Source: Actinomucor elegans
Taxonomy: Eukaryota > Mucoromycota > Mucoromycetes > Mucorales > Mucoraceae
Length of the DNA stretch: 64,000 nt
Reading direction: 5' to 3'
Assembly: GCA_026027325.1 (NCBI GenBank)
Contig: JAMSLZ010000016.1
Coordinates: forward strand, 372,001 to 436,000
In this document: positions 1 through 64,000 of the stretch, piece by piece
Numbering within the stretch: the stretch's first letter is position 1
How the letters are laid out: each line of letters begins with the position of its first letter
Program-made: the position numbers and the translations under genes
The notes under the pieces: generated by a model
Database searches by the model: none
What the model saw: only the letters and a program-made list of their open reading frames with translations
Told to the model about the DNA's origin: nothing

Positions 1-437
1 ACGTAGGTAAAACCTTGTGGGCCTTGGGCTTCTGCGGTCTTGAATACACGGGCTGCAGCAATGCGTTTCTTCAGCGAAACAGGACCAGAATTCTTACTCT
101 TTTGGCGAGTAGGAGCAGCAGCAACAGAAGCAAATGTGGGTTTAGTCACTTTTACTTCAGGGGAGACTTGACAATTGACCAATGGCTGATCAACATTGGC
201 AATGGGATTCGAGATTTGGGACTTGAGCTTCGAGATCTCGGTACGTAATTGCTGATTTTCATCAGCAAGAGCTTGTTTTTCTGACTGTAAGGTCTGAATC
301 GCGTCTTTCAAAGCCTGAAGCTCTTGAAAGACGGTTTGGTGTTGTTGCACTTGTTGAACGACAGAAAAGACCATTTGCTGCAATTGCATTTGGTCAATTA
401 GGCCAGATGGCTCAGAGGCATGTTGAACATTGGACAT
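1..437 (-). CDS. LINE ORF1 protein, N-terminal part
   Basis: The frame opens at the ATG ending at 437 (MSNVQHASEPSG) and runs off the window. It is nearly identical to the first ~145 residues of the complete ORF1 at 15048-15992. The Gln-rich N-terminus and following heptad-like stretch look like a coiled coil. A basic Ala/Val-rich segment comes next, then SLKKRIAAARVFKTAEAQGP. In LINEs of this kind ORF1 encodes an RNA-binding nucleoprotein partner of ORF2. That role is family knowledge; no CCHC knuckle is visible in the part present. Confidence 0.8.
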   Translation of the reverse strand, partial: MSNVQHASEPSGLIDQMQLQQMVFSVVQQVQQHQTVFQELQALKDAIQTLQSEKQALADENQQLRTEISKLKSQISNPIANVDQPLVNCQVSPEVKVTKPTFASVAAAPTRQKSKNSGPVSLKKRIAAARVFKTAEAQGPQGFTY

Positions 438-625
438 TTCGAAATGGCAAAAACTTCAAGATGTCGAAAACTTGATGGAATGTTCTGAAAAAAAAACTGC
501 AGATAGTACTCGGCGAGGCGAAGATGGATGTGCAATTTTTATAGATGGATGTATTGTAGTTGTTGAGATATTCGGCTTTGAAAAAGTGGATTTTTGAAAA
601 AAGTTTTCAAAAGCGAAAGAAGAGT
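1..625 (-). mobile_element. LINE L1, 5' part, cut by window edge
   Basis: This is the 5' part of a non-LTR retrotransposon that reads leftwards out of the window. It has a 5' UTR of about 190 bp (438-625) followed by the start of ORF1. The 5' UTR is nearly identical to those of L3 and L4 (for example 9618-9806 and 15993-16180). Its first bases abut the junction motif at 626-640, as in the other full-length copies. The rest of the element lies beyond position 1, so the array continues to the left. Confidence 0.85.
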
Positions 626-640
626 GGGGATGTAGCTCAG
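626..640 (+). repeat. tRNA-Ala 5'-end motif at LINE junction J1
   Basis: GGGGATGTAGCTCAG lies exactly between the 5' end of L1 and the 3' end of L2. The first 14 bases equal the first 14 bases of the tRNA-Ala gene at 17640. No anticodon or T arm follows, so this is a target-site copy, not a tRNA gene. Confidence 0.9.
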
Positions 641-1102
641 TTTAAAGATTTTGTTTATTGATAGTATTCTATATGCATTCGCTCTATGGAGCATTTAGTT
701 GCAATACCAGGAGCAAAGCAGCAAAAAGTCTATATTATAGGTTGTACAATAAATCCTAAGCTCCTAATGGAGGTTTAGACCAAACTATAAAAAGACAACA
801 AAAAACTACGGGAAAGAAAAGAAGAACATAAAAAAGATGAAAGATGAGAAGCAGCAGAAGATTGGGGGTGGGAACTGTTCACATGGGGAACACCTCGACA
901 GACACACCGCAGCCAAACCAAAAGACATACACCAACATCCGGGAATCCACAAAAAAAGCAAGAAAAAAAGGAGAGAACAAGAAGCAAAAGCAAACAGCGT
1001 TGGAAAGGGTACTAGGACCAGAAGAAAAGAAAGATCAAGAGAGAGAGGGAGAGAGAAAAAGGAAAACGACTAAAGCGGCAAGCAAGAGAAAAAACGGGGG
1101 AA

Positions 1103-2488
1103 TTACTCGGTCATCATCTCCGCTTCTTCCACTTGAGAGACAGTCGGAGAGGGGACGCGAGACAACAGAGACGCAGTTTCCTTGTCATGATGAAGGAGAT
1201 AGCTTAGATAGCACAAGCGCTGTTTCCTTGCTAACCTCTTTTCATCAGAGGGTGGACTTGAGGAGGAGCTGGTGGGACCAGGAGGAGAAGAAGCAGAGCG
1301 GGCAGCGAGTTCTTCAGCCAAAATGGAATCGAATTGCTTTTGGTTTATTCGCTCTTTTTCAAGAAACGAACGAGCAACAGAGACACGAAGAGGACGACGG
1401 ACAAACGAGACAGCACGGAGACAACGAAGGTTTTCAACCTCGCGAGCCTTTTGGACTCGCAAGTCACCAGAAAGAGAAGCAAACTTGGGATCCTTGAGGT
1501 TGGCAGGGTCGTAAGGATCAAAATCCAGGCAAGGGGAACCACCACGGCCATTGGCATGCATAGCTGTAGTAAATTCAAGTGTATAGTCGTTATGCAACAG
1601 GAACGAAACAACACGACTTGTAGGATATTGTATATCCAGAATGCGAGAGTTGTTCAAGCCAATGGCCTGAAGGGACTGACGCAGTTCTTTCAACGGGCGG
1701 CGAACAGAGGTAGAGTAGTACACAAACTGATATCCTGGAGGGATACCAGTGTTAGGGCCAAAGAGGCGAGCAATTGTGGCGGCAGCACGGCGAGGTGGTG
1801 GAAGCAAAGTCTTCTTTTTTGGTTTCTTGCTGCACACATTGGTGGCAGCAACAGAAGCATAGCTAGCTGTTGACTTACCAACAACAGCAGCACCAGAAGA
1901 AGGAAGAGGAAGAGCAACAGCCTTGGCGGTGATTTTAGCATTTTTAGGGGCCAAAAGAGAGGCAACTTGAGCTTCGAGAGCTCGGCGAGCAGATTCAGAT
2001 TCTGCAAGAGCCTTTTGCAGTCGAAAGATTTCGCTATAAGCGTCTTCAAGTCGACTCAAACGCTGATTGACCTCTTGCATGAATGGTTGTAATGCTGATT
2101 GATCCACAATACCGGTCATTTTGGTGGTAGTGGGAGCAGTAGCTGGTGAAAAATCCAAACTGAAGGCTGGTGGTGTCTGTAGTTTGGTTGGCTTGAGGTG
2201 TGAGTAGCTGGTCGACGTTTTTTTAAGTGAAAATAAATCGGCTTGAAAAAGAGGTGGTGAAAGCGATGAAAACTGCCTTTTAACACCCAATGAAAAAAAT
2301 TCAGCGTGCTTTTGGGGCGGAGAGGAAGGTTCTGACAAAGTTTGAACTTGATCGGAAGAGATGATGTTGCGATCTTGCTTCGTAATGTTTTCACAATGGA
2401 GAGATGGCGAAATCGGACAAATGTGTTCAGAATTTGACGAGATTTTGTCAGATGAAGGAGATGAAGACACAGAAATGTTGGCCAGCAC
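1103..2488 (-). CDS. LINE ORF1-like protein, divergent subfamily
   Basis: This frame of 461 codons is longer than the 314-residue ORF1 at 15048-15992 but laid out similarly. It has a Ser-rich N-terminal extension of about 120 residues, a coiled-coil-like stretch around residues 130-180 (VNQRLSRLEDAYSEIFRLQK), and an Ala-rich linker with SYASVAA. A conserved globular part follows (GYQFVYYSTSVRRPLKELRQ, SRILDIQYPTSRVV), and then the shared element FDPYDPANLKDPKFASLSGD, which matches FDPLDPAHLADPRYDSLS in the other ORF1. The C-terminus is Ser/Pro rich. The likely role is RNA binding in a LINE particle. It ends at a TAA not followed by an overlapping ATG, unlike L3 and L4. An open plus-strand frame at 844-1497 is its antisense shadow. 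Confidence 0.75.
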   Translation of the reverse strand: MLANISVSSSPSSDKISSNSEHICPISPSLHCENITKQDRNIISSDQVQTLSEPSSPPQKHAEFFSLGVKRQFSSLSPPLFQADLFSLKKTSTSYSHLKPTKLQTPPAFSLDFSPATAPTTTKMTGIVDQSALQPFMQEVNQRLSRLEDAYSEIFRLQKALAESESARRALEAQVASLLAPKNAKITAKAVALPLPSSGAAVVGKSTASYASVAATNVCSKKPKKKTLLPPPRRAAATIARLFGPNTGIPPGYQFVYYSTSVRRPLKELRQSLQAIGLNNSRILDIQYPTSRVVSFLLHNDYTLEFTTAMHANGRGGSPCLDFDPYDPANLKDPKFASLSGDLRVQKAREVENLRCLRAVSFVRRPLRVSVARSFLEKERINQKQFDSILAEELAARSASSPPGPTSSSSSPPSDEKRLARKQRLCYLSYLLHHDKETASLLSRVPSPTVSQVEEAEMMTE

Positions 2489-2598
2489 TGTTTTGATAGA
2501 TTGGTTATTAGTTTTGCTGAGGTTAGTCGTGTTTAAACTGCTTAAAAAAATTTTTCACTACAACAAGTGTAAAAAAATTTGGTTAGCGGAAGAAGAGT

Positions 2599-2613
2599 GG
2601 GGATGTAGCTCAG
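2599..2613 (+). repeat. tRNA-Ala 5'-end motif at LINE junction J2
   Basis: GGGGATGTAGCTCAG separates the 5' end of L2 (AGAAGAGT just left of it) from the 3' end of L3. Sequence and position match the other junctions. Confidence 0.9.
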
Positions 2614-2926
2614 TTTAAAGATTATATTTTATTAATAAGTAGTTATATGGGCAAACTCTATAGAGCATCTAGCCTAACTATATGAAAAGTGTTTAAAATA
2701 AACATAGAAAAAAGTATAAAAAACCCTGAGACCCACAAGGGAGAAAAAGGTTGAAGACAAGATAGAGATGCAGAGGATTACTGTAAGACTGAATGATCCA
2801 AAAGACATGCCAACAGCTGGGAACTTTGATAATCACTTACCACTGCGGCAGCGCAGTTGGAAGACAAGCAGCTTAGTTCATCGGTAGCCAAGAAGTCGCG
2901 AAGAACGTAGTAGCCATCAAGGCCTA

Positions 2927-5900
2927 CTAGACAGAAGGAGCGAAGAACCAGGCATCACCAGGATCTGGATCTGGAGCGATAGCAGCAAGAGGATGACACA
3001 GCGTGTCAATCACATAGAGAACCTCAAGGAGTGCAGACCAGAAAGACGGTGGACCATTGGATGCTTTCAAGGGCAACAAGTTCAGGGCATGATCAATGCG
3101 ATTGACATCTGGCGGAGCAGCAGGTAATTGGCACAGAAGGCGAGGGTCAATGCCACGGCAATTGAACACAAAGTGATCTCGAGAGAGCCGGCAACCAGTG
3201 AAACAAGGACACAATTCATCACGGTTAGCGAAACGGCCTAACCGCCATCGAACAAGACGACTGCGAGCAGCGCGAGTCATAGGCAGGTACAGTATTGGAT
3301 CAGGCTTTGAAGTAGAGGGCCGACAAGCACGCAAAAGAACCGATTTACCAGTGTGAGCAGCAGCAGCCATTTGCTTGTCAAAGAGATCTTGCCAGTAGCC
3401 AGAGAACCAGGACTTGAGACGAGAGGCTGTAGGTACAGGATTGGGCAATGCCATATACATAGGATTGAGGTATAGAAGCTTGTTCAATCGAGTGTAGCCA
3501 AGACCAGAAGGAGAATTGTCTCGAGAAGAGTTCAGCAATGATATCAAGCAATCATCAGGAAGCCATTGCGATCGTAGGGCATACTTGGTAACCAGGACAT
3601 TGTATCGATGCTTCATGGAAGGGATACAAGTGATGTGCTTCGTGACATTGAACCATCGGGAGCCAACAAACATACCAACTAACCGGTTCTGAAGGTTATC
3701 CAAAGCAGTAAAGTCAGCAGCAGAGAGCCTAGATATAGCAAGACCGTACTCAAACTTGGGCCGAATGAAGGTAGTATATAACCGAGAACAGAGCAAGAGA
3801 GAGAAACCATTGCGGTTGACACCAACCGAATTCAGTAGAGCCATGGTTTTGACTGCACCACCAGACCGTTTAGCCAAGATACCTGGACCATCAAGACCTT
3901 TCTTGTTGAATGGCATACCAAGATACGTGAACTCATTCACTGCAGGCAGAGGAACATCATAGAGACTCAGTCTAAAGTTGGTAGACGTAGAGGAGGTCAC
4001 AGAAGGAGCGTTCAGGACAGCACACTTGGTAGGATTCCAACGATAGCCCAGTACTCTTGAATGGTCAGCAGCTAGGTTCAACATATTTTGCACCTCATGT
4101 TTGGAGCCAAAGATTGCCACATCGTCGGCAAACAGAAGACAGTTAATGGCCACAGCCTCAGCAGATCCAGGAGGAGACACCACAGCAGTAGTATCCGAAG
4201 CTTCAGACCGAAGGGGCTCAGGCAAGGAGTTGATGTATAAAGAATACAAGTGAGGACTCAACACCGAGCCTTGGAGTACACCAGTGGCAGGGGAGAAAGA
4301 GGAAGAGATGTGGTTGGCAATCAACACGGAGATGGATACATCATCAAATAGATTGACCAGCAGACCAAGGAGAGGCCGAGGCAGAGATGAATTCTCAAGA
4401 GCATTCCAGATCACACATCGATCAACAGTGTCATAGGCAGCCTTAATATCCAGAAAAGCAACAACAGGATAGTGGTGATGAACCAAGAAGTAGTTGTGCA
4501 TCAGGTCGTGCAGACAGAGGGCTTGATCCAAAGGACTACGCATGGGACGGAAGCCACCTTGTGCGAGATCTAGAGGAGGCGAATGGTCATAGACGCTTTG
4601 TGCAATGGTAATCTCAAACAACTTACGCATCACCGAAGTCAAAGAAATTGGCCTGTAGTTGGCAGGATCAGAAGCATCACCTTTCTTGAAGATAGGAAAA
4701 ACCTGGGCTTGACGCCATAGAACCGGTGTATAGCACCATTGGTAACAAACCTGGAATAGCAAAGAGAGAACAGGAGCAAGTAAATCACCAGCAGCCTTGA
4801 GCATTTCAGCTTTTAGATGATCAGGACCAGGAGCTTTGCGATTCGGCAACTGTTTGATACGCTCAATCAAGGTGTCCACCGAGAAAATCCAAGACACTTC
4901 TTCATCAGACACCAGGAAAGGCACTTCTAAACCAAAGTCAGGAGCAGCCAGGGGACGAGAAGCAGTCGACAAAAGAGAACCATCATACACTGTAGCCAGG
5001 TGTGTAGCCATAGAATCGACTGATGCTTGAGGGCCATCAGGATGAGCATACGTAGCAGAGGTTTCTTTCCGGCGTTTCAGCCTAGACATGGTAGCAGTGG
5101 CCTTGGCAAAGTCTTTTTGGAGTGACATGCAAAAGTTCTTCCAGGAGAGTCTTTTTGCAGCAGCAACAGCACGACGAAACGACTTGTGAGCTTGCAGATG
5201 GAGATGCCAGTAGTAAGCCTTGTCAACACCAAATGAATGACGCCAACGGCAATAGAGGCGATCACGTTCTCGAGCAGCAGCTTCCAGATCAGCAGTCCAG
5301 TACTTCTTCCAATGACCAGGACGGGGAGCCTTAGACCCAATGGATTCATCCATCGCCTGATAGAGACACTCATTCAGAGATGTATTGAGTGAATCTATAG
5401 GTGGACGACTATCCGGAGGAGAACCAACCAGACCCGCAAGAGTATCCTTCAAAGGAGCAACCAGACACCGAAACCGAGTATGGAACAGAGCCAAAGGCTC
5501 AGACTCAGCCAGCCGACTGAGGTTCCATGTCCTACGAGGAGCCAGCACCGAAGAGTCACCTACACCAGAAGAGCCACCAGAAACAGCAATGTACCTGAAT
5601 CTCAATTGCAGCAGACGATGATCCGAGCCCAGAGATAGATCAGAAGCCACAGAAAGAGAAGGAGATACCATACCAGAACCACCAATGTTGGTCAAGAACA
5701 AATCAATGATACTGCTCGCCACAGCACCATTTCTAAAGGTACAGTATGTATCAATACCATACGCCAAGGAAGCATTCAACACTGACAGATTGCGTTCTTC
5801 AATCCAAGGAAGTAGAGCTTGACCACGAGGATTTGTTGCAGAATCACCAGTAACATCACCAAGGCGTGCATTGAAATCACCGCAGATAATACTATCAGAG

Positions 5901-6316
5901 TGCAGAGGCAGTGAGTTGAGAGAAGAGAGCACCAGATCACGAGAGAGACTGGGTGGAAAGTAGACACAATGCACATTGACTTTGTCAACCTTGATCGACA
6001 GAGTATATGCATTGTAAGACGGAAGTTGAGAGACAGTAAAAGGACAGTGAGGAGAGATGAGAGCAGTGACACCACCTGAGCCACGTCCATTGGCATTAGT
6101 GACAGTTTGACCGTACAGATGATATTGAGACCAATCGGTAGGGATCAACCCAGAGGTAAGCCAAGTTTCAGTAATCAAGAGGATATCACAAGAGAGAGCA
6201 TGAGAGAGTACATCATGGATAGTAGTGACCCGAAGGCCATTGGCATTCCACAGTGCAAGAGAAAAGGAGCGGACGGGGGTATCAGAAGGAGTGAAAGGAG
6301 GGACTGAAGATGTCAT
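2927..6316 (-). CDS. LINE ORF2: APE-type endonuclease and reverse transcriptase
   Basis: This intact 1129-residue protein nicks target DNA and reverse-transcribes the LINE RNA at the nick. Residues ~18-240 are an exonuclease-endonuclease-phosphatase domain: WNANGL (23-28), TETW (Glu50), GDFNAR (Asp147, Asn149), SIIDLFLTN and SDH (231-233). The RT spans roughly 490-740: NYRPISLT, AQGGFRP, FLDIKAAYDTV, GVLQGSVLSP and the catalytic FADD (729-732). Near the C-terminus a CPCFTGCRLSRDHFVFNC Cys/His motif is typical of LINE ORF2. The start ATG overlaps the ORF1 stop as TAATG, suggesting coupled termination and re-initiation. No frameshift is seen, so this copy could supply active enzyme. Confidence 0.93.
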   Translation of the reverse strand: MTSSVPPFTPSDTPVRSFSLALWNANGLRVTTIHDVLSHALSCDILLITETWLTSGLIPTDWSQYHLYGQTVTNANGRGSGGVTALISPHCPFTVSQLPSYNAYTLSIKVDKVNVHCVYFPPSLSRDLVLSSLNSLPLHSDSIICGDFNARLGDVTGDSATNPRGQALLPWIEERNLSVLNASLAYGIDTYCTFRNGAVASSIIDLFLTNIGGSGMVSPSLSVASDLSLGSDHRLLQLRFRYIAVSGGSSGVGDSSVLAPRRTWNLSRLAESEPLALFHTRFRCLVAPLKDTLAGLVGSPPDSRPPIDSLNTSLNECLYQAMDESIGSKAPRPGHWKKYWTADLEAAARERDRLYCRWRHSFGVDKAYYWHLHLQAHKSFRRAVAAAKRLSWKNFCMSLQKDFAKATATMSRLKRRKETSATYAHPDGPQASVDSMATHLATVYDGSLLSTASRPLAAPDFGLEVPFLVSDEEVSWIFSVDTLIERIKQLPNRKAPGPDHLKAEMLKAAGDLLAPVLSLLFQVCYQWCYTPVLWRQAQVFPIFKKGDASDPANYRPISLTSVMRKLFEITIAQSVYDHSPPLDLAQGGFRPMRSPLDQALCLHDLMHNYFLVHHHYPVVAFLDIKAAYDTVDRCVIWNALENSSLPRPLLGLLVNLFDDVSISVLIANHISSSFSPATGVLQGSVLSPHLYSLYINSLPEPLRSEASDTTAVVSPPGSAEAVAINCLLFADDVAIFGSKHEVQNMLNLAADHSRVLGYRWNPTKCAVLNAPSVTSSTSTNFRLSLYDVPLPAVNEFTYLGMPFNKKGLDGPGILAKRSGGAVKTMALLNSVGVNRNGFSLLLCSRLYTTFIRPKFEYGLAISRLSAADFTALDNLQNRLVGMFVGSRWFNVTKHITCIPSMKHRYNVLVTKYALRSQWLPDDCLISLLNSSRDNSPSGLGYTRLNKLLYLNPMYMALPNPVPTASRLKSWFSGYWQDLFDKQMAAAAHTGKSVLLRACRPSTSKPDPILYLPMTRAARSRLVRWRLGRFANRDELCPCFTGCRLSRDHFVFNCRGIDPRLLCQLPAAPPDVNRIDHALNLLPLKASNGPPSFWSALLEVLYVIDTLCHPLAAIAPDPDPGDAWFFAPSV

Positions 6317-6679
6317 TATTGTGACATTTCAGTATCGCTATCACCTGTAACGTCTTCACCAGATGGCAAAGCGCCAGAACTACGGAATGCAAAAGCAGCC
6401 TTCTTGGGATCCTTTTCGGCAAGACGAGAGCGAGCTTCCTTAATGGCTTGATCAAGATCACCATCATCAATCCATCCAAGTTCCACAAAGGAGCGACCAA
6501 CAGAAGGGACCATCACTGGTCGAATGAACGCCAGAGTGCTGATACAGCGAGAGTGAACGAGGTTAGCCATCTCGTTTTCACGAGCATTGGCTGAGAGAGA
6601 AGCATACTTGGGGTCAGCAAGATGGGCTGGGTTTAAAGGATCAAAATCCTTAATGAACTCAGCTTCAGCCGTAGTCATA
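6316..6679 (-). pseudogene. LINE L3 ORF1, 3' part after transposon insertion
   Basis: This is the C-terminal ~120 codons of ORF1 (TAEAEFIKDFDPLNPAHLADP ... DSDTEMSQ). They match the end of the intact ORF1 at 15048-15992. Reading is interrupted at 6679/6680 by a DNA transposon; the matching N-terminal part resumes at 9022. The stop codon overlaps the ORF2 ATG. Confidence 0.9.
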
Positions 6680-6911
6680 GACGGATATCTACAATTAATA
6701 TATCTTTTAAATCTATTGTATATGTCCTATTTTTTTTTAATATATCCATATATTTTATAATTTATAACTTTTTTTCATGAATTAAAATTATTATTAAGTA
6801 TAATAAACATTATCAAGAAGGCAACTGTTCCATTTTGCATGAAAAAGCAATATTATATTTATGCTTTCTCCTAATATACGTACCAAATTTATATGAAACA
6901 AGATGTCCGTC
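6680..6911 (+). repeat. Left 232-bp direct terminal repeat
   Basis: It begins GACGGATATCTAC and ends GATGTCCGTC, so the repeat is itself bounded by short inverted repeats. It is repeated in the same orientation at 8788-9018, 55007-55237 and 57113-57344. Inside is a stem-forming AAGGCA/ATTTATGC-like segment. Confidence 0.93.
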
Positions 6912-6932
6912 TTCTATAACATTTTAAATTAG

Positions 6933-8405
6933 TTACTTACTATTCCAATATATATTAATACAATCAAAACTATTAAATTTACTGTAATGTATCCATGAAT
7001 TATCCTCATCACTGTAGTTTTGCCATTTCACAAGGTAATAACTATCTTCGACTATTAACCCTTTATGATCCAAAATAGTTTCAATTTCATAACTTTCATT
7101 ATTATCTATATCTATTTCCAAGTCCATTTTCTCATTATTATAAATATTATTATTTTTAAAATGAGCAATATTTGATAATTCTAATCCTAAAAATTGTTGC
7201 TGTAATAATTTCATTTTATCTAAATTGTTTATTCTTTCATTTAACTTTGGAAGTGATTTATAATTTTCATTATTATTCAAAATATCATTTTTGTATTTAA
7301 AATCAAAGCTATCATTAATCCAATATGAATGAAAATCACTATGTTCTATATTGTTTAGTTTAATATATTTTTTTAAATTAAAAAGGACACATGCAATTTT
7401 TAGTTGAATATTATATATATTTATATTAGTAGTTAAAAAAGGTTTTTTGTTATTTAATCTTTTAAAGATACATCCCAAATCTGAGAAAGTTTTTTCCATT
7501 TTAGACCGAAAACTTCCAAATTGATCGTTATAATTTATTTCAATTTCATTTAAGTTTATATTTTTATCTTTTCTGATAGGATATACGAAGTTATAGTCAT
7601 TTAGATCAGAACTATTTATTATATTATCTACGTATAGGCTATATCCTCCATCTAATGCAATACAATCCATCAAATTTAGTTTATTTTCAATATTCATATT
7701 TATAAGCATAGATCCATCATTATTAGTACTACATGGTTGACTGTCTGATACAAATAATACCATACCATTTGTATCTATTGCAACTTGTGTTCTAAACCCA
7801 TTTTTTTTAAGTTTGTAACTATAATATATGGATTTATCTTCTGCACCATATACCATACCTCTTTTATCATGGCCGTCTAAATGTATTGTTACTTGATTAA
7901 ACAAATCTGGATTCTCTATCATTCCATTTAAAAGTCTAATTTTTATATTTGAAAACATGTTTTGTAAAGAAAAACTTAAAATCTTATTTAATTTTAACAT
8001 TCTATCTGATGAATAAAATTGTCTGTATATTTGATGAAAAGTACTTTTTGATATATAATCATCCATATCTTCAATTGATATATTCTCTACTATAAAATAT
8101 AATATCAATAAGCCTTTTTCTATATTATTATATGGTCCTCTATAATCTCTATCTCCAAATAATATAACTAGGAAGAAATAAACAGGTATTATTCCTAACT
8201 TTTCTAATAAAATCTTTTTAATTTCTTTGATCTTTTTAATAGATATAATCTTTTTAGTGTGATATTTTTTTTGTTCAATCTCTGGCCAACCATAATTTAA
8301 AAATTTCCAATAATCATTTGTTAGAATCTGATACTCCATTAATAAAGTATCCTTAACATTATTAATATTATCCATTTGTTCTTTTTTATATTGAGATAAA
8401 TTCAA
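6933..8405 (-). CDS. DDE transposase (DDE_Tnp_4-like) with C-terminal chromodomain
   Basis: This is an intact 490-residue, very AT-rich protein. It has a helical N-terminal region (1-170), then catalytic-type motifs: LDGHDKR (Asp177), DSQPCSTNNDGSM (221-233), LDGGYSLY (Asp252) and SFRSKMEKTFSDLG (Glu304). This D-D-E pattern is that of IS5/PIF/Harbinger transposases. Residues ~432-490 (ETILDHKGLIVEDSYYLVKW ... WIHYSKF ... INIYW) form a chromodomain resembling those at the ends of the two Ty3 integrases in this window. It could direct the transposase to modified histones. A DDE protein with a chromodomain tail is unusual. The start ATG is followed by MNLSQYKKEQ; no alternative upstream start is evident. 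Confidence 0.85.
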   Translation of the reverse strand: MNLSQYKKEQMDNINNVKDTLLMEYQILTNDYWKFLNYGWPEIEQKKYHTKKIISIKKIKEIKKILLEKLGIIPVYFFLVILFGDRDYRGPYNNIEKGLLILYFIVENISIEDMDDYISKSTFHQIYRQFYSSDRMLKLNKILSFSLQNMFSNIKIRLLNGMIENPDLFNQVTIHLDGHDKRGMVYGAEDKSIYYSYKLKKNGFRTQVAIDTNGMVLFVSDSQPCSTNNDGSMLINMNIENKLNLMDCIALDGGYSLYVDNIINSSDLNDYNFVYPIRKDKNINLNEIEINYNDQFGSFRSKMEKTFSDLGCIFKRLNNKKPFLTTNINIYNIQLKIACVLFNLKKYIKLNNIEHSDFHSYWINDSFDFKYKNDILNNNENYKSLPKLNERINNLDKMKLLQQQFLGLELSNIAHFKNNNIYNNEKMDLEIDIDNNESYEIETILDHKGLIVEDSYYLVKWQNYSDEDNSWIHYSKFNSFDCINIYWNSK

Positions 8406-8787
8406 TTTTTTATAACTTAAAATAAAATTAATAATAATATATATACATTATTATGTTTTAGAAAACATTTTTTATTTTGAAAAGTTTGAAGTAATTCTAA
8501 AATTTATTAATTTTATATTTTGCTTAGTCAGCAAAATTGTAAAATCAATTATTTTTTTTGAACTTTTTATTAATAGACAGATTTATAAATATTTTGTGTT
8601 ACACAAAATATAATAAATCCTAATTGTTTTAAAGAAATAGAAAATATAAAAAGTTCACAAATTGTGAACATTTTTAATTTTCATGGAATGACAAACAAAT
8701 TGATAATTTGAAAAGAATTGTAGTGTTAAGCTGATTTTATAATTCAGAATTTTATAGCAACAGAAACATTTCTCTATGGTTATAGTA

Positions 8788-9018
8788 GACGGATATCTAC
8801 AATTAATATATCTTTTAAATCTATTGTATATGTCCTATTTTTTTTTAATATATCCATATATTTATAATTTATAACTTTTTTTCATGAATTAAAATTATTA
8901 TTAAGTATAATAAACATTATCAAGAAGGCAACTGTTCCATTTTGCATGAAAAAGCAATATTATATTTATGCTTTCTCCTAATATACGTACCAAATTTATA
9001 TGAAACAAGATGTCCGTC
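8788..9018 (+). repeat. Right 231-bp direct terminal repeat
   Basis: This is a near-identical direct copy of 6680-6911. Its inner flank (GTA) and the left repeat's inner flank (TTC) are conserved in the second genomic copy, while the outer flanks differ. The outer ends are therefore the true mobile termini. Confidence 0.93.
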
Positions 9019-9021
9019 ATA

Positions 9022-9617
9022 AGCTCGGTAAACTTTTCAACATACTGCGTATGTATCAGGACACCAAGGACACCAGTAGCAGGGAAACAGACATCTAACA
9101 CACGACCAGTGTCAACACCAGCGCGACGTAACCGAGAGCGGACTTCAGTACGGTCAAGTTTGCGAGATCGACCAAGATAAACATAGGTAAAACCCTGAGG
9201 ACCCTGGGCCTCAAGGGTTTTGAAGGCGCGAGCAGCGGCTATACGTTTCTTTAGGGAAACGGCAGCAGGGCGAGAGGGGCGGCTGTCCTTTTTTACAGCG
9301 GCTGCAGCAATGGCAGCGAAAGACCGGGCACCATTTTTTTCCTGGGCGGGAGAAGCGACATTCTGCGGTGGACTACGAGCGGTGGCAGCAGAGAGTTGTG
9401 CTCGAAGTTGGTTATTTTCATTAACCAAAGCCTGGTTTTCGGTTTTGAGTCCAAGAATCTCATTTTTCAAGGTCTGGAGCTCTTCAAATAATGTTTGATG
9501 TTGTTGCACTTGCTGAACAAGTGAAAACACCATTTGCTGTAGCTGCTGGAACTGCATTGGCTGTTGCATTTGGTCCATTGAGCCAGATGGCTCCGATGCA
9601 TGTTGAACATTGGACAT
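9022..9617 (-). pseudogene. LINE L3 ORF1, 5' part
   Basis: This is the N-terminal ~199 codons of ORF1, starting MSNVQHASEPSGSMDQ. It has a Gln-rich coiled-coil-like stretch (residues ~15-75), an Ala-rich linker, SLKKRIAAARAFKTLEAQGP, and GFTYVYLGRSRKLDRTEVRS, reaching EKFTELMT before the transposon. It is clearly diverged from the L1 and L4 ORF1 N-termini, so L3 belongs to a slightly different subfamily. Confidence 0.9.
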
Positions 9618-9806
9618 TTCGAAATGGAGAAAAATTCAAGATGTCGAAAACTTGATGGAATGTTCTGAAAAAAAAAACTGCAGATAGTACTTGGCAAGGC
9701 GAAGATGGATGTGCAATTTTTATAGATGGATGTATAGTAGTTGTTGAGATATTCGGCTTTGAAAAAGTGGATTTTTGAAAAAAGTTTTCAAAAGCGAAAG
9801 AAGAGT

Positions 9807-9821
9807 GGGGATGTAGCTCAG
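9807..9821 (+). repeat. tRNA-Ala 5'-end motif at LINE junction J3
   Basis: GGGGATGTAGCTCAG between the 5' end of L3 and the 3' end of L4; flanks match those at J2 and J4. Confidence 0.9.
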
Positions 9822-10134
9822 TTTAAAGATTATATTTTATTAATAAGTAGTTATATGGGCAAACTCTATAGAGCATCTAGCCTAACTATATGAAAAGTGT
9901 TTAAAATAAACATAGAAAAAAGTATAAAAAACCCTGAGACCCACAAGGGAGAAAAAGGTTGAAGACAAGATAGAGATGCAGAGGATTACTGTAAGACTGA
10001 ATGATCCAAAAGACATGCCAACAGCTGGGAACTTTGATAATCACTTACCACTGCGGCAGCGCAGTTGGAAGACAAGCAGCTTAGTTCATCGGTAGCCAAG
10101 AAGTCGCGAAGAACGTAGTAGCCATCAAGGCCTA

Positions 10135-12942
10135 CTAGACAGAAGGAGCGAAGAACCAGGCATCACCAGGATCTGGATCTGAAGCGATAGCAGCAAGAGG
10201 ATGACACAGCGTGTCAATCACATAGAGAACCTCAAGGAGTGCAGACCAGAAAGACGGTGGACCATTGGATGCTTTCAAGGGCAACAAGTTCAGGGCATGA
10301 TCAATGCGATTGACATCTGGCGGAGCAGCAGGTAATTGGCACAGAAGGCGAGGATCAATGCCACGGCAATTGAACACAAAGTGATCTCGAGAGAGCCGGC
10401 AACCAGTGAAACAAGGACACAATTCATCACGGTTAGCGAAACGGCCTAACCGCCATCGAACAAGACGACTGCGAGCAGCACGAGTCATAGGCAGGTACAG
10501 TATTGGATCAGGCTTTGAAGTAGAGGGCCGACAAGCACGCAAAAGAACCGATTTACCAGTGTGAGCAGCAGCAGCCATTTGCTTGTCAAAGAGATCTTGC
10601 CAGTAGCCAGAGAACCAGGACTTGAGACGAGAGGCTGTAGGTACAGGATTGGGCAATGCCATATACATAGGATTGAGATATAGAAGCTTGTTCAATCGAG
10701 TGTAGCCAAGACCAGAAGGAGAATTGTCTCGAGAAGAGTTCAGCAAGGATATCAAGCAATCATCAGGAAGCCATTGCGATCGTAGGGCATACTTGGTAAC
10801 CAGGACATTGTATCGATGCTTCATGGAAGGGATACAAGTGATGTGCTTCGTGACATTGAACCATCGGGAGCCAACAAACATACCAACTAACCGGTTCTGA
10901 AGGTTATCCAAAGCAGTAAAGTCAGCAGCAGAGAGCCTAGATATAGCAAGACCGTACTCAAACTTGGGCCGAATGAAGGTAGTATATAACCGAGAACAGA
11001 GCAAGAGAGAGAAGCCATTGCGGTTGACACCAACCGAATTCAGTAGAGCCATGGTTTTGACAGCACCACCAGACCGTTTAGCCAGGATACCCGGACCATC
11101 AAGACCTTTCTTGTTGAATGGCATACCAAGATACGTGAACTCGTTCACTGCAGGCAGAGGAACATCATAGAGACTCAGTCTAAAGTTGGTAGACGTAGAG
11201 GAGGTCACAGAGGGAGCGTTCAGGACAGCACACTTGGTAGGATTCCAACGATAGCCCAGTACTCTTGAATGATCAGCAGCTAAATTCAACATATTTTGCA
11301 CCTCATGTTTGGAGCCAAAGATTGCCACATCGTCGGCAAACAGAAGACAGTTAATGGCCACAGCCTCAGCAGATCCAGGAGGAGACACCACAGCAGTAGT
11401 ATCCGAAGCTTCAGACCGAAGGAGCTCAGGCAAGGAGTTGATGTACAAAGAGTACAAGTGAGGACTCAACACCGAGCCTTGGAGTACACCAGTGGCAGGG
11501 GAGAAAGAGGAAGAGATGTGGTTGGCAATCAATACGGAGATGGATACATCATCAAATAGATTGACCAGCAGACCAAGGAGAGGCCGAGGCAGAGATGAAT
11601 TCTCAAGAGCATTCCAGATCACACATCGATCAACAGTGTCATAGGCAGCCTTAATATCCAGAAAAGCAACAACAGGATAGTGGTGATGAACCAAGAAGTA
11701 GTTGTGCATCAGGTCGTGCAGACAGAGGGCTTGATCCAGAGGACTACGCATGGGACGGAAGCCACCTTGTGCGAGATCTAGAGAAGGCGAATGGTCATAG
11801 ACGCTTTGTGCAATGGTAATCTCAAACAACTTACGCATCACCGAAGTCAAAGAAATTGGCCTGTAGTTGGCAGGATCAGAAGCATCACCTTTCTTGAAGA
11901 TAGGAAAGACCTGAGCTTGACGCCATAGAACCGGTGTATAGCACCATTGGTAACAAACCTGGAATAGCAAAGAAAGAACAGGAGCAAGTAAATCACCAGC
12001 AGCCTTGAGCATTTCAGCTTTTAGATGATCAGGACCAGGAGCTTTGCGATTCGGCAACTGTTTGATATGCTCAACCAAGGTTTCCACCGAGAAAATCCAA
12101 GACACTTCTTCATCAGACACCAGGAAAGGCACTTCTAAACCAAAGTCAGGAGCAGCCAGGGGACGAGAAGCAGTCGACAAAAGAGAACCATCATACACTG
12201 TAGCCAGGTGTGTAGCCATAGAATCGACTGATGCTTGAGGGCCATCAGGATGAGCATACGTAGCAGAGGTTTCTTTCCGGCGTTTCAGCCTAGACATGGT
12301 AGCAGTGGCCTTGGCAAAGTCCTTTTGGAGTGACATGCAAAAGTTTTTCCAGGAGAGCCTTTTTGCAGTAGCAACAGCACGACGAAACGACTTGTGAGCT
12401 TGCAGATGAAGATGCCAGTAATAAGCCTTGTCAACACCAAATGAATGACGCCAACGGCAATAGAGGCGATCACGTTCTCGAGCAGCAGCTTCCAGATCAG
12501 CAGTCCAGTACTTCTTCCAATGACCAGGACGGGGAGCCTTAGACCCAATGGATTCATCCATCGCCTGATAGAGACACTCATTCAGAGATGCATTGAGTGA
12601 ATCTATAGATGGACGAGTATCCGGAGGAGAACCAACCAGACCAGCAAGAGTATCCTTCAAGGGAGCAACCAGACACCGAAACCGAGTATGGAACAGAGCC
12701 AAAGGCTCAGACTCAGCCAGCCGACTGAGGTTCCATGTCCTACGAGGGGCCAGCACCGAAGAGTCACCTACACCAGAAGAGCCACCAGAATCAGCAATGT
12801 ATTTGAACCCCAACTGAAGCAGACGATGATCCGAGCCCAGAGACAGATCGGATGCCACAGAAAGAGAAGCAGATACCATACCAGAACCACCAATGTTGGT
12901 CAAGAACAAGTCAATGATACTGCTCGCCACAGCACCATTTCT
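10135..12942 (-). pseudogene. LINE L4 ORF2, RT and C-terminal part
   Basis: It carries the end of the endonuclease domain (SIIDLFLTN, SDHRLLQL), the whole RT with FLDIKAAYDTV and FADD, and the C-terminal CPCFTGCRLSRDHFVFNC motif. It is nearly identical to L3 ORF2. The frame upstream of residue ~200 is interrupted by the element at 12943-14440, with CCATTTCT duplicated on both sides. Confidence 0.92.
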
Positions 12943-14440
12943 GGATGTATCCCAAAGGAACTCCCAGGTTTTTAAAAATGTCCGAGATGGATAAAATAAA
13001 TAAAATACATTTTGATTTTTAATCAAAAAATTATTATTTCATTTGGAGAATTCCTTAAATATATTATTTTAAATAAATTGAATTTTTATATAAATAAAAA
13101 AAAAGACAATCTAAAAAATTAAAAATAATTGCAGTTGTTAATAAAATGGAAACTTTTGAAGAATTAATTGAAAAAAGTGATTTTATAAAAAATATTAAAA
13201 GAATGTATATAACGAAAGTGATTGAAAACTATAATATAGAAAAGGTTAATATAGTATATAATAACAATATTAAATCGTTTGAAATTAATTTCATAAAAAA
13301 TGAAAATCCCTACTATATTAAATATAAAATTAAAAGACGAAGAAATCAATCTACACCAAAGTTAAATAAAAAAGCAAAAAAAGTAAACATAAATGATAAT
13401 ATAAATGCTGATTCTTTTATTGGTAATATAGTAAATAATAATATAATTGAAAATAGTATAGAAATTAATGATAATATAATTAAAAGTAGTACACAGGATA
13501 GTAGTAATGATAATGTCATAAATGTAAAAAATGATGGTTTAGACAACATCAAAAAGAATAAAGTAATATATAAAAATGTTAATGATAATCCGTCGGATAC
13601 AAATAAATTAAACCATAATAGTATAGAAAAATTTAAGCATATAAGAAGAAATATGGTAAGTCAAATAGAAGAATTATTGGAACTTACTGTACATAGTAAC
13701 GATTTATTAGTTGATGTATTCCATATTATAAATAATAACAATCCTAAAATGGCGATAAAAAAGTTAAATAAGTATAATAGTAATAATAATTATAAATTTA
13801 TCCAAGAATTACCTTCCAGATTAAATACAATAAATGATAAACTAATAGAATTAATAGATGAATTAATTGTATAATAAATTAAGAATAGATAAAAAGGTAT
13901 AAAATTTAGAATAATATAATTAAAAACTATTTTAAAATATTTAAATAATAATTACATAAATAAAAATGAAATTTCCATAACAACATATCATATATTCTAT
14001 AATATCACAATCAAATCTGAAGTATGTCAAGAATCTTCCGCAAAACTAAATAAAATTTATGATGAATTAATAAAAATCGATAGATAAAAGTTTTAAGATC
14101 TAAAAATATGAAAATTTTATATTTCTAGAAACATTAATGTAGATAATATATATTATCAACAAGTTGATTTTATAAATCATGGAGCCACCTCAATATATTT
14201 ACTTACATTTTCTAAAAACTTCATAAATAAAGTTATCATAAAATTATTTCAAATTACAAAAATAACAATATTTATAAATGTTTATAAGTATTAAATTATC
14301 CATTTCGTACAACAATATAAAGAACCATTCATATAATAATTATGTTTTATATATCAAAAAATAGACATTATTTTTAAAAGTTTTAAAATTTTTGTACGAA
14401 ATGGATAATAAAAACCTGAGACCTAGATTGGGAATTACCC
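12943..14440 (+). mobile_element. Merlin/IS1595-like cargo element, copy 1
   Basis: This 1498-bp element is flanked by an exact 8-bp duplication CCATTTCT (12935-12942 and 14441-14448). Its ends are imperfect inverted repeats of ~35 bp: GGATGTATCCC at the left and GGGAATTACCC at the right, each with a CTCAGG/CCCAGG plus GTTTTTA block inside. The same ends bound 28812-31193, which encodes an IS1595-type transposase. An 8-bp duplication fits Merlin. No transposase is present; the only ORF is at 13146-13874. Confidence 0.85.
13146..13874 (+). CDS. Accessory protein of Merlin-like element, unknown function
   Basis: This intact 242-codon frame is extremely AT-rich (Asn, Ile, Lys). It has a basic N-terminal region (residues 1-75, IKYKIKRRRNQSTPKLNKK), a low-complexity Asn-rich middle (80-160), and a helical C-terminal part (HIRRNMVSQIEELLELTVHS ... 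INDKLIELIDELIV). No family is recognised. The layout resembles the 98-residue protein at 29297-29593 of the transposase-bearing relative: M-acidic start, IKR..I.K, then a basic tail. A second, frameshifted copy is at 39054-39781. It may be a DNA-binding helper; that is inference. AT-rich chance ORFs are possible, but conservation across copies argues against chance. Confidence 0.65.
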   Translation: METFEELIEKSDFIKNIKRMYITKVIENYNIEKVNIVYNNNIKSFEINFIKNENPYYIKYKIKRRRNQSTPKLNKKAKKVNINDNINADSFIGNIVNNNIIENSIEINDNIIKSSTQDSSNDNVINVKNDGLDNIKKNKVIYKNVNDNPSDTNKLNHNSIEKFKHIRRNMVSQIEELLELTVHSNDLLVDVFHIINNNNPKMAIKKLNKYNSNNNYKFIQELPSRLNTINDKLIELIDELIV

Positions 14441-15048
14441 CCATTTCTAAAGGTACAGTATGTATCAATACCATACGCCAAGGAAGAGTTCAACACTGAG
14501 AGATTGCGTTCTTCAATCCAAGGAAGCAGAGCTAGACCGCGAGGATTTGTTGCAGAATCACCAGTAACATCACCAAGGCGTGCATTAAAGTCACCGCAGA
14601 TAATAGTATCAGAGTGCAGAGGCAGTGAATTCAGAGAAGAGAGCACCAGATCACGAGAGAGACTGGGTGGAAAGTAGACACAATGCACATTGACTTTGTC
14701 AACCTTGATCGACAGAGTATATGCATTGTAAGACGGAAGTTGAGAGACAGTAAAAGGACAGTGAGGAGAAATGAGAGCAGTGACACCACCTGAGCCACGT
14801 CCATTGGCATTAGTGACAGTTTGACCGTACAGATGATATTGAGACCAATCGGTAGGGATCAACCCAGAGGTAAGCCAAGTTTCAGTAATCAAGAGGATAT
14901 CACAAGAGAGAGCATGAGAGAGTACATCATGGATGGTAGTGACCCGAAGACCATTGGCATTCCACAATGCAAGAGAGAAGGAGCGGACAGGATTGTTCAA
15001 AGGAGTGACAGGAGTAGCAGAAATGAAAGGAGGGACTGAAGATGTCAT
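14441..15048 (-). pseudogene. LINE L4 ORF2, endonuclease N-terminal part
   Basis: It begins at the ATG overlapping the ORF1 stop (TAATG). It has WNANGL, TETW and GDFNAR up to YGIDTYCTFRNG, where the cargo element interrupts it; downstream codons to 14383 are inside the insertion. The N-terminus is slightly longer than in L3 (an extra ISATPVTPLN-type stretch). Confidence 0.92.
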
Positions 15049-15992
15049 TATTGTGACATTTCAGTATCGCTATCACCAGAGATGTCTTTACCAGAACGAC
15101 GGAAAGCAAAAGCAGCCTTCTTGGGATCTTGTTCAGCAAGCCGGCGACGAGCATCCACCATGGCATGGTCGAGAGTTTCATCATCCATCCATCCTTTCTC
15201 AACAAAGGAGCGGCCAACAGAGGAGACAAGCAAGGGACGTACAAAAGACAAGGTATTGATGCATCGAGAGTGGACAATCTTGGCCATTTCATTAGCCCTA
15301 GCATCCAGTGAAAGAGAGTCATAGCGTGGATCAGCTAAATGGGCAGGGTCCAAAGGATCAAAATCCTTGATAAATTCGGCTTCGGCAATAGTCATAAGCT
15401 CAGTGAACCTGTCTACATACTGAGTATGTAACAAGATACCAATGACACCAGAGGCGGGGAAACAGACATCAATCACACGGCCAGTATCAACACCAGCACG
15501 ACGGAGACGCGACCGGACTTCCAACCGGTCAAACTTGCGCGAACGGCCAAGGTACACGTAGGTAAAACCTTGTGGGCCCTGGGCTTCTGCGGTCTTGAAC
15601 ACACGGGCTGCAGCAATGCGTTTCTTCAGCGAAACAGAACCAGAATTCTTACTCTTTTGGCGAGTAGGAGCAGCGGTAACAGAAGCAAATGTGGGTTTAG
15701 CCACTTTTACTTCAGGGGAGACTTGAGAATTAACCAATGGTTGATCAACATTGGCAATGGGATTCGAGATTTTGGACATGAGCTTTGAGATCTCGGTACG
15801 TAATTGCTGGTTTTCATCAGCAAGGGCTTGTTTTTCTGACTGTAAGGTTTGAATCGTGTCTTTCAAAGCTTGAAGCTCTTGGAAAGCAGTTTGGTGTTGT
15901 TGCACTTGTTGAACGACAGAAAAGACCATTTGCTGCAATTGCATTTGGTCAATTAGGCCAGATGGCTCAGAGGCATGTTGAACATTGGACAT
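15048..15992 (-). CDS. LINE ORF1 protein, intact
   Basis: This complete 314-residue ORF1 is the reference for the broken copies. Residues 1-75 are Gln-rich with heptad-like Leu/Ile spacing, predicted to multimerise. A linker with SVTAAPTRQKSKNSG follows, then a conserved block SLKKRIAAARVFKTAEAQGP and FTYVYLGRSRKFDRLEVRSR, and VCFPASGVIGILLHTQYVDRF. Next comes FIKDFDPLDPAHLADPRYDS, and a C-terminal region ending DSDTEMSQ. It is expected to coat LINE RNA. The stop overlaps the ORF2 start by one base in TAATG. Confidence 0.88.
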   Translation of the reverse strand: MSNVQHASEPSGLIDQMQLQQMVFSVVQQVQQHQTAFQELQALKDTIQTLQSEKQALADENQQLRTEISKLMSKISNPIANVDQPLVNSQVSPEVKVAKPTFASVTAAPTRQKSKNSGSVSLKKRIAAARVFKTAEAQGPQGFTYVYLGRSRKFDRLEVRSRLRRAGVDTGRVIDVCFPASGVIGILLHTQYVDRFTELMTIAEAEFIKDFDPLDPAHLADPRYDSLSLDARANEMAKIVHSRCINTLSFVRPLLVSSVGRSFVEKGWMDDETLDHAMVDARRRLAEQDPKKAAFAFRRSGKDISGDSDTEMSQ

Positions 15993-16180
15993 TTCGAAAT
16001 GGAGAAAACTTCAAGATGTCGAAAACTTGATGAAATGTTCTGAAAAAAAAACTGCAGATAGTACTCGGCGAGGCGAAGATGGATGTGCAATTTTTATAGA
16101 TGGATGTATAGTAGTTGTTGAGATATTCGGCTTTGAAAAAGTGGATTTTTGAAAAAAGTTTTCAAAAGCGAAAGAAGAGT

Positions 16181-16195
16181 GGGGATGTAGCTCAG
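16181..16195 (+). repeat. tRNA-Ala 5'-end motif at LINE junction J4
   Basis: GGGGATGTAGCTCAG between the 5' end of L4 and the 3' end of truncated copy L5a. Confidence 0.9.
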
Positions 16196-16659
16196 TTTAA
16201 AGATTATATTTTATTAATAAGTAGTTATATGGGCAAACTCTATAGAGCATCTAGCCTAACTATATGAAAAAGTGTTTAATATAAACATAGAAAAAAGTAT
16301 AAAAAACCCTGAGAACCACAAGGGAGAAAAAGGTTAAAGACAAGAGCGAGAACCAGTAGACTATTGCAGCTCTGAGTGATCCAAAAGGCAAGCCAACAGC
16401 TGGGAACTTTGATAATCACTTACCACCGTGGCTGCGCAGTTGAAAGACAAACAGGCTGGTTCATCAATAGAACAGAGAGAAAGAGAGGCTCAATAAACCA
16501 AGGAGAGGTTTATATAGTACGAGTAGCAGCAAACCAGGCATCACCAGGATCTGGATCTGGGACGATAGCAGCAAGAGGATGACACAGCGTGTCAATCACA
16601 TAGAGAATCTCAAGGAGTGCAGACCAGAAAGGCGGTGGACCATTGGATGCTTTCAAGGG
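16181..16659 (-). mobile_element. LINE L5a, 5'-truncated copy
   Basis: This holds only the last ~150 bp of ORF2 and the 3' UTR of a LINE whose tail differs from L3/L4. It is nearly identical to the start of L5b 479 bp further on. Its 5' end breaks off inside ORF2 (GCTTTCAAGGG) directly against the next tRNA motif. That is the expected product of incomplete reverse transcription during target-primed integration. Confidence 0.88.
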
Positions 16660-16674
16660 GGGGATGTAGCTCAG
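16660..16674 (+). repeat. tRNA-Ala 5'-end motif at LINE junction J5
   Basis: GGGGATGTAGCTCAG between the truncated 5' end of L5a and the 3' end of L5b; a run of seven G marks the join. Confidence 0.9.
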
Positions 16675-16988
16675 TTTAAAGATTATATTTTATTAATAAG
16701 TAGTTATATGGGCAAACTCTATAGAGCATCTAGCCTAACTATATGAAAAAGTGTTTAATATAAACATAGAAAAAAGTATAAAAAACCCTGAGAACCACAA
16801 GGGAGAAAAAGGTTAAAGACAAGAGCGAGAACCAGTAGACTATTGCAGCTCTGAGTGATCCAAAAGGCAAGCCAACAGCTGGGAACTTTGATAATCACTT
16901 ACCACCGTGGCTGCGCAGTTGAAAGACAAACAGGCTGGTTCATCAATAGAACAGAGAGAAAGAGAGGCTCAATAAACCAAGGAGAGGT

Positions 16989-17639
16989 TTATATAGTACG
17001 AGTAGCAGCAAACCAGGCATCACCAGGATCTGGATCTGGGACGATAGCAGCAAGAGGATGACACAGCGTGTCAATCACATAGAGAATCTCAAGGAGTGCA
17101 GACCAGAAAGGCGGTGGACCATTGGATGCTTTCAAGGGCAACAAGTTCAGGGCATGATCAATGCGATTGACATCTGGCGGAGCAGCAGGTAATTGGCACA
17201 GAAGGCGAGGATCAATGCCACGGCAATTGAACACAAAGTGATCTCGAGAGAGCCGGCAACCAGTGAAACAAGGACACAATTCATCACGGTTAGCGAAACG
17301 GCCTAAGCGCCATCGAACAAGACGACTGCGAGCAGCGCGAGTCATAGGCAGGTACAGTATTGGATCAGGCTTTGAAGTAGAGGGCCGACAAGCACGCAAA
17401 AGAACCGATTTACCAGTGTGAGCAGCAGCAGCCATTTGCTTGTCAAAGAGGTCTTGCCAGTAGCCAGAGAACCAGGACTTGAGACGAGAGGCTGTAGGTA
17501 CAGGATTGGGCAATGCCATATGCATAGGATTGAGGTATAGGAGCTTGTTCAATCGAGTGTAGCCAAGACCAGAAGGAGAATTGTCTCGAGAAGAGTTCAG
17601 CAATGATATCAAGCAATCATCCGGAAGCCATTGCGACCG
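16989..17639 (-). pseudogene. LINE ORF2 C-terminal fragment
   Basis: This is the last ~217 codons of ORF2, from SQWLPDDCLISLLNSS through the CPCFTGCRLSRDHFVFNC motif to DPGDAWFAATRTI. It ends with a C-terminus different from L3/L4 (FFAPSV). No RT or endonuclease remains. The open frame extending right to 17810 crosses the tRNA and is not coding. Confidence 0.88.
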
Positions 17640-17712
17640 GGGGATGTAGCTCAAATGGTAGAGCGCTCGCTTAGCATGCGAGAGGCACTGGGATCGACGC
17701 CCAGCTTCTCCA
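17640..17712 (+). tRNA. tRNA-Ala (AGC)
   Basis: This is 73 bases with a full cloverleaf: acceptor GGGGATG/CTTCTCC (one T-T mismatch at pair 6), D arm GCTC/GAGC, anticodon arm CTCGC-TTAGCAT-GCGAG giving AGC, T arm CTGGG-ATCGACG-CCCAG, and discriminator A. There is no intron. It is the insertion target of the LINE array to its left; the gene is regenerated because the LINE duplicates its 5' end. Confidence 0.95.
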
Positions 17713-17726
17713 TTTTTTGTTTTTTT
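17713..17726 (+). terminator. Pol III T-run terminator of tRNA-Ala
   Basis: T-rich run (TTTTTTGTTTTTTT) directly after the discriminator base, typical of RNA polymerase III termination. Confidence 0.85.
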
Positions 17727-17750
17727 GTGTGTGTCAGGTACACACAGATT

Positions 17751-17874
17751 TGTGCGTAACCTTTTAATTAGTATAAATATCAAATAGAACGCTAAATGAA
17801 TAAAGATCATCTTTTATCTCTTAATTACACTTTTATATAAATCTACACTAAAATATACATCTCTGCTCACGACA
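17751..17874 (+). repeat. LTR family K remnant next to tRNA-Ala
   Basis: It starts TGTGCGTAACC and ends CTGCTCACGACA, with TG...CA termini. It resembles 45830-45961 and 45962-46035, which lie beside tRNA-Lys. It begins about 39 bp downstream of the tRNA and is followed by a primer-binding-site-like sequence, so it is probably a 5' LTR. Confidence 0.65.
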
Positions 17875-17876
17875 TT

Positions 17877-17892
17877 TGGTAGCATCAGAACC
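17877..17892 (+). other. Possible primer binding site of LTR-K element
   Basis: TGGTAGCATCAGAACC starts two bases after the LTR end, with the TGG expected of a site pairing with a tRNA CCA end. The matching tRNA is not identified. Confidence 0.5.
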
Positions 17893-18360
17893 AATTGATC
17901 GTTTTAATATATTTAGATTGTATATTGCATTTGTGAACTGAATATACTATCAGAAGAAATAATACAGAAAAAGAAGAACTATTTTGAAATAGAAGAAAGA
18001 GTTATCAAATTGCTAAAGAATCAAGAAGACATTAATTATTATAACAACAATTTAAGAAGAACTATAAGCAATCAGTTTAATCTCAACAAGATTAAAATCA
18101 ACAATACCAAGAGAACAGCATTGGAACAAATTAGCAACTGAAATTGCAATAAGATTTTTTGGATCATCAAAAGTCAACAAAATTAACAACAACATCGATA
18201 TGTCTACACAAGAAGGAAGTTCAGCTGCTAATAACAGTGAAAAATGTTTAAATATGTAAGTAATTAGATCTTACTCTAAAATTTTTTAATAATTTTATAA
18301 AATAATATTTTATTTTGAATGAAAATTATAATTATGAATTAAATATTATTTAAAATATAA
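17893..18360 (+). other. Leader and gag start of degenerate LTR-K element
   Basis: A leader without long ORFs leads to an ATG at 18200. It is followed by about 19 codons (MSTQEGSSAANNSEKCLNM) and a stop, with a GTAAGT splice-donor-like site at the stop. This looks like the beginning of the gag protein resumed at 18677-19090, interrupted by AT-rich repeats. The reading is inferred. Confidence 0.4.
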
Positions 18361-18605
18361 CAAGTAACCAACATTTCAATTATGGATAAAAAGGCAACAT
18401 TGTATTTATGCCTTATATTTAGTGTAACATTGAAGAACATTTAGTATTACAGAAATATGTTCAAAATAGTACAATATATAAAAAAATTAGGAAATAATAG
18501 ATTTTTTTGAATACAAATAATAATATAAATAAATTTTATTCTAAAATAGAACAAGTAACCAACATTTTATTTATGGATAAAAAGGCAACATTATATTTAT
18601 GCCTT
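18361..18605 (+). repeat. Two copies of short AT-rich hairpin repeat N
   Basis: At 18361-18416 and 18551-18605 the sequence CAAGTAACCAACATTT ... GGATAAAAAGGCAACATT is followed by ATTTATGCC. The AAGGCA...TGCCTT pair can form a small stem. Another copy, split by a solo LTR, is at 62215-62500. A similar motif lies in the chromodomain-transposon terminal repeats and near 51345. It is probably the end of a small non-autonomous transposon. Confidence 0.5.
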
Positions 18606-18676
18606 GATTTTTTAGGAAAGTTAAAAATATTAAGTAGTTGTAAATGTTTATCATTGATATAAAATAGTGATTCTAA

Positions 18677-19090
18677 ATGTTCTTCAGTGACATTCTTAAA
18701 ATTGCTGAAATCTTGAAGGAAGTTATCCTTTCTAAAACAAACAAAAATGATGAACTGGAGTTTATCGAAAGACCAAAAAAATATGATGGATCCAGGGATC
18801 CCCACGCTATTGAATCATGGATCCAGTCCATTGAGGATTATTCATCGCTCAAGGAATTTACATCTGAGAAGACAACTAAATTAGGTGTTACCTTATTGAC
18901 AGGCGCAGCCAAAGTGTGGTACCATAATTTACGCCTGTTGAAGGTTGCTCCTAATGATTGGTTACACTTCAAAACGGAATTAACGGGCATATTTCAAGCC
19001 AGAGAATTCAATCTCTGTTGCAAGAGACAAGATACGCAACCTCAAGCAATCCTCTACTATTGCACAGTATGTGCAGGAATTTATGACTAT
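18677..19090 (+). pseudogene. Ty3-like gag fragment
   Basis: The frame contains a retrotransposon gag signature: KKYDGSRDPHAIESWIQSIE and KVWYHNLRLLKVAPNDWLHF. A frameshift follows near 19005-19030, after which gag-like residues continue in another frame. The fragment is cut by LTR H at 19091. It probably belongs with the LTR-K remnant upstream. Confidence 0.65.
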
Positions 19091-19342
19091 TGTCGTATAC
19101 ACGCTTATATTCACAGGCTATACATACGACATGTCTCAATTAATAAAGCTATCTAACTGCGTAACTGATTGACCCGACAAACAGGTTTCACCAATCAAGC
19201 AATCACGCATAATCAATTAAGCTTCTAGATCGATTCATCATCACTTGTCATTAATATTACTCATCAGTAATAATACAAGAACCAATACAAGAACAGTACG
19301 TTTACTTGTATAAACTAATTCTACCGTAACTTGCAAGTAATC
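19091..19342 (+). repeat. LTR H, first segment
   Basis: It starts TGTCGTATACACGC and is interrupted at 19342 by the Ty3-2 element (duplication TAATC). It resumes at 25457 and ends near 25621, where a Tc1 element inserted at TA. A complete opposite-strand copy is at 61743-62152 (~410 bp). Confidence 0.75.
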
Positions 19343-19706
19343 TGTTATATCGAATATAATAAAGACTGTAAAAATAACCAGACTGATAAAACGAATTGAT
19401 TTATTAAAGCATTAAAATGATGAGCTATTTATACAAAATTGAAGTTCGGATTTAACTTGATATTATAGACGATTGAGTTAGTCAAAGACTGTGCTCATGG
19501 AGTTAACAAGGATTTATAGTAATCCATTCTAGTACGACTTTATATTCGGTGATAGATAGTTTATGAAGGTTAGTTGCACTAAGCATTGATTTCCATATAT
19601 ATCTCTTAACCGACGTTACAAAGCTGTCAAAGCACAAGCTGAGTATAAGCATTGTCGAACATTAACCTGATTGGTGACGGACACTGAACAAGTCATGTTT
19701 ACAACA
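19343..19706 (-). repeat. Ty3-2 3' LTR (family A)
   Basis: 364 bp with TG/CA ends in element orientation; identical by eye to 25093-25456. Confidence 0.92.
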
Positions 19707-19717
19707 TTGCCCCCTTC
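19707..19717 (-). other. Polypurine tract of Ty3-2
   Basis: On the minus strand a purine run including GAAGGGGGCAA lies directly upstream of the 3' LTR, as needed to prime plus-strand DNA synthesis. Confidence 0.75.
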
Positions 19718-19935
19718 TAGACAGTTGCTTATACTAAGAGTGTTTGCATTGTTACTAGGTGTAGTCTATAATGTGCATAAGTTAATAGGAAGTTACATAC
19801 TTCGGTGCGTGTCCTTTCGCCTTGTAATGAACTGATCGTAGTTATTCCTCGATAAAAACCTTATGTAAAAAACCCGTAGGATAAAAGTGAAGGAAAAGAA
19901 GAATAACAAACAAGACTGTATAGAAAGTCTATGAT

Positions 19936-22900
19936 CTATTGTTGGTTTCTACTGCGTTTGTTTCGAGTAGCTATCTTACGTGTATTGACTGTCATAGGAG
20001 CCTTACGTTTCTTGGAAGAGGATTGCTTATGATCAGCATTGCGACGTCCCCAATATATTTCAATTGGTTTCTTTGAATCGAAGTGTGATGGAGGTTCCCA
20101 TGTATCATCTTCATCGTTTGGATATCCTTTCCATTTGACTCTGTATAAATAATTACCAGGTGAACCAGAATGATCAATGACTGCTTGTATTTCAAAGTGA
20201 TCTTCTTTAAGCTTTTGATATTCTTCAGTAGATATATTATCTGAGGAGATGAATATAATATGCGATGTAGGTACATCTCTAGATAAGAGAGTACCCGCTT
20301 TATCTTTCAAGATATAGCTACCGTTCTTTGTGATTCCATGTATATAAAATGGACCGAGATTACGCGCATCTAATTTGCTTAATCGTGTTACATTCTTAAT
20401 CATAACTTTACTTCCAACAGGAAACTGCTTAGTTACAATCCTATGCGTTTTTACGAATCTGTCGTGATCACGTTCTTGCGTATCTCTTATGCGTTTAGAC
20501 AATGCTGGTATAACGACTTCATTGACAAATTTGAATTTTTCATCAATCATTTTCGTGTCAGTTTCTTCTAGTTGCAATACAGGTTTAGTATTTGAGTAGT
20601 CTTCAAAGCCATTTGGTTGTCTATTGAATAACACTGTATAAGGACGAGACTTATGTAACCGTGCGTATTTACAATTCATAGCGTATTGACAATAATTCAA
20701 ATAATAATCCCAGTCAGCGCCTTTACCGCGTAATTCCTTAACAATTGTACGTTTTGCCAAACCGACATATGCTTCGTTTACCGAGTTACCCGTAGGAGAG
20801 TATGGTAATGAAAGTCTTCGATCAATGCCACTCATCTCAATCATTTTTGCTACAATATCAGCTGTGAACTCTGCACCATTATCCGAATTCAAGATCTTTG
20901 GAAAGCCAAATAACGAGAATATAGATAAAAGTTCGGCAGCGATAGTCGTACTATGTTTATCAGGTAATGCTCTAAGAACAGTAAACCTTGAATAATAGTC
21001 TACCATGACTAACATAAAGTTATTGCCGCGGGAAGAGGTGACATCAAAAGTACCTAAATCCATACACCAATGATCAAGTGGTTGATCAGGCAATACAGAT
21101 TTTGGTGGGTGATAACCAACTTTGGATATGTTGAACCTATTGCATTCAGTACATTCGCCCAAGATTCGTTGAATATCTTTTCGCATGTTTGTCCAGTGAA
21201 TACCATCATGGTGTAATTGGTTCTCGATGCTTTGTAAACCATAATGTCCTAAAAGGTGTGCTTTAAATACGAGATTATCACGTTCATTTTTAGGTGGTGT
21301 AATATAATCAGCAAACTTTAATGTTCGAAGAATCAGGTCTTCATCGTCATTAGAAGTTTGTTGTGGAGATATAGTAGCGCAAGTATCATTACTCTGATCA
21401 GTAAGTAATATTGGTACTGTTGAAGAAGAAGCTAAGAGAGAAGTATTATTTTTATAAATACTAGGGCGTGACTGTTGAGCAAATTGCTTTTTGCTTTTAG
21501 CCATAGATCCCTTTTCACTATCTTTCAAGCTTTTCTTTTTGTTTGAAATGCTACCAACATCACCAAGCGCGACTATATCGAGACAACTACCCCCCTCCAG
21601 AACATTAATCGGTTGATCCTCGTCCGTATAAAGGCGTGAGAGAGCGTCAGGAATAAGATTTTTGAATCCAGGCAGGTGAACTGTATTGAACGTATAGCCA
21701 AAAATACCCTCATACCAACCAGCCATTAAAGCATTAGGTACTTCTTGAGTCTGCAAGTAAATGAGACTTTTATGATCAGTATGCAACGTAAAGGGAATAA
21801 GATACAGCCACTTGTGGAATTTCGCAAATGCATAAACGACAGCTAACAATTCACGTTTGGTAGTGCTATAGTTGCGTTCGGAAACACTAAGCTTTCGAGA
21901 AGCCAAGGCAACAAACTTAACTTCATTATCGATAATTTGATACAGCATAGCACCAATACCAGACACACTTGCATCTGTTGCAACATGAAATCGTTGACCG
22001 ATAACTGGAGGCGAGATAACAGGAGCATTGGCCAGAGCGTATTTAAGAGCTGCAAAAGCTTTTTCGTGTTTGTTTGACCAGACTTTAGTAATATCTTTTA
22101 CGTTACGTAGGTCATCTAAATCAGCAGCGAGTTTAGCAAAGAAAGGAATGGATGAACGGAAGAAGTTCATAAACCCGAGAAACTGTTGGATATGACGTCC
22201 AGTAGTCATTTTAGGCCAGCTTTCTAAGCTTGCTACTTTGCGAGGATCAGGGATCAGTTTACCTTTTATCAACGACCAACCCAATATGTGTATGCTCTGT
22301 TGAGCGAATACGATCTTATCAGGATTCAGTACGAGATTAGCACTAGTAAGACGTTTGATCACTTCAGCAACGCAATCTGCATGATATGATAGCGGAGGAA
22401 ATGTAGAAACAACGATGTCATCTACATACACGTTGACGTAAGGAAGATCTTCAAAGAGCGTTGTCAGATTGCGTTGGACGACCGATCCAACGAAACTTAT
22501 GCCATAGCACGCTTTGATAAAGCGCATCTGCCGATTGGTATAGGGACAAGTAAAGGACAGTTTCTCGCGATCTTCATCAGCAACTTTAAAACTTGTAAAG
22601 CAAGCATGAATGTCCAATATAGTGTGGATTGGAGCAGAGCCAATACGTTGATGTATTTCTGAGATGAGAGGTAGTTGTTGTCTATCATTTACAATCAGCA
22701 ATTGGTTAACTAGACGAACATCACAAACCACTCTAGGTTTAGCATACGTGTAATTACCGAATGAGTCCTTCTTTTTGACGCAAAGGATGGGACTATTCCA
22801 CGATGTATGAGAAGGAGCTCTTTCAATGACACCTTCCTGTAACCATGTTTCTATTTGGTCAAGGACCGCAGAACGATAGGCTTCAGGCAATGCGTATTGT

Positions 22901-23100
22901 TTTCTGTAAGCAACACTTCCAGGCTTCGTTTTGAGATGAATAATAGCACCTGGTAAATTGCAGTATGTACTTTTCATATCAATAGAAGAATTGACCTGTA
23001 ATAACTTGTTTATTTTATCAAGCAAAGGCTTTCGCTCAGTAATCGTTCCGTATGGATTATCATTTGGTTTGACCTGATCAGGATCAATTGGGTCTGGGAG
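19936..23100 (-). CDS. Ty3 pol: RT, RNase H, integrase, chromodomain
   Basis: The frame is open from 23100, directly after the gag UGA and in the same frame. The given start at 23025 is a TTG, so it is probably not an independent start. RT motifs: AYRKQYALPEAYRSAVLDQI, TILDIHACFTSFKV and YVDD (residues 200-203 from 23025). RNase H: VATDASVSGIGAML and TTKRELLAVVYAF. Integrase: HHCC-like HLLGHYGLQSIENQLHHDGI ... CTECNRFN, then DLGTFDV, NSDNGAEF and SVNEAYVG with the D, D and E. The C-terminal chromodomain is EIQAVIDHSGSPGNYLYRVK followed by WEPPSHFDSKKPIEIYWGRR. It makes cDNA and integrates it; the chromodomain likely steers integration to modified chromatin. Confidence 0.9.
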   Translation of the reverse strand, partial: LPDPIDPDQVKPNDNPYGTITERKPLLDKINKLLQVNSSIDMKSTYCNLPGAIIHLKTKPGSVAYRKQYALPEAYRSAVLDQIETWLQEGVIERAPSHTSWNSPILCVKKKDSFGNYTYAKPRVVCDVRLVNQLLIVNDRQQLPLISEIHQRIGSAPIHTILDIHACFTSFKVADEDREKLSFTCPYTNRQMRFIKACYGISFVGSVVQRNLTTLFEDLPYVNVYVDDIVVSTFPPLSYHADCVAEVIKRLTSANLVLNPDKIVFAQQSIHILGWSLIKGKLIPDPRKVASLESWPKMTTGRHIQQFLGFMNFFRSSIPFFAKLAADLDDLRNVKDITKVWSNKHEKAFAALKYALANAPVISPPVIGQRFHVATDASVSGIGAMLYQIIDNEVKFVALASRKLSVSERNYSTTKRELLAVVYAFAKFHKWLYLIPFTLHTDHKSLIYLQTQEVPNALMAGWYEGIFGYTFNTVHLPGFKNLIPDALSRLYTDEDQPINVLEGGSCLDIVALGDVGSISNKKKSLKDSEKGSMAKSKKQFAQQSRPSIYKNNTSLLASSSTVPILLTDQSNDTCATISPQQTSNDDEDLILRTLKFADYITPPKNERDNLVFKAHLLGHYGLQSIENQLHHDGIHWTNMRKDIQRILGECTECNRFNISKVGYHPPKSVLPDQPLDHWCMDLGTFDVTSSRGNNFMLVMVDYYSRFTVLRALPDKHSTTIAAELLSIFSLFGFPKILNSDNGAEFTADIVAKMIEMSGIDRRLSLPYSPTGNSVNEAYVGLAKRTIVKELRGKGADWDYYLNYCQYAMNCKYARLHKSRPYTVLFNRQPNGFEDYSNTKPVLQLEETDTKMIDEKFKFVNEVVIPALSKRIRDTQERDHDRFVKTHRIVTKQFPVGSKVMIKNVTRLSKLDARNLGPFYIHGITKNGSYILKDKAGTLLSRDVPTSHIIFISSDNISTEEYQKLKEDHFEIQAVIDHSGSPGNYLYRVKWKGYPNDEDDTWEPPSHFDSKKPIEIYWGRRNADHKQSSSKKRKAPMTVNTRKIATRNKRSRNQQ

Positions 23101-25038
23101 TCAATGGCCAATTTGTTCAAAGTGTGAACTAACAAGACCAGTGATACCAATGTTCAATTGAGGTAAGATGTCAAGACCAAAGCAAATAGGAACATCTTCA
23201 TGAGTAAAGAAAGGAAAAACTTCAAAAGTATGGTAAAAAGATTTTTTATTATAGAATACTTTTAGAGTGCAAGACCCTATTCTACTGATCGCATTATTGA
23301 CGTGGCCAAGCTGGATTGTGCCTTCTTGCTTCACCAAAGGAATAGGTGGAACAAGTGAGTTAAAAAACTCTGGCGTAACCATAGAAAAGCTCGAACCCGA
23401 ATCGATCAAACTGTAGGTAGTAATATTCTCTATAATAGCCGGTACAAAGAGAGAATTAGAAATCTGTCTTGGTGGCAATGAAAATCTTTTGTGATACTTA
23501 CAAGCTTGTGCCTGCGCGGCGACCAGAAGCGATTCTTCATCTGAAATATCCATATCATTGATGCGTTGTGTGGCAACAGCCACAGCAGAAGAAGAAGAAG
23601 CATTGGTTGATCCAGCAGAAGAAGCAACAGAAGTATTAGTCTCGACGGTATTGGAAACCGGAGCACGAGGAGCAGCAGAAGAAGTAGTAGTAGTAGTGCG
23701 AGAGGCAGAAGAGGAAAAACGTTCGGGCGACGTGGACATAGCTCTCATTACCAGATTACTGGCAGATTTACCAACACCATTCACTGCAGCAGATGAATCA
23801 CAGCGATGTGATGGGTTCCAATTCTTAGCGCCACAACGACGGCAGTCACCAGGACCAGGCTTGGGTACACCTCCCAGTTTAGCAGCGCGACAAGAGTCCG
23901 TGCTATGCGTAGTCGATCGGTGGAAAGAACAGAACAACCCTTTCTTTTCTCTTGTACTAGACGAAGAAGAAGGTTTTGATGCGTACTTCGAGGCAGCAGC
24001 ACCATTAGGAAACGATGACGACGATGGTTCATCAGAAACCTTTGACTTTTTCGTGCCAAGAGATTCCCTTTGATCGTCACCAGTACGCTTGTTAGCACGC
24101 ATAGAAGCCAAACGACTGTCCAAGTTACGAGCCACAGCGCAAACATACTCGAGATTCTGCGTCTGAGTTTCAGTTCCCATATTCATAGTATATGCCATAC
24201 GTTCTTGGAATGAGTCAGGCAATCCACGCAAGAAGGTAGATATTAACAAGAACGAATCATTCAAGTCAGCACGACGACGTAACGCGTTGAAGCGGTCAAT
24301 ATACTGTTCAATTGTCTCGGTTGACCGTTTAGTGATGGCCATGAGCTCGTTAGCAGCAGTAGAGCGATCTACACTTGCATTCACACCAAACTTCTTCAAG
24401 AAGGCATCTTTTACAATGGACCAAGTAGCAGCAACACCAGGCACAAAGAAGGTTTCTTTCAAGAATGTTTGATGATCCTCGTTTAAGCAACAGTACTTAA
24501 GTAGACGAGCACCATTGACGTCCAAGTCAAGACCATGACACTCTACAACGACTTCGAAGCGAGAAAGACAGGTACGCAAGTCAGTGAAGATGGTAGACTT
24601 GTTGTCAGAAACCATACCAACCCATTGGATAATAGGTAAGTCATTGGGCACAAACTCAGTACGTAACATAGTACTCTTAGTAGGGCCCAGAGAAGCAGAA
24701 GCAGGACTAGCAGCAGAGCTACCAAGGGATTCTTCCATAGCCAGAAGAGATTCCTTAAATAGCTTCAAATCCTTTTGACGAAGAGCAAGATCACCACGAA
24801 GTTTCTTGGCAGCTTCTTCAGAGAGAACACCAGGAGTCACCAACTGGATAGTCATCTTGGCGATTTGAGCAGAGGCTTGACGGATAGCGTCCTTGATCAC
24901 CTCAACGGAGTCAGATACGGATAAACCGTCATCAGAGTTGTTCATCTCTACGTCTTGATCAGCAGAGGATTCAACAGCAACAGGAGGATTAATGACAGCG
25001 TCATTAGAACCAGAAACAGTGGAGATAGGAGCAGACAT
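23101..25038 (-). CDS. Ty3 gag-protease polyprotein
   Basis: This is 645 residues. The gag core lies around 190-320 (ANELMAITKRSTETIEQYID and FLRGLPDSFQERMAYTMN). A Cys/His region (CSFHRSTTHSTDSC ... CRRCGAKNWNPSHRC) corresponds to nucleic-acid-binding knuckles. A low-complexity Ser/Thr/Ala stretch follows, then an aspartic protease motif YSLIDSGSSFSMV near residue 555. It ends at UGA (23101-23103), after which pol continues in frame. The other Ty3 element here has no stop at this place. The UGA is either a readthrough site or a nonsense mutation. Confidence 0.88.
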   Translation of the reverse strand: MSAPISTVSGSNDAVINPPVAVESSADQDVEMNNSDDGLSVSDSVEVIKDAIRQASAQIAKMTIQLVTPGVLSEEAAKKLRGDLALRQKDLKLFKESLLAMEESLGSSAASPASASLGPTKSTMLRTEFVPNDLPIIQWVGMVSDNKSTIFTDLRTCLSRFEVVVECHGLDLDVNGARLLKYCCLNEDHQTFLKETFFVPGVAATWSIVKDAFLKKFGVNASVDRSTAANELMAITKRSTETIEQYIDRFNALRRRADLNDSFLLISTFLRGLPDSFQERMAYTMNMGTETQTQNLEYVCAVARNLDSRLASMRANKRTGDDQRESLGTKKSKVSDEPSSSSFPNGAAASKYASKPSSSSSTREKKGLFCSFHRSTTHSTDSCRAAKLGGVPKPGPGDCRRCGAKNWNPSHRCDSSAAVNGVGKSASNLVMRAMSTSPERFSSSASRTTTTTSSAAPRAPVSNTVETNTSVASSAGSTNASSSSAVAVATQRINDMDISDEESLLVAAQAQACKYHKRFSLPPRQISNSLFVPAIIENITTYSLIDSGSSFSMVTPEFFNSLVPPIPLVKQEGTIQLGHVNNAISRIGSCTLKVFYNKKSFYHTFEVFPFFTHEDVPICFGLDILPQLNIGITGLVSSHFEQIGH

Positions 25039-25092
25039 ATTGAGTAGTAAGTGTATAATAAACCAAAAAGTAGCAGATAAGGTTAAAAAAAA

Positions 25093-25456
25093 TGTTATAT
25101 CGAATATAATAAAGACTGTAAAAATAACCAGACTGATAAAACGAATTGATTTATTAAAGCATTAAAATGATGAGCTATTTATACAAAATTGAAGTTCGGA
25201 TTTAACTTGATATTATAGACGATTGAGTTAGTCAAAGACTGTGCTCATGGAGTTAACAAGGATTTATAGTAATCCATTCTAGTACGACTTTATATTCGGT
25301 GATAGATAGTTTATGAAGGTTAGTTGCACTAAGCATTGATTTCCATATATATCTCTTAACCGACGTTACAAAGCTGTCAAAGCACAAGCTGAGTATAAGC
25401 ATTGTCGAACATTAACCTGATTGGTGACGGACACTGAACAAGTCATGTTTACAACA
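25093..25456 (-). repeat. Ty3-2 5' LTR (family A)
   Basis: 364 bp. On its transcribed side the next ~50 bases are A/T-rich with no clear tRNA-complementary TGG site before the gag ATG at 25038. Confidence 0.92.
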
Positions 25457-25621
25457 TAATCGGCTAAACATGAATTATTGTTTCATTCATTCATTCTCAG
25501 CAGTACCTGTCAATCGGTTAAACATAAGACCTTTAACTAATATAAATACACCTTCATTTTATGATTGAAATAAAGAACAACCAATAACTATCTTATTACC
25601 AATCAGTAATCTGATTACATA
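25457..25621 (+). repeat. LTR H, second segment
   Basis: Continuation of the LTR interrupted at 19342, matching the opposite strand of 61743-61920. It is followed by the Tc1 insertion at its terminal TA. Confidence 0.75.
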
Positions 25622-25836
25622 CAGTGACCAGCAAAACTGTTACAATGTTTTCAGTTTTTGAACATAATCGCTTATATCTCCACGAGATCGCATTCATACT
25701 AAATGAAAAATAGCTTATTCTGAAGCCCAAGTTATCGGCTTTATTAGGAATGCTTCAGAATTGTGACTGCGTTAGTATTTTCGGAGAAATAGAATGAGAA
25801 ATGAGAGGACAACATTGTAACAGTTTTGCTGCTATC
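25622..25836 (+). repeat. Left long inverted repeat of Tc1 element
   Basis: It matches the reverse complement of 31227-31436 almost throughout. The outer end starts CAGTGACCAGCAAAACTGTT. The inner end carries the inverted motif AACATTGTAACAGTTTTGC, so the transposase may have two sites per end. Confidence 0.85.
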
Positions 25837-26034
25837 ATGAAAAATTAAAAAAATGGAATACCACAACTTGGCTATTCCTCTTAGAGCCTACAGGTTCAAG
25901 CCGAATACTTTTAAAATCGTTAAAAACACTGTACTATTACTTTGGGTTTTTTTACTCAGTAAATTTGTGATTTTATAACAACTTAACTCTACGTGTTATA
26001 TCGAATATAATAAAGACTGTAAAAATAACCAGAC

Positions 26035-26540
26035 TGTTATATCCGGTGCTAAAGACGAAGGATATAATTTAAAATACAATAATAAAAGAATAGACAGTAA
26101 ATGGAATCAGCTATCCTGATAGTAAAAGTTATTCTAATAATGTTTATTCACAATTCAAAATCAAGTCTTCTTTATATACATTTCATCAGAGCTTAATAGT
26201 GTAGCATTCAATATCTATCAGCACGCATGGCCGTACAACGGAGTCCAATCCCAGCAGCCACTAATAAGCCTTTCAACCACGCATTGTTGTAATTGTATAA
26301 CCCACGCGTTATTCGATATTCAGGTCTTATCTTGAGATACACTCGATACTACTCGATAGTATGATGCCGCGTGTTTCTTGTAATGATTATTGGCTAATAG
26401 TTCTAAGGATGACACATCGCTTGTATTTATGCAGGCCTCGTTAATCTGATTGGGTTATCAGATAGAGTCCGTGTATGACATAAATGAACAGTTGATTCCT
26501 TACTATTATGTCGATGCAAAATAGTAGGTGGAATACAACA
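26035..26540 (+). repeat. Solo LTR G
   Basis: 506 bp, TGTTATATCCGGTGC ... GGAATACAACA, with duplication CAGAC (26030-26034 and 26541-26545). Relatives: 48313-48816 and, inverted, 61170-61675. Confidence 0.9.
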
Positions 26541-26686
26541 CAGACTGATAAAACGAATTGATTTATTAAAGCATTAAAATGATGGGCTATTTATACAAAA
26601 TTGAAGTTCGGATTTAACTTGATATTATAGACGATTGAGTTAGTCAAAGACTGCGCTCATGGAGTTAACAAGGATTTATAGTAATC

Positions 26687-27059
26687 TGTCATGAACCAAT
26701 CATTAGTCCACGTGCTTCCAAGACATCCATGCATCACGTCACATTACCATGACTCATGTTTCTAGTTTCAGACGCGTAATCTGAAACCGTGAGATTGTTT
26801 CAGTTAGTGAAACAATCACCAATCAGACCCATGTTCCAAGTTGATTAAGTAATCCATGTTTCATCATTGAAAAGGTATAAATAAGATCTACATTTGTAGC
26901 CATCTTTACCTTTGTCAATTATCCTAGTCTTAACCCTAGTCTTAACCCTAGTCTTAACCCTAGTCTTAACCCTAGTCATATTACTACTCAAATAAACTTA
27001 CCTTTACCACTTACACTTGTCGATATTCTGTCCACGCCTTGTATAGCCAGTACCTGACA
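26687..27059 (+). repeat. Solo LTR I with 12-bp tandem repeats
   Basis: 373 bp, TGTCATGAACC ... GTACCTGACA, with duplication TAATC (26682-26686 and 27060-27064). It contains about four copies of CTAGTCTTAACC near 26925-26980. It is the only copy in the window. Confidence 0.85.
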
Positions 27060-27252
27060 TAATCCATTCTAGTACGACTTTATATTCGGTGATAGATAGT
27101 TTATGAAGATTAGTTGCACTAAGCATTGATTTCCATATATATCTCTTAACCGACGTTACAAAGCTGTCAAAGCACAAGCTGAGTATAAGCATTGTCGAAC
27201 ATTAACCTGATTGGTGACGGACACTGAACAAGTCATGTTTACAACACTACGT

Positions 27253-28797
27253 ATGCGCGCAATCTCTGTCTCTCAACGTAATCGCATTGTTTCTCTTTTG
27301 AAATCAGGCGAAACTATTTGGGAAATATCCCAAAAGGTCGGCCTTAGTACTGCTACTGTGAGCCGAATCGGAAAGCAAGCTTGTTCGGACCGTAAAATAA
27401 ACAAAGGCGGCAGACCACAAGCCCTGTCACATGCCGATGAAAGGTATTGCTCGCGTCAAATCACCACAGGGAAGTTGGATAACGCTGTGAAGGTCAAGAA
27501 AGCATTAAGAAAGGACCTTGGTATCCTTGTGAGCCCCGATACGATTAGAAGAGCCCTTCGTAGAGCAGGCTTGGGTGCTATTGAGAAGCCTAAGAAGCCA
27601 TTGCTTAGTAAGAAGAACATCCACAAGAGGCTTGAATGGTGCAAAGCCCACCGTGACTGGACCATTGATGACTGGAAACGGGTTATTTGGTCTGATGAGA
27701 CCAAAATCAATCGATTTAACTCGGATGGCCGTGTCTGGGCTTGGATTAAGGACGGGGAGCAGCTTCAACCTAAACATGTCAAAGTTACACTCAAACACGG
27801 TGGTGGTAGTATCACTGATCTGGAGTGCCTTAACTTATGCTGGAACGGGTTGGATGTGCAAGATTGATCGTAATATGGACAAAACACTGTACAAAGAGAT
27901 CTTACAAGACGAGCAAGATCGGACAATCAACTTTGCGGCAGAAGAATTGAATCTTAGGCGCGACCAGATGGTGTTCCAGCATGACAATGATCCTAAGCAT
28001 ACGTCGAATTTGGTACACAGTGTTGTAAACGCTCATAATTATATTAATAAGAGAATACTGTACAGATAGAAAATCGTATAGATATCCTTATATATAGCTG
28101 CAGAAGTGTATAAAGCATTATTACCAAGAACCAGAATGTAAATGACTGTATTTGATTATGTTAAAATATCTTTATTTATATATCACTCTGAGCAAGTAGA
28201 CGCTAATTGATAAATACTATCTCTCACACCAAATATTACATTCAATACTATTACCTTTGGATATATTGATCCCGACACTCCTCGCCACTAATCTTGGTCC
28301 GCTCATTTGGTTATTATCCCTGGTCTTCTTTATACGCAGTCCAACCTTGTTCCTGGCAAATCGTAATGTGAATTTAGAATCAAGTACCGATCGAGAAAAA
28401 GTATATAAGAGATGCGTTTTATCACCTTTTGACCAGTTAATCAATTCTTGATCTATAATAAAAACTACCCACAGTTTTAAAAGTATTTCTATCTTTCCAA
28501 ATCTCCATCTACCACCTTTACAACACACAGGAATACCTCAAAAACCAAGAATATCAAGTATTAGAGTGGCCCCCACAATCACCAGACCTCAACCCAATCG
28601 AGAATATGTGGCGGTTATTAAAAATAAGGTTGAACGAGTATGATACTCCTCCTAAGGGCATGCAAGAGCTTTATGAGAGAGTCACCAAGGTTTGGTACGA
28701 CGTTATAGACAAGGAGGAGTGCCGAAATGTCATACACAGCATGTCACGTCGTATTGAACAATGTATCAGAAGAAAAGGGCACTGGACTGACTATTAA
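27253..28797 (+). pseudogene. Tc1/mariner transposase, broken
   Basis: It starts MRAISVSQRNRIVSLLKSGE with a paired HTH region (residues ~1-110: ISQKVGLSTATVSRIGKQ, SPDTIRRALRRAGLGA). The catalytic part has VIWSDETKINRF (first Asp), a frameshift near 27810, and FQHDNDPKHTS (second Asp). An LTR C interrupts it (28021-28526, duplication CACAG), and PPQSPDLNPIENMWRLL (Glu) follows. It ends KGHWTDY at 28797. It is closely similar to 62580-63407. Broken by frameshift and LTR, it cannot make transposase. Confidence 0.88.
28021..28526 (+). repeat. Solo LTR C
   Basis: 506 bp, TGTTGTAAACGCTC ... TTTACAACA, same family as the Ty3-1 LTRs, with duplication CACAG (28016-28020 and 28527-28531), inside the Tc1 transposase gene. 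Confidence 0.92.
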
Positions 28798-29296
28798 AAT
28801 TGAATAAAGTGGGGTGATTACCAAACGAGGTCTCAGATTTAATTTATACTAATAATACATAATATTTTATTTTACACTTCATAGGGAAATGCTTAACATT
28901 TTTTGTTTTTTAAGCTTTTAATATGACCAATAAATATATCAAAAAGTATTTAAATAATTACAATTACTAATTTCTAAAATCATTCTTTTTTTCATATTTT
29001 TATCATAAATTCTACTTTTTCCTTTATTTTCAATATTTTATTTTCTTTTTCTATTAAAACTATTTAATTTTATATATCAAGTAATAGATAATAAAATATT
29101 AATTAAAAATATATAATAACAATAAAATTATATTTAAAATGTTTCTCATATGATGAATATAATGAAAATTTGTTAGAAATAGATATTGTGAAGGAAGAAA
29201 TAAAAATTTAATTTAGATAATAATTATCAGCATGACATAAATGTTAAAATTAATGGAATAGATATTGAAAAATTTAATTTAGAAAATATATTTAAA

Positions 29297-29593
29297 TTAT
29301 AATTTAAGTTTTTTCATGAAGGGTGCGATTTCATCAAGTATCATATTATTCTTATTATCTAATGTTTTTCTTTTTATACCTTTGTTTTTATCTTTATTAT
29401 ATGTCTTAAATTCATATACTTTTCTTAATCTTTTATTTGAACCATTTTTTTTCATGTAGATTTCATAACACCCATCTTTTTGCTTTATTTTGTATTCTGC
29501 TAAATCATATTTTTTCATATCTTTTATAATTATACTTCGTTTAATATTGTATTTATATTTATCATCTACAATAATATTAAATATTTCATCCAT
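29297..29593 (-). CDS. Small accessory protein of Merlin-like element
   Basis: This 98-residue Lys/Asn-rich protein begins MDEIFNIIVDDKYKYNIKRS and is basic in the middle (KKNGSNKRLRKVYEFKTYNK), ending FMKKLKL. No known family is recognised. It resembles in layout the N-terminal third of the 242-residue protein at 13146-13874, so both may be a helper or DNA-binding protein of this family. The similarity is weak by eye. Confidence 0.5.
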   Translation of the reverse strand: MDEIFNIIVDDKYKYNIKRSIIIKDMKKYDLAEYKIKQKDGCYEIYMKKNGSNKRLRKVYEFKTYNKDKNKGIKRKTLDNKNNMILDEIAPFMKKLKL

Positions 29594-29643
29594 TTCTTTT
29601 TTATATTATTACTTTTTCAATTTTTTTTATTTTTTTATAATGG

Positions 29644-29952
29644 TGTTATAGAATAGAGACTATTGTATGAATAATAACTTATTCATTATCAATCTCATCT
29701 TTACGGAAGCACTTATGAGTTGATATGTTTAAGATTCATGTCTCAGATGGATATATATCTAGAACATAGACCTATAACATAACATCTTCTTAAATCCTCT
29801 TCACCACTCTTAGATAGACGATTAGTATAAATAGGTTTAGTTTAGACATAGTCATAGGATCTTCATCTTTATATTCATCTTTGTTAATAAAGCACAGTCT
29901 CAAAAAGTACTCTTTTTAGTCTTCTTTATTATAACACTGTGCAAACACAACA
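29644..29952 (-). repeat. Solo LTR B
   Basis: 309 bp, bounded by TGTTATAGAATAG and AAACACAACA on the plus strand, with near-duplication AATGG/AATAG (29639-29643 and 29953-29957). Another copy is at 42213-42521 with exact duplication. Confidence 0.85.
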
Positions 29953-30178
29953 AATAGATATATTTAATCCCACTCATAATGTAATACCCAATTGTCTCTG
30001 ATCTATTACATAATCATTGTGTCTTAAATAGACTAGTTTACTGACTTAGTCAGGTCCTTGTAATAAGAATAATGAATATCAAATATGCATTTCACATTTA
30101 TAACTATCAATATATTTTCTATCATATTTTTAATAAATATAAAAATTCAATTTTTTGTATTTTTTATGTAAATTAAAA

Positions 30179-31030
30179 TTAATCCTTTAAAAACTTTTTC
30201 CATACGTTATACTCTCTATTTTTCTTACGCCATTGATATTCTTTTAAATACAATACTATATCTTTTTTATTTCTATTTCGTGGTATTATACTTTGCTTTA
30301 AGCCATTCCATGTGCCTTCGATTGTATTTGTATGCACACCTGTATTTGGATCTTTAAAATGCTTTGAATGATTTACAGTTAAATGTTTGTATCCTATATT
30401 TTTCAAGTTATTATACCCTTTCCATAAATCCGTATATATTGTTGTACCTTTTTTTACATATCTTTTTATAATTAAATCAATATTATCAACATTTCTTTCT
30501 TCAATGGGTAATAAAAACATTTTTTTGTTTTCATTTTTTATTTTATTTTTTAGCATACTTCTTTCGATACCACCAATTACCCAAGCACCTTCTACCTTAT
30601 GCCCCTTATTATATTTTCTTTTTGCAATTTTACTTTCATCGATTTCTACAATTTTATTTCTACCTCCAATTTTAATATTTCTGTTGTTACCTAACAATTG
30701 TTTATTTTTCAAGTATTTTCTGAATATTTTATTGTATGATGACACTGTATTTTTGCTAATTTGCAAACTTGATGCTATAAAGGAAGAAGGTGCTTTTCCA
30801 AGAAAAAGATATAATATGTGTAATTGAGTATTTAAAGGTAAAGTTAAATTATTAAAAATTGTTCCTTTCAATGGTGATATTGCTTTCCTACATTTATAAT
30901 ATCTACAAACATATAATTTTTTATTTAAGTTTAATTTAGTTTCATGTTCACATTTATTACACTTTATATGTTTATTAACGTAATCATTACTAATTAAATA
31001 TAATAGTGCTTCTTTTTCATCGTCGAATAT
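30179..31030 (-). pseudogene. Merlin/IS1595-type transposase
   Basis: In-frame coding runs from about 31020: a zinc ribbon (CNKCEHETK ... CRYYKCRKAISPLKG) and an HTH (SSLQISKNTVSSYNK). The ISXO2/IS1595 catalytic domain follows: EIDESKIAKRKY, VEGAWVIGGIER, IYTDLWKGYNNL, VNHSKHFKD and HTNTIEGTWNGLK, ending WKKFLKD. The only ATG-started frame in the open part begins at 30871, after the zinc ribbon. Upstream, a missing A in a poly-A run near 31030 breaks the N-terminus compared with the copy at 43170-44031. It would cut and paste elements with GG(A/G)T-type ends. Confidence 0.82.
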
Positions 31031-31226
31031 TTTTTTAAAGATTTATATGGTTCTATAAACATCTGCAATTTTATTAAATCCTTTTTATTTTTAATTTTAA
31101 TTTGTAAAAAAAATTCAATTTTTTCATATAACAATAAAATTTGTGGTAGTAGGAGTTTCAATATGGACCTGAGAGTTCCTTTGGGATACATCCATAAAGT
31201 GACTTAGTATAATAATGAGCCTAGCC

Positions 31227-31436
31227 GTGCAAAACTGTTACAATGTTGTCCTCTCATTTCTCAATCTATTTCTCCGAAAATACTACCGCAGTCACAAATA
31301 TGAAACATTCCTAATAAAGCCGATAACTTGGGCTTCAGAATAAGCTATTTTTCATTTAGTATGAATGCGATCTCGTGGAGATATAAGCGATTATGTTCAA
31401 AAACTGAAAACATTGTAACAGTTTTGCTGGTCACTG
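31227..31436 (-). repeat. Right long inverted repeat of Tc1 element
   Basis: Inverted partner of 25622-25836; outer end GCTGGTCACTG followed by TA. Confidence 0.85.
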
Positions 31437-31438
31437 TA

Positions 31439-31731
31439 TATATACTGTGTATTAATTTAAAAAGAAGACAACAACTAATAAAAATATCATTATTCTAAAT
31501 TACATCGTTATACTCTTCTCTTATTGGATAATACTAATCTCAGCTCGTCACGTGCTCTCTAGTTTACTGACTGTCCGGTTTATTTAAAATATCGAAAGAC
31601 AAAAATGTCATGCCAGCAAGGCCTCTAGCCAATCAGGTACAAGAAGCTTCGAATAGTACACTTATGGATGAACTTATGCAAGATGTTCCTGTCGAACTTG
31701 AAATCCAGTTGCGAAAGAAGCTGTTGTAAAG
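31439..31731 (+). other. Leader and gag start of LTR-H element, truncated
   Basis: This is the sequence following LTR H once the Tc1 element is removed. After a leader, an ATG at 31610 opens MPARPLANQVQEASNSTLMD through VPVELEIQLRKKL, reading into LTR C at 31732. This would fit the internal start of an LTR-H retrotransposon whose remainder has been lost. No protein family is recognised; inference only. Confidence 0.35.
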
Positions 31732-32232
31732 GTGGTAGATATAGAGATTTTGGAAGATAGAAATACTTTTAAAACTGTGGATAGTTTTTTATTATAGATC
31801 AAGAATTGATTGACTGGTCAAAAGGTGATAAAACGCATCTCTTATATACTTTTTCACGATCGGCACTTAATTCTAAATTGATATTACGATTTGCCAGGAA
31901 CAAGGTTGGACTGCGTATAAAGAAGACCAGGGATAATAACCAAATGAGCGGACCAAGATTAGCGGCGAGGAGTGTCGGGATCATTATATTCAAAGGTAAA
32001 ATTAGTATTGGATGTAATATTTGGTGTGAGAGATAGTATTTATCAATTAGCGTCTACTTGCTCAGAGTGATATATAAATAAAGATATTTTAACATAATCA
32101 AATACAGTCATTTACATTCTGGTTCTTGGTAATAATGCTTTATACACTTCTGCAGCTATATATAAGGATATCTATACGATTTTCTATCTGTACAGTATTC
32201 TCTTATTAATATAATCATGAGCGTTTACAACA
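31732..32232 (-). repeat. Solo LTR C at a rearrangement junction
   Basis: This is an LTR of the Ty3-1 family, ~501 bp. Its flanks GAAGC and ATGTC do not match, and the sequences on either side come from unrelated elements. It looks like a product of recombination between two LTRs or of a deletion rather than simple insertion. Confidence 0.8.
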
Positions 32233-32380
32233 ATGTCTCCTTCCAAAGTATCCTGTTTCAAGGTATCGGAACTTTTCTGATGATCACAAATGGCCATAGT
32301 CTGAATTGAAGGATGTATCCCAAAGGAACTCCCAGGTTTTTAAAAATGTCCGAGATGGATAAAATAAATAAAATACATTT

Positions 32381-32744
32381 TGTTGTAAACATGACTTGTT
32401 CAGTGTCCGTCACCAATCAGGTCAATGTTCGACAATGCTTATACTCAGCTTGTGCTTTGACAGCTTTGTAACGTCGGTTAAGAGATATATATGGAAATCA
32501 ATGCTTAGTGCAACTAACCTTCATAAACTATCTATCACCGAATATAAAGTCGTACTAGAATGGATTACTATAAATCCTTGTTAACTCCATGAGCGCAGTC
32601 TTTGACTAACTCAATCGTCTATAATATCAAGTTAAATCCGAACTTCAATTTTGTATAAATAGCTCATCATTTTAATGCTTTAATAAATCAATTCGTTTTA
32701 TCAGTCTGGTTATTTTTACAGTCTTTATTATATTCGATATAACA
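32381..32744 (+). repeat. Solo LTR A
   Basis: 364 bp, TGTTGTAAACATGAC ... GATATAACA, with duplication CATTT (32376-32380 and 32745-32749). The intact target is seen at 13006-13020. Confidence 0.92.
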
Positions 32745-32811
32745 CATTTTGATTTTTAATCAAAAAATTATTATTTCATTTGGAGAATTCCTTAAATATA
32801 TTATTTTAAAT

Positions 32812-33317
32812 TGTTGTAAACGCTCATAATTATATTAATAAGAGAATACTGTACAGATAGAAAATCGTATAGATATCCTTATATATAGCTGCAGAAGTGT
32901 ATAAAGCATTATTACCAAGAACCAGAATGTAAATGACTGTATTTGATTATGTTAAAATATCTTTATTTATATATCACTCTGAGCAAGTAGACGCTAATTG
33001 ATAAATACTATCTCTCACACCAAATATTACATTCAATACTATTACCTTTGGATATATTGATCCCGACACTCCTCGCCGCTAATCTTGGTCCGCTCATTTG
33101 GTTATTATCCCTGGTCTTCTTTATACGCAGTCCAACCTTGTTCCTGGCAAATCGTAATATGAATTTAGAATCAAGTACCGACCGAGAAAAAGTATATAAG
33201 AGATGCGTTTTATCACCTTTTGACCAGTTAATCAATTCTTGATCTCTAATAAAAAACTATCCACAGTTTTAAAAGTATTTCTATCTTCCAAAATCTTTAT
33301 CTACCACCTTTACAACA
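32812..33317 (+). repeat. Ty3-1 5' LTR (family C)
   Basis: 506 bp, TGTTGTAAACGC ... CTTTACAACA. Confidence 0.95.
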
Positions 33318-33362
33318 TTTTTTACTTTTAATTACTGTCCTATTTTCCTTACTTTTATCGAT

Positions 33363-36300
33363 ATGGCTTCCAACAACGTTTCTGGTTCTTCTTCTGCCAA
33401 CTGTGGTGTTAACCCTGACACCCCCATGTTTGATGAATCGACCTTGTCAAGCAACCTTGATGAGTTTATCAAGTCTCCTGGTGCTAGTTCTTTGTTGTCT
33501 GAGTCGGCTGAGCATGCTGTTGCTGACATGACTGACCCACAACTGATTGACACAAATATCGCCGGGCTCCGTGCAGATATTACCCGATACCTTCAAGCGT
33601 TTAGTCGTGCTCGTGTAGTCAGAGATGACGTAGCGGCTGATGAAGCCTTGTTGGCCCTTGAACGCTCCAAGAGGATGCTCCGTGAGATCCAAGAGTGCAG
33701 TTCATTGATCGGTGAGGTTGATCGTGTTAAGCCACCTACTGGTTTGACATTGAATCGTCGCGACTTGCCCAAGTTCCAACTCTTGACCTCGGCTGTCAAA
33801 CCTTTTCCAGGTTACGAAGCCTTCGAGTCTGTTGAGCATTTTTTGAGAGAATTTGAGGATGTAGTTGAGTCTTCTTCCATGTCCATTGATGAGGTGTGGA
33901 AGAACTTCTTACCCCTTTGCCTTCCCCATGGCGATAAAGCATGGGTGAAAGATGAGCTGAGTAGAGGTTGTACCCTATGGGCAGATGCTCGTAGAGAGTT
34001 TAAGAAGCAGCACGGTTCTTCCCTTGTGTTGAGAAGATATACTGACCTTGTGTTTACCATGGTAATGGAAAACAATGAGTCGGTGGGCGACTATGCTAAG
34101 CGTTTTCAAACAGCAATGTTTGATGCAGGCCTACCTAGAGAGTGTCCTAGAGTAGCTGATCGTTTTTTGGCCTCGCTGACTAAACCTGTTCAGACGCTGA
34201 TCAGAGTTGCAATGAATTCAGTGAAGGCTGGATCTTCTGGTGAGAATGCTGAATACACTGTCGATCAAATCGCACAGATTGGTCGTGATATTCTTGGTGA
34301 CGACCATACGTCGTATAATGAGGCTGTTTCTCTTCTTCCTGGTGCGCCTGTTGTTGAGCGACGCAAAGAAAAGGCCCCCTATCACCATCATCACAAGAAT
34401 GCAGCTCGTCGGGTGCAAAAGGCGAGTAAGGTGGCGAAACCCTTTTCGTGCATCCATCATGGTAACAATGCGACCCATGACACCAAGGATTGTTTTCTCG
34501 CTAAGAGAAGAGCTGAACGCCCTCCTTCTGTGAAGAAGGCGAAGGGTAAAGAGTGTTGGACTTGTGGTGTGTCTCCATGGCGTCCTGGTCATCGTTGTGG
34601 TGCTGCTGAAAGCAGTAGTAGCAGTACTGTCTTGGCTGTGATGCCTGCGGCTTCCTCGAGTGAGAAGTCAATTGAGCAGCAAGTTCAAGAGGACTTGGAG
34701 ATGGCCGACTCCGAGATTGAGAATCAGAGCTATCAATGTAAGTACCTGAATGAGAACAAGAAGAGTGACAAATTAAAGGCTAATGACGCATTTAATTTAT
34801 GTACACCGTTGATTGTAGAGTCTGAACGTCTCCTGGGACGCGTAGATACAGGAAGTAGTTGTAGCTTTGTTAGTTTGTCTTCTTTGAAGAATAAACTTCA
34901 TATAAATAAAGTACATAAATTACCTGGTTCTTATAATTTCTTGTCTCATCAAAATACTGCAAAGAGAATTGGTATCACCGATCCTTTGGAAATAAAGTAT
35001 GCAAATGGCATTAAGTTCAAACACTCATTTGAAGTAATGAACTTTAACGACGGATTCGAGTTTGATATTCTTCTTGGCACAGATATTCTTCCCAAAATGA
35101 ATATCGGATTAACTGGAGTGGCTTTTCGCATCAAAGATGATCATGCACATTCTGACGCTGCCTTGAGTGATGAAGCTATTTTTGAAAACTTGAACATTGA
35201 ACGTGAAAGAAAACATGAACCTGACAATTCGCCTGCTGGTACGCCTGAGCAAAGAGCAGAGTTCATGAGTATAATTAAAGAATCACTAGAGATTAATCAG
35301 AGCATACCCATAACATCTTCATGTCCTTTGCCTGAATCCATTGTTCGATTACCTACGAAAGAGGGTGCAACGGCGTATAGACGTCAATACCCCATCCCTT
35401 ATGCATTAAGACCAGTTCTCGATAAGCAAATAAAAGAATGGTTGGAAACAGGTACAATCATTCGATCCCGAGTAAACACGTCATTCAACAGTCCATTACT
35501 GCTTGTTCCTAAACGTAACAAAGATGGTGAGATTGTGAGCCATAGAGCGTGTTTAGATGTGAGATCGTTGAATCAAATTCTACCTCCAACATTCAATTTT
35601 CCCGTACCTTTGGTTAAGGATATCTTTGATAACTTGGCCGGTAAAAAAGTGTTTACAACTTTGGATTTGTCGAATGCATATCATCGATTCAAAGTGGCAC
35701 CCGAGGATGTACACAAGTTATCGTTTACTTATAATGGCAATGGCTTTTCCTTTCAAAAAGCGTGCTTTGGAGTGAAAATGCTAACCTCGCAATTTCAAAA
35801 GGTCATGGCAACCTTGTTTGAAGGTATTGATTGCGTTCAGAACTTCGTGGATGACTGTATTGTTGCCAGTGAAAGTATCGAACAGCATGCAAAAGATGTA
35901 AAGTTTGTGATTGACAGATTAAATTCCGCAAATTTAATCCTGAAAGAATCCAAGTGTTCATGGTTTCAACATTCAGTTCGTATGTTGGGATTTGTAGTGG
36001 ACGCTTCAGGAGTTCGTGTGGATCAATCAAAACTTACCAATGTTTCAAAGTGGCCACTTCCAAATAAAAATAAGAAACACATCCAGCAATTTATGGGTTT
36101 GGTCAATTACCTGAGAGAATTCGTTCCGATGATTTCCAGAGTAGCAGAACCACTCACCAGTTTAGTGAATGCAGAGAATGTGGAAGAGCTGTGGACCGAT
36201 CGTCACACTAAGAGCTTTGAAACTATCAAAGAGATTTTGCAGTCGAAGATGATGCTGCATTATCCGGATTTGTCAAAACAGTTTTACGTAGCTACAGACG

Positions 36301-38288
36301 CATCACTTTATGGTGTCGCGGCAGTGTTGTTTCAAAAGAATGAGGCCGGCCAAGATCTTTACATAGGATTTGTATCGAGCTCCTTGTCACCTTCACAACG
36401 CCGTTGGAGCACTACTAAAAGAGAATTGTATGCAGTCGTGTTAGCATTACTGAAGTTTCGCAAGTATATATGGGGCAAAAAGTTCACTGTATTTACAGAT
36501 CACAAGGCACTAGTATACTTACATACGCAAAAGATCGCAAATCCCATGTTAATTGGATGGATCGAGACTCTTCTGGATTTTGATTTTGATGTAGTGCACA
36601 TCCCCGGTATATTGAACAAATTGCCTGATATTCTGAGCCGTTTGTATTCACCTTTAGAAGATGAAAACAAACTGGTGGAGGATAGTGTTACGAGCAAAAT
36701 CATCAGACGAAGCCCTAAAAAGAAAGCCATCATTAGAAAAAAGCGATTTAGCCGAGATAAAACGATTAACGTACTCGCGACTAAACTAGTTGAAAGAAAA
36801 GATGAGCTGACTGACTATATGACTCCTCCTGAAGAAGAGAGAGATGCTCTGTTGAAAGAAGCGCATGCATTTGGACACTTTGGATCGCAAGCAATTGTGC
36901 GAGATTTACATTCACAAGGTCTCCATTGGGCGAATATCTACGCAGAAGCAAAAGACATTGTTAGTTCGTGTGTTGAATGTCAAAAGCACAACATCAGTAA
37001 GAGAGGTTATCACCCATTATCTAATGTTGTAGCCAACCGACCATTTGATCATATTGCTATCGACTTGGCTGGACCTTTTGACGTAACTGAAGAAGGATAT
37101 GTTTACATGTTGGTTATAACAGATATTTGTTCGAAATTCGTTATTCTCAGACCTCTGAAGAACAAACAATCCGATACTGTTGCAAAAGAGTTGGTCAAAG
37201 TCTATGGTGATTTTGGTGTTCCACGTATTTGCCAGTCTGATAATGGTCTAGAGTTCAAGAATGCTGTGATGAACAGTATTTCGAAGAACCTAGGAATTGA
37301 TAGAAGATACACTACGCCATATCATCCTCGAGCAAATGGAGCAGCGGAAAATGCAGTTCGTACCGCAACTAACACGTTAAGAAAAATGATGAAGTCAGAC
37401 AGTCATAGTTGGGCGTATTATCTTCCTATCATACAGCTCTGCATGAACCGACACATTAAAGCAAAAACTATGAGTTCTCCCTTCTCCTTGATGTTTGCAC
37501 GTAGAGTCAACTTACCTGATGACTACGGGAACGAGAAGAAGTTCAAACTACCCATTGAGTCTATGACCATGCGAGAGTTGGAAGAACGCGTAGATTACAT
37601 GGATAAGATCGTATTCCCAGCCATCCTCGAAAGAACTCAGAAGATAAATGAGGAATATAACAAAAAGTTCAATCAAAAGAGTGTTCTTGTCGACATTCCA
37701 GTTGGAACGCATGTCATGATCAGATTACAGAATCGATCTAGTAAGTTAGCTCCGATTTATGAGGGACCTTACACTGTTGTTCGAAGAAATACTGGTGGAT
37801 CGTATGAACTAAAGGATGAACAGAATGAATTATTATCCCGAAACTATGTACCGTCGGAATTGAAAGTAGTTACCCTGGATGAGTCTAGTATCGAAGAAGA
37901 ATACTACGAAGTCGAAGGTATCCGTGATCATCGAGGTGAAGAAGGTCATCGAGAATACTTGATTAAGTGGAAAGGTTATTCTGAGAAAGAAAATACTTGG
38001 CAAAAAGCAAGTGATTTCACCGATCCAACTATCATTCAACGGTACTGGAATAAGCAAAGAGAATTACGACGTTTAGAGCAAACTAGAGTCGAACAGTCAA
38101 TTCAAAACTCTGAACCTAACAGACGCAAAAAAGTTGGAACTTCCAAGATTCCTAAATGCAATGGGAATGAGATGTCAAATGTAGCGATCGAGATGTCGAA
38201 AAACAAAAGAGCAAATATTGCAGCCACTACGAGTAGAGAAGAGAGAATACTGAATAGACGTTCAAACAAGAAAAGAAAGATAGAATAA
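33363..38288 (+). CDS. Ty3 Gag-Pol polyprotein with C-terminal chromodomain
   Basis: This is an intact 1641-residue single frame starting 46 bp after the LTR. Gag core is around residues 130-320. Cys/His knuckles are CIHHGNNATHDTKDC and CWTCGVSPWRPGHRC. Protease is VDTGSSCSFVS (Asp495). RT has TLDLSNAYHRFKVA and FVDD (828-831). RNase H has VATDASLYGVAAVL (Asp979) and TTKRELYAVVLAL. Integrase has an HHCC-like zinc region (EAHAFGHFGSQ ... CVECQKHN) and D-D-E motifs DHIAIDLAGP (Asp1234), CQSDNGLEF and ANGAAENAVR. The chromodomain is at ~1513-1565 (EVEGIRDHRGEEGHREYLIK, then W..ASDF). Gag and Pol in one ORF differ from Ty3-2, so Gag excess must come from processing. No disabling change is seen. 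Confidence 0.95.
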   Translation: MASNNVSGSSSANCGVNPDTPMFDESTLSSNLDEFIKSPGASSLLSESAEHAVADMTDPQLIDTNIAGLRADITRYLQAFSRARVVRDDVAADEALLALERSKRMLREIQECSSLIGEVDRVKPPTGLTLNRRDLPKFQLLTSAVKPFPGYEAFESVEHFLREFEDVVESSSMSIDEVWKNFLPLCLPHGDKAWVKDELSRGCTLWADARREFKKQHGSSLVLRRYTDLVFTMVMENNESVGDYAKRFQTAMFDAGLPRECPRVADRFLASLTKPVQTLIRVAMNSVKAGSSGENAEYTVDQIAQIGRDILGDDHTSYNEAVSLLPGAPVVERRKEKAPYHHHHKNAARRVQKASKVAKPFSCIHHGNNATHDTKDCFLAKRRAERPPSVKKAKGKECWTCGVSPWRPGHRCGAAESSSSSTVLAVMPAASSSEKSIEQQVQEDLEMADSEIENQSYQCKYLNENKKSDKLKANDAFNLCTPLIVESERLLGRVDTGSSCSFVSLSSLKNKLHINKVHKLPGSYNFLSHQNTAKRIGITDPLEIKYANGIKFKHSFEVMNFNDGFEFDILLGTDILPKMNIGLTGVAFRIKDDHAHSDAALSDEAIFENLNIERERKHEPDNSPAGTPEQRAEFMSIIKESLEINQSIPITSSCPLPESIVRLPTKEGATAYRRQYPIPYALRPVLDKQIKEWLETGTIIRSRVNTSFNSPLLLVPKRNKDGEIVSHRACLDVRSLNQILPPTFNFPVPLVKDIFDNLAGKKVFTTLDLSNAYHRFKVAPEDVHKLSFTYNGNGFSFQKACFGVKMLTSQFQKVMATLFEGIDCVQNFVDDCIVASESIEQHAKDVKFVIDRLNSANLILKESKCSWFQHSVRMLGFVVDASGVRVDQSKLTNVSKWPLPNKNKKHIQQFMGLVNYLREFVPMISRVAEPLTSLVNAENVEELWTDRHTKSFETIKEILQSKMMLHYPDLSKQFYVATDASLYGVAAVLFQKNEAGQDLYIGFVSSSLSPSQRRWSTTKRELYAVVLALLKFRKYIWGKKFTVFTDHKALVYLHTQKIANPMLIGWIETLLDFDFDVVHIPGILNKLPDILSRLYSPLEDENKLVEDSVTSKIIRRSPKKKAIIRKKRFSRDKTINVLATKLVERKDELTDYMTPPEEERDALLKEAHAFGHFGSQAIVRDLHSQGLHWANIYAEAKDIVSSCVECQKHNISKRGYHPLSNVVANRPFDHIAIDLAGPFDVTEEGYVYMLVITDICSKFVILRPLKNKQSDTVAKELVKVYGDFGVPRICQSDNGLEFKNAVMNSISKNLGIDRRYTTPYHPRANGAAENAVRTATNTLRKMMKSDSHSWAYYLPIIQLCMNRHIKAKTMSSPFSLMFARRVNLPDDYGNEKKFKLPIESMTMRELEERVDYMDKIVFPAILERTQKINEEYNKKFNQKSVLVDIPVGTHVMIRLQNRSSKLAPIYEGPYTVVRRNTGGSYELKDEQNELLSRNYVPSELKVVTLDESSIEEEYYEVEGIRDHRGEEGHREYLIKWKGYSEKENTWQKASDFTDPTIIQRYWNKQRELRRLEQTRVEQSIQNSEPNRRKKVGTSKIPKCNGNEMSNVAIEMSKNKRANIAATTSREERILNRRSNKKRKIE

Positions 38289-38459
38289 GTAGGCAAGTTA
38301 TGAAACAAGAACCAAGAAAAGCCACGATGCAAGAAAAGACCCTGAATTGGTGCGTAAAAGGAGGTATACCTGAGCGTGTTAATCAAAACTCAGCCGCATG
38401 AATGTACTATTTGGTGGAACTGACGCACTTGCCGAATCAATACAAGTTTGTTTGATTCT

Positions 38460-38471
38460 GGTGGAGGATAA
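38460..38471 (+). other. Polypurine tract of Ty3-1
   Basis: Purine-rich GGTGGAGGATAA directly before the 3' LTR, the expected primer for plus-strand synthesis. Confidence 0.7.
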
Positions 38472-38977
38472 TGTTGTAAACGCTCATAATTATATTAATA
38501 AGAGAATACTGTACAGATAGAAAATCGTATAGATATCCTTATATATAGCTGCAGAAGTGTATAAAGCATTATTACCAAGAACCAGAATGTAAATGACTGT
38601 ATTTGATTATGTTAAAATATCTTTATTTATATATCACTCTGAGCAAGTAGACGCTAATTGATAAATACTATCTCTCACACCAAATATTACATTCAATACT
38701 ATTACCTTTGGATATATTGATCCCGACACTCCTCGCCGCTAATCTTGGTCCGCTCATTTGGTTATTATCCCTGGTCTTCTTTATACGCAGTCCAACCTTG
38801 TTCCTGGCAAATCGTAATATGAATTTAGAATCAAGTACCGACCGAGAAAAAGTATATAAGAGATGCGTTTTATCACCTTTTGACCAGTTAATCAATTCTT
38901 GATCTCTAATAAAAAACTATCCACAGTTTTAAAAGTATTTCTATCTTCCAAAATCTTTATCTACCACCTTTACAACA
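38472..38977 (+). repeat. Ty3-1 3' LTR (family C)
   Basis: 506 bp, no difference from the 5' LTR noticed. Confidence 0.95.
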
Positions 38978-39053
38978 TAAATAAATTGAATTTTTATATA
39001 AATAAAAAAAAAGACAATCTAAAAAATTAAAAATAATTGCAGTTGTTAATAAA

Positions 39054-39781
39054 ATGGAAACTTTTGAAGAATTAATTGAAAAAAGTGATTTTATAAAAAA
39101 TATTAAAAGAATGTATATAACGAAAGTGATTGAAAACTATAATATAGAAAAGGTTAATATAGTATATAATAACAATATTAAATCGTTTGAAATTAATTTC
39201 ATAAAAAATGAAAATCCCTACTATATTAAATATAAAATTAAAAGACGAAGAAATCAATCTACACCAAAGTTAAATAAAAAAGCAAAAAAAGTAAACATAA
39301 ATGATAATATAAATGCTGATTCTTTTATTGGTAATATTGTAAATAATAATATAATTGAAAATAGTATAGAAATTAATGATAATATAATTGAAAGTAGTAC
39401 ACAGGATAGTAGTAATGATAATGTCATAAATGTAAAAATGATGGTTTAGATAACATCAAAAAGAATAAAGTAATATATAAAAATGTTAATGATAATCCGT
39501 CGGATACAAATAAATTAAACCATAATAGTATAGAAAAATTTAAGCATATAAGAAGAAATATGGTAAGTCAAATAGAAGAATTATTGGAACTTACTGTACA
39601 TAGTAACGATTTATTAGTTGATGTATTCCATATTATAAATAATAACAATCCTAAAATGGCGATAAAAAAGTTAAATAAGTATAATAGTAATAATAATTAT
39701 AAATTTATCCAAGAATTACCTTCCAGATTAAATACAATAAATGATAAACTAATAGAATTAATAGATGAATTAATTGTATAA
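39054..39781 (+). pseudogene. Frameshifted copy of Merlin accessory protein
   Basis: It is nearly identical to 13146-13874 but lacks one A in a poly-A run near 39437. The frame ends at VNVK-MMV and resumes with MVSQIEELLELTVHS. The C-terminal part is otherwise unchanged. Confidence 0.8.
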
Positions 39782-40571
39782 TAAATTAAGAATAGATAAA
39801 AAGGTATAAAATTTAGAATAATATAATTAAAAACTATTTTAAAATATAAATAATAATTACATAAATAAAAATGAAATTTCCATAACAACATATCCTATAC
39901 TCTATAATATCACAATCAAATCTGAAGTATGTCAAGAATCTTCCGCAAAACTAAATAAAATTTATGATGAATTAATAAAAATCGATAGATAAAAGTTTTA
40001 AGATCTAAAAATGTAAAAATTTTATATTTCTAGAAACATTAATGTAGATAATATATATTATCAACAAGTTGATTTTATAAATCATGGAGCCACCTCAATA
40101 TATTTACTTACATTTTCTAAAAACTTCATAAATAAAGTTATCATAAAATTATTTCAAATTACAAAAATAACAATATTTATAAATGTTTATAAGTATTAAA
40201 TTATCCATTTCGTACAACAATATAAAGAAGCATTCATATAATAATTATGTTTTATATATCAAAAAATAGACATTATTTTTAAAAGTTTTAAAATTTTTGT
40301 ACGAAATGGATAATAAAAACCTGAGACCTAGATTGGGAATTACCCGAATTGAATACCTACCCTTTCTATTACAGTATTCTCATCTCCTCTAATAGCGGGT
40401 CTGTATTCGAGAATACAATGAGTACCATCCATAAATCCAATGCATTTGTTAAAACCTCGCTGTTTTCCGTTGGCCTTCATTATTATAGCCTTTTGCTGTT
40501 CGTTTGGCCAAAAGATATACTCTGATTCAATCATCATATAGCATCAAAGAATCTTCTTGTGAAAGCAATTA

Positions 40572-42204
40572 CAGTGGGTGAAAAAACTGTTCACGTGTTT
40601 AATGATTTCGGATAAATCATTCCAAAACTCAAGAACTACTCGACATATAATTATGTAAAAATATCCATAAGAAACTTTGATTGAATATGCAACTATGATA
40701 AAAAAATATGCATCGATTACTTTATTGGTTGTTGTGTAATGTACTAAACAAATAAGGTACTACACGTGAACAATTTTTTCCCTATTAAACTAATATCTAG
40801 TTGGTCCACCTTTCGCATCCAAAACAGCTTTAATTCGAGCTGGCATGCTTTCAATGTACCTCCTACATTCCTCCTCAGTAAATGTATTCCATTCTTCGTC
40901 ACACCGTTTCCATAGATCATGTACACCGGTTGGCTTCGTGTCGTATGCGCTTAGTTTAAGCTTAAGGTGATGCCACAGGTGTTCAATTGGATTCATATCA
41001 GGGCTTTGAGGTGGCCAATCGTCAATCCAGTTGACATTATGTTCAGAGAACCACTTTTTTGTGGAATTAGCCGTATGTTTTGGGTCATTATCTTGTTGAA
41101 AGTAGATATCCTCCCATTTCAAACCATAGTAATCGAGGCTCTCTCGAAGTGTTGTGCCCAATATACCTTGGTAATCTTCGGTATTCATTGCTCCATCGTA
41201 AATTTGGCAAGCATATCCGGGCCCCCAGTAGGTCATGCAGCCCCACATCATAAGGCTGCCATTCCCATGCTTAACTGTAACGTCTATATGATGGGGTTTT
41301 AATGGGTCACCGGGCCTAGACCAGTAGTACTTGCATCCATCGGAACCCCAAACGTTTATCTTCGTTTCATCTGACCAAACTACACGTTTCCAATCGTCTA
41401 CAGTCCAATGCTGATACTTTTTGGCCCAGTTGTATCGCTTTAGGCGATTTCTATGGCTGATGAATGGCTTCTTTTTCTTTATTTCTGCATGGAATCCCAT
41501 TGATCTCAAAATATTTGTGGCTGTTTTGTATGACAAATGGTAACCAAGTGACAAAAACTCTTTGTAGGCATCTTGGGCTGTCAAAAGCCTACCAAATAGT
41601 ATCTTCCGTCTAACTAAAGCCTTGCTTGTATCGTCCACAATAGCGGGTCTACCACCAGTAGCACGTTGACCATCTGGGAACCATCTCTTGTTGTACTTAG
41701 ATACAACTCCAGCAGAGACGCCAAACCTTTTTGCAATCACTGAGTAGGGTGTTCCTTTAATAAGAAGAGCTTTCATGTCCATTTGGGTGTCGATAGATAG
41801 AGAATGAGTCATATCTGATGTATAATGAAGAGTATAGTTGTAAGGCCTGAAAAATAACATATAACCGAACGAATATTGGTTCTTTTATACTTTACAGTAC
41901 CTTATATCATTGCTTGGTATATTCGGATCATTTCGGATCAACAATAATGGATTTACAGCACCATTGTTATGTTATATTACGTTTGGCGCCGGTGAGGAAA
42001 AAACTGTTCACGTGTATGCCCTATATTCAATCAGCTGTGTAACATTCTGTATTACCCTGACATATCAATGAATATATTGGCATGATAGCACTTTACTTAA
42101 GCATTCTAATGATAGTTTTTCATAGCCGTATATCCATTTGGGGTCGAAAGCCCTATAAAAATATGTAAAAATACAAAACACGTGAACAGTTTTTTCACCC
42201 ACTG
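40572..42204 (-). mobile_element. Intact Tc1 element
   Basis: This 1633-bp element is flanked by TA on both sides (40570-40571 and 42205-42206). Its terminal inverted repeats of about 29 bp begin CAGTGGGTGAAAAAACTG and match exactly over the first ~28 bases. A full-length transposase ORF lies inside. Intact ends and ORF suggest recent activity. It is inserted in the Harbinger pseudogene between AAAGCAAT and TGCTTC. Confidence 0.93.
40790..41860 (-). CDS. Tc1 transposase, full length
   Basis: 356 codons; the more usual start is MTHSLSIDTQ at Met17 (41812), giving 340 residues, typical for Tc1. The N-terminal HTH pair is VIAKRFGVSAGVVSKYNKRW and a GRP hinge (GGRPAI, ~69-74), then a second HTH around 95-122. 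The catalytic triad is WSDETK (Asp164), FQQDNDPKHT (Asp257) and PIEHLW (Glu293). It cuts and pastes at TA. No frameshift is seen. Confidence 0.93.
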   Translation of the reverse strand: MLFFRPYNYTLHYTSDMTHSLSIDTQMDMKALLIKGTPYSVIAKRFGVSAGVVSKYNKRWFPDGQRATGGRPAIVDDTSKALVRRKILFGRLLTAQDAYKEFLSLGYHLSYKTATNILRSMGFHAEIKKKKPFISHRNRLKRYNWAKKYQHWTVDDWKRVVWSDETKINVWGSDGCKYYWSRPGDPLKPHHIDVTVKHGNGSLMMWGCMTYWGPGYACQIYDGAMNTEDYQGILGTTLRESLDYYGLKWEDIYFQQDNDPKHTANSTKKWFSEHNVNWIDDWPPQSPDMNPIEHLWHHLKLKLSAYDTKPTGVHDLWKRCDEEWNTFTEEECRRYIESMPARIKAVLDAKGGPTRY

Positions 42205-42212
42205 TATGCTTC

Positions 42213-42521
42213 TGTTGTGTTTGCACAGTGTTATAATAAAGAAGACTAAAAAGAGTACTTTTTGAGACTGTGCTTTATTAACAAAGATTAATATAAAGAT
42301 GAAGATCCTATAACTATGTCTAAACTAAACCTATTTATACTAATCGTCTATCTAAGTGTGGTGAAGAGGATTTAAGAAGATGTTATGTTATAGGTCTATG
42401 TTCTAGATATATATCCATCTGAGACATGAATCTTAAACATATCAACTCGTAAGTGCTTCCGTAAAGATGAGATTGATAATGAATAAGTTATTATTCATAC
42501 AATAGTCTCTATTCTATAACA
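42213..42521 (+). repeat. Solo LTR B
   Basis: 309 bp, TGTTGTGTTTGCACAG ... TTCTATAACA, exact duplication GCTTC (42208-42212 and 42522-42526), interrupting the Harbinger pseudogene. Confidence 0.93.
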
Positions 42522-43169
42522 GCTTCCTTCGGAAACACTACATCTATATGCAATATGAGCAATAGAGGCACCATTTCCAAAAGTCCCTAATCGTAACAAT
42601 ACACGCAAAACTTGTAACTTAATATCAGTCTGTGGCTTTCTTACGTCAGGCGGATTGTATGGAGGAAGGTCTTTGATTTTCTCGATCAATGCATCAAATG
42701 CTGTACGGGACATACGCGCATGTACAAGGAATCTTCTGGGATCTTTGATACCAAGAATATCAGTAATATAGTCACCAGTACGACGAAGAACGGGATTGCG
42801 AATGTTTGTTAAGTATCGATTCGCTTCTACAAATGCCAGCTTTTGCTTGATATTGAACAAAACAAAAAATAACTGTAATACATATCATTGTCCATTGGAT
42901 TCGCTTCTTTAACCCAAAAACGTTTGATCATTTCTAGTCGCTTTTCATAAAGTGAAATGGAGTTTTGAAGTACAGCAATTATATTTTGGCGCTCACTGAC
43001 TTTAGGCATGTTATAATGAAAAATATTTGTGGTAAAGGATGTATCTGCATATAGGTCTCAGGTTATATTTAAACTCCGAATTATTAAAATTGTTTTTCAT
43101 CAAAATTGAATTTTCATAATTTATTAAATTAAATACCCAAGATATTATTATCTATTATGTTTAGAATCT

Positions 43170-44031
43170 AATAAAAGTTTGAAGCATATATTCGATAATG
43201 AAGATGATGCATTGGAATATTTAATTAAAAATAATTATGTGAATAAGATTGAAAAATGCAATGAATGTGGACATGATATGAAATTAAATTTGAAAAAAAA
43301 TTGTATGTTTGTAAATATTATAAATGTAGAAAAGCTATATCACCATTGAAAGGAACAATATTTAGTAAATTAAGATTACCGTTAAATATCCAGTTACACA
43401 TATTGTATTTATTTTTAGGAAAAGCACCCTCATCTTTTATATCCTCAAGTTTACAAATTGATAAAAATACAGTAAGTAGATATAATAAATTTTCAGAAAA
43501 TACATTAAGAATAAACAACTTATTAAACCAAGTAATAAAATAGGTGGAAGAAATGAAATTGTAGAAATTGATGAAACTAAAATTGCAAAAAGAAAATATA
43601 ACAAGGGACATAAAGTTGAAGGTGCTTGGGTTATTGGTGGAATACAAAGAAGTAGATTAAAGAATAAGGTTACAAATGAAAATAAAAAAGTATTTTTAGA
43701 ACCTATTGAAGAAAGAAATATAGAGAATATTAATCAAATAATTAGTAAGTATATTAAGAAAGGTACAACTATATACACAGATTGTTGGAAAGGATATAAT
43801 GATTTAAATAAAATTGGGTATAAACATAAAACAGTAAATCATAAAAAACATTTTAAAGATCCTATAACAGGAATTCATACAAATACCATAGAAGGAACAT
43901 GGAATGGATTAAAACAAAGTATTATACCTAGAAATAGAAACAAGAAAGACATAATTCTATATCTCAGGGAATATCAATGGAGAAAAAAAAATAGAGAATA
44001 TAATATTTGGAAAAACTTTTTGAAAGATTAA
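43170..44031 (+). pseudogene. Merlin/IS1595-type transposase, frameshifted
   Basis: Pieces in order: SLKHIFDNEDDALEYLIKNN and CNECGHDMK. A missing A near 43300 is followed by YVCKYYKCRKAISPLKGTIF and the HTH SSSLQIDKNTVSRYNK. A second frameshift near 43520 precedes EIVEIDETKIAKRKYNKGHK, VEGAWVIGGIQR, IYTDCWKGYNDL, VNHKKHFKD and HTNTIEGTWNGLK, ending FLKD. Catalytic-type Asp, Asp and Glu remain, but reading is broken at least twice. Confidence 0.82.
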
Positions 44032-44059
44032 AAATTGAATTTCATTATATAATAAAAAT

Positions 44060-44806
44060 ATGAGTAGAGTAAGACCAAATAAAAAATTAAAATACATTAA
44101 AATTAACAAGAAGGATTATTATTATCTCATTAAAAAGATTTCATTTTTAACAAAAAATAATAAAATATTAACAGATGAAAATAATAATTATAAAAAAATA
44201 AATGAAGAATTAAAAAATCAATTAAATAATATTAATAGAAATACATTAAAATTAGAAAGTAAAAAATGCTATAATGATAAATGCAATGAAGTTGGTAATT
44301 GGTTAGTTAATAATAATTTATATTGTTTAAATCATTTTAAAGTTATAGAATATCATGAACAAAATAATAAAATAGATAAAGAAGTAATCGAAGAAGATAT
44401 ATATGATGAATTTTTAGAAAGTAATAATAATAAAAATAAAAACTATGAAGATGAAATATTAGAAAGTGATTTAGAAGATATAGAAGATGAGTTATATGAG
44501 GAAAATAATAGTATTAGCAGCGGTAATGATATTGAAGAATATGATGATAATAGTTCTATAACCAGTAATACAAGTAATTATAGTACCACTACAAACAGTA
44601 ATAATAATAAAAAACAAAGAAAAGATTATATTAAAATAAATAATAATGAAGAAAACTTAAAGGTAATAAATAGATTAAAAAAGAACAATTTGAATTTACT
44701 TAAATGTAAAGATGATGTTAATTTGCTTAATGATGTAATTGTTAATAATAGAAATACATTAAAATTGTTTAATGATTTATATACAAAATTAAAAATAATC
44801 AAATAA
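44060..44806 (+). CDS. Acidic Asn-rich accessory protein of Merlin-like element
   Basis: 248 residues, starting 28 bp after the transposase stop. It has a basic N-terminus (MSRVRPNKKLKYIKINKKD) and a helical, Asn-rich coiled-coil-like stretch (30-75). A possible zinc motif is CYNDKCNEVGN ... LYCLNHF (~83-107). An acidic middle (120-165) and a Lys-rich C-terminus follow. No family is recognised. The intact frame next to a broken transposase could mean later decay of the latter or independent use. Confidence 0.55.
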   Translation: MSRVRPNKKLKYIKINKKDYYYLIKKISFLTKNNKILTDENNNYKKINEELKNQLNNINRNTLKLESKKCYNDKCNEVGNWLVNNNLYCLNHFKVIEYHEQNNKIDKEVIEEDIYDEFLESNNNKNKNYEDEILESDLEDIEDELYEENNSISSGNDIEEYDDNSSITSNTSNYSTTTNSNNNKKQRKDYIKINNNEENLKVINRLKKNNLNLLKCKDDVNLLNDVIVNNRNTLKLFNDLYTKLKIIK

Positions 44807-45029
44807 ATAGTGATAATATTTATGAAATGTATGATAAAAACAAATCAAGGTTTTTAAAAAATTTAGAAATAAGTTTCAAAATATGTAGTAATAAAAAATA
44901 ATTAATAGTAATTTAGTTTTTCCTTTATATACATTTAATAGTATAAAGAAGACTTCAATTGATAGTTTTATAAAATTAATTGAAGAAATGGTATAAAAAA
45001 TTATATGAGAGTTAGATGCATAATGACCC

Positions 45030-45233
45030 AACCTAGTTAGCTTGTATTTCTCGTATTTATACTCTTGAAAGAAATAATGTCTTAGTAGTAGCATTCCAAA
45101 AGGATTAGTATGTATATACATCTTTTGCATTCTTGGCTAGTTAATTTAAGCAATAATCTAAACCTTTAAAAGAATTAGTAAGTGGTTAAACAATCCCTCT
45201 TAATATATACATGCAACATTTCATAGTGAATTT
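45030..45233 (+). other. AT-rich stretch, no gene seen
   Basis: It includes CTTGTATTTCTCGTATTTAT, resembling part of repeat L (53761-53780). It is probably a decayed LTR; nothing else is recognised. Confidence 0.4.
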
Positions 45234-45550
45234 CACTACTTTATTCATATAGTTACTTAGCATTTATCTATCTTACCTCGAAAATATTAACGAGGAGTTA
45301 TGTATATAGCAACTTTACAAGTAAAACGACCATACTTACACTACAGAACACTACATCTAAAGTTTTATACAAAATTCAATTGTATTGAAAAAATTATACA
45401 AAAAATTATACAAAAAATTACACAAAAAATTGTACAACTTTTTCTTGTATAATTTTCTTGAAAATATATACAATTTTTTTAATCTAAGATAACCAATAGA
45501 ATATGCTGAAAAATTATATATATAAAAAAAATAATAAATGAAACCCCTTA
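45234..45550 (+). repeat. Dispersed repeat J
   Basis: About 317 bp, repeated inverted at 63693-64000. It ends ATAATAAATGAAACCCCTTA and contains a run of short TATACAAAAAATTA-type direct repeats (~45405-45440). Class unknown. Confidence 0.7.
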
Positions 45551-45829
45551 TTTTTTTTAATTGAGTTTGAAATTTTATGAGACTTATCTTCATATTTAAA
45601 TCTATCCATCAAAAGAGGGAGTTCTGAATCACCGCTGAAAATACAATTAATGAAGAATGAACATAGATTAAAAAGACCTTTGATTGTTACTAAGAGACCA
45701 TTTCCTTTGAAGTATAAATACAAGAGATACAAGCTATAGATAGAAAAGACTTAACTTACTTTGAATTAATAAAACCTCATAAAACGGTTCTAACTGATTC
45801 ACTCGCTTTTTATTTAATTTTCACCACAA
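45551..45829 (+). repeat. Dispersed repeat L (LTR-like)
   Basis: It matches the opposite strand of about 53685-53905. Shared parts include CCATCAAAAGAGGGAGTT, AATGAAGAATGAACATAGAT and AAACGGTTCTAACTGATTC. Probably an old LTR. Confidence 0.6.
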
Positions 45830-46035
45830 TGTGTAACCTTTTTAATTAGTATAAATATCAATTGCATCTTAGAATAATAAAGAGTTTCTTTTATCTCATA
45901 TATAATCTATTGTACACGTTTATTGGAATCGACTATAAAACATATATCCCGGCACACGACATGTGCGTAACCTTTTATCTCTTGATTACATTTTTATATA
46001 AATCTACACTAAAGTATACATCACTGCACACGACA
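45830..46035 (+). repeat. Two adjoining LTR K copies
   Basis: 45830-45961 (TGTGTAACC ... GGCACACGACA) is followed directly by a shorter 45962-46035 (TGTGCGTAACC ... GCACACGACA). A third terminal piece, TGTCTGCACACGACA, lies at 46087-46101 after a Tc1 fragment. All resemble 17751-17874. Confidence 0.65.
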
Positions 46036-46084
46036 CCCGATATTTAAAAAATACCAAACATTTGAACAGTTTTGCGAGTCACTG
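46036..46084 (+). mobile_element. Tc1 end fragment
   Basis: A short piece ending GAACAGTTTTGCGAGTCACTG then TA; it matches the end of the Tc1 element at 63611-63659. The rest is missing. Confidence 0.65.
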
Positions 46085-46110
46085 TATGTCTGCACACGAC
46101 AAGGAAAAGG

Positions 46111-46121
46111 AAAAAAAGGTT
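46111..46121 (-). terminator. Pol III T-run terminator of tRNA-Lys
   Basis: Seven A on the plus strand (46111-46117) give T7 four bases downstream of the tRNA on the minus strand. Confidence 0.8.
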
Positions 46122-46194
46122 AGCCCAACGGGGGGGTCGAACCCCCAACCTTGAGATTAAGAGTCTCACGCTCTACCGATTGAGCTAGCTAGGC
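46122..46194 (-). tRNA. tRNA-Lys (CTT)
   Basis: 73 bases: acceptor GCCTAGC/GTTGGGC (with G-T pairs), D arm GCTC/GAGC, anticodon arm TGAGA-CTCTTAA-TCTCA giving CTT, T arm GGGGG-TTCGACC-CCCCC, discriminator T. No intron. LTR K pieces lie about 20 bp beyond its 3' end. Confidence 0.93.
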
Positions 46195-47142
46195 ACGCTT
46201 CTTTTTGTAATTTGTATATTTAGTCAACTCTCAGTGGTTACTAAACAATTTCACTGCAAATAAAACCTCCTTTTACGGCCGTAACAGCATGGTAATAGTC
46301 CGACTGTTACGGCTGTAACACTCCAACTATTACCACATAAAGGCCAATACTAGGATTTTTTCACTTTTTATGATATAATCGTAATAAGCATAATTTTTTA
46401 TTGCGGTTACCATTTTTTTTTAAGTTTGTATCTATAATGGTTGTGGAGATATTGAAGAAAATATATATTTTCATATTTATGTTTCTTTAAAGTCCAACTT
46501 AAAACATCGACTTATAAGCGGACTGTACGAATGGGGTTGGTGTAAGGTCTAACCTTGATTTTAAATTATAATAAATGAGTTTGTATCACCCTGCTATTAT
46601 CCATTAAAGCTATATTCTATGGTTAAAGAGTAGTTATGAGGATAATATGTACACATGAAAATTGGTTGCATTTTTTGAGAATTGTATCTTATATAAAATA
46701 TGCGAATTGTGGTTGAATTAATAAAAAAAATGACAAAAAACGCCTTATAAAAGAATAACTTCGTCTAACAACTAAAGTTCTGCATGCTATATATATGTTT
46801 AGATGCACAATTAAATTTTCTATAACTTTTGTTAAGCAATTATTTGTGTCTTTGCAATATTTTACTTGTAAGAATCGCTTAAATAACTTCATTTAACGAA
46901 TTTTTGTTGAAGTTTTGTTGAAGTTTTGAAACCCCCAAAAAATGATTCTTTCTTCTAATTATTGAAACAACAATAGCCAATAAAAGCATAATATTATTTT
47001 TATCCCGCCCTGCTCCTTGATTACTGATTGAAAGTAACTGATATTAATTATTGTTCGTACTACCTGCCGTGATTTACAAGAAAAGGCGGGTCAATTTTCG
47101 AAAAAGCGTTTTTCTCTATATTACAAACGTTTATATACTTCA
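46195..47142 (+). other. Non-coding stretch upstream of TNP2-like gene
   Basis: No gene is recognised. At 46273-46286 and 46306-46320 there are two near-palindromes, TTACGGCCGTAACA and GTTACGGCTGTAACA, followed by GGTAATAGT and its inverted form ACTATTACC (46291-46334). Such paired motifs could be subterminal transposase sites of the TNP2-like element whose gene starts at 47143. Confidence 0.4.
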
Positions 47143-48312
47143 ATGGTAAAGAAAGTTGTGTGCAGATGCACTGAATGTACTAAAACTACGCGTGGTTTCG
47201 GAATGGTTGTTCCTTTAACTAAATTACGCCATTCAAGAAAAGATAGAATGCGATCAATTTCGAATAGTAAGATATATTTCTTTTCTTGCTTATTCATAGT
47301 TTCGAACTTACAAATTGTCTTTATAGTCATTGTAGAAGAAGCAATTACCACCAATGAAACGGAATCACTAGAAAATGAAGAACAACTTGTTAGTGATAAC
47401 GATGATGATATTACTGAAGAAATTCAAGACGTCAACTTTGAAGTTGACAATGTTGAAAATTTTGACTACTGCCAGGGCGAGACTCTGATTGATGGTATGT
47501 TTCTTAAAAATGATTTTTGTACAAATCAATTGACTGATTCAACGTTGTGTTATATCTGACAGAAAATGAAGACGTTGAAATACAAGAAACAGTAGTAGAT
47601 ATCACTGAAGAACTTGTTTTACCATACTTCTTGATGGTATTTCTCGTATTGTTTCAAAACAACGGCATATCAATTGCAACAGCAGAATTGCTCCTCAAGC
47701 TTTTCAACGCTGTATTCATCCTTGTAAGCTTGCCTTACCGCTTCCCTTCCAAGCTTGCTACCGTTAGAAATATTGTTGAAGCTGATTTCGTCACCAAAGG
47801 TATTTGTTTTTGAAAAATATACTCTTGATTTATATATTTAAGTACTAAGCTTTTTTAATATGTTGTATTATAGGTGTAAGGACATACGTAGTATGCGATA
47901 GATGCAACTGTATTTACGATTATGACGCTGTTATCGTTCACCGTACTATTAAACGTTGCGAAAATATGATCATCACTGCGTACAAACCAACAAAATGCCA
48001 TAACCAGTTGACAGTTCTTTCATCTGGTGGCAATTTACAACCAAAAAAAGAATACATTTACAACTCGGTAAAACTTACTCTTGAGCGCTTTTTCTCTCGT
48101 CCTCATTTTACATCTGCAATTGAAAACTGGAGAAGTTGAACAACAATTAAAGACAGTTTGTTTGATGTATTTGACGGCAATTACTGGAGCAACTTCAAGA
48201 AGGATGGTCTCCCTTTTGTTCTTCAACCTGGATCACTCATGCTTTCACTTAATGTCGATTGGTTTTCACCCACCAAGACGATGAATTATTCTGTTGGAGC
48301 CATTTACCTTAT

Positions 48313-48816
48313 TGTTATATCCGGTGCTAAAGACGAAGGATATAATTTAAAATATAATAATAAAAGAATAGACAGTAAATGGAATCAGCTATCCTGATAG
48401 TAAAAGTTATTCTAATGTTTTATTCACAATTCAAAATCAAGTCTTCTTTATATACATTTCATCAGAGCTTAATAGTGTAGCATTCAATATCTATCAGCAC
48501 GCATGGCCGTACAACGGAGTCCAATCCCAGCAGCCACTAATAAGCCTTTCAACCACGCATTGTTGTAATTGTATAACCCACGCGTTATTCGATGTTCAGG
48601 TCTTATCTTGAGATACACTCGATACTACTCGATAGTATGATGCCGCGTGTTTCTTGTAAGGATTATTGGCTAATAGTTCTAAGGATGACACATCGCTTGT
48701 ATTTATGCAGGCCTCGTTAATCTGATTGGGTTATCAGATAGAGTCCGTGTATGACATAAATGAACAGTTGATTCCTTACTATTATGTCGATGCAAAATAG
48801 TAGGTTGAATACAACA
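48313..48816 (+). repeat. Solo LTR G
   Basis: 504 bp, TGTTATATCCGG ... GAATACAACA, exact duplication CTTAT (48308-48312 and 48817-48821), inside the transposase coding region just after GAIYLI. Confidence 0.92.
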
Positions 48817-50398
48817 CTTATTGTAAATAACCTCCCTCGAGCAGAAAGGTTTCGCAGAGAGAATCTGATTCTTGTTGGGATCATGCCTGGGCCAAAGGAA
48901 CCTGAGTTGGATTCAATTAATCATTTTTTAAAACCAATGGTTGATGAATTACTTGTGTTGTTTGAAGGTATGATTTTGAGTGATGGTAGGTCTGTTCGTG
49001 CAGCATTGATGTCGGTAAACTGTGACCTTCCGGCTGTAAAGAAGGTTTGTGGTTTTACTGCCTTCAATTCGTTCATTCCTTGTCATAAATGCTCGGATCG
49101 TTATCTTGGTCAGTCTGGTCGTCCACAAGCTCGCGATTTATCAAACCTCGATGATCTTACTTGGAATCGAAGAGATGGGCAATCAAACAGGCAGCAAGCA
49201 TTGAAATGGAAGGAAGCATTAACAACTGGTGATAGAAAGCGCTTAGAACAAATGTACGGTACACGGTATAGCGAGCTCCATCGTTTGGAGTATTTTGATC
49301 TGATCAGATGCACAACAGTGGATGCTTTGCATAACCTGTACTTAGGCATACAGCAAAGCGGATGATGGATTGGTGGAAAAAGACTGTCAATCCAGTTACT
49401 CGTCAAGTTTACTTATCTGACGCAGACTTTCGTGTAATGGCAGCAAGAGCCAAGAATATTGCAGTGCCCCCGCAGTTTACACCGATTGCTCACAAAATTG
49501 CTTCTGGGTTCGTTGGAATGAAAGGCGATGAATGGCGAAGTTGGGTTTTCGTGTATTCTGGTTTACTTTTAAAAGGTAAGATCACTGGTGATGCATTGAC
49601 TAGTTGGATGAAATTTGTGAAAGCAAATCAAATTCTAGGTGGGCCCTCCATCACAAATGCACAAATTGACGAAGCTCATAAGTTTTTGAAAGAATTTGGT
49701 CAGGAATGTTCGGTTATCTACGGTGCCAACATTATCTCACCTAATTTCCATTTACACCTGCACCTAAAGGAAACGATACGTGACTTTGGTCCTATCTATT
49801 CGACCTGGTTGTATGGCATGGAAAGAGCTAATGGTGATATCAAAGATGTCAATACCAATTTCAAGCAAGGATTAGAAGCGACCTTCATGAAGAAATACTT
49901 GCAGCATGTTCATGCCCAAGATTATATCAAAGGCTTTTCTGCTCGAATATTTAACAACCTAATCATGATGAACGTTCTCTCTTCTCTTTTGCCTGGTATT
50001 GCTGATTCTTTGGATAATGATGAAGATAGTCTTGGAACTGATTTGAGTAGTAATACTCAACGCTTTGATTTGGCTACTTTTATTAGTCATTCAACTGATG
50101 ACGCACGTCTTGTCACAGGTTCTGAACCTCTTCCTCCGTCTTTCTTTTCTCACAAGCATTTCGATCGAAGTGTAGTGATGAACAGCATGCATCATCAGGG
50201 CCTTCTTGACTTTTACAAGGACGTCTATTACCGATTAAACTACGATGTCGTTCAATACCGTCTTCCTCATCATCGAATCAGATCAACTCTTATAGCAAGT
50301 ATGAAAATCAAAAAGTTCACTGAAATTAATCTGCTAGGCCAGCAAATTCGCTCCGTTTCTTCAAGAACCAAACGAGGAATATACATTGGGCTGAAGTG

Positions 50399-50806
50399 CA
50401 AAATAGGTCCAGGGAATGATGGGTAGTACATAGGAATTTGAAATTTGAAACACAGCATTTCTTAATTTTTTAAATCCGATATACAAATTTTCGGAGCTCT
50501 AGCTCCAAAACTCAGCCCTCCAATAAAAATACAAAATACAAAAAACGTCCAGGGAATGATGGGTAGTACATAGGAATTTGAAATTTGGAGCACAGTATTT
50601 CTTGATCTTTTGAATCCGATGTACGAAATTTTGGAGCTGTAGCTCTAAAACTCAGCTCTCCAATAAAAATACAAGATACAAAAATCGTCCAGGGAATGAT
50701 GGATAGTATGTAGGAGTTTGAAATTTTGACCATTATTAATTAGCTTTGTAAGTTTGACTTACAAAAATTCGGAGCTGTAACTGGAAAACTCAGCTCTCCA
50801 ATAAAG
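50399..50806 (+). repeat. Three tandem ~140-bp subterminal repeats
   Basis: Units start at GTCCAGGGAATGATGG near 50407, 50547 and 50687, and each ends near CTCAGC(C/T)CTCCAATAAA. Similar units occur inverted at 54340-54632. Confidence 0.85.
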
Positions 50807-50849
50807 ATTACGATTCAAATATTGCAGTCAAAAGCCTGCAATTTCGATC

Positions 50850-51170
50850 AAATATATTGTAATCAAGATTTATTCGCTGTCTGTCACCAATTAAGTTAAT
50901 ATTAAACAGAGTTTATACTCAGCTTGTGCTTTGACAATTTTTATCGTCGCTATGGAAATCAATATTTAGCGTAACTAACTTTCATAAACTATCTATCACC
51001 GAATGGAAGTCATACTAGAGGAACAGATTATCATAAGCCCTTGTTAAATCCAGGTGAGCAGTCTTTGACTAACTCTTTTTTTTTTTTTTTTGTATGAAGT
51101 CTTTGACTAACTTATCCACTATGATGTGAAGTAAAATCCAAAATTCAATTTTTTATAAGTGGCCTATGTT
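50850..51170 (+). repeat. Degenerate LTR A
   Basis: It keeps CTCAGCTTGTGCTTTGACA, AACTTTCATAAACTATCTAT and CAGTCTTTGACTAACT of LTR A with many changes and a poly-T insertion near 51077. A second degenerate copy is inverted at 53940-54300. Confidence 0.7.
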
Positions 51171-51668
51171 AAATAATAGAGACTATTATATGAATAATAA
51201 CTTATTCATTATTAATCTTATCTTTAGATGAATATATTAATTTATATATTTATAACTATTTTATATGCTTATATTTAATTTAAAAATAATAAATTATATA
51301 TAAATTGATAAATTACTCAAGAAAGCAGTTTTATGTTTATGCATAAAGAGGCAGCATTATATTTATGCTTGTCACTATTGACTATTTTTTATATTTTTCA
51401 GCTATAAATATGCGCCTCACGGAAGTACTTATGCGTTTATATGTTTAATATTCATGTCTCAGATGGATATATATATCTGGAATATACGCCTATAACATAA
51501 CACCTTCTTAAATATTCTCTTCACCGCACTTAGATAGGCATAGTTATAAAATCTTCATCTTTGCATATATATCCTGGGTATTAAAGCACAGTTTCTTTTT
51601 TTTTGTATTATTAAAAAAGAACAGTTTCAAAAAGTATTCTTTTTAGTCTTCTTTAGTATATCATTGGG
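51171..51668 (-). repeat. Degenerate LTR B with internal insertion
   Basis: Parts match LTR B (AGAGACTATTATATGAATAA, TCATGTCTCAGATGGATATA, TTTTTAGTCTTCTTTA). About 180 bp of AT-rich sequence (51230-51415) with a GCATAAAGAGGCAGCATT/ATTTATGC stem is inserted. Confidence 0.65.
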
Positions 51669-52387
51669 CAAATAAAAGTTCCATTGCTAAATTAAAACAG
51701 AAAAAAAGGAATATTATAAAATGTTTGCATTGTTTCTCTTTATTTTGTAACAATGAGTCTCGGTTATGATAAATGATTTTATTTAAAATATAAAATAGCA
51801 ACGACTTTTATATTAAGAAAGTTATACTGTTTCTTTTTCAATGCTCCAATTTTTCAAACAAGCTTACAATCTTTCATTAACTTCCAATAAATTATAATGA
51901 GTATATTTTATATTGTTCCATATATTTAACAATTTCTTTTTTCTATCTAACAAGTTGTATTTTGAGTAATTTATTAAAAATAAAATCGTTTATATATTCA
52001 CATTTCTTGAAGCGTTAAGGGTAAAACAAAATTTCTCCTCTAAAATAACGTGACTTGCTTCGAAAAAAACCTTTTCAGGGGGGCTGTGAGAATGAAACCT
52101 CCCTTTTCCCCTTTGCAAACTTTTTTAATGTAAGTAGATTTCGTTTAGAATAAAAACAAAAATGCTACTTAGCTTTGCCTTTTTATTTTTTTCTATTGAT
52201 TACGATTGCTCTGTTTACTTTGTTATATTTATGAAATATACATCATTTATGTGTGCTTTTGTTTCACGATTTTATTTTACGACAAATTTGGATTCATTTC
52301 GCTTCGTTTGACACACATGCAACAATGAAACTATTTATGTTTCCTTGTGATCTCAACAATTTTGAAAAATTGCAACATAATCTTGAC
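51669..52387 (+). other. AT-rich stretch, no gene seen
   Basis: No coding pattern, tRNA or known repeat is recognised. A pyrimidine/purine patch lies near 52075-52115. Confidence 0.5.
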
Positions 52388-52790
52388 AATCTATTCACAA
52401 TTTGAACGCAATCTCGACATCTGCACACATTTGCAATATAATCTCGACATTTATTCTCAATTTTAACGCAATCTTGACATTTGTACACATTTGCAATATA
52501 ATCTTGACATTTGCACACATTTGCAATATAATCTCGACATTTATTCTCAATTTTAACGCAATCTTGACATTTGTACACATTTGCAATATAATCTCGACAT
52601 TTATTCACAATTTTAACGCAATCTTGACATTTGCACACATTTGCAATATAATCTCGACATTTATTCAAAATTTTAACGCAATCTTGACATTTATTCTCAA
52701 TTTCAACATAATCTTGACATTTATTACCAATTGTAACGCAATCTCGACATTTTTATGCAATTGAACCGCAATCTCGACATTTGGTTTTCA
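52388..52790 (+). repeat. Minisatellite, ~30-bp unit
   Basis: About 13 imperfect units of the type ATTTGCAATATAATCTCGAC and CAATTTTAACGCAATCTTGAC, each containing ATCT(C/T)GACATTT. Units alternate in two flavours, giving a ~60-bp higher-order pattern in places. Open frames on both strands are by-products of the unit length being a multiple of three. Confidence 0.88.
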
Positions 52791-52829
52791 TTTCAATAAC
52801 TTTTCTTAATTGCGCTTTCTCAATCGTTA

Positions 52830-53193
52830 TGTTATATCGAATATAATAAAGACTGTAAAAATAACCAGACTGATAAAACGAATTGATTTATTAAAGCATT
52901 AAAATGATGAGCTATTTATACAAAATTGAAGTTCGGATTTAACTTGATATTATAGACGATTGAGTTAGTCAAAGACTGTGCTCATGGAGTTAACAAGGAT
53001 TTATAGTAATCCATTCTAGTACGACTTTATATTCGGTGATAGATAGTTTATGAAGGTTAGTTGCACTAAGCATTGATTTCCATATATATCTCTTAACCGA
53101 CGTTACAAAGCTGTCAAAGCACAAGCTGAGTATAAGCATTGTCGAACATTGACCTGATTGGTGACGGACACTGAACAAGTCATGTTTACAACA
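52830..53193 (-). repeat. Solo LTR A
   Basis: 364 bp, exact duplication CGTTA (52825-52829 and 53194-53198). Confidence 0.92.
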
Positions 53194-53219
53194 CGTTATA
53201 GTTTGCTTTGGGATTTAAC

Positions 53220-53688
53220 ATGAGCCAATATACCGCTAGAATTGAGCCTCAGCGCCGCAGTAATCGTATTCAAGCTACCGTAGCAAGCTCTCGCATTCAA
53301 GCTACTCCCCTTTCCACTCAAAATGGTCGTGCACCCTTCCGTTCCCGTCGTCCTGCTTACGGTGATATAATCGAAAATTCTCGACTCATCGCAAATGCTG
53401 ATGCCTCATTGAGGTAATATTTCTTATATGATATTTTAATACAATAATTAACCAAGTACAACTTTTAGCCACTTGCTCTCCAATGGCGCATTTGACCGTA
53501 GTGACTTGATTTGTGGTTACAATGGTTGCTCTTTAGAACTTCAAGAACATACACGTGCCAACAGAAACCAACCATATTATTATAGATGCGTAGGCAGTCT
53601 TACTGGTAGGAGGTCATACAGATACTCGCAATTGTTGTACAATTGCGAGTATCTGTATGACCTCCCGAGTGCGGTAAAAATTGAATAA
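53220..53688 (+). pseudogene. Unrecognised two-exon gene fragment
   Basis: Exon 1 starts MSQYTARIEPQRRSNRIQAT and ends ANADASLR near 53415. A ~53-bp GT-AG intron follows (GTAATATTT ... ACTTTTAG). Exon 2 continues SHLLSNGAFDRSDLICGYNG, CSLELQEHTRANRNQPYYYR, CVGSLTGRRSYRY. The Cys pattern (CGYNGC ... C) may bind zinc. The frame then runs into a perfect palindrome (53609-53665) and repeat L, so the natural 3' end is lost. The solo LTR at 52830-53193 lies just upstream. Function unknown. Confidence 0.5.
53609..53665 (+). repeat. Perfect palindrome, 27-bp arms, 3-base loop
   Basis: Arm GGAGGTCATACAGATACTCG continuing to 53635, loop TGT (53636-53638), exact inverted arm 53639-53665. It lies at the join between coding-like sequence and repeat L. 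Confidence 0.95.
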
Positions 53689-53905
53689 AAAGCGAGTGAA
53701 TCAGTTAGAACCGTTTTATGGGGTTTTATTGATTCAAAGTGAGTTAAGTTTTTCTATCTAGCTTGTATCTCTTGTATTTATACTTCCAAAGAAATGGTCT
53801 CTTAGTAACAATCAAAGGTCTTTTTAATCTATGTTCATTCTTCATTAATTGTATTTTCAGCGGTGATTCAAAACTCCCTCTTTTGATGGATAGTTATTAA
53901 ATGAA
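53685..53905 (-). repeat. Dispersed repeat L (LTR-like), inverted copy
   Basis: Reverse-complement match to 45570-45810, including AATCAGTTAGAACCGTTTTA and AACTCCCTCTTTTGATGGAT. Confidence 0.65.
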
Positions 53906-55006
53906 TCCCGTCTTTTTAATATAATGTAGAATGTTATATGTGGATTTCACCACACCGAGTATAATAAAGGCCATAAAATGACCAGGCTGATAAACGAATA
54001 GATGTATTAAGCTAGTAAAAGAATTGCTGTCATTTATTCAAATTTAAGCTTAAATTTAACTGGGTGTTATAAATGATGAGTTAGTCAAAAACTCTGTTCA
54101 TAAAGTTAACAACGATTGTAGTAATCCATTCCAGTATGACTTACATTCTATGAGAGATAGAAATAGTTTATGAAGATTAGTTGTATTGCGTATTGATTTC
54201 CATATATACCTTTTGACCGATGAAGAGTTGCCGAAGCACAAGCTGAGTACAATTATTGCCAAATAGCAGCCTGATTGGTAGCGGAAACTGAATAAAATCA
54301 TGTTTGAAATTCACTCGATTGAAACTAGTGATTCGTTGTAGTTCCAATACTAGGCACATAATCTTTACTGGTGAGCTGAGTATTTTAGTTACAGCTCCGA
54401 AAGTTAGCATATCGAATCCACACAATTTAAAAATGCTGTGGTCTAAATTTCAAGCTCCTATGTACTACAGATCATCCCCTGTGCGTATTTTACACCTTGT
54501 ATCCTTATTGGAGCGCTGAGTTTTCCAGTTACAGCTCCGAAAATTTGTAGATCGGATTTAAAAAATTAAGAAATCCTGTGTTCCAAGTTTTAAACTCCTA
54601 TGTACTACCAATCATTCCCTGGACCTATTTTGTACCGTGTCCATACATTGAAGCCTTTTAGTCAATGGTGAATTTCGTGTTGGAAGAGTAGCCTACTTCT
54701 TTAGTCATGTTGTTGAAATGCCAGTGTATCAAAGATCACAAACTCAAGACGTGACTCATGTATTTGCTTTTGTAGAATGGTTCAAGAAATCGCCTTATTA
54801 CTTCGAATCATTTAACGCCCACTCTGCTTTCGTTTGGCAATCAGCTTTTGAAACCATCGATAAGCATTCCATCTTGCCAGTGCATCGTATTCATACCTGC
54901 GTTGCTACTGAGCCTTACGTAGAAAACTCAATGATATCCGTCTCTCTCCCAAGAAAGATTGTGAACACCTTTTAGGCTTTTGTATCAATTATATATATAT
55001 TATTAT

Positions 55007-55237
55007 GACGGATATCTACAATTAATATATCTTTTAAATCTATTGTATATGTCCTATTTTTTTTAATATATCCATATATTTTATAATTTATAACTTTTTT
55101 TCATGAATTAAAATTATTATTAAGTATAATAAACATTATCAAGAAGGCAACTGTTCCATTTTGCATGAAAAAGCAATATTATATTTATGCTTTCTCCTAA
55201 TATACGTACCAAATTTATATGAAACAAGATGTCCGTC
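55007..55237 (+). repeat. Left direct terminal repeat, copy 2
   Basis: 231 bp, GACGGATATCTAC ... GATGTCCGTC. Confidence 0.93.
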
Positions 55238-55258
55238 TTCTATAACATTTTAAATTAG

Positions 55259-56730
55259 TTACTTACTATTCCAATATATATTAATACAATCAAAACTATT
55301 AAATTTACTGTAATGTATCCATGAATTATCCTCATCACTGTAGTTTTGCCATTTCACAAGGTAATAACTATCTTCGACTATTAACCCTTTATGATCCAAA
55401 ATAGTTTCAATTTCATAACTTTCATTATTATCTATATCTATTTCCAAGTCCATTTTCTCATTATTATAAATATTATTATTTTTAAAATGAGCAATATTTG
55501 ATAATTCTAATCCTAAAAATTGTTGCTGTAATAATTTCATTTTATCTAAATTGTTTATTCTTTCATTTAACTTTGGAAGTGATTTATAATTTTCATTATT
55601 ATTCAAAATATCATTTTGTATTTAAAATCAAAGCTATCATTAATCCAATATGAATGAAAATCACTATGTTCTATATTGTTTAGTTTAATATATTTTTTTA
55701 AATTAAAAAGGACACATGCAATTTTTAGTTGAATATTATATATATTTATATTAGTAGTTAAAAAAGGTTTTTTGTTATTTAATCTTTTAAAGATACATCC
55801 CAAATCTGAGAAAGTTTTTTCCATTTTAGACCGAAAACTTCCAAATTGATCGTTATAATTTATTTCAATTTCATTTAAGTTTATATTTTTATCTTTTCTG
55901 ATAGGATATACGAAGTTATAGTCATTTAGATCAGAACTATTTATTATATTATCTACGTATAGGCTATATCCTCCATCTAATGCAATACAATCCATCAAAT
56001 TTAGTTTATTTTCAATATTCATATTTATAAGCATAGATCCATCATTATTAGTACTACATGGTTGACTGTCTGATACAAATAATACCATACCATTTGTATC
56101 TATTGCAACTTGTGTTCTAAACCCATTTTTTTTAAGTTTGTAACTATAATATATGGATTTATCTTCTGCACCATATACCATACCTCTTTTATCATGGCCG
56201 TCTAAATGTATTGTTACTTGATTAAACAAATCTGGATTCTCTATCATTCCATTTAAAAGTCTAATTTTTATATTTGAAAACATGTTTTGTAAAGAAAAAC
56301 TTAAAATCTTATTTAATTTTAACATTCTATCTGATGAATAAAATTGTCTGTATATTTGATGAAAAGTACTTTTTGATATATAATCATCCATATCTTCAAT
56401 TGATATATTCTCTACTATAAAATATAATATCAATAAGCCTTTTTCTATATTATTATATGGTCCTCTATAATCTCTATCTCCAAATAATATAACTAGGAAG
56501 AAATAAACAGGTATTATTCCTAACTTTTCTAATAAAATCTTTTTAATTTCTTTGATCTTTTTAATAGATATAATCTTTTTAGTGTGATATTTTTTTTGTT
56601 CAATCTCTGGCCAACCATAATTTAAAAATTTCCAATAATCATTTGTTAGAATCTGATACTCCATTAATAAAGTATCCTTAACATTATTAATATTATCCAT
56701 TTGTTCTTTTTTATATTGAGATAAATTCAA
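55259..56730 (-). pseudogene. Chromodomain DDE transposase, one-base frameshift
   Basis: Same gene as 6933-8405. One T is missing in a T run near 55615, so the first frame stops after FKYKMIF, and the C-terminal 115 codons with the chromodomain lie in another frame. The DDE region (LDGHD, LDGGY, SKMEKTF) is unchanged. This copy could at most make a transposase without the chromodomain. Confidence 0.9.
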
Positions 56731-57112
56731 TTTTTTATAACTTAAAATAAAATTAATAATAATATATATACATTATTATGTTTTAGAAAACATTTTTTAT
56801 TTTGAAAAGTTTGAAGTAATTCTAAAATTTATTAATTTTATATTTTGCTTAGTCAGCAAAATTGTAAAATCAATTATTTTTTTTGAACTTTTTATTAATA
56901 GACAGATTTATAAATATTTTGTGTTACACAAAATATAATAAATCCTAATTGTTTTAAAGAAATAGAAAATATAAAAAGTTCACAAATTGTGAACATTTTT
57001 AATTTTCATGGAATGACAAACAAATTGATAATTTGAAAAGAATTGTAGTGTTAAGCTGATTTTATAATTCAGAATTTTATAGCAACAGAAACATTTCTCT
57101 ATGGTTATAGTA

Positions 57113-57344
57113 GACGGATATCTACAATTAATATATCTTTTAAATCTATTGTATATGTCCTATTTTTTTTTAATATATCCATATATTTTATAATTTATAA
57201 CTTTTTTTCATGAATTAAAATTATTATTAAGTATAATAAACATTATCAAGAAGGCAACTGTTCCATTTTGCATGAAAAAGCAATATTATATTTATGCTTT
57301 CTCCTAATATACGTACCAAATTTATATGAAACAAGATGTCCGTC
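57113..57344 (+). repeat. Right direct terminal repeat, copy 2
   Basis: 232 bp, direct copy of 55007-55237. Confidence 0.93.
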
Positions 57345-58145
57345 TATATCCTTTTTCCTATTTTTTTTATGCTATATTGCTAATCTTTATTACTGTTGTG
57401 ATTCAGTGAAAGAGGGAAGAAAAGAAGAAATATCAAACTGGTTACGAGAAGCAGCAGTTGATGGGCCAGGAGATCCACCTCGAGAAGCACCAGTTGGTGA
57501 GCCACTAGATATGCTACGAAAAACAGAAGACTCAAAAATCATACGAGCCTCAGGATCCCATCCCCAAGCAGGAAAGGAGGCGTACTTCATCGCTTGATCG
57601 TTGAATGGAATATCCTGCTCCATGGTAATACGAGGAAGATGATTACCTCTCTTTCTCTTCGTTTTTTTGCAGCGAGGATTAATCCAGAGGTCATCTAACT
57701 TATCGAAAGCATTATTCAACTAATGAATGCGATGGAAAAAGAGGTATCACCGGTTACTAAGGAGTCAATGAAAATAAGGAAAAGCGCGCATATACTTACT
57801 TTTGCGCTTCTGTACTGAGGTCGTTTACGAATCAGCACTTGTTGGCCTTCCATGTCTACATCGCTTTCCTCTTCAGACATCATTCCAGCAACCAAAAAGA
57901 CTGGGAACTGTTTACCATATTCTTTTTCGAAATGTTCTTTGTTCTGAGAGTACACATCTACTCTATGGCCCAATTTCTATACCAACAAAAGATGAATAAC
58001 CTCAACATTACTATCACTGCTACTTTACCAATTGAGTACGGGAATTGCACCTGTTTCTTTTGGCATAGGCTTCGCTAACGGAATCAATAACAACTTCATC
58101 GTCTTCTCCCAGATCCTTAGCTTTTTTATGCAACCTCGACATATA

Positions 58146-59707
58146 CAGTGGTGGAAATAACTGGTGCACAAAACTTTATTCGGGGATATCTTCATGAAAA
58201 ATGGTGCTAACCTTTTCAAATAACTTTATAACTATTCACAAAATTGATTATAATATCCCTATAAGCTTTTAAGTTTGTTTATTTACGTCACTCCAACGTC
58301 ATAGCTGATAATTAAATTTTTAAGTTAGGCAAAAATATCAAAGTTTCCGACAATAGCAATGTAATCGAAATTCTACATATTATAGCTTCATTTTTTCCAT
58401 GATTATGATAATTTATGACGTTAGTGATGTCAAAGCTATAAAAAGAACCACATTATTTCGATCCTTTTTTACCATTTTATCAACCTCTTTAAAGGACTTC
58501 ATATATTTGAAGATGCCCTATCAAATTCCTTCTGACAAGTTTTAAACTCCATCAGAGCACTCATTTTTTAAGGCGCAGTCACTAATGAAGCTGTTTAGCA
58601 AACTGGAGTTTCCAAATGGACAATCAATCGAATGAAAGCACAGTTGAACTCTGATTACGAATGACCTCCCTGTAGAAGACCTTCTCCCATAAGCAATACT
58701 GCTAAGATAGTTCTTCGGTTCAAAGTCCGATGTGGTAGCTTACGCTCTTTGCGAGATGCTCGATGATGATTATTGAGCTTAGGCTGTTTTATTGGCAAGC
58801 GACAACTACGAAATCTAATGAGACAGCTTAATTTAGTTTCAGCTATTAAGAAAAAACGACCATTTCTGTCGGACACTCACGTGTTTATTTTGGTTTCATC
58901 AGAGAATATAACCTTCTCCCAGTCGTCTACTGTCCAGTCACGGTGTTGTTTTGCCCATTTTAACCGATCCATGGGGTGATTTCGCTTGTAAAATGGTCTT
59001 TTTTTTTAATAAATGAAACTAAATTAAGCTGTCTCATCAGATTTCGTACTTGTCGCTCGTCAATAAAATAACCTAAGCTCAACAACCATCGTCGAGCATC
59101 TCGCGAAGAGCGTAAGCTACCACACCGGACTTTACATCGAAGAACTATCTTAGTAGTATTACTTAGGGGAGAAGGTTTTTCACCACGAGGTTGCTTGTAA
59201 TCAGGGTTCAACTGTGCTTTCATCCGATTAATTGTCCATTTAGAAACTCCAGTTCGTTGGACAGCCTCATTAGTGGCAGCGCCTTGCAAAATGAGTGCTT
59301 TGACGGAGTTTAGCTTGTCAGAAGGAATTTGATAGGGCATCTTCAAATTAATAAAGTCTTTTAAAGAGGTTGATAAAATGGTAAAAAAGCATTGAAATAA
59401 TGTGGTTGTTTTTATAGCTTTGACATCATTAACGTCATAAATTATCATAACTACCGAAAAAATGAAGCAATAATATGTAATATTTCGACTACATCGCTAT
59501 TATCGGAAACTTTCATATTTTCGCATAACTTAAAAATTTAATTATCAGCTATGACGTTGGAGTGACGTAAATAAACAAACTTAAAAGCTTATAGGAATAT
59601 TATAATCAATTTTGTGAATAGTTATAAAGTTATTTGAAAAGGTTAGCGTCATTTTCCATGAAGATATCCCCGAATAAAGTTTTGTGCACCAGTTATTTCC
59701 ACCACTG
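58146..59707 (-). mobile_element. Fold-back Tc1 derivative
   Basis: TA-flanked (58144-58145 and 59708-59709) with ends CAGTGGTGGAAATAACTGG and its inverse. Both halves carry the 5' region of a Tc1 transposase gene in opposite orientation (MPYQIPSDKLNSVKALILQG on the minus strand from ~59339, a decayed copy on the plus strand from ~58513). Arms are about 700 bp around a unique centre (58865-58985) with the VDDW-type part of the catalytic core. No complete transposase is present. Confidence 0.82.
58960..59339 (-). pseudogene. Tc1 transposase N-terminal fragment
   Basis: Starts MPYQIPSDKLNSVKALILQG, HTH EAVQRTGVSKWTINRMKAQL, then RRWLLSLGYFIDERQVRNLM and LVSFIKKK. A frameshift and the fold-back break the frame before the catalytic region. 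Confidence 0.75.
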
Positions 59708-60495
59708 TACCAAAAGCGGTCAGTGATAATCTGTTTCATTGCCCTGGCTGAAATATGGTGTGTTTGGCGATTGTTCTCACCATAGGTTCTCATTTTTGTT
59801 CGAACATCTTTGTTCGGAGGATAGGATAATGATACCTTAAAATCATACTTTTGCGACAAAGTTCCGTAGTAAGAGGTAAGCAAATCCTAGTATCATTAAA
59901 ATGTTGTTTAGAAACTTATTAACCTGCTTTTTTTTCAACATATAACTTTACGCGAAAGAGACGACGGTTTTCAGCTGAGTCTTCTTCCTCATCTCCTACG
60001 GTTGAAGAAGAAGCTGCTTCACCGCGACTGCCAGTACGGGGGCCACCCGTGCGTACGCTCTGGAACGCAGGTTGGGATTCGAGGCTTCCGCCTTCCTCGT
60101 AATCGTACAGCGCCAACGATCTTTCGTGGGCAGCTGTATCCTGCTCCAAGCGAGCAACTTGGCGGGATAGCCCCTCAACAGTGTTGGTGAGCTGGCGGAC
60201 GGTGCTCAGAAGAGTTTCGTACTCTTCTCTTGCTATGACAACGGTTTCTGTCATAGGAGTTGACATTAACTCGTTGCTTGGCGGGATAATAGGAGCGCCT
60301 ACGCGATTGCTGTTGCTGGTTGTAATGAGACATGCTAAAATATTTTTTAATAGTGATTTAAAAAAGGAATGCCTTAAAGAGCTTTTATTATACTTTTGTG
60401 CTGTGCCTGAATTATGCATGTTATTAATCCAATTACTGGTGAGTCTATCTCTACTTAATAGTTACTATTTTTTGATACGTCATCTTTGAGGCTTT

Positions 60496-60860
60496 TGTTA
60501 TATCGAATATAATAAAGACTGTAAAAATAACCAGACTGATAAAACGAATTGATTTATTAAAGCATTAAAATGATGAGCTATTTATACAAAATTGAAGTTC
60601 GGATTTAACTTGATATTATAGACGATTGAGTTAGTCAAAGACTGTGCTCATGGAGTTAACAAGGATTTATAGTAATCCATTCTAGTACGACTTTATATTC
60701 GGTGATAGATAGTTTATGAAGGTTAGTTGCACTAAGCATTGATTTCCATATATATCTCTTAACCGACGTTACAAAGCTGTCAAAGCACAAGCTGAGTATA
60801 AGCATTGTCGAACATTGACCTGACTTGGTGACGGACACTGAACAAGTCATGTTTACAACA
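60496..60860 (-). repeat. Solo LTR A
   Basis: 365 bp, exact duplication GCTTT (60491-60495 and 60861-60865). It lies just upstream of the broken gene at 57390-60419. Confidence 0.92.
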
Positions 60861-60865
60861 GCTTT

Positions 60866-61169
60866 TATTTTAATAAAATTTTTTCGCTCTTCTCGTGTTT
60901 TCTTTTCATTGTAATCCTTACTTTTTTTTAATTCAAATATATGTACAAATAGCTTTATAATCAGTCATTCCCATCAAGGTAAAAGTTCCTATTAAATCAT
61001 AGCTTGAAGCATACTTAATCCTCTTTTCTCTCATTAGCAAACTCACAGCTCATGATTTTTTACATGAGCTTTTTTTTTAATTTTAATGGTAAGAGAAAAA
61101 GTTGTAATTACTTCATAAACTGATCGGTTTTTTAGATTCTTCGTTAATCTTAGCTTAACATATCATCTG
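60866..61169 (+). other. AT-rich stretch, no gene seen
   Basis: Nothing recognised between the solo LTR A and LTR G; contains a TCATGATTTTTTACATGA-like small inverted repeat near 61050. Confidence 0.5.
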
Positions 61170-61675
61170 TGTTGTATTCCACCTACTATTTTGCATCGAC
61201 ATAATAGTAAGGAATCAACTGTTCATTTATGTCATACACGGACTCTATCTGATAACCCAATCAGATTAACGAGGCCTGCATAAATACAAGCGATGTGTCA
61301 TCCTTAGAACTATTAGCCAATAATCCTTACAAGAAACACGCGGCATCATACTATTGAGTAGTATCGAGTGTATCTCAAGATAAGACCTGAATATCGAATA
61401 ACGCGTGGGTTATACAATTACAACAATGCGTGGTTGAAAGGCTTATTAGTGGCTGCTGGGATTGGACTCCGTTGTACGGCCATGCGTGCTGATAGATATT
61501 GAATGCTACACTATTAAGCTCTGATGAAATGTATATAAAGAAGACTTGATTTTGAATTGTGAATAAACATTATTAGAATAACTTTTACTATCAGGATAGC
61601 TGATTCCATTTACTGTCTATTCTTTTATTATTGTATTTTAAATTATATCCTTCGTCTTTAGCACCGGATATAACA
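61170..61675 (-). repeat. LTR G without target duplication
   Basis: 506 bp, inverted copy of the 26035-26540 family. Flanks ATCTG and AGATT do not match, suggesting rearrangement. Confidence 0.85.
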
Positions 61676-61742
61676 AGATTTATGGATGTTGAATCCGAAG
61701 TAGCTAAAGACCAAAGATTCACGTAATAATAATAATAAGACT

Positions 61743-62152
61743 TGTATATGTAATCAGATTACTGATTGGTAATAAGATAGTTATTTATTCTTTATTTCGA
61801 TCATAAAATGAAGGTGTATTTATATTAGTTAAAGGTCTTATGTTTAACCGATTGACAGGTACTGCTGAGAATGAATGAATGAAACAATAATTCATGTTTA
61901 GCCGATTACTTGCAAGTTACGGTAGAATTAGTTTATACAAGTAAACGTACTGTTCTTGTATTGGTTCTTGTATTATTACTGATGAGTAATGTTAATGACA
62001 AGTGATGATGAATCGATCTAGAAGCTTAATTGATTATGCGTGATTGCTTGATTGGTGAAACCTGTTTGTCGGGTCAATCAGTTACGCAGTTAGATAGCTT
62101 TAATTGGGACATGTCGTATGTATAGCCTGTGAATATAAGCGTGTATACGACA
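61743..62152 (-). repeat. LTR H, complete copy
   Basis: About 410 bp, reverse complement of 19091-19342 plus 25457-25621. TGTCGTATACACGC marks the 5' end at 62152. No matching 5-bp duplication found. Confidence 0.75.
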
Positions 62153-62214
62153 ATGGATTAAAGTTTTAATTTGAATGTAATTATAATTCTGAATAAATTT
62201 TAACTTTTAAAATA

Positions 62215-62500
62215 AGAAGTAACCAACATTTTCTTTATGGATGTAGTGGACATAACTACTTTACATAGAATAGTAATAGAAGTGGCCTGAATAGTTAACT
62301 TGTGTAATCGTGACTAGTTATATTTACTATATGTAACCACCACCCAGCCTATTAATAACAGAAGGCGGGCAGTGGTAGAATAAATCTCTCTCTTGTTTTC
62401 TGTCTCGTTAATTAAACACGTACCTAACTAATTACGAACATCTCAGGAAACATCTCAATGGATAAAAAGGCAACATTGTATTTATGCCTCATATATTGTG
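62215..62500 (+). repeat. Repeat N split by a solo LTR
   Basis: AGTAACCAACATTTTCTTTATGGA before and ATGGATAAAAAGGCAACATT after the LTR at 62242-62457 together match repeat N at 18361 and 18551. Confidence 0.65.
62242..62457 (+). repeat. Solo LTR M, 216 bp
   Basis: TGTAGTGGACATAAC ... AAACATCTCA with exact duplication ATGGA (62237-62241 and 62458-62462) inside repeat N. Only copy in the window. Confidence 0.82.
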
Positions 62501-62579
62501 TAAAATTATGTCAAAATAGTAAATATAAATGTTCCTCCGAGGCCCTGTCTGGTGCTGAAATAAACGATATTGTGTACGT

Positions 62580-63407
62580 TTGATTACTAAAGGCAGAATG
62601 GATAACGCTGTTAAAGTCAAGAAACAGCTTCAAATTGATCATGGAATCCATGTTAGCGCTGATACTATTCGTAGAGCTCTCCGTAAGGAGGGTTTGGGGG
62701 CTATTGAAAAGAAGAAGCCTATGCTAAGTGTAAAAAATGCCAGAAAAAGGCTCGCATGGTGTAAAGCTCATCGTTATTGGACAATTGATGACTGGAAACG
62801 TGTGGTATGGTCAGATGAGACCAAAGTAAATCGCTTCAATTCGGATGGACGCACTTGGGCCTGGATTCGGGATGGTCAAACGTTGCAACCGCGACATATT
62901 AATGCTACGGTAAAACATGGAGGAGGTAGGAGTATTATGCTTTGGAGTGCGATTACATACGCTGGTGTTGGATGGATGTGCAAAATTGAAGGCCACATGG
63001 ATAAAACACTATATAAGGAGATCTTAGAAGACGAACAGAGACAAACGATCGATTTTGCATGCGAAAATTTGGGTCTCCGGCGTGACCAAATCATATTCCA
63101 GCAGGACAACGACCCCAGACACACTTCAAATCTCGTAAAAGACTACCTTAAAGAACAGGAGTACCAAGTCATAGACTGGCCACCACAGTCACCAGACCTC
63201 AATCCTATCGAGAATATGTCGAGGTTATTGAAACTGCGCTTAAATGAGTATGAAGCACCTGCAAAAGGTATGAACGACCTGTTCGAAAGATCGAAGGAAG
63301 TTTGGTATGACATCATTAAGAAGGAGGAGTGCCAAAAGGTTATAGAAAGCATGCCAGAGCGTATTCAACAGTGTATCAAGGCAAAAGGTTACTGGACAAA
63401 GTATTAA
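62580..63407 (+). pseudogene. Tc1 transposase lacking the N-terminal HTH
   Basis: The open frame of 275 codons starts at a TTG-type codon and lacks the first ~75 residues seen at 27253. It keeps the second HTH (VSADTIRRALRKEGLGA), VVWSDETKVNRF, FQQDNDPRHTSNL and PPQSPDLNPIENMSRLLKLR, so all three catalytic residues are present. It is closely related to the broken gene at 27253-28797. 5' truncation near 62578 removes the DNA-binding start and the left end of the element. Confidence 0.82.
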
Positions 63408-63448
63408 ATGCCGTTTAAACACTGATATTTGTCATATTTGATATCCGT

Positions 63449-63659
63449 GCAAAACTGTTCAAATGATATTCTGATTTTCTGTGTCCGATTAAATTCCTTA
63501 AAATAACAATTTATTAATAAATTTTTTTTTGAATACATTCCTGACTCTTTTCTCTTTCGAATGATATTAATTATATGGTATGTTGATAATGAAGAACTTC
63601 AGGTTTGAACCCGATATTTAAAAAAGTATCAAACATTTGAACAGTTTTGCGAGTCACTG
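63449..63659 (-). repeat. Right long inverted-repeat end of a Tc1 element
   Basis: It ends AACAGTTTTGCGAGTCACTG followed by TA at 63660. The inner edge carries GCAAAACTGTTCAAATG in opposite orientation, the same two-site design as 31227-31436. The left partner is missing. Confidence 0.75.
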
Positions 63660-63692
63660 TATATCCCAATAAATATGACTAAAATAATACAA

Positions 63693-64000
63693 TAAGGGGT
63701 TTCATTTATTATTTTTTTTATATATATGATTTTTTCAGCATATTCTATTGGTTATCTTAGATTAAAAAAATTGTATATATTTTCAAGAAAATTATACAAG
63801 AAAAAGTTGTACAATTTTTTGTATAATTTTTGTATAATTTTTTCAATACAATTGAATTTTGTATAAAACTTTGGATGTTGTGTTCTGTAGTGTAAGTATG
63901 GTTGTTTTACTTGTAAAGTTGCTATATACATAACTCCTCGTTAATATTTTCGAGGTAAGATAGATAAATGCTAAGTAACTATATGAATAAAGTAGTGAAA
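63693..64000 (-). repeat. Dispersed repeat J, inverted copy
   Basis: Reverse-complement match of 45234-45550 running off the window end. Confidence 0.75.

Follow-up and report, generated by a model that had tools for sequence, protein, structure and literature searches.

R1 has an AP-type endonuclease. Elements of the ancestral R1 type, residing in arthropod 28S rRNA genes, duplicate 14 bp of their target and form tandem arrays separated by 14 bp; these arrays are ascribed to insertions into the duplicated sequence, with variable 5′ and fixed 3′ junctions, with non-autonomous elements mixed into the arrays in one species, and with an average of two to three elements per inserted unit at the highest levels described (PMC2718515, PMC3414825). 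Non-LTR elements specific for tRNA genes have been described and grouped with the NeSL clade, whose endonuclease is restriction-like (RLE): NeSL-1_TV (tRNA-Pro), LIN15_SM (tRNA-Arg) and LIN25_SM (tRNA-Glu) (PMC4640811). TRE5 and TRE3 of Dictyostelium, L1-type LINEs, use tRNA genes as well; the TREs insert 40–54 bp upstream or 40–150 bp downstream, TRE5 via contact with TFIIIB (PMC5911963). In green algae, arrays of Zepp and Zepp-like LINEs grow by insertion into existing copies, the clusters being centromeric (PMC8226300). Grem-LINE1 of Mucor forms pericentric clusters and has zinc fingers in ORF1 and a zf-RVT domain in ORF2; the word tRNA is absent from the main text of that paper (PMC7377519). 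Among DNA transposons, each Dada family targets a tRNA or snRNA gene of its own (PMC3706591).

The LINEs of Actinomucor elegans described here resemble R1 in the 14-bp target duplication and in tandem arrays separated by it; as R1 is presented in the sources above, the two differ in target (28S rDNA, itself tandem, versus dispersed tRNA genes) and in array size, which reaches 15 junctions in Actinomucor. The Actinomucor junctions consist of tRNA sequence and not of 28S rRNA gene sequence. With the NeSL-clade elements they share tRNA specificity; however, their endonuclease is N-terminal and of AP type rather than restriction-like (Pfam, E 0.05). While TRE5 and TRE3 are described as inserting at a distance of at least 40 bp, the Actinomucor LINEs insert at a fixed base inside the tRNA gene: the elements adjoin nt 1 and the duplication ends at nt 14. 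For Zepp, the available text does not speak of anchoring at a tRNA (PMC8226300). Grem-LINE1 comes from a related fungus, yet Pfam finds neither of its domains here: zf-RVT (PF13966) and ORF1 zinc fingers were not detected at E 0.05 in ORF1 and ORF2 of the window (the whole stretch of 64 000 nucleotides analysed), nor was zf-RVT at E 0.01 in 16 ORF2 relatives. Dada is described as having a DDE transposase and duplications of ∼6–7 bp, as against the 14 bp of the LINEs (PMC3706591). Relative to the R1 precedent, the new features are the tRNA register, the use of several tRNAs and the fungal host; no earlier report was found in the literature searched, closed-access literature and Repbase lying outside that search.

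Array at the tRNA-Ala(AGC) gene

The elements in the window lie on the minus strand, with the 3′-end at the low coordinate, and thus opposite to the tRNA-Ala(AGC) gene (Table 1), as an earlier note on this DNA had claimed. The note had also stated that the junctions and the tRNA start carry the first bases of the tRNA, and GGGGATGTAGCTCA is indeed exact at all six positions. The common sequence, given there as a 15-mer, comprises 14 bases; at base 15 the tRNA has an A and the junctions have a G, which belongs to the element end. Allowing up to two mismatches returned the same six matches alone in the window; with a chance expectation of 0.13, and 0 of 100 shuffles reaching six, chance recurrence of the 14-mer was rejected.

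Table 1. Elements, duplications and genes at positions 1..17712 of the window
Feature	Position	Strand	Evidence
Family-A LINE, 5′ part, continues left of the window	1..625	-	blastn to reference A 624-1, 95.8%
14-bp target-site duplication (tRNA-Ala nt 1-14)	626..639	+	exact GGGGATGTAGCTCA
Complete family-B element, 1959 bp, non-autonomous, ORF1-like protein alone	640..2598	-	
ORF1-like protein of family B, 338 aa from ATG, frame open 483 aa	1103..2119	-	
14-bp target-site duplication	2599..2612	+	exact GGGGATGTAGCTCA
Family-A LINE, ORF2 intact, ORF1 region split by DNA transposon (about 6680-9015)	2613..9806	-	
Intact ORF2, AP-type endonuclease and reverse transcriptase, frame 1133 aa	2927..6328	-	Pfam Exo_endo_phos, Exo_endo_phos_2, RVT_1
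14-bp target-site duplication	9807..9820	+	exact GGGGATGTAGCTCA
Family-A LINE, ORF2 split by insertion (about 12943-14440)	9821..16180	-	99.7-100% to reference A
Open ORF1 frame of family-A LINE 9821..16180	15048-16010	-	
14-bp target-site duplication	16181..16194	+	exact GGGGATGTAGCTCA
5′-truncated family-A LINE (reference 4393-4853)	16195..16659	-	comparison to reference A
14-bp target-site duplication	16660..16673	+	exact GGGGATGTAGCTCA
5′-truncated family-A LINE (reference 3892-4853), adjoins tRNA	16674..17639	-	comparison to reference A
tRNA-Ala(AGC), insertion point between nt 14 and 15	17640..17712	+	ARAGORN, Rfam

Element families

Two types of element were found at the tRNA-Ala(AGC) site: family A, a 4.85-kb APE-type LINE, and family B, 1.96 kb long and with an ORF1-like protein only, 28.8% identical to family A ORF1 (E about 1e-29). 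Copies of the two are interleaved in the arrays, which we counted as a sign of independent events. Family B has the same terminal sequences as family A, which most likely mobilises it in trans. HAL1 (half-L1) of mammals is likewise an ORF1-only relative of a LINE; family B resembles it, and has a strict target site in common with its likely autonomous partner.

ORF2 combines an N-terminal AP-like endonuclease with a reverse transcriptase (Pfam PF14529/PF03372, PF00078), which identifies an AP-endonuclease-type non-LTR retrotransposon; 5′ truncation and a fixed 3′-end, traits of such elements, are both present. Pfam at E 0.05 found no further nuclease domain in ORF1 or ORF2 of the window. In a profile search, L1 ORF2 was covered from endonuclease to RT (E 1.9e-66); the nearest solved relatives are L1 ORF2, and no R1 or TRAS1 endonuclease, for which structure entries exist, was among the 60 of 61 matches listed. 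ORF2 is of full length and without a stop in 22 of 45 matches (41 of 265 candidates scored). A Cys/His cluster is visible by eye at the C-terminus of ORF2. Relatives in other fungi are known as proteins alone, among the matches of a search limited to 8000 candidates; viral contigs, searched for relatives with DNA context, gave no match, and three contigs of bacterial or archaeal bins (genome contigs), with 26–28% identity, were not used.

Genome-wide occurrence of the 14-mer

The genome holds 84 exact copies of GGGGATGTAGCTCA (reversed-pattern control: 0), 11 being starts of tRNA-Ala(AGC) genes and 73 lying at element 3′-ends. The 11 genes found are identical across 73 bases; as tRNA genes were located by patterns, those of variant sequence could be missed. 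A genome search with the Rfam tRNA model, in which 63 of 2052 candidates were scored, did not contain the genes sought. An element adjoins 8 of these genes; three are without. A pattern for the element 3′-end had 92 genome matches (reversed control: 25 in all): with 0–1 mismatch, 69 of 71 directly adjoin the 14-mer, with 2 mismatches, 3 of 21. The two exceptions among the former are (i) a 14-mer split by an LTR-type insertion and (ii) a LINE-end-like match without the 14-mer (C24:2338706), which we counted against the main explanation. In another count, the share of LINE 3′-ends joining the 14-mer was 58 of 63. The earlier note had named two observations that would speak against its reading, most LINE copies ending at unrelated sequence, and a 15-mer internal to every LINE together with a lack of tRNA-anchored arrays elsewhere; we saw neither, the tRNA-anchored insertions recurring at the 8 genes mentioned.

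Among the 84 sites, 61 of the 5′ junctions are complete and 13 truncated; the latter fall at 12 different points, another sign of independent events, and 3′-ends are uniform across elements. A displaced leader was also seen: TGGTCTTACTACTATAT precedes the 14-mer at C27:910101, three junctions and 18 kb from its tRNA, and the same 17 bases precede the empty tRNA gene C27:1133232. Some arrays lie near contig ends (C1, C15, C21, C25).

LINEs at other tRNA genes

The register seen at tRNA-Ala(AGC) recurs with a sister LINE at tRNA-Val(AAC) and tRNA-Ala(TGC), and with another LINE at tRNA-Pro(AGG); there are four tRNA types in all, the duplication always covering nt 1–14. The Val-type LINE 3′-end stands after the tRNA-Val 14-mer in four of the four non-tRNA sites of that 14-mer, and after the tRNA-Ala(TGC) 14-mer at its one non-tRNA site (the 44–60 bases of 3′-end that were compared are identical); the Pro-type LINE end follows the tRNA-Pro 14-mer. 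Since one LINE 3′-end is joined to each local tRNA's own 14-mer, the 14-mer is, judged by these junctions, a true target-site duplication and not element sequence; the cut would fall after A14, inside the A-box. The central claim of the earlier note, that elements insert site-specifically into tRNA-Ala, duplicate their target and leave the tRNA intact, is upheld, and the comparison of tRNA-Val with tRNA-Ala(TGC) sets it apart from the reading in which the element itself carries the 14-mer.

At tRNA-Ala(TGC), the element's first 15 bases alone adjoin the gene, followed by another insertion. Five tRNA-Val genes are thought to be occupied, with the 5′ sides of C5:35191 and C21:357200 outside the sequence read and with C22:2413962 judged from its element-like 5′ flank alone. 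On C5 and C9, the tRNA-Val junctions seem to have been copied from a single locus. A tRNA-Pro 14-mer at C24:1873057 has neither a tRNA nor a LINE. A more distant related LINE (ORF1 29%), taken as a control, had no tRNA beside its 5′-end in four of four loci, and Rfam over five short loci gave one sub-threshold match alone; nine more weak ORF1 matches lie outside arrays, and other LINEs of the group could lie at tRNAs or away from them.

Insertion mechanism and array growth

Register, duplication length, orientation, integrity of the tRNA and the presence of several families on several tRNAs can be read directly from the DNA; the strand nicked first and the priming are modelled on R1 and L1. 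We consider it very probable that target-primed reverse transcription brings these AP-type LINEs to a single, exact position within tRNA genes. The nick made by their endonuclease would lie on the tRNA-sense strand, directly after A14 and thus midway through the A-box, and the 3′ OH of ...GGGGATGTAGCTCA would prime copying of the element 3′-end; a second-strand cut at the tRNA's first base would yield the 14-bp duplication of tRNA nt 1–14. The tRNA keeps nt 1–73, its 5′ leader alone being replaced, by the element 5′-end in antisense, and every insertion leaves a new 14-bp copy at the far end of the element. As the element most likely also uses these new copies, arrays would grow on themselves.

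Junction counts per array at the 11 tRNA-Ala(AGC) genes (0, 0, 0, 1, 1, 3, 6, 7, 8, 10 and 15) have a variance of 24.9. Simulated uniform insertion at tRNAs gave a mean variance of 4.6 and reached 24.9 in 0 of 20 000 runs; a self-propagation model gave a mean of 23.9 and reached 24.9 in 37% of runs. Because the array sizes are at odds with equal insertion confined to tRNAs and agree with self-propagation, array copies appear to be reused as targets; we regard reuse of the internal 14-mers as rather probable. Of the earlier account of array growth, the intact tRNA and the target duplication stand, and array copies as the next target are what the sizes suggest. The lifestyle that the note called distinctive is not new as such, as R1 is described as doing the same in Drosophila 28S genes (PMC2718515). 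Insertion could also take place at the real tRNA alone, with dead 14-mers in the arrays and arrays made of older insertions pushed outward; the end products would be the same, and a full A-box and Pol III complex exist at the tRNA alone. However, such insertion, if uniform over the 11 genes, misses the observed spread, and 22 of the 73 junctions belong to arrays near which no tRNA-Ala was found, a number that we counted against the main explanation as well; we consider insertion at the tRNA alone unlikely. Uneven array sizes could also arise from unequal crossing-over or from better accessibility of some genes; the 3′-ends of array elements are too alike to order insertions by age.

Tethering to Pol III factors (as for Dictyostelium TRE5-A), and not an endonuclease that reads DNA, could direct targeting to tRNA genes, given that the targets found are tRNA genes and that the putative cut lies within the A-box. 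It seems to us slightly more unlikely still: insertion falls at precisely one base, the sequence around the cut, GTGTA|GT, is common to Val and Ala(TGC), targets of one family, and internal 14-mers, if used, are not tRNA genes. Family A needs more than TAGCTCA|A, since the window's one tRNA-Lys has it and yet carries no element.

Some local amplification in the arrays is likely: an odd CCCC junction recurs in four successive elements on C22, of which the last two have 4872-base units, and C21:46259 and C21:46660 have one common truncation point. That arrays grow mainly via unequal crossing-over between repeats, with few insertions, is nevertheless improbable in view of the 12 different truncation points, the differing extra bases at 5′ junctions and the interleaving of different families.

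If the 14-mer were the element's own 3′-end, inserted bluntly just upstream of tRNA-Ala without duplication, end products for family A alone would be identical, and 72 of the 73 non-tRNA 14-mers do directly precede GTTTAAAG. For the Val-type family, an element-encoded 14-mer is refuted by two different 14-mers, each of the local tRNA, on one 3′-end, and we hold this explanation to be very improbable. An assembly artefact, to which the arrays near contig ends might point, is scarcely credible given eight tRNA-anchored sites with differing contents and the same register at three further tRNA types.

Wider reading

One could propose a joint reading, to which as a whole we give an even chance: (i) a radiation of AP-type LINEs would live on one address, the A14/15 bond in the tRNA A-box; (ii) the endonuclease would read the bases around this bond, so that the family can move between tRNA isotypes (Val, Ala-TGC: GTGTA|GT); (iii) the arrays would be autocatalytic, because each insertion makes its own next target, and would no longer need the tRNA; (iv) the ORF1-only family B would be a parasite of a parasite, riding on the arrays; (v) element 5′-ends would now serve as upstream leaders for 7 of the 11 tRNA-Ala(AGC) genes found, the host's tRNA supply thus running from LINE sequence.

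Endonucleases that are related and apparently cut at one common position in different tRNA genes form a natural series, suited to studying how the endonucleases of LINEs select a sequence and switch from one target to another. Site-specific RNA-templated gene writing could take an interest in tRNA genes as sites that outlast an insertion; self-propagation of arrays via their own target duplications, proposed for R1, becomes testable. The question is also raised of how the fungus transcribes tRNA-Ala(AGC), given that transposon sequence lies upstream of 8 of the 11 genes. On C8, two arrays face each other, from which one might guess at a role in the centromere.

Junctions in the window and across the genome

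All six copies of the 14-mer (bases 1–14 of tRNA-Ala(AGC), with A14 within the A-box) are exact in the window, far beyond chance expectation; the repeated junction sequence described in the earlier note is thus real. As stated there, the five internal copies mark where one element meets the next, and tRNA-Ala(AGC) begins with the sixth; the junctions are common to complete and 5′-truncated elements, all in a single orientation, with every 3′-end pointing away from the tRNA. Going outward from the tRNA, we found two 5′-truncated family-A LINEs, a family-A LINE with ORF2 split, another with ORF2 intact and the ORF1 region split, a complete copy of family B and, at the far side, the 5′-end of one more family-A LINE.

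Genome-wide, the 14-mer occurs 84 times, versus 0 for the control pattern. Eleven occurrences start exact tRNA-Ala(AGC) genes (found by an anticodon-arm pattern; all identical over 73 bases); the remaining 73 are element ends, with GTTTAAAG directly following in 72 of them. In the remaining case GTTTG separates the 14-mer from a second copy, which looks like an inserted element remnant of five bases. A 25-base pattern with three mismatches permitted gave one extra site; its 14-mer is interrupted by an LTR-type insertion with a 5-bp duplication. The fraction of LINE 3′-ends joined to the repeat, a check proposed earlier, was 58 of 63 in 3′-UTR searches (family A, 40/42, with 40 of 58 candidates scored; family B, 18/21) and 69 of 71 for a short 3′-end pattern with 0–1 mismatch; at two mismatches it was 3 of 21, a number comparable to the reversed control.

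To the left of the 84 sites lie 46 complete family-A and 15 complete family-B 5′-ends, 13 elements truncated at 12 different points, and 10 others (the leaders of three empty tRNA genes, a displaced leader and six other or ambiguous element ends). A complete 5′-end adjoins seven of the eight occupied tRNA-Ala genes; a truncated element adjoins the eighth, that of the window. On contig C27, TGGTCTTACTACTATAT lies directly upstream of the last 14-mer of a three-junction array, and the same 17 bases precede an empty gene; the original upstream region of the occupied tRNA gene has been displaced 18 kb away from it.

Locations of individual features in the window and in the source genome (C, contig; L, locus)
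Feature	Location	Remark
DDE_Tnp_4 transposase with C-terminal chromodomain	window 6680-9015	inside a LINE
Shorter copy of the same transposase element	window 55603-56730	
tRNA-Lys(CTT)	window 46122-46194	TAGCTCA|A around position 14, like tRNA-Ala(AGC), yet without element
Long ORFs resembling Ty3/gypsy-type Gag and Pol	window 19936-25038; 33363-38288	chromodomain-like ends (by eye)
Last 14-mer of three-junction array	C27:910101	
Empty tRNA-Ala gene	C27:1133232	
Opposed arrays	C8:319000-389700	
Non-gene tRNA-Pro 14-mer	C22:2615957	
tRNA-Pro 14-mer, L113	C24:1873057	
Pro-type 3′-UTR, L098	C22:2615860-2616040	
5′ regions in tRNA-Ala arrays	C14:163791; C22:2131116	
Non-tRNA LINE copies L104, L105, L106	C22:1339172; C23:1447033; C1:2450793	

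Families A and B and their relatives

A complete copy of family A, an APE-type LINE, is ∼4.85 kb long. In the reference copy, ORF1 (314 aa) has only weak coiled-coil-type Pfam matches, all below cut-off, and ORF2 (1135 aa) contains an AP-type endonuclease and a reverse transcriptase (Pfam); the ORF1 stop and ORF2 start overlap in TAATG. Element 3′-ends carry no poly(A) tail and terminate in AATCTTTAAAC. A full-length, stop-free ORF2 is present in at least 22 of 45 genome matches (41 of 265 candidates scored).

Family B (1959 bp in the window) begins with the same nine bases as family A (ACTCTTCTT) and ends with the same eleven (again AATCTTTAAAC); its ORF1-like protein is 28.8% identical to family-A ORF1 between copies (E about 1e-29). 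Its frame has no premature stop in any of eight copies read (three of them spanning 993–994 of 1017 bases), and dN/dS was <1 in all 27 differing pairs (28 pairs in all); family B is thus a non-autonomous ORF1-only element that has retained its protein, with the reading frame preserved.

Among the matches listed, the named ORF2 relatives with at least 37% identity belong to Mucor velutinosus (64%), Mucor saturninus (up to 61%), Dichotomocladium, Rhizopus, Cokeromyces, Phycomyces and Umbelopsis; one weak named match (27%) is a spider protein. Identity with TRE was ruled out by distance, with NeSL/LIN by endonuclease type and with Grem-LINE1 by domains. The tRNA-Ala LINEs work in an R1-like mode, but their target is tRNA genes; as the solved structures nearest to the element's profile are L1 endonucleases and reverse transcriptases, membership in R1 is not proven. 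For Rhizopus, the passages of PMC2699053 consulted report Ty3-type LTR elements near tRNA genes and make no such statement for LINEs.

Elements at other tRNA genes

While checking other tRNA genes we saw a distant LINE (ORF1 32% identical) adjoining tRNA-Pro(AGG); its ORF1, used as a query, led to further copies, two of which (L099, L101) adjoin tRNA-Val(AAC). At L023 the first 15 bases of a Val-type element adjoin tRNA-Ala(TGC), followed by another insertion. Pattern searches found 15 sites with the tRNA-Val 14-mer (11 genes, 4 others), 7 with that of tRNA-Pro (5 genes, 2 others) and 4 with that of tRNA-Ala(TGC) (3 genes, 1 other). All four non-gene Val sites and the single non-gene Ala(TGC) site are joined to one LINE 3′-end (60 identical bases in four sites, 44 in L110); the Val sites on C5 and C9, with the same flanks, may represent one duplicated locus. 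A non-gene Pro site on C22 is joined to a Pro-type 3′-end; the tRNA-Pro 14-mer at L113 adjoins neither a tRNA nor a LINE 3′-end.

One element type, then, bears different 14-mers by locus, each being bases 1–14 of the local tRNA. Since the 14-mer varies with the local tRNA behind the same 3′-end, we read it as a target-site duplication, as had been proposed from the window alone, and take the Val/Ala(TGC) comparison as proof. Within their first 16 bases these two tRNAs have positions 1, 2, 8 and 10–16 in common; the common GTGTA|GT points to an endonuclease reading the sequence around the cut.

Two more 5′ regions were seen by eye both at tRNA-Val loci (L112, L110, L111) and in tRNA-Ala arrays, with first bases ACTTCTTCTT or ACTTCTCTT versus CTCTTCTT; the 5′ termini seem to go together with the target. 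The Pro-type 3′-UTR at L098 contains ATGTAGCTCA, ten of family A's 14 bases in tRNA-sense orientation, either by chance or as a relic.

A further relative (ORF1 29%) served as negative control: its four copies have mostly unrelated flanks and no tRNA in the 200–381 bases read at each. Residence at a tRNA gene is therefore not shared by the LINEs of this genome in general. The ORF1 search also gave nine more weak matches outside arrays. A ATTGGYTGKCGGAGA-like motif, seen by eye ∼61–63 bp upstream of the 5′-end in three of these copies (flanks otherwise unrelated), is perhaps a different target rule.

Proposed insertion mechanism

Target-primed reverse transcription would be the simplest account of the insertions. 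The first nick would fall on the tRNA-sense strand after A14 and the second cut at tRNA base 1, on the model of R1, which also has a 14-bp target duplication (PMC2718515).

The 61 complete 5′ junctions include 35 without any extra base and 16 whose extra bases match the end of the neighbouring 14-mer (C in seven, CC in two, CCCC in four, ATCCCC plus A in one, GCTACATCCCC in two); five have other extra bases (ACT twice, AC, A, G) and five fall outside this sorting. The matching bases suggest that element RNAs start slightly upstream, inside the preceding duplication. The 14-mer would also be the terminus of a read-through RNA, which could then base-pair with the nicked target, as has been suggested for R1. 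The four copies with CCCC follow one another on C22 and may have a single ancestor.

Growth of arrays

Junctions per tRNA-Ala gene number 0, 0, 0, 1, 1, 3, 6, 7, 8, 10 and 15, accounting for 51 of 73; the other 22 are in arrays without a nearby tRNA-Ala. If the 11 genes were the sole targets, with equal chance, the observed variance of 24.9 was reached in none of 20 000 runs; with every 14-mer a target, simulated variance averaged 23.9. The result stayed the same when the four copies with CCCC were entered as a single one. The spread thus fits the self-propagating array of the earlier note; however, unequal crossing-over or unequal accessibility of genes could give a similar spread, and for this reason we only lean towards growth of arrays through reuse of their own 14-mers.

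On contig C8 two tRNA-Ala genes stand head to head; two oppositely oriented arrays, meeting near 357–365 kb, keep them 70 kb apart.
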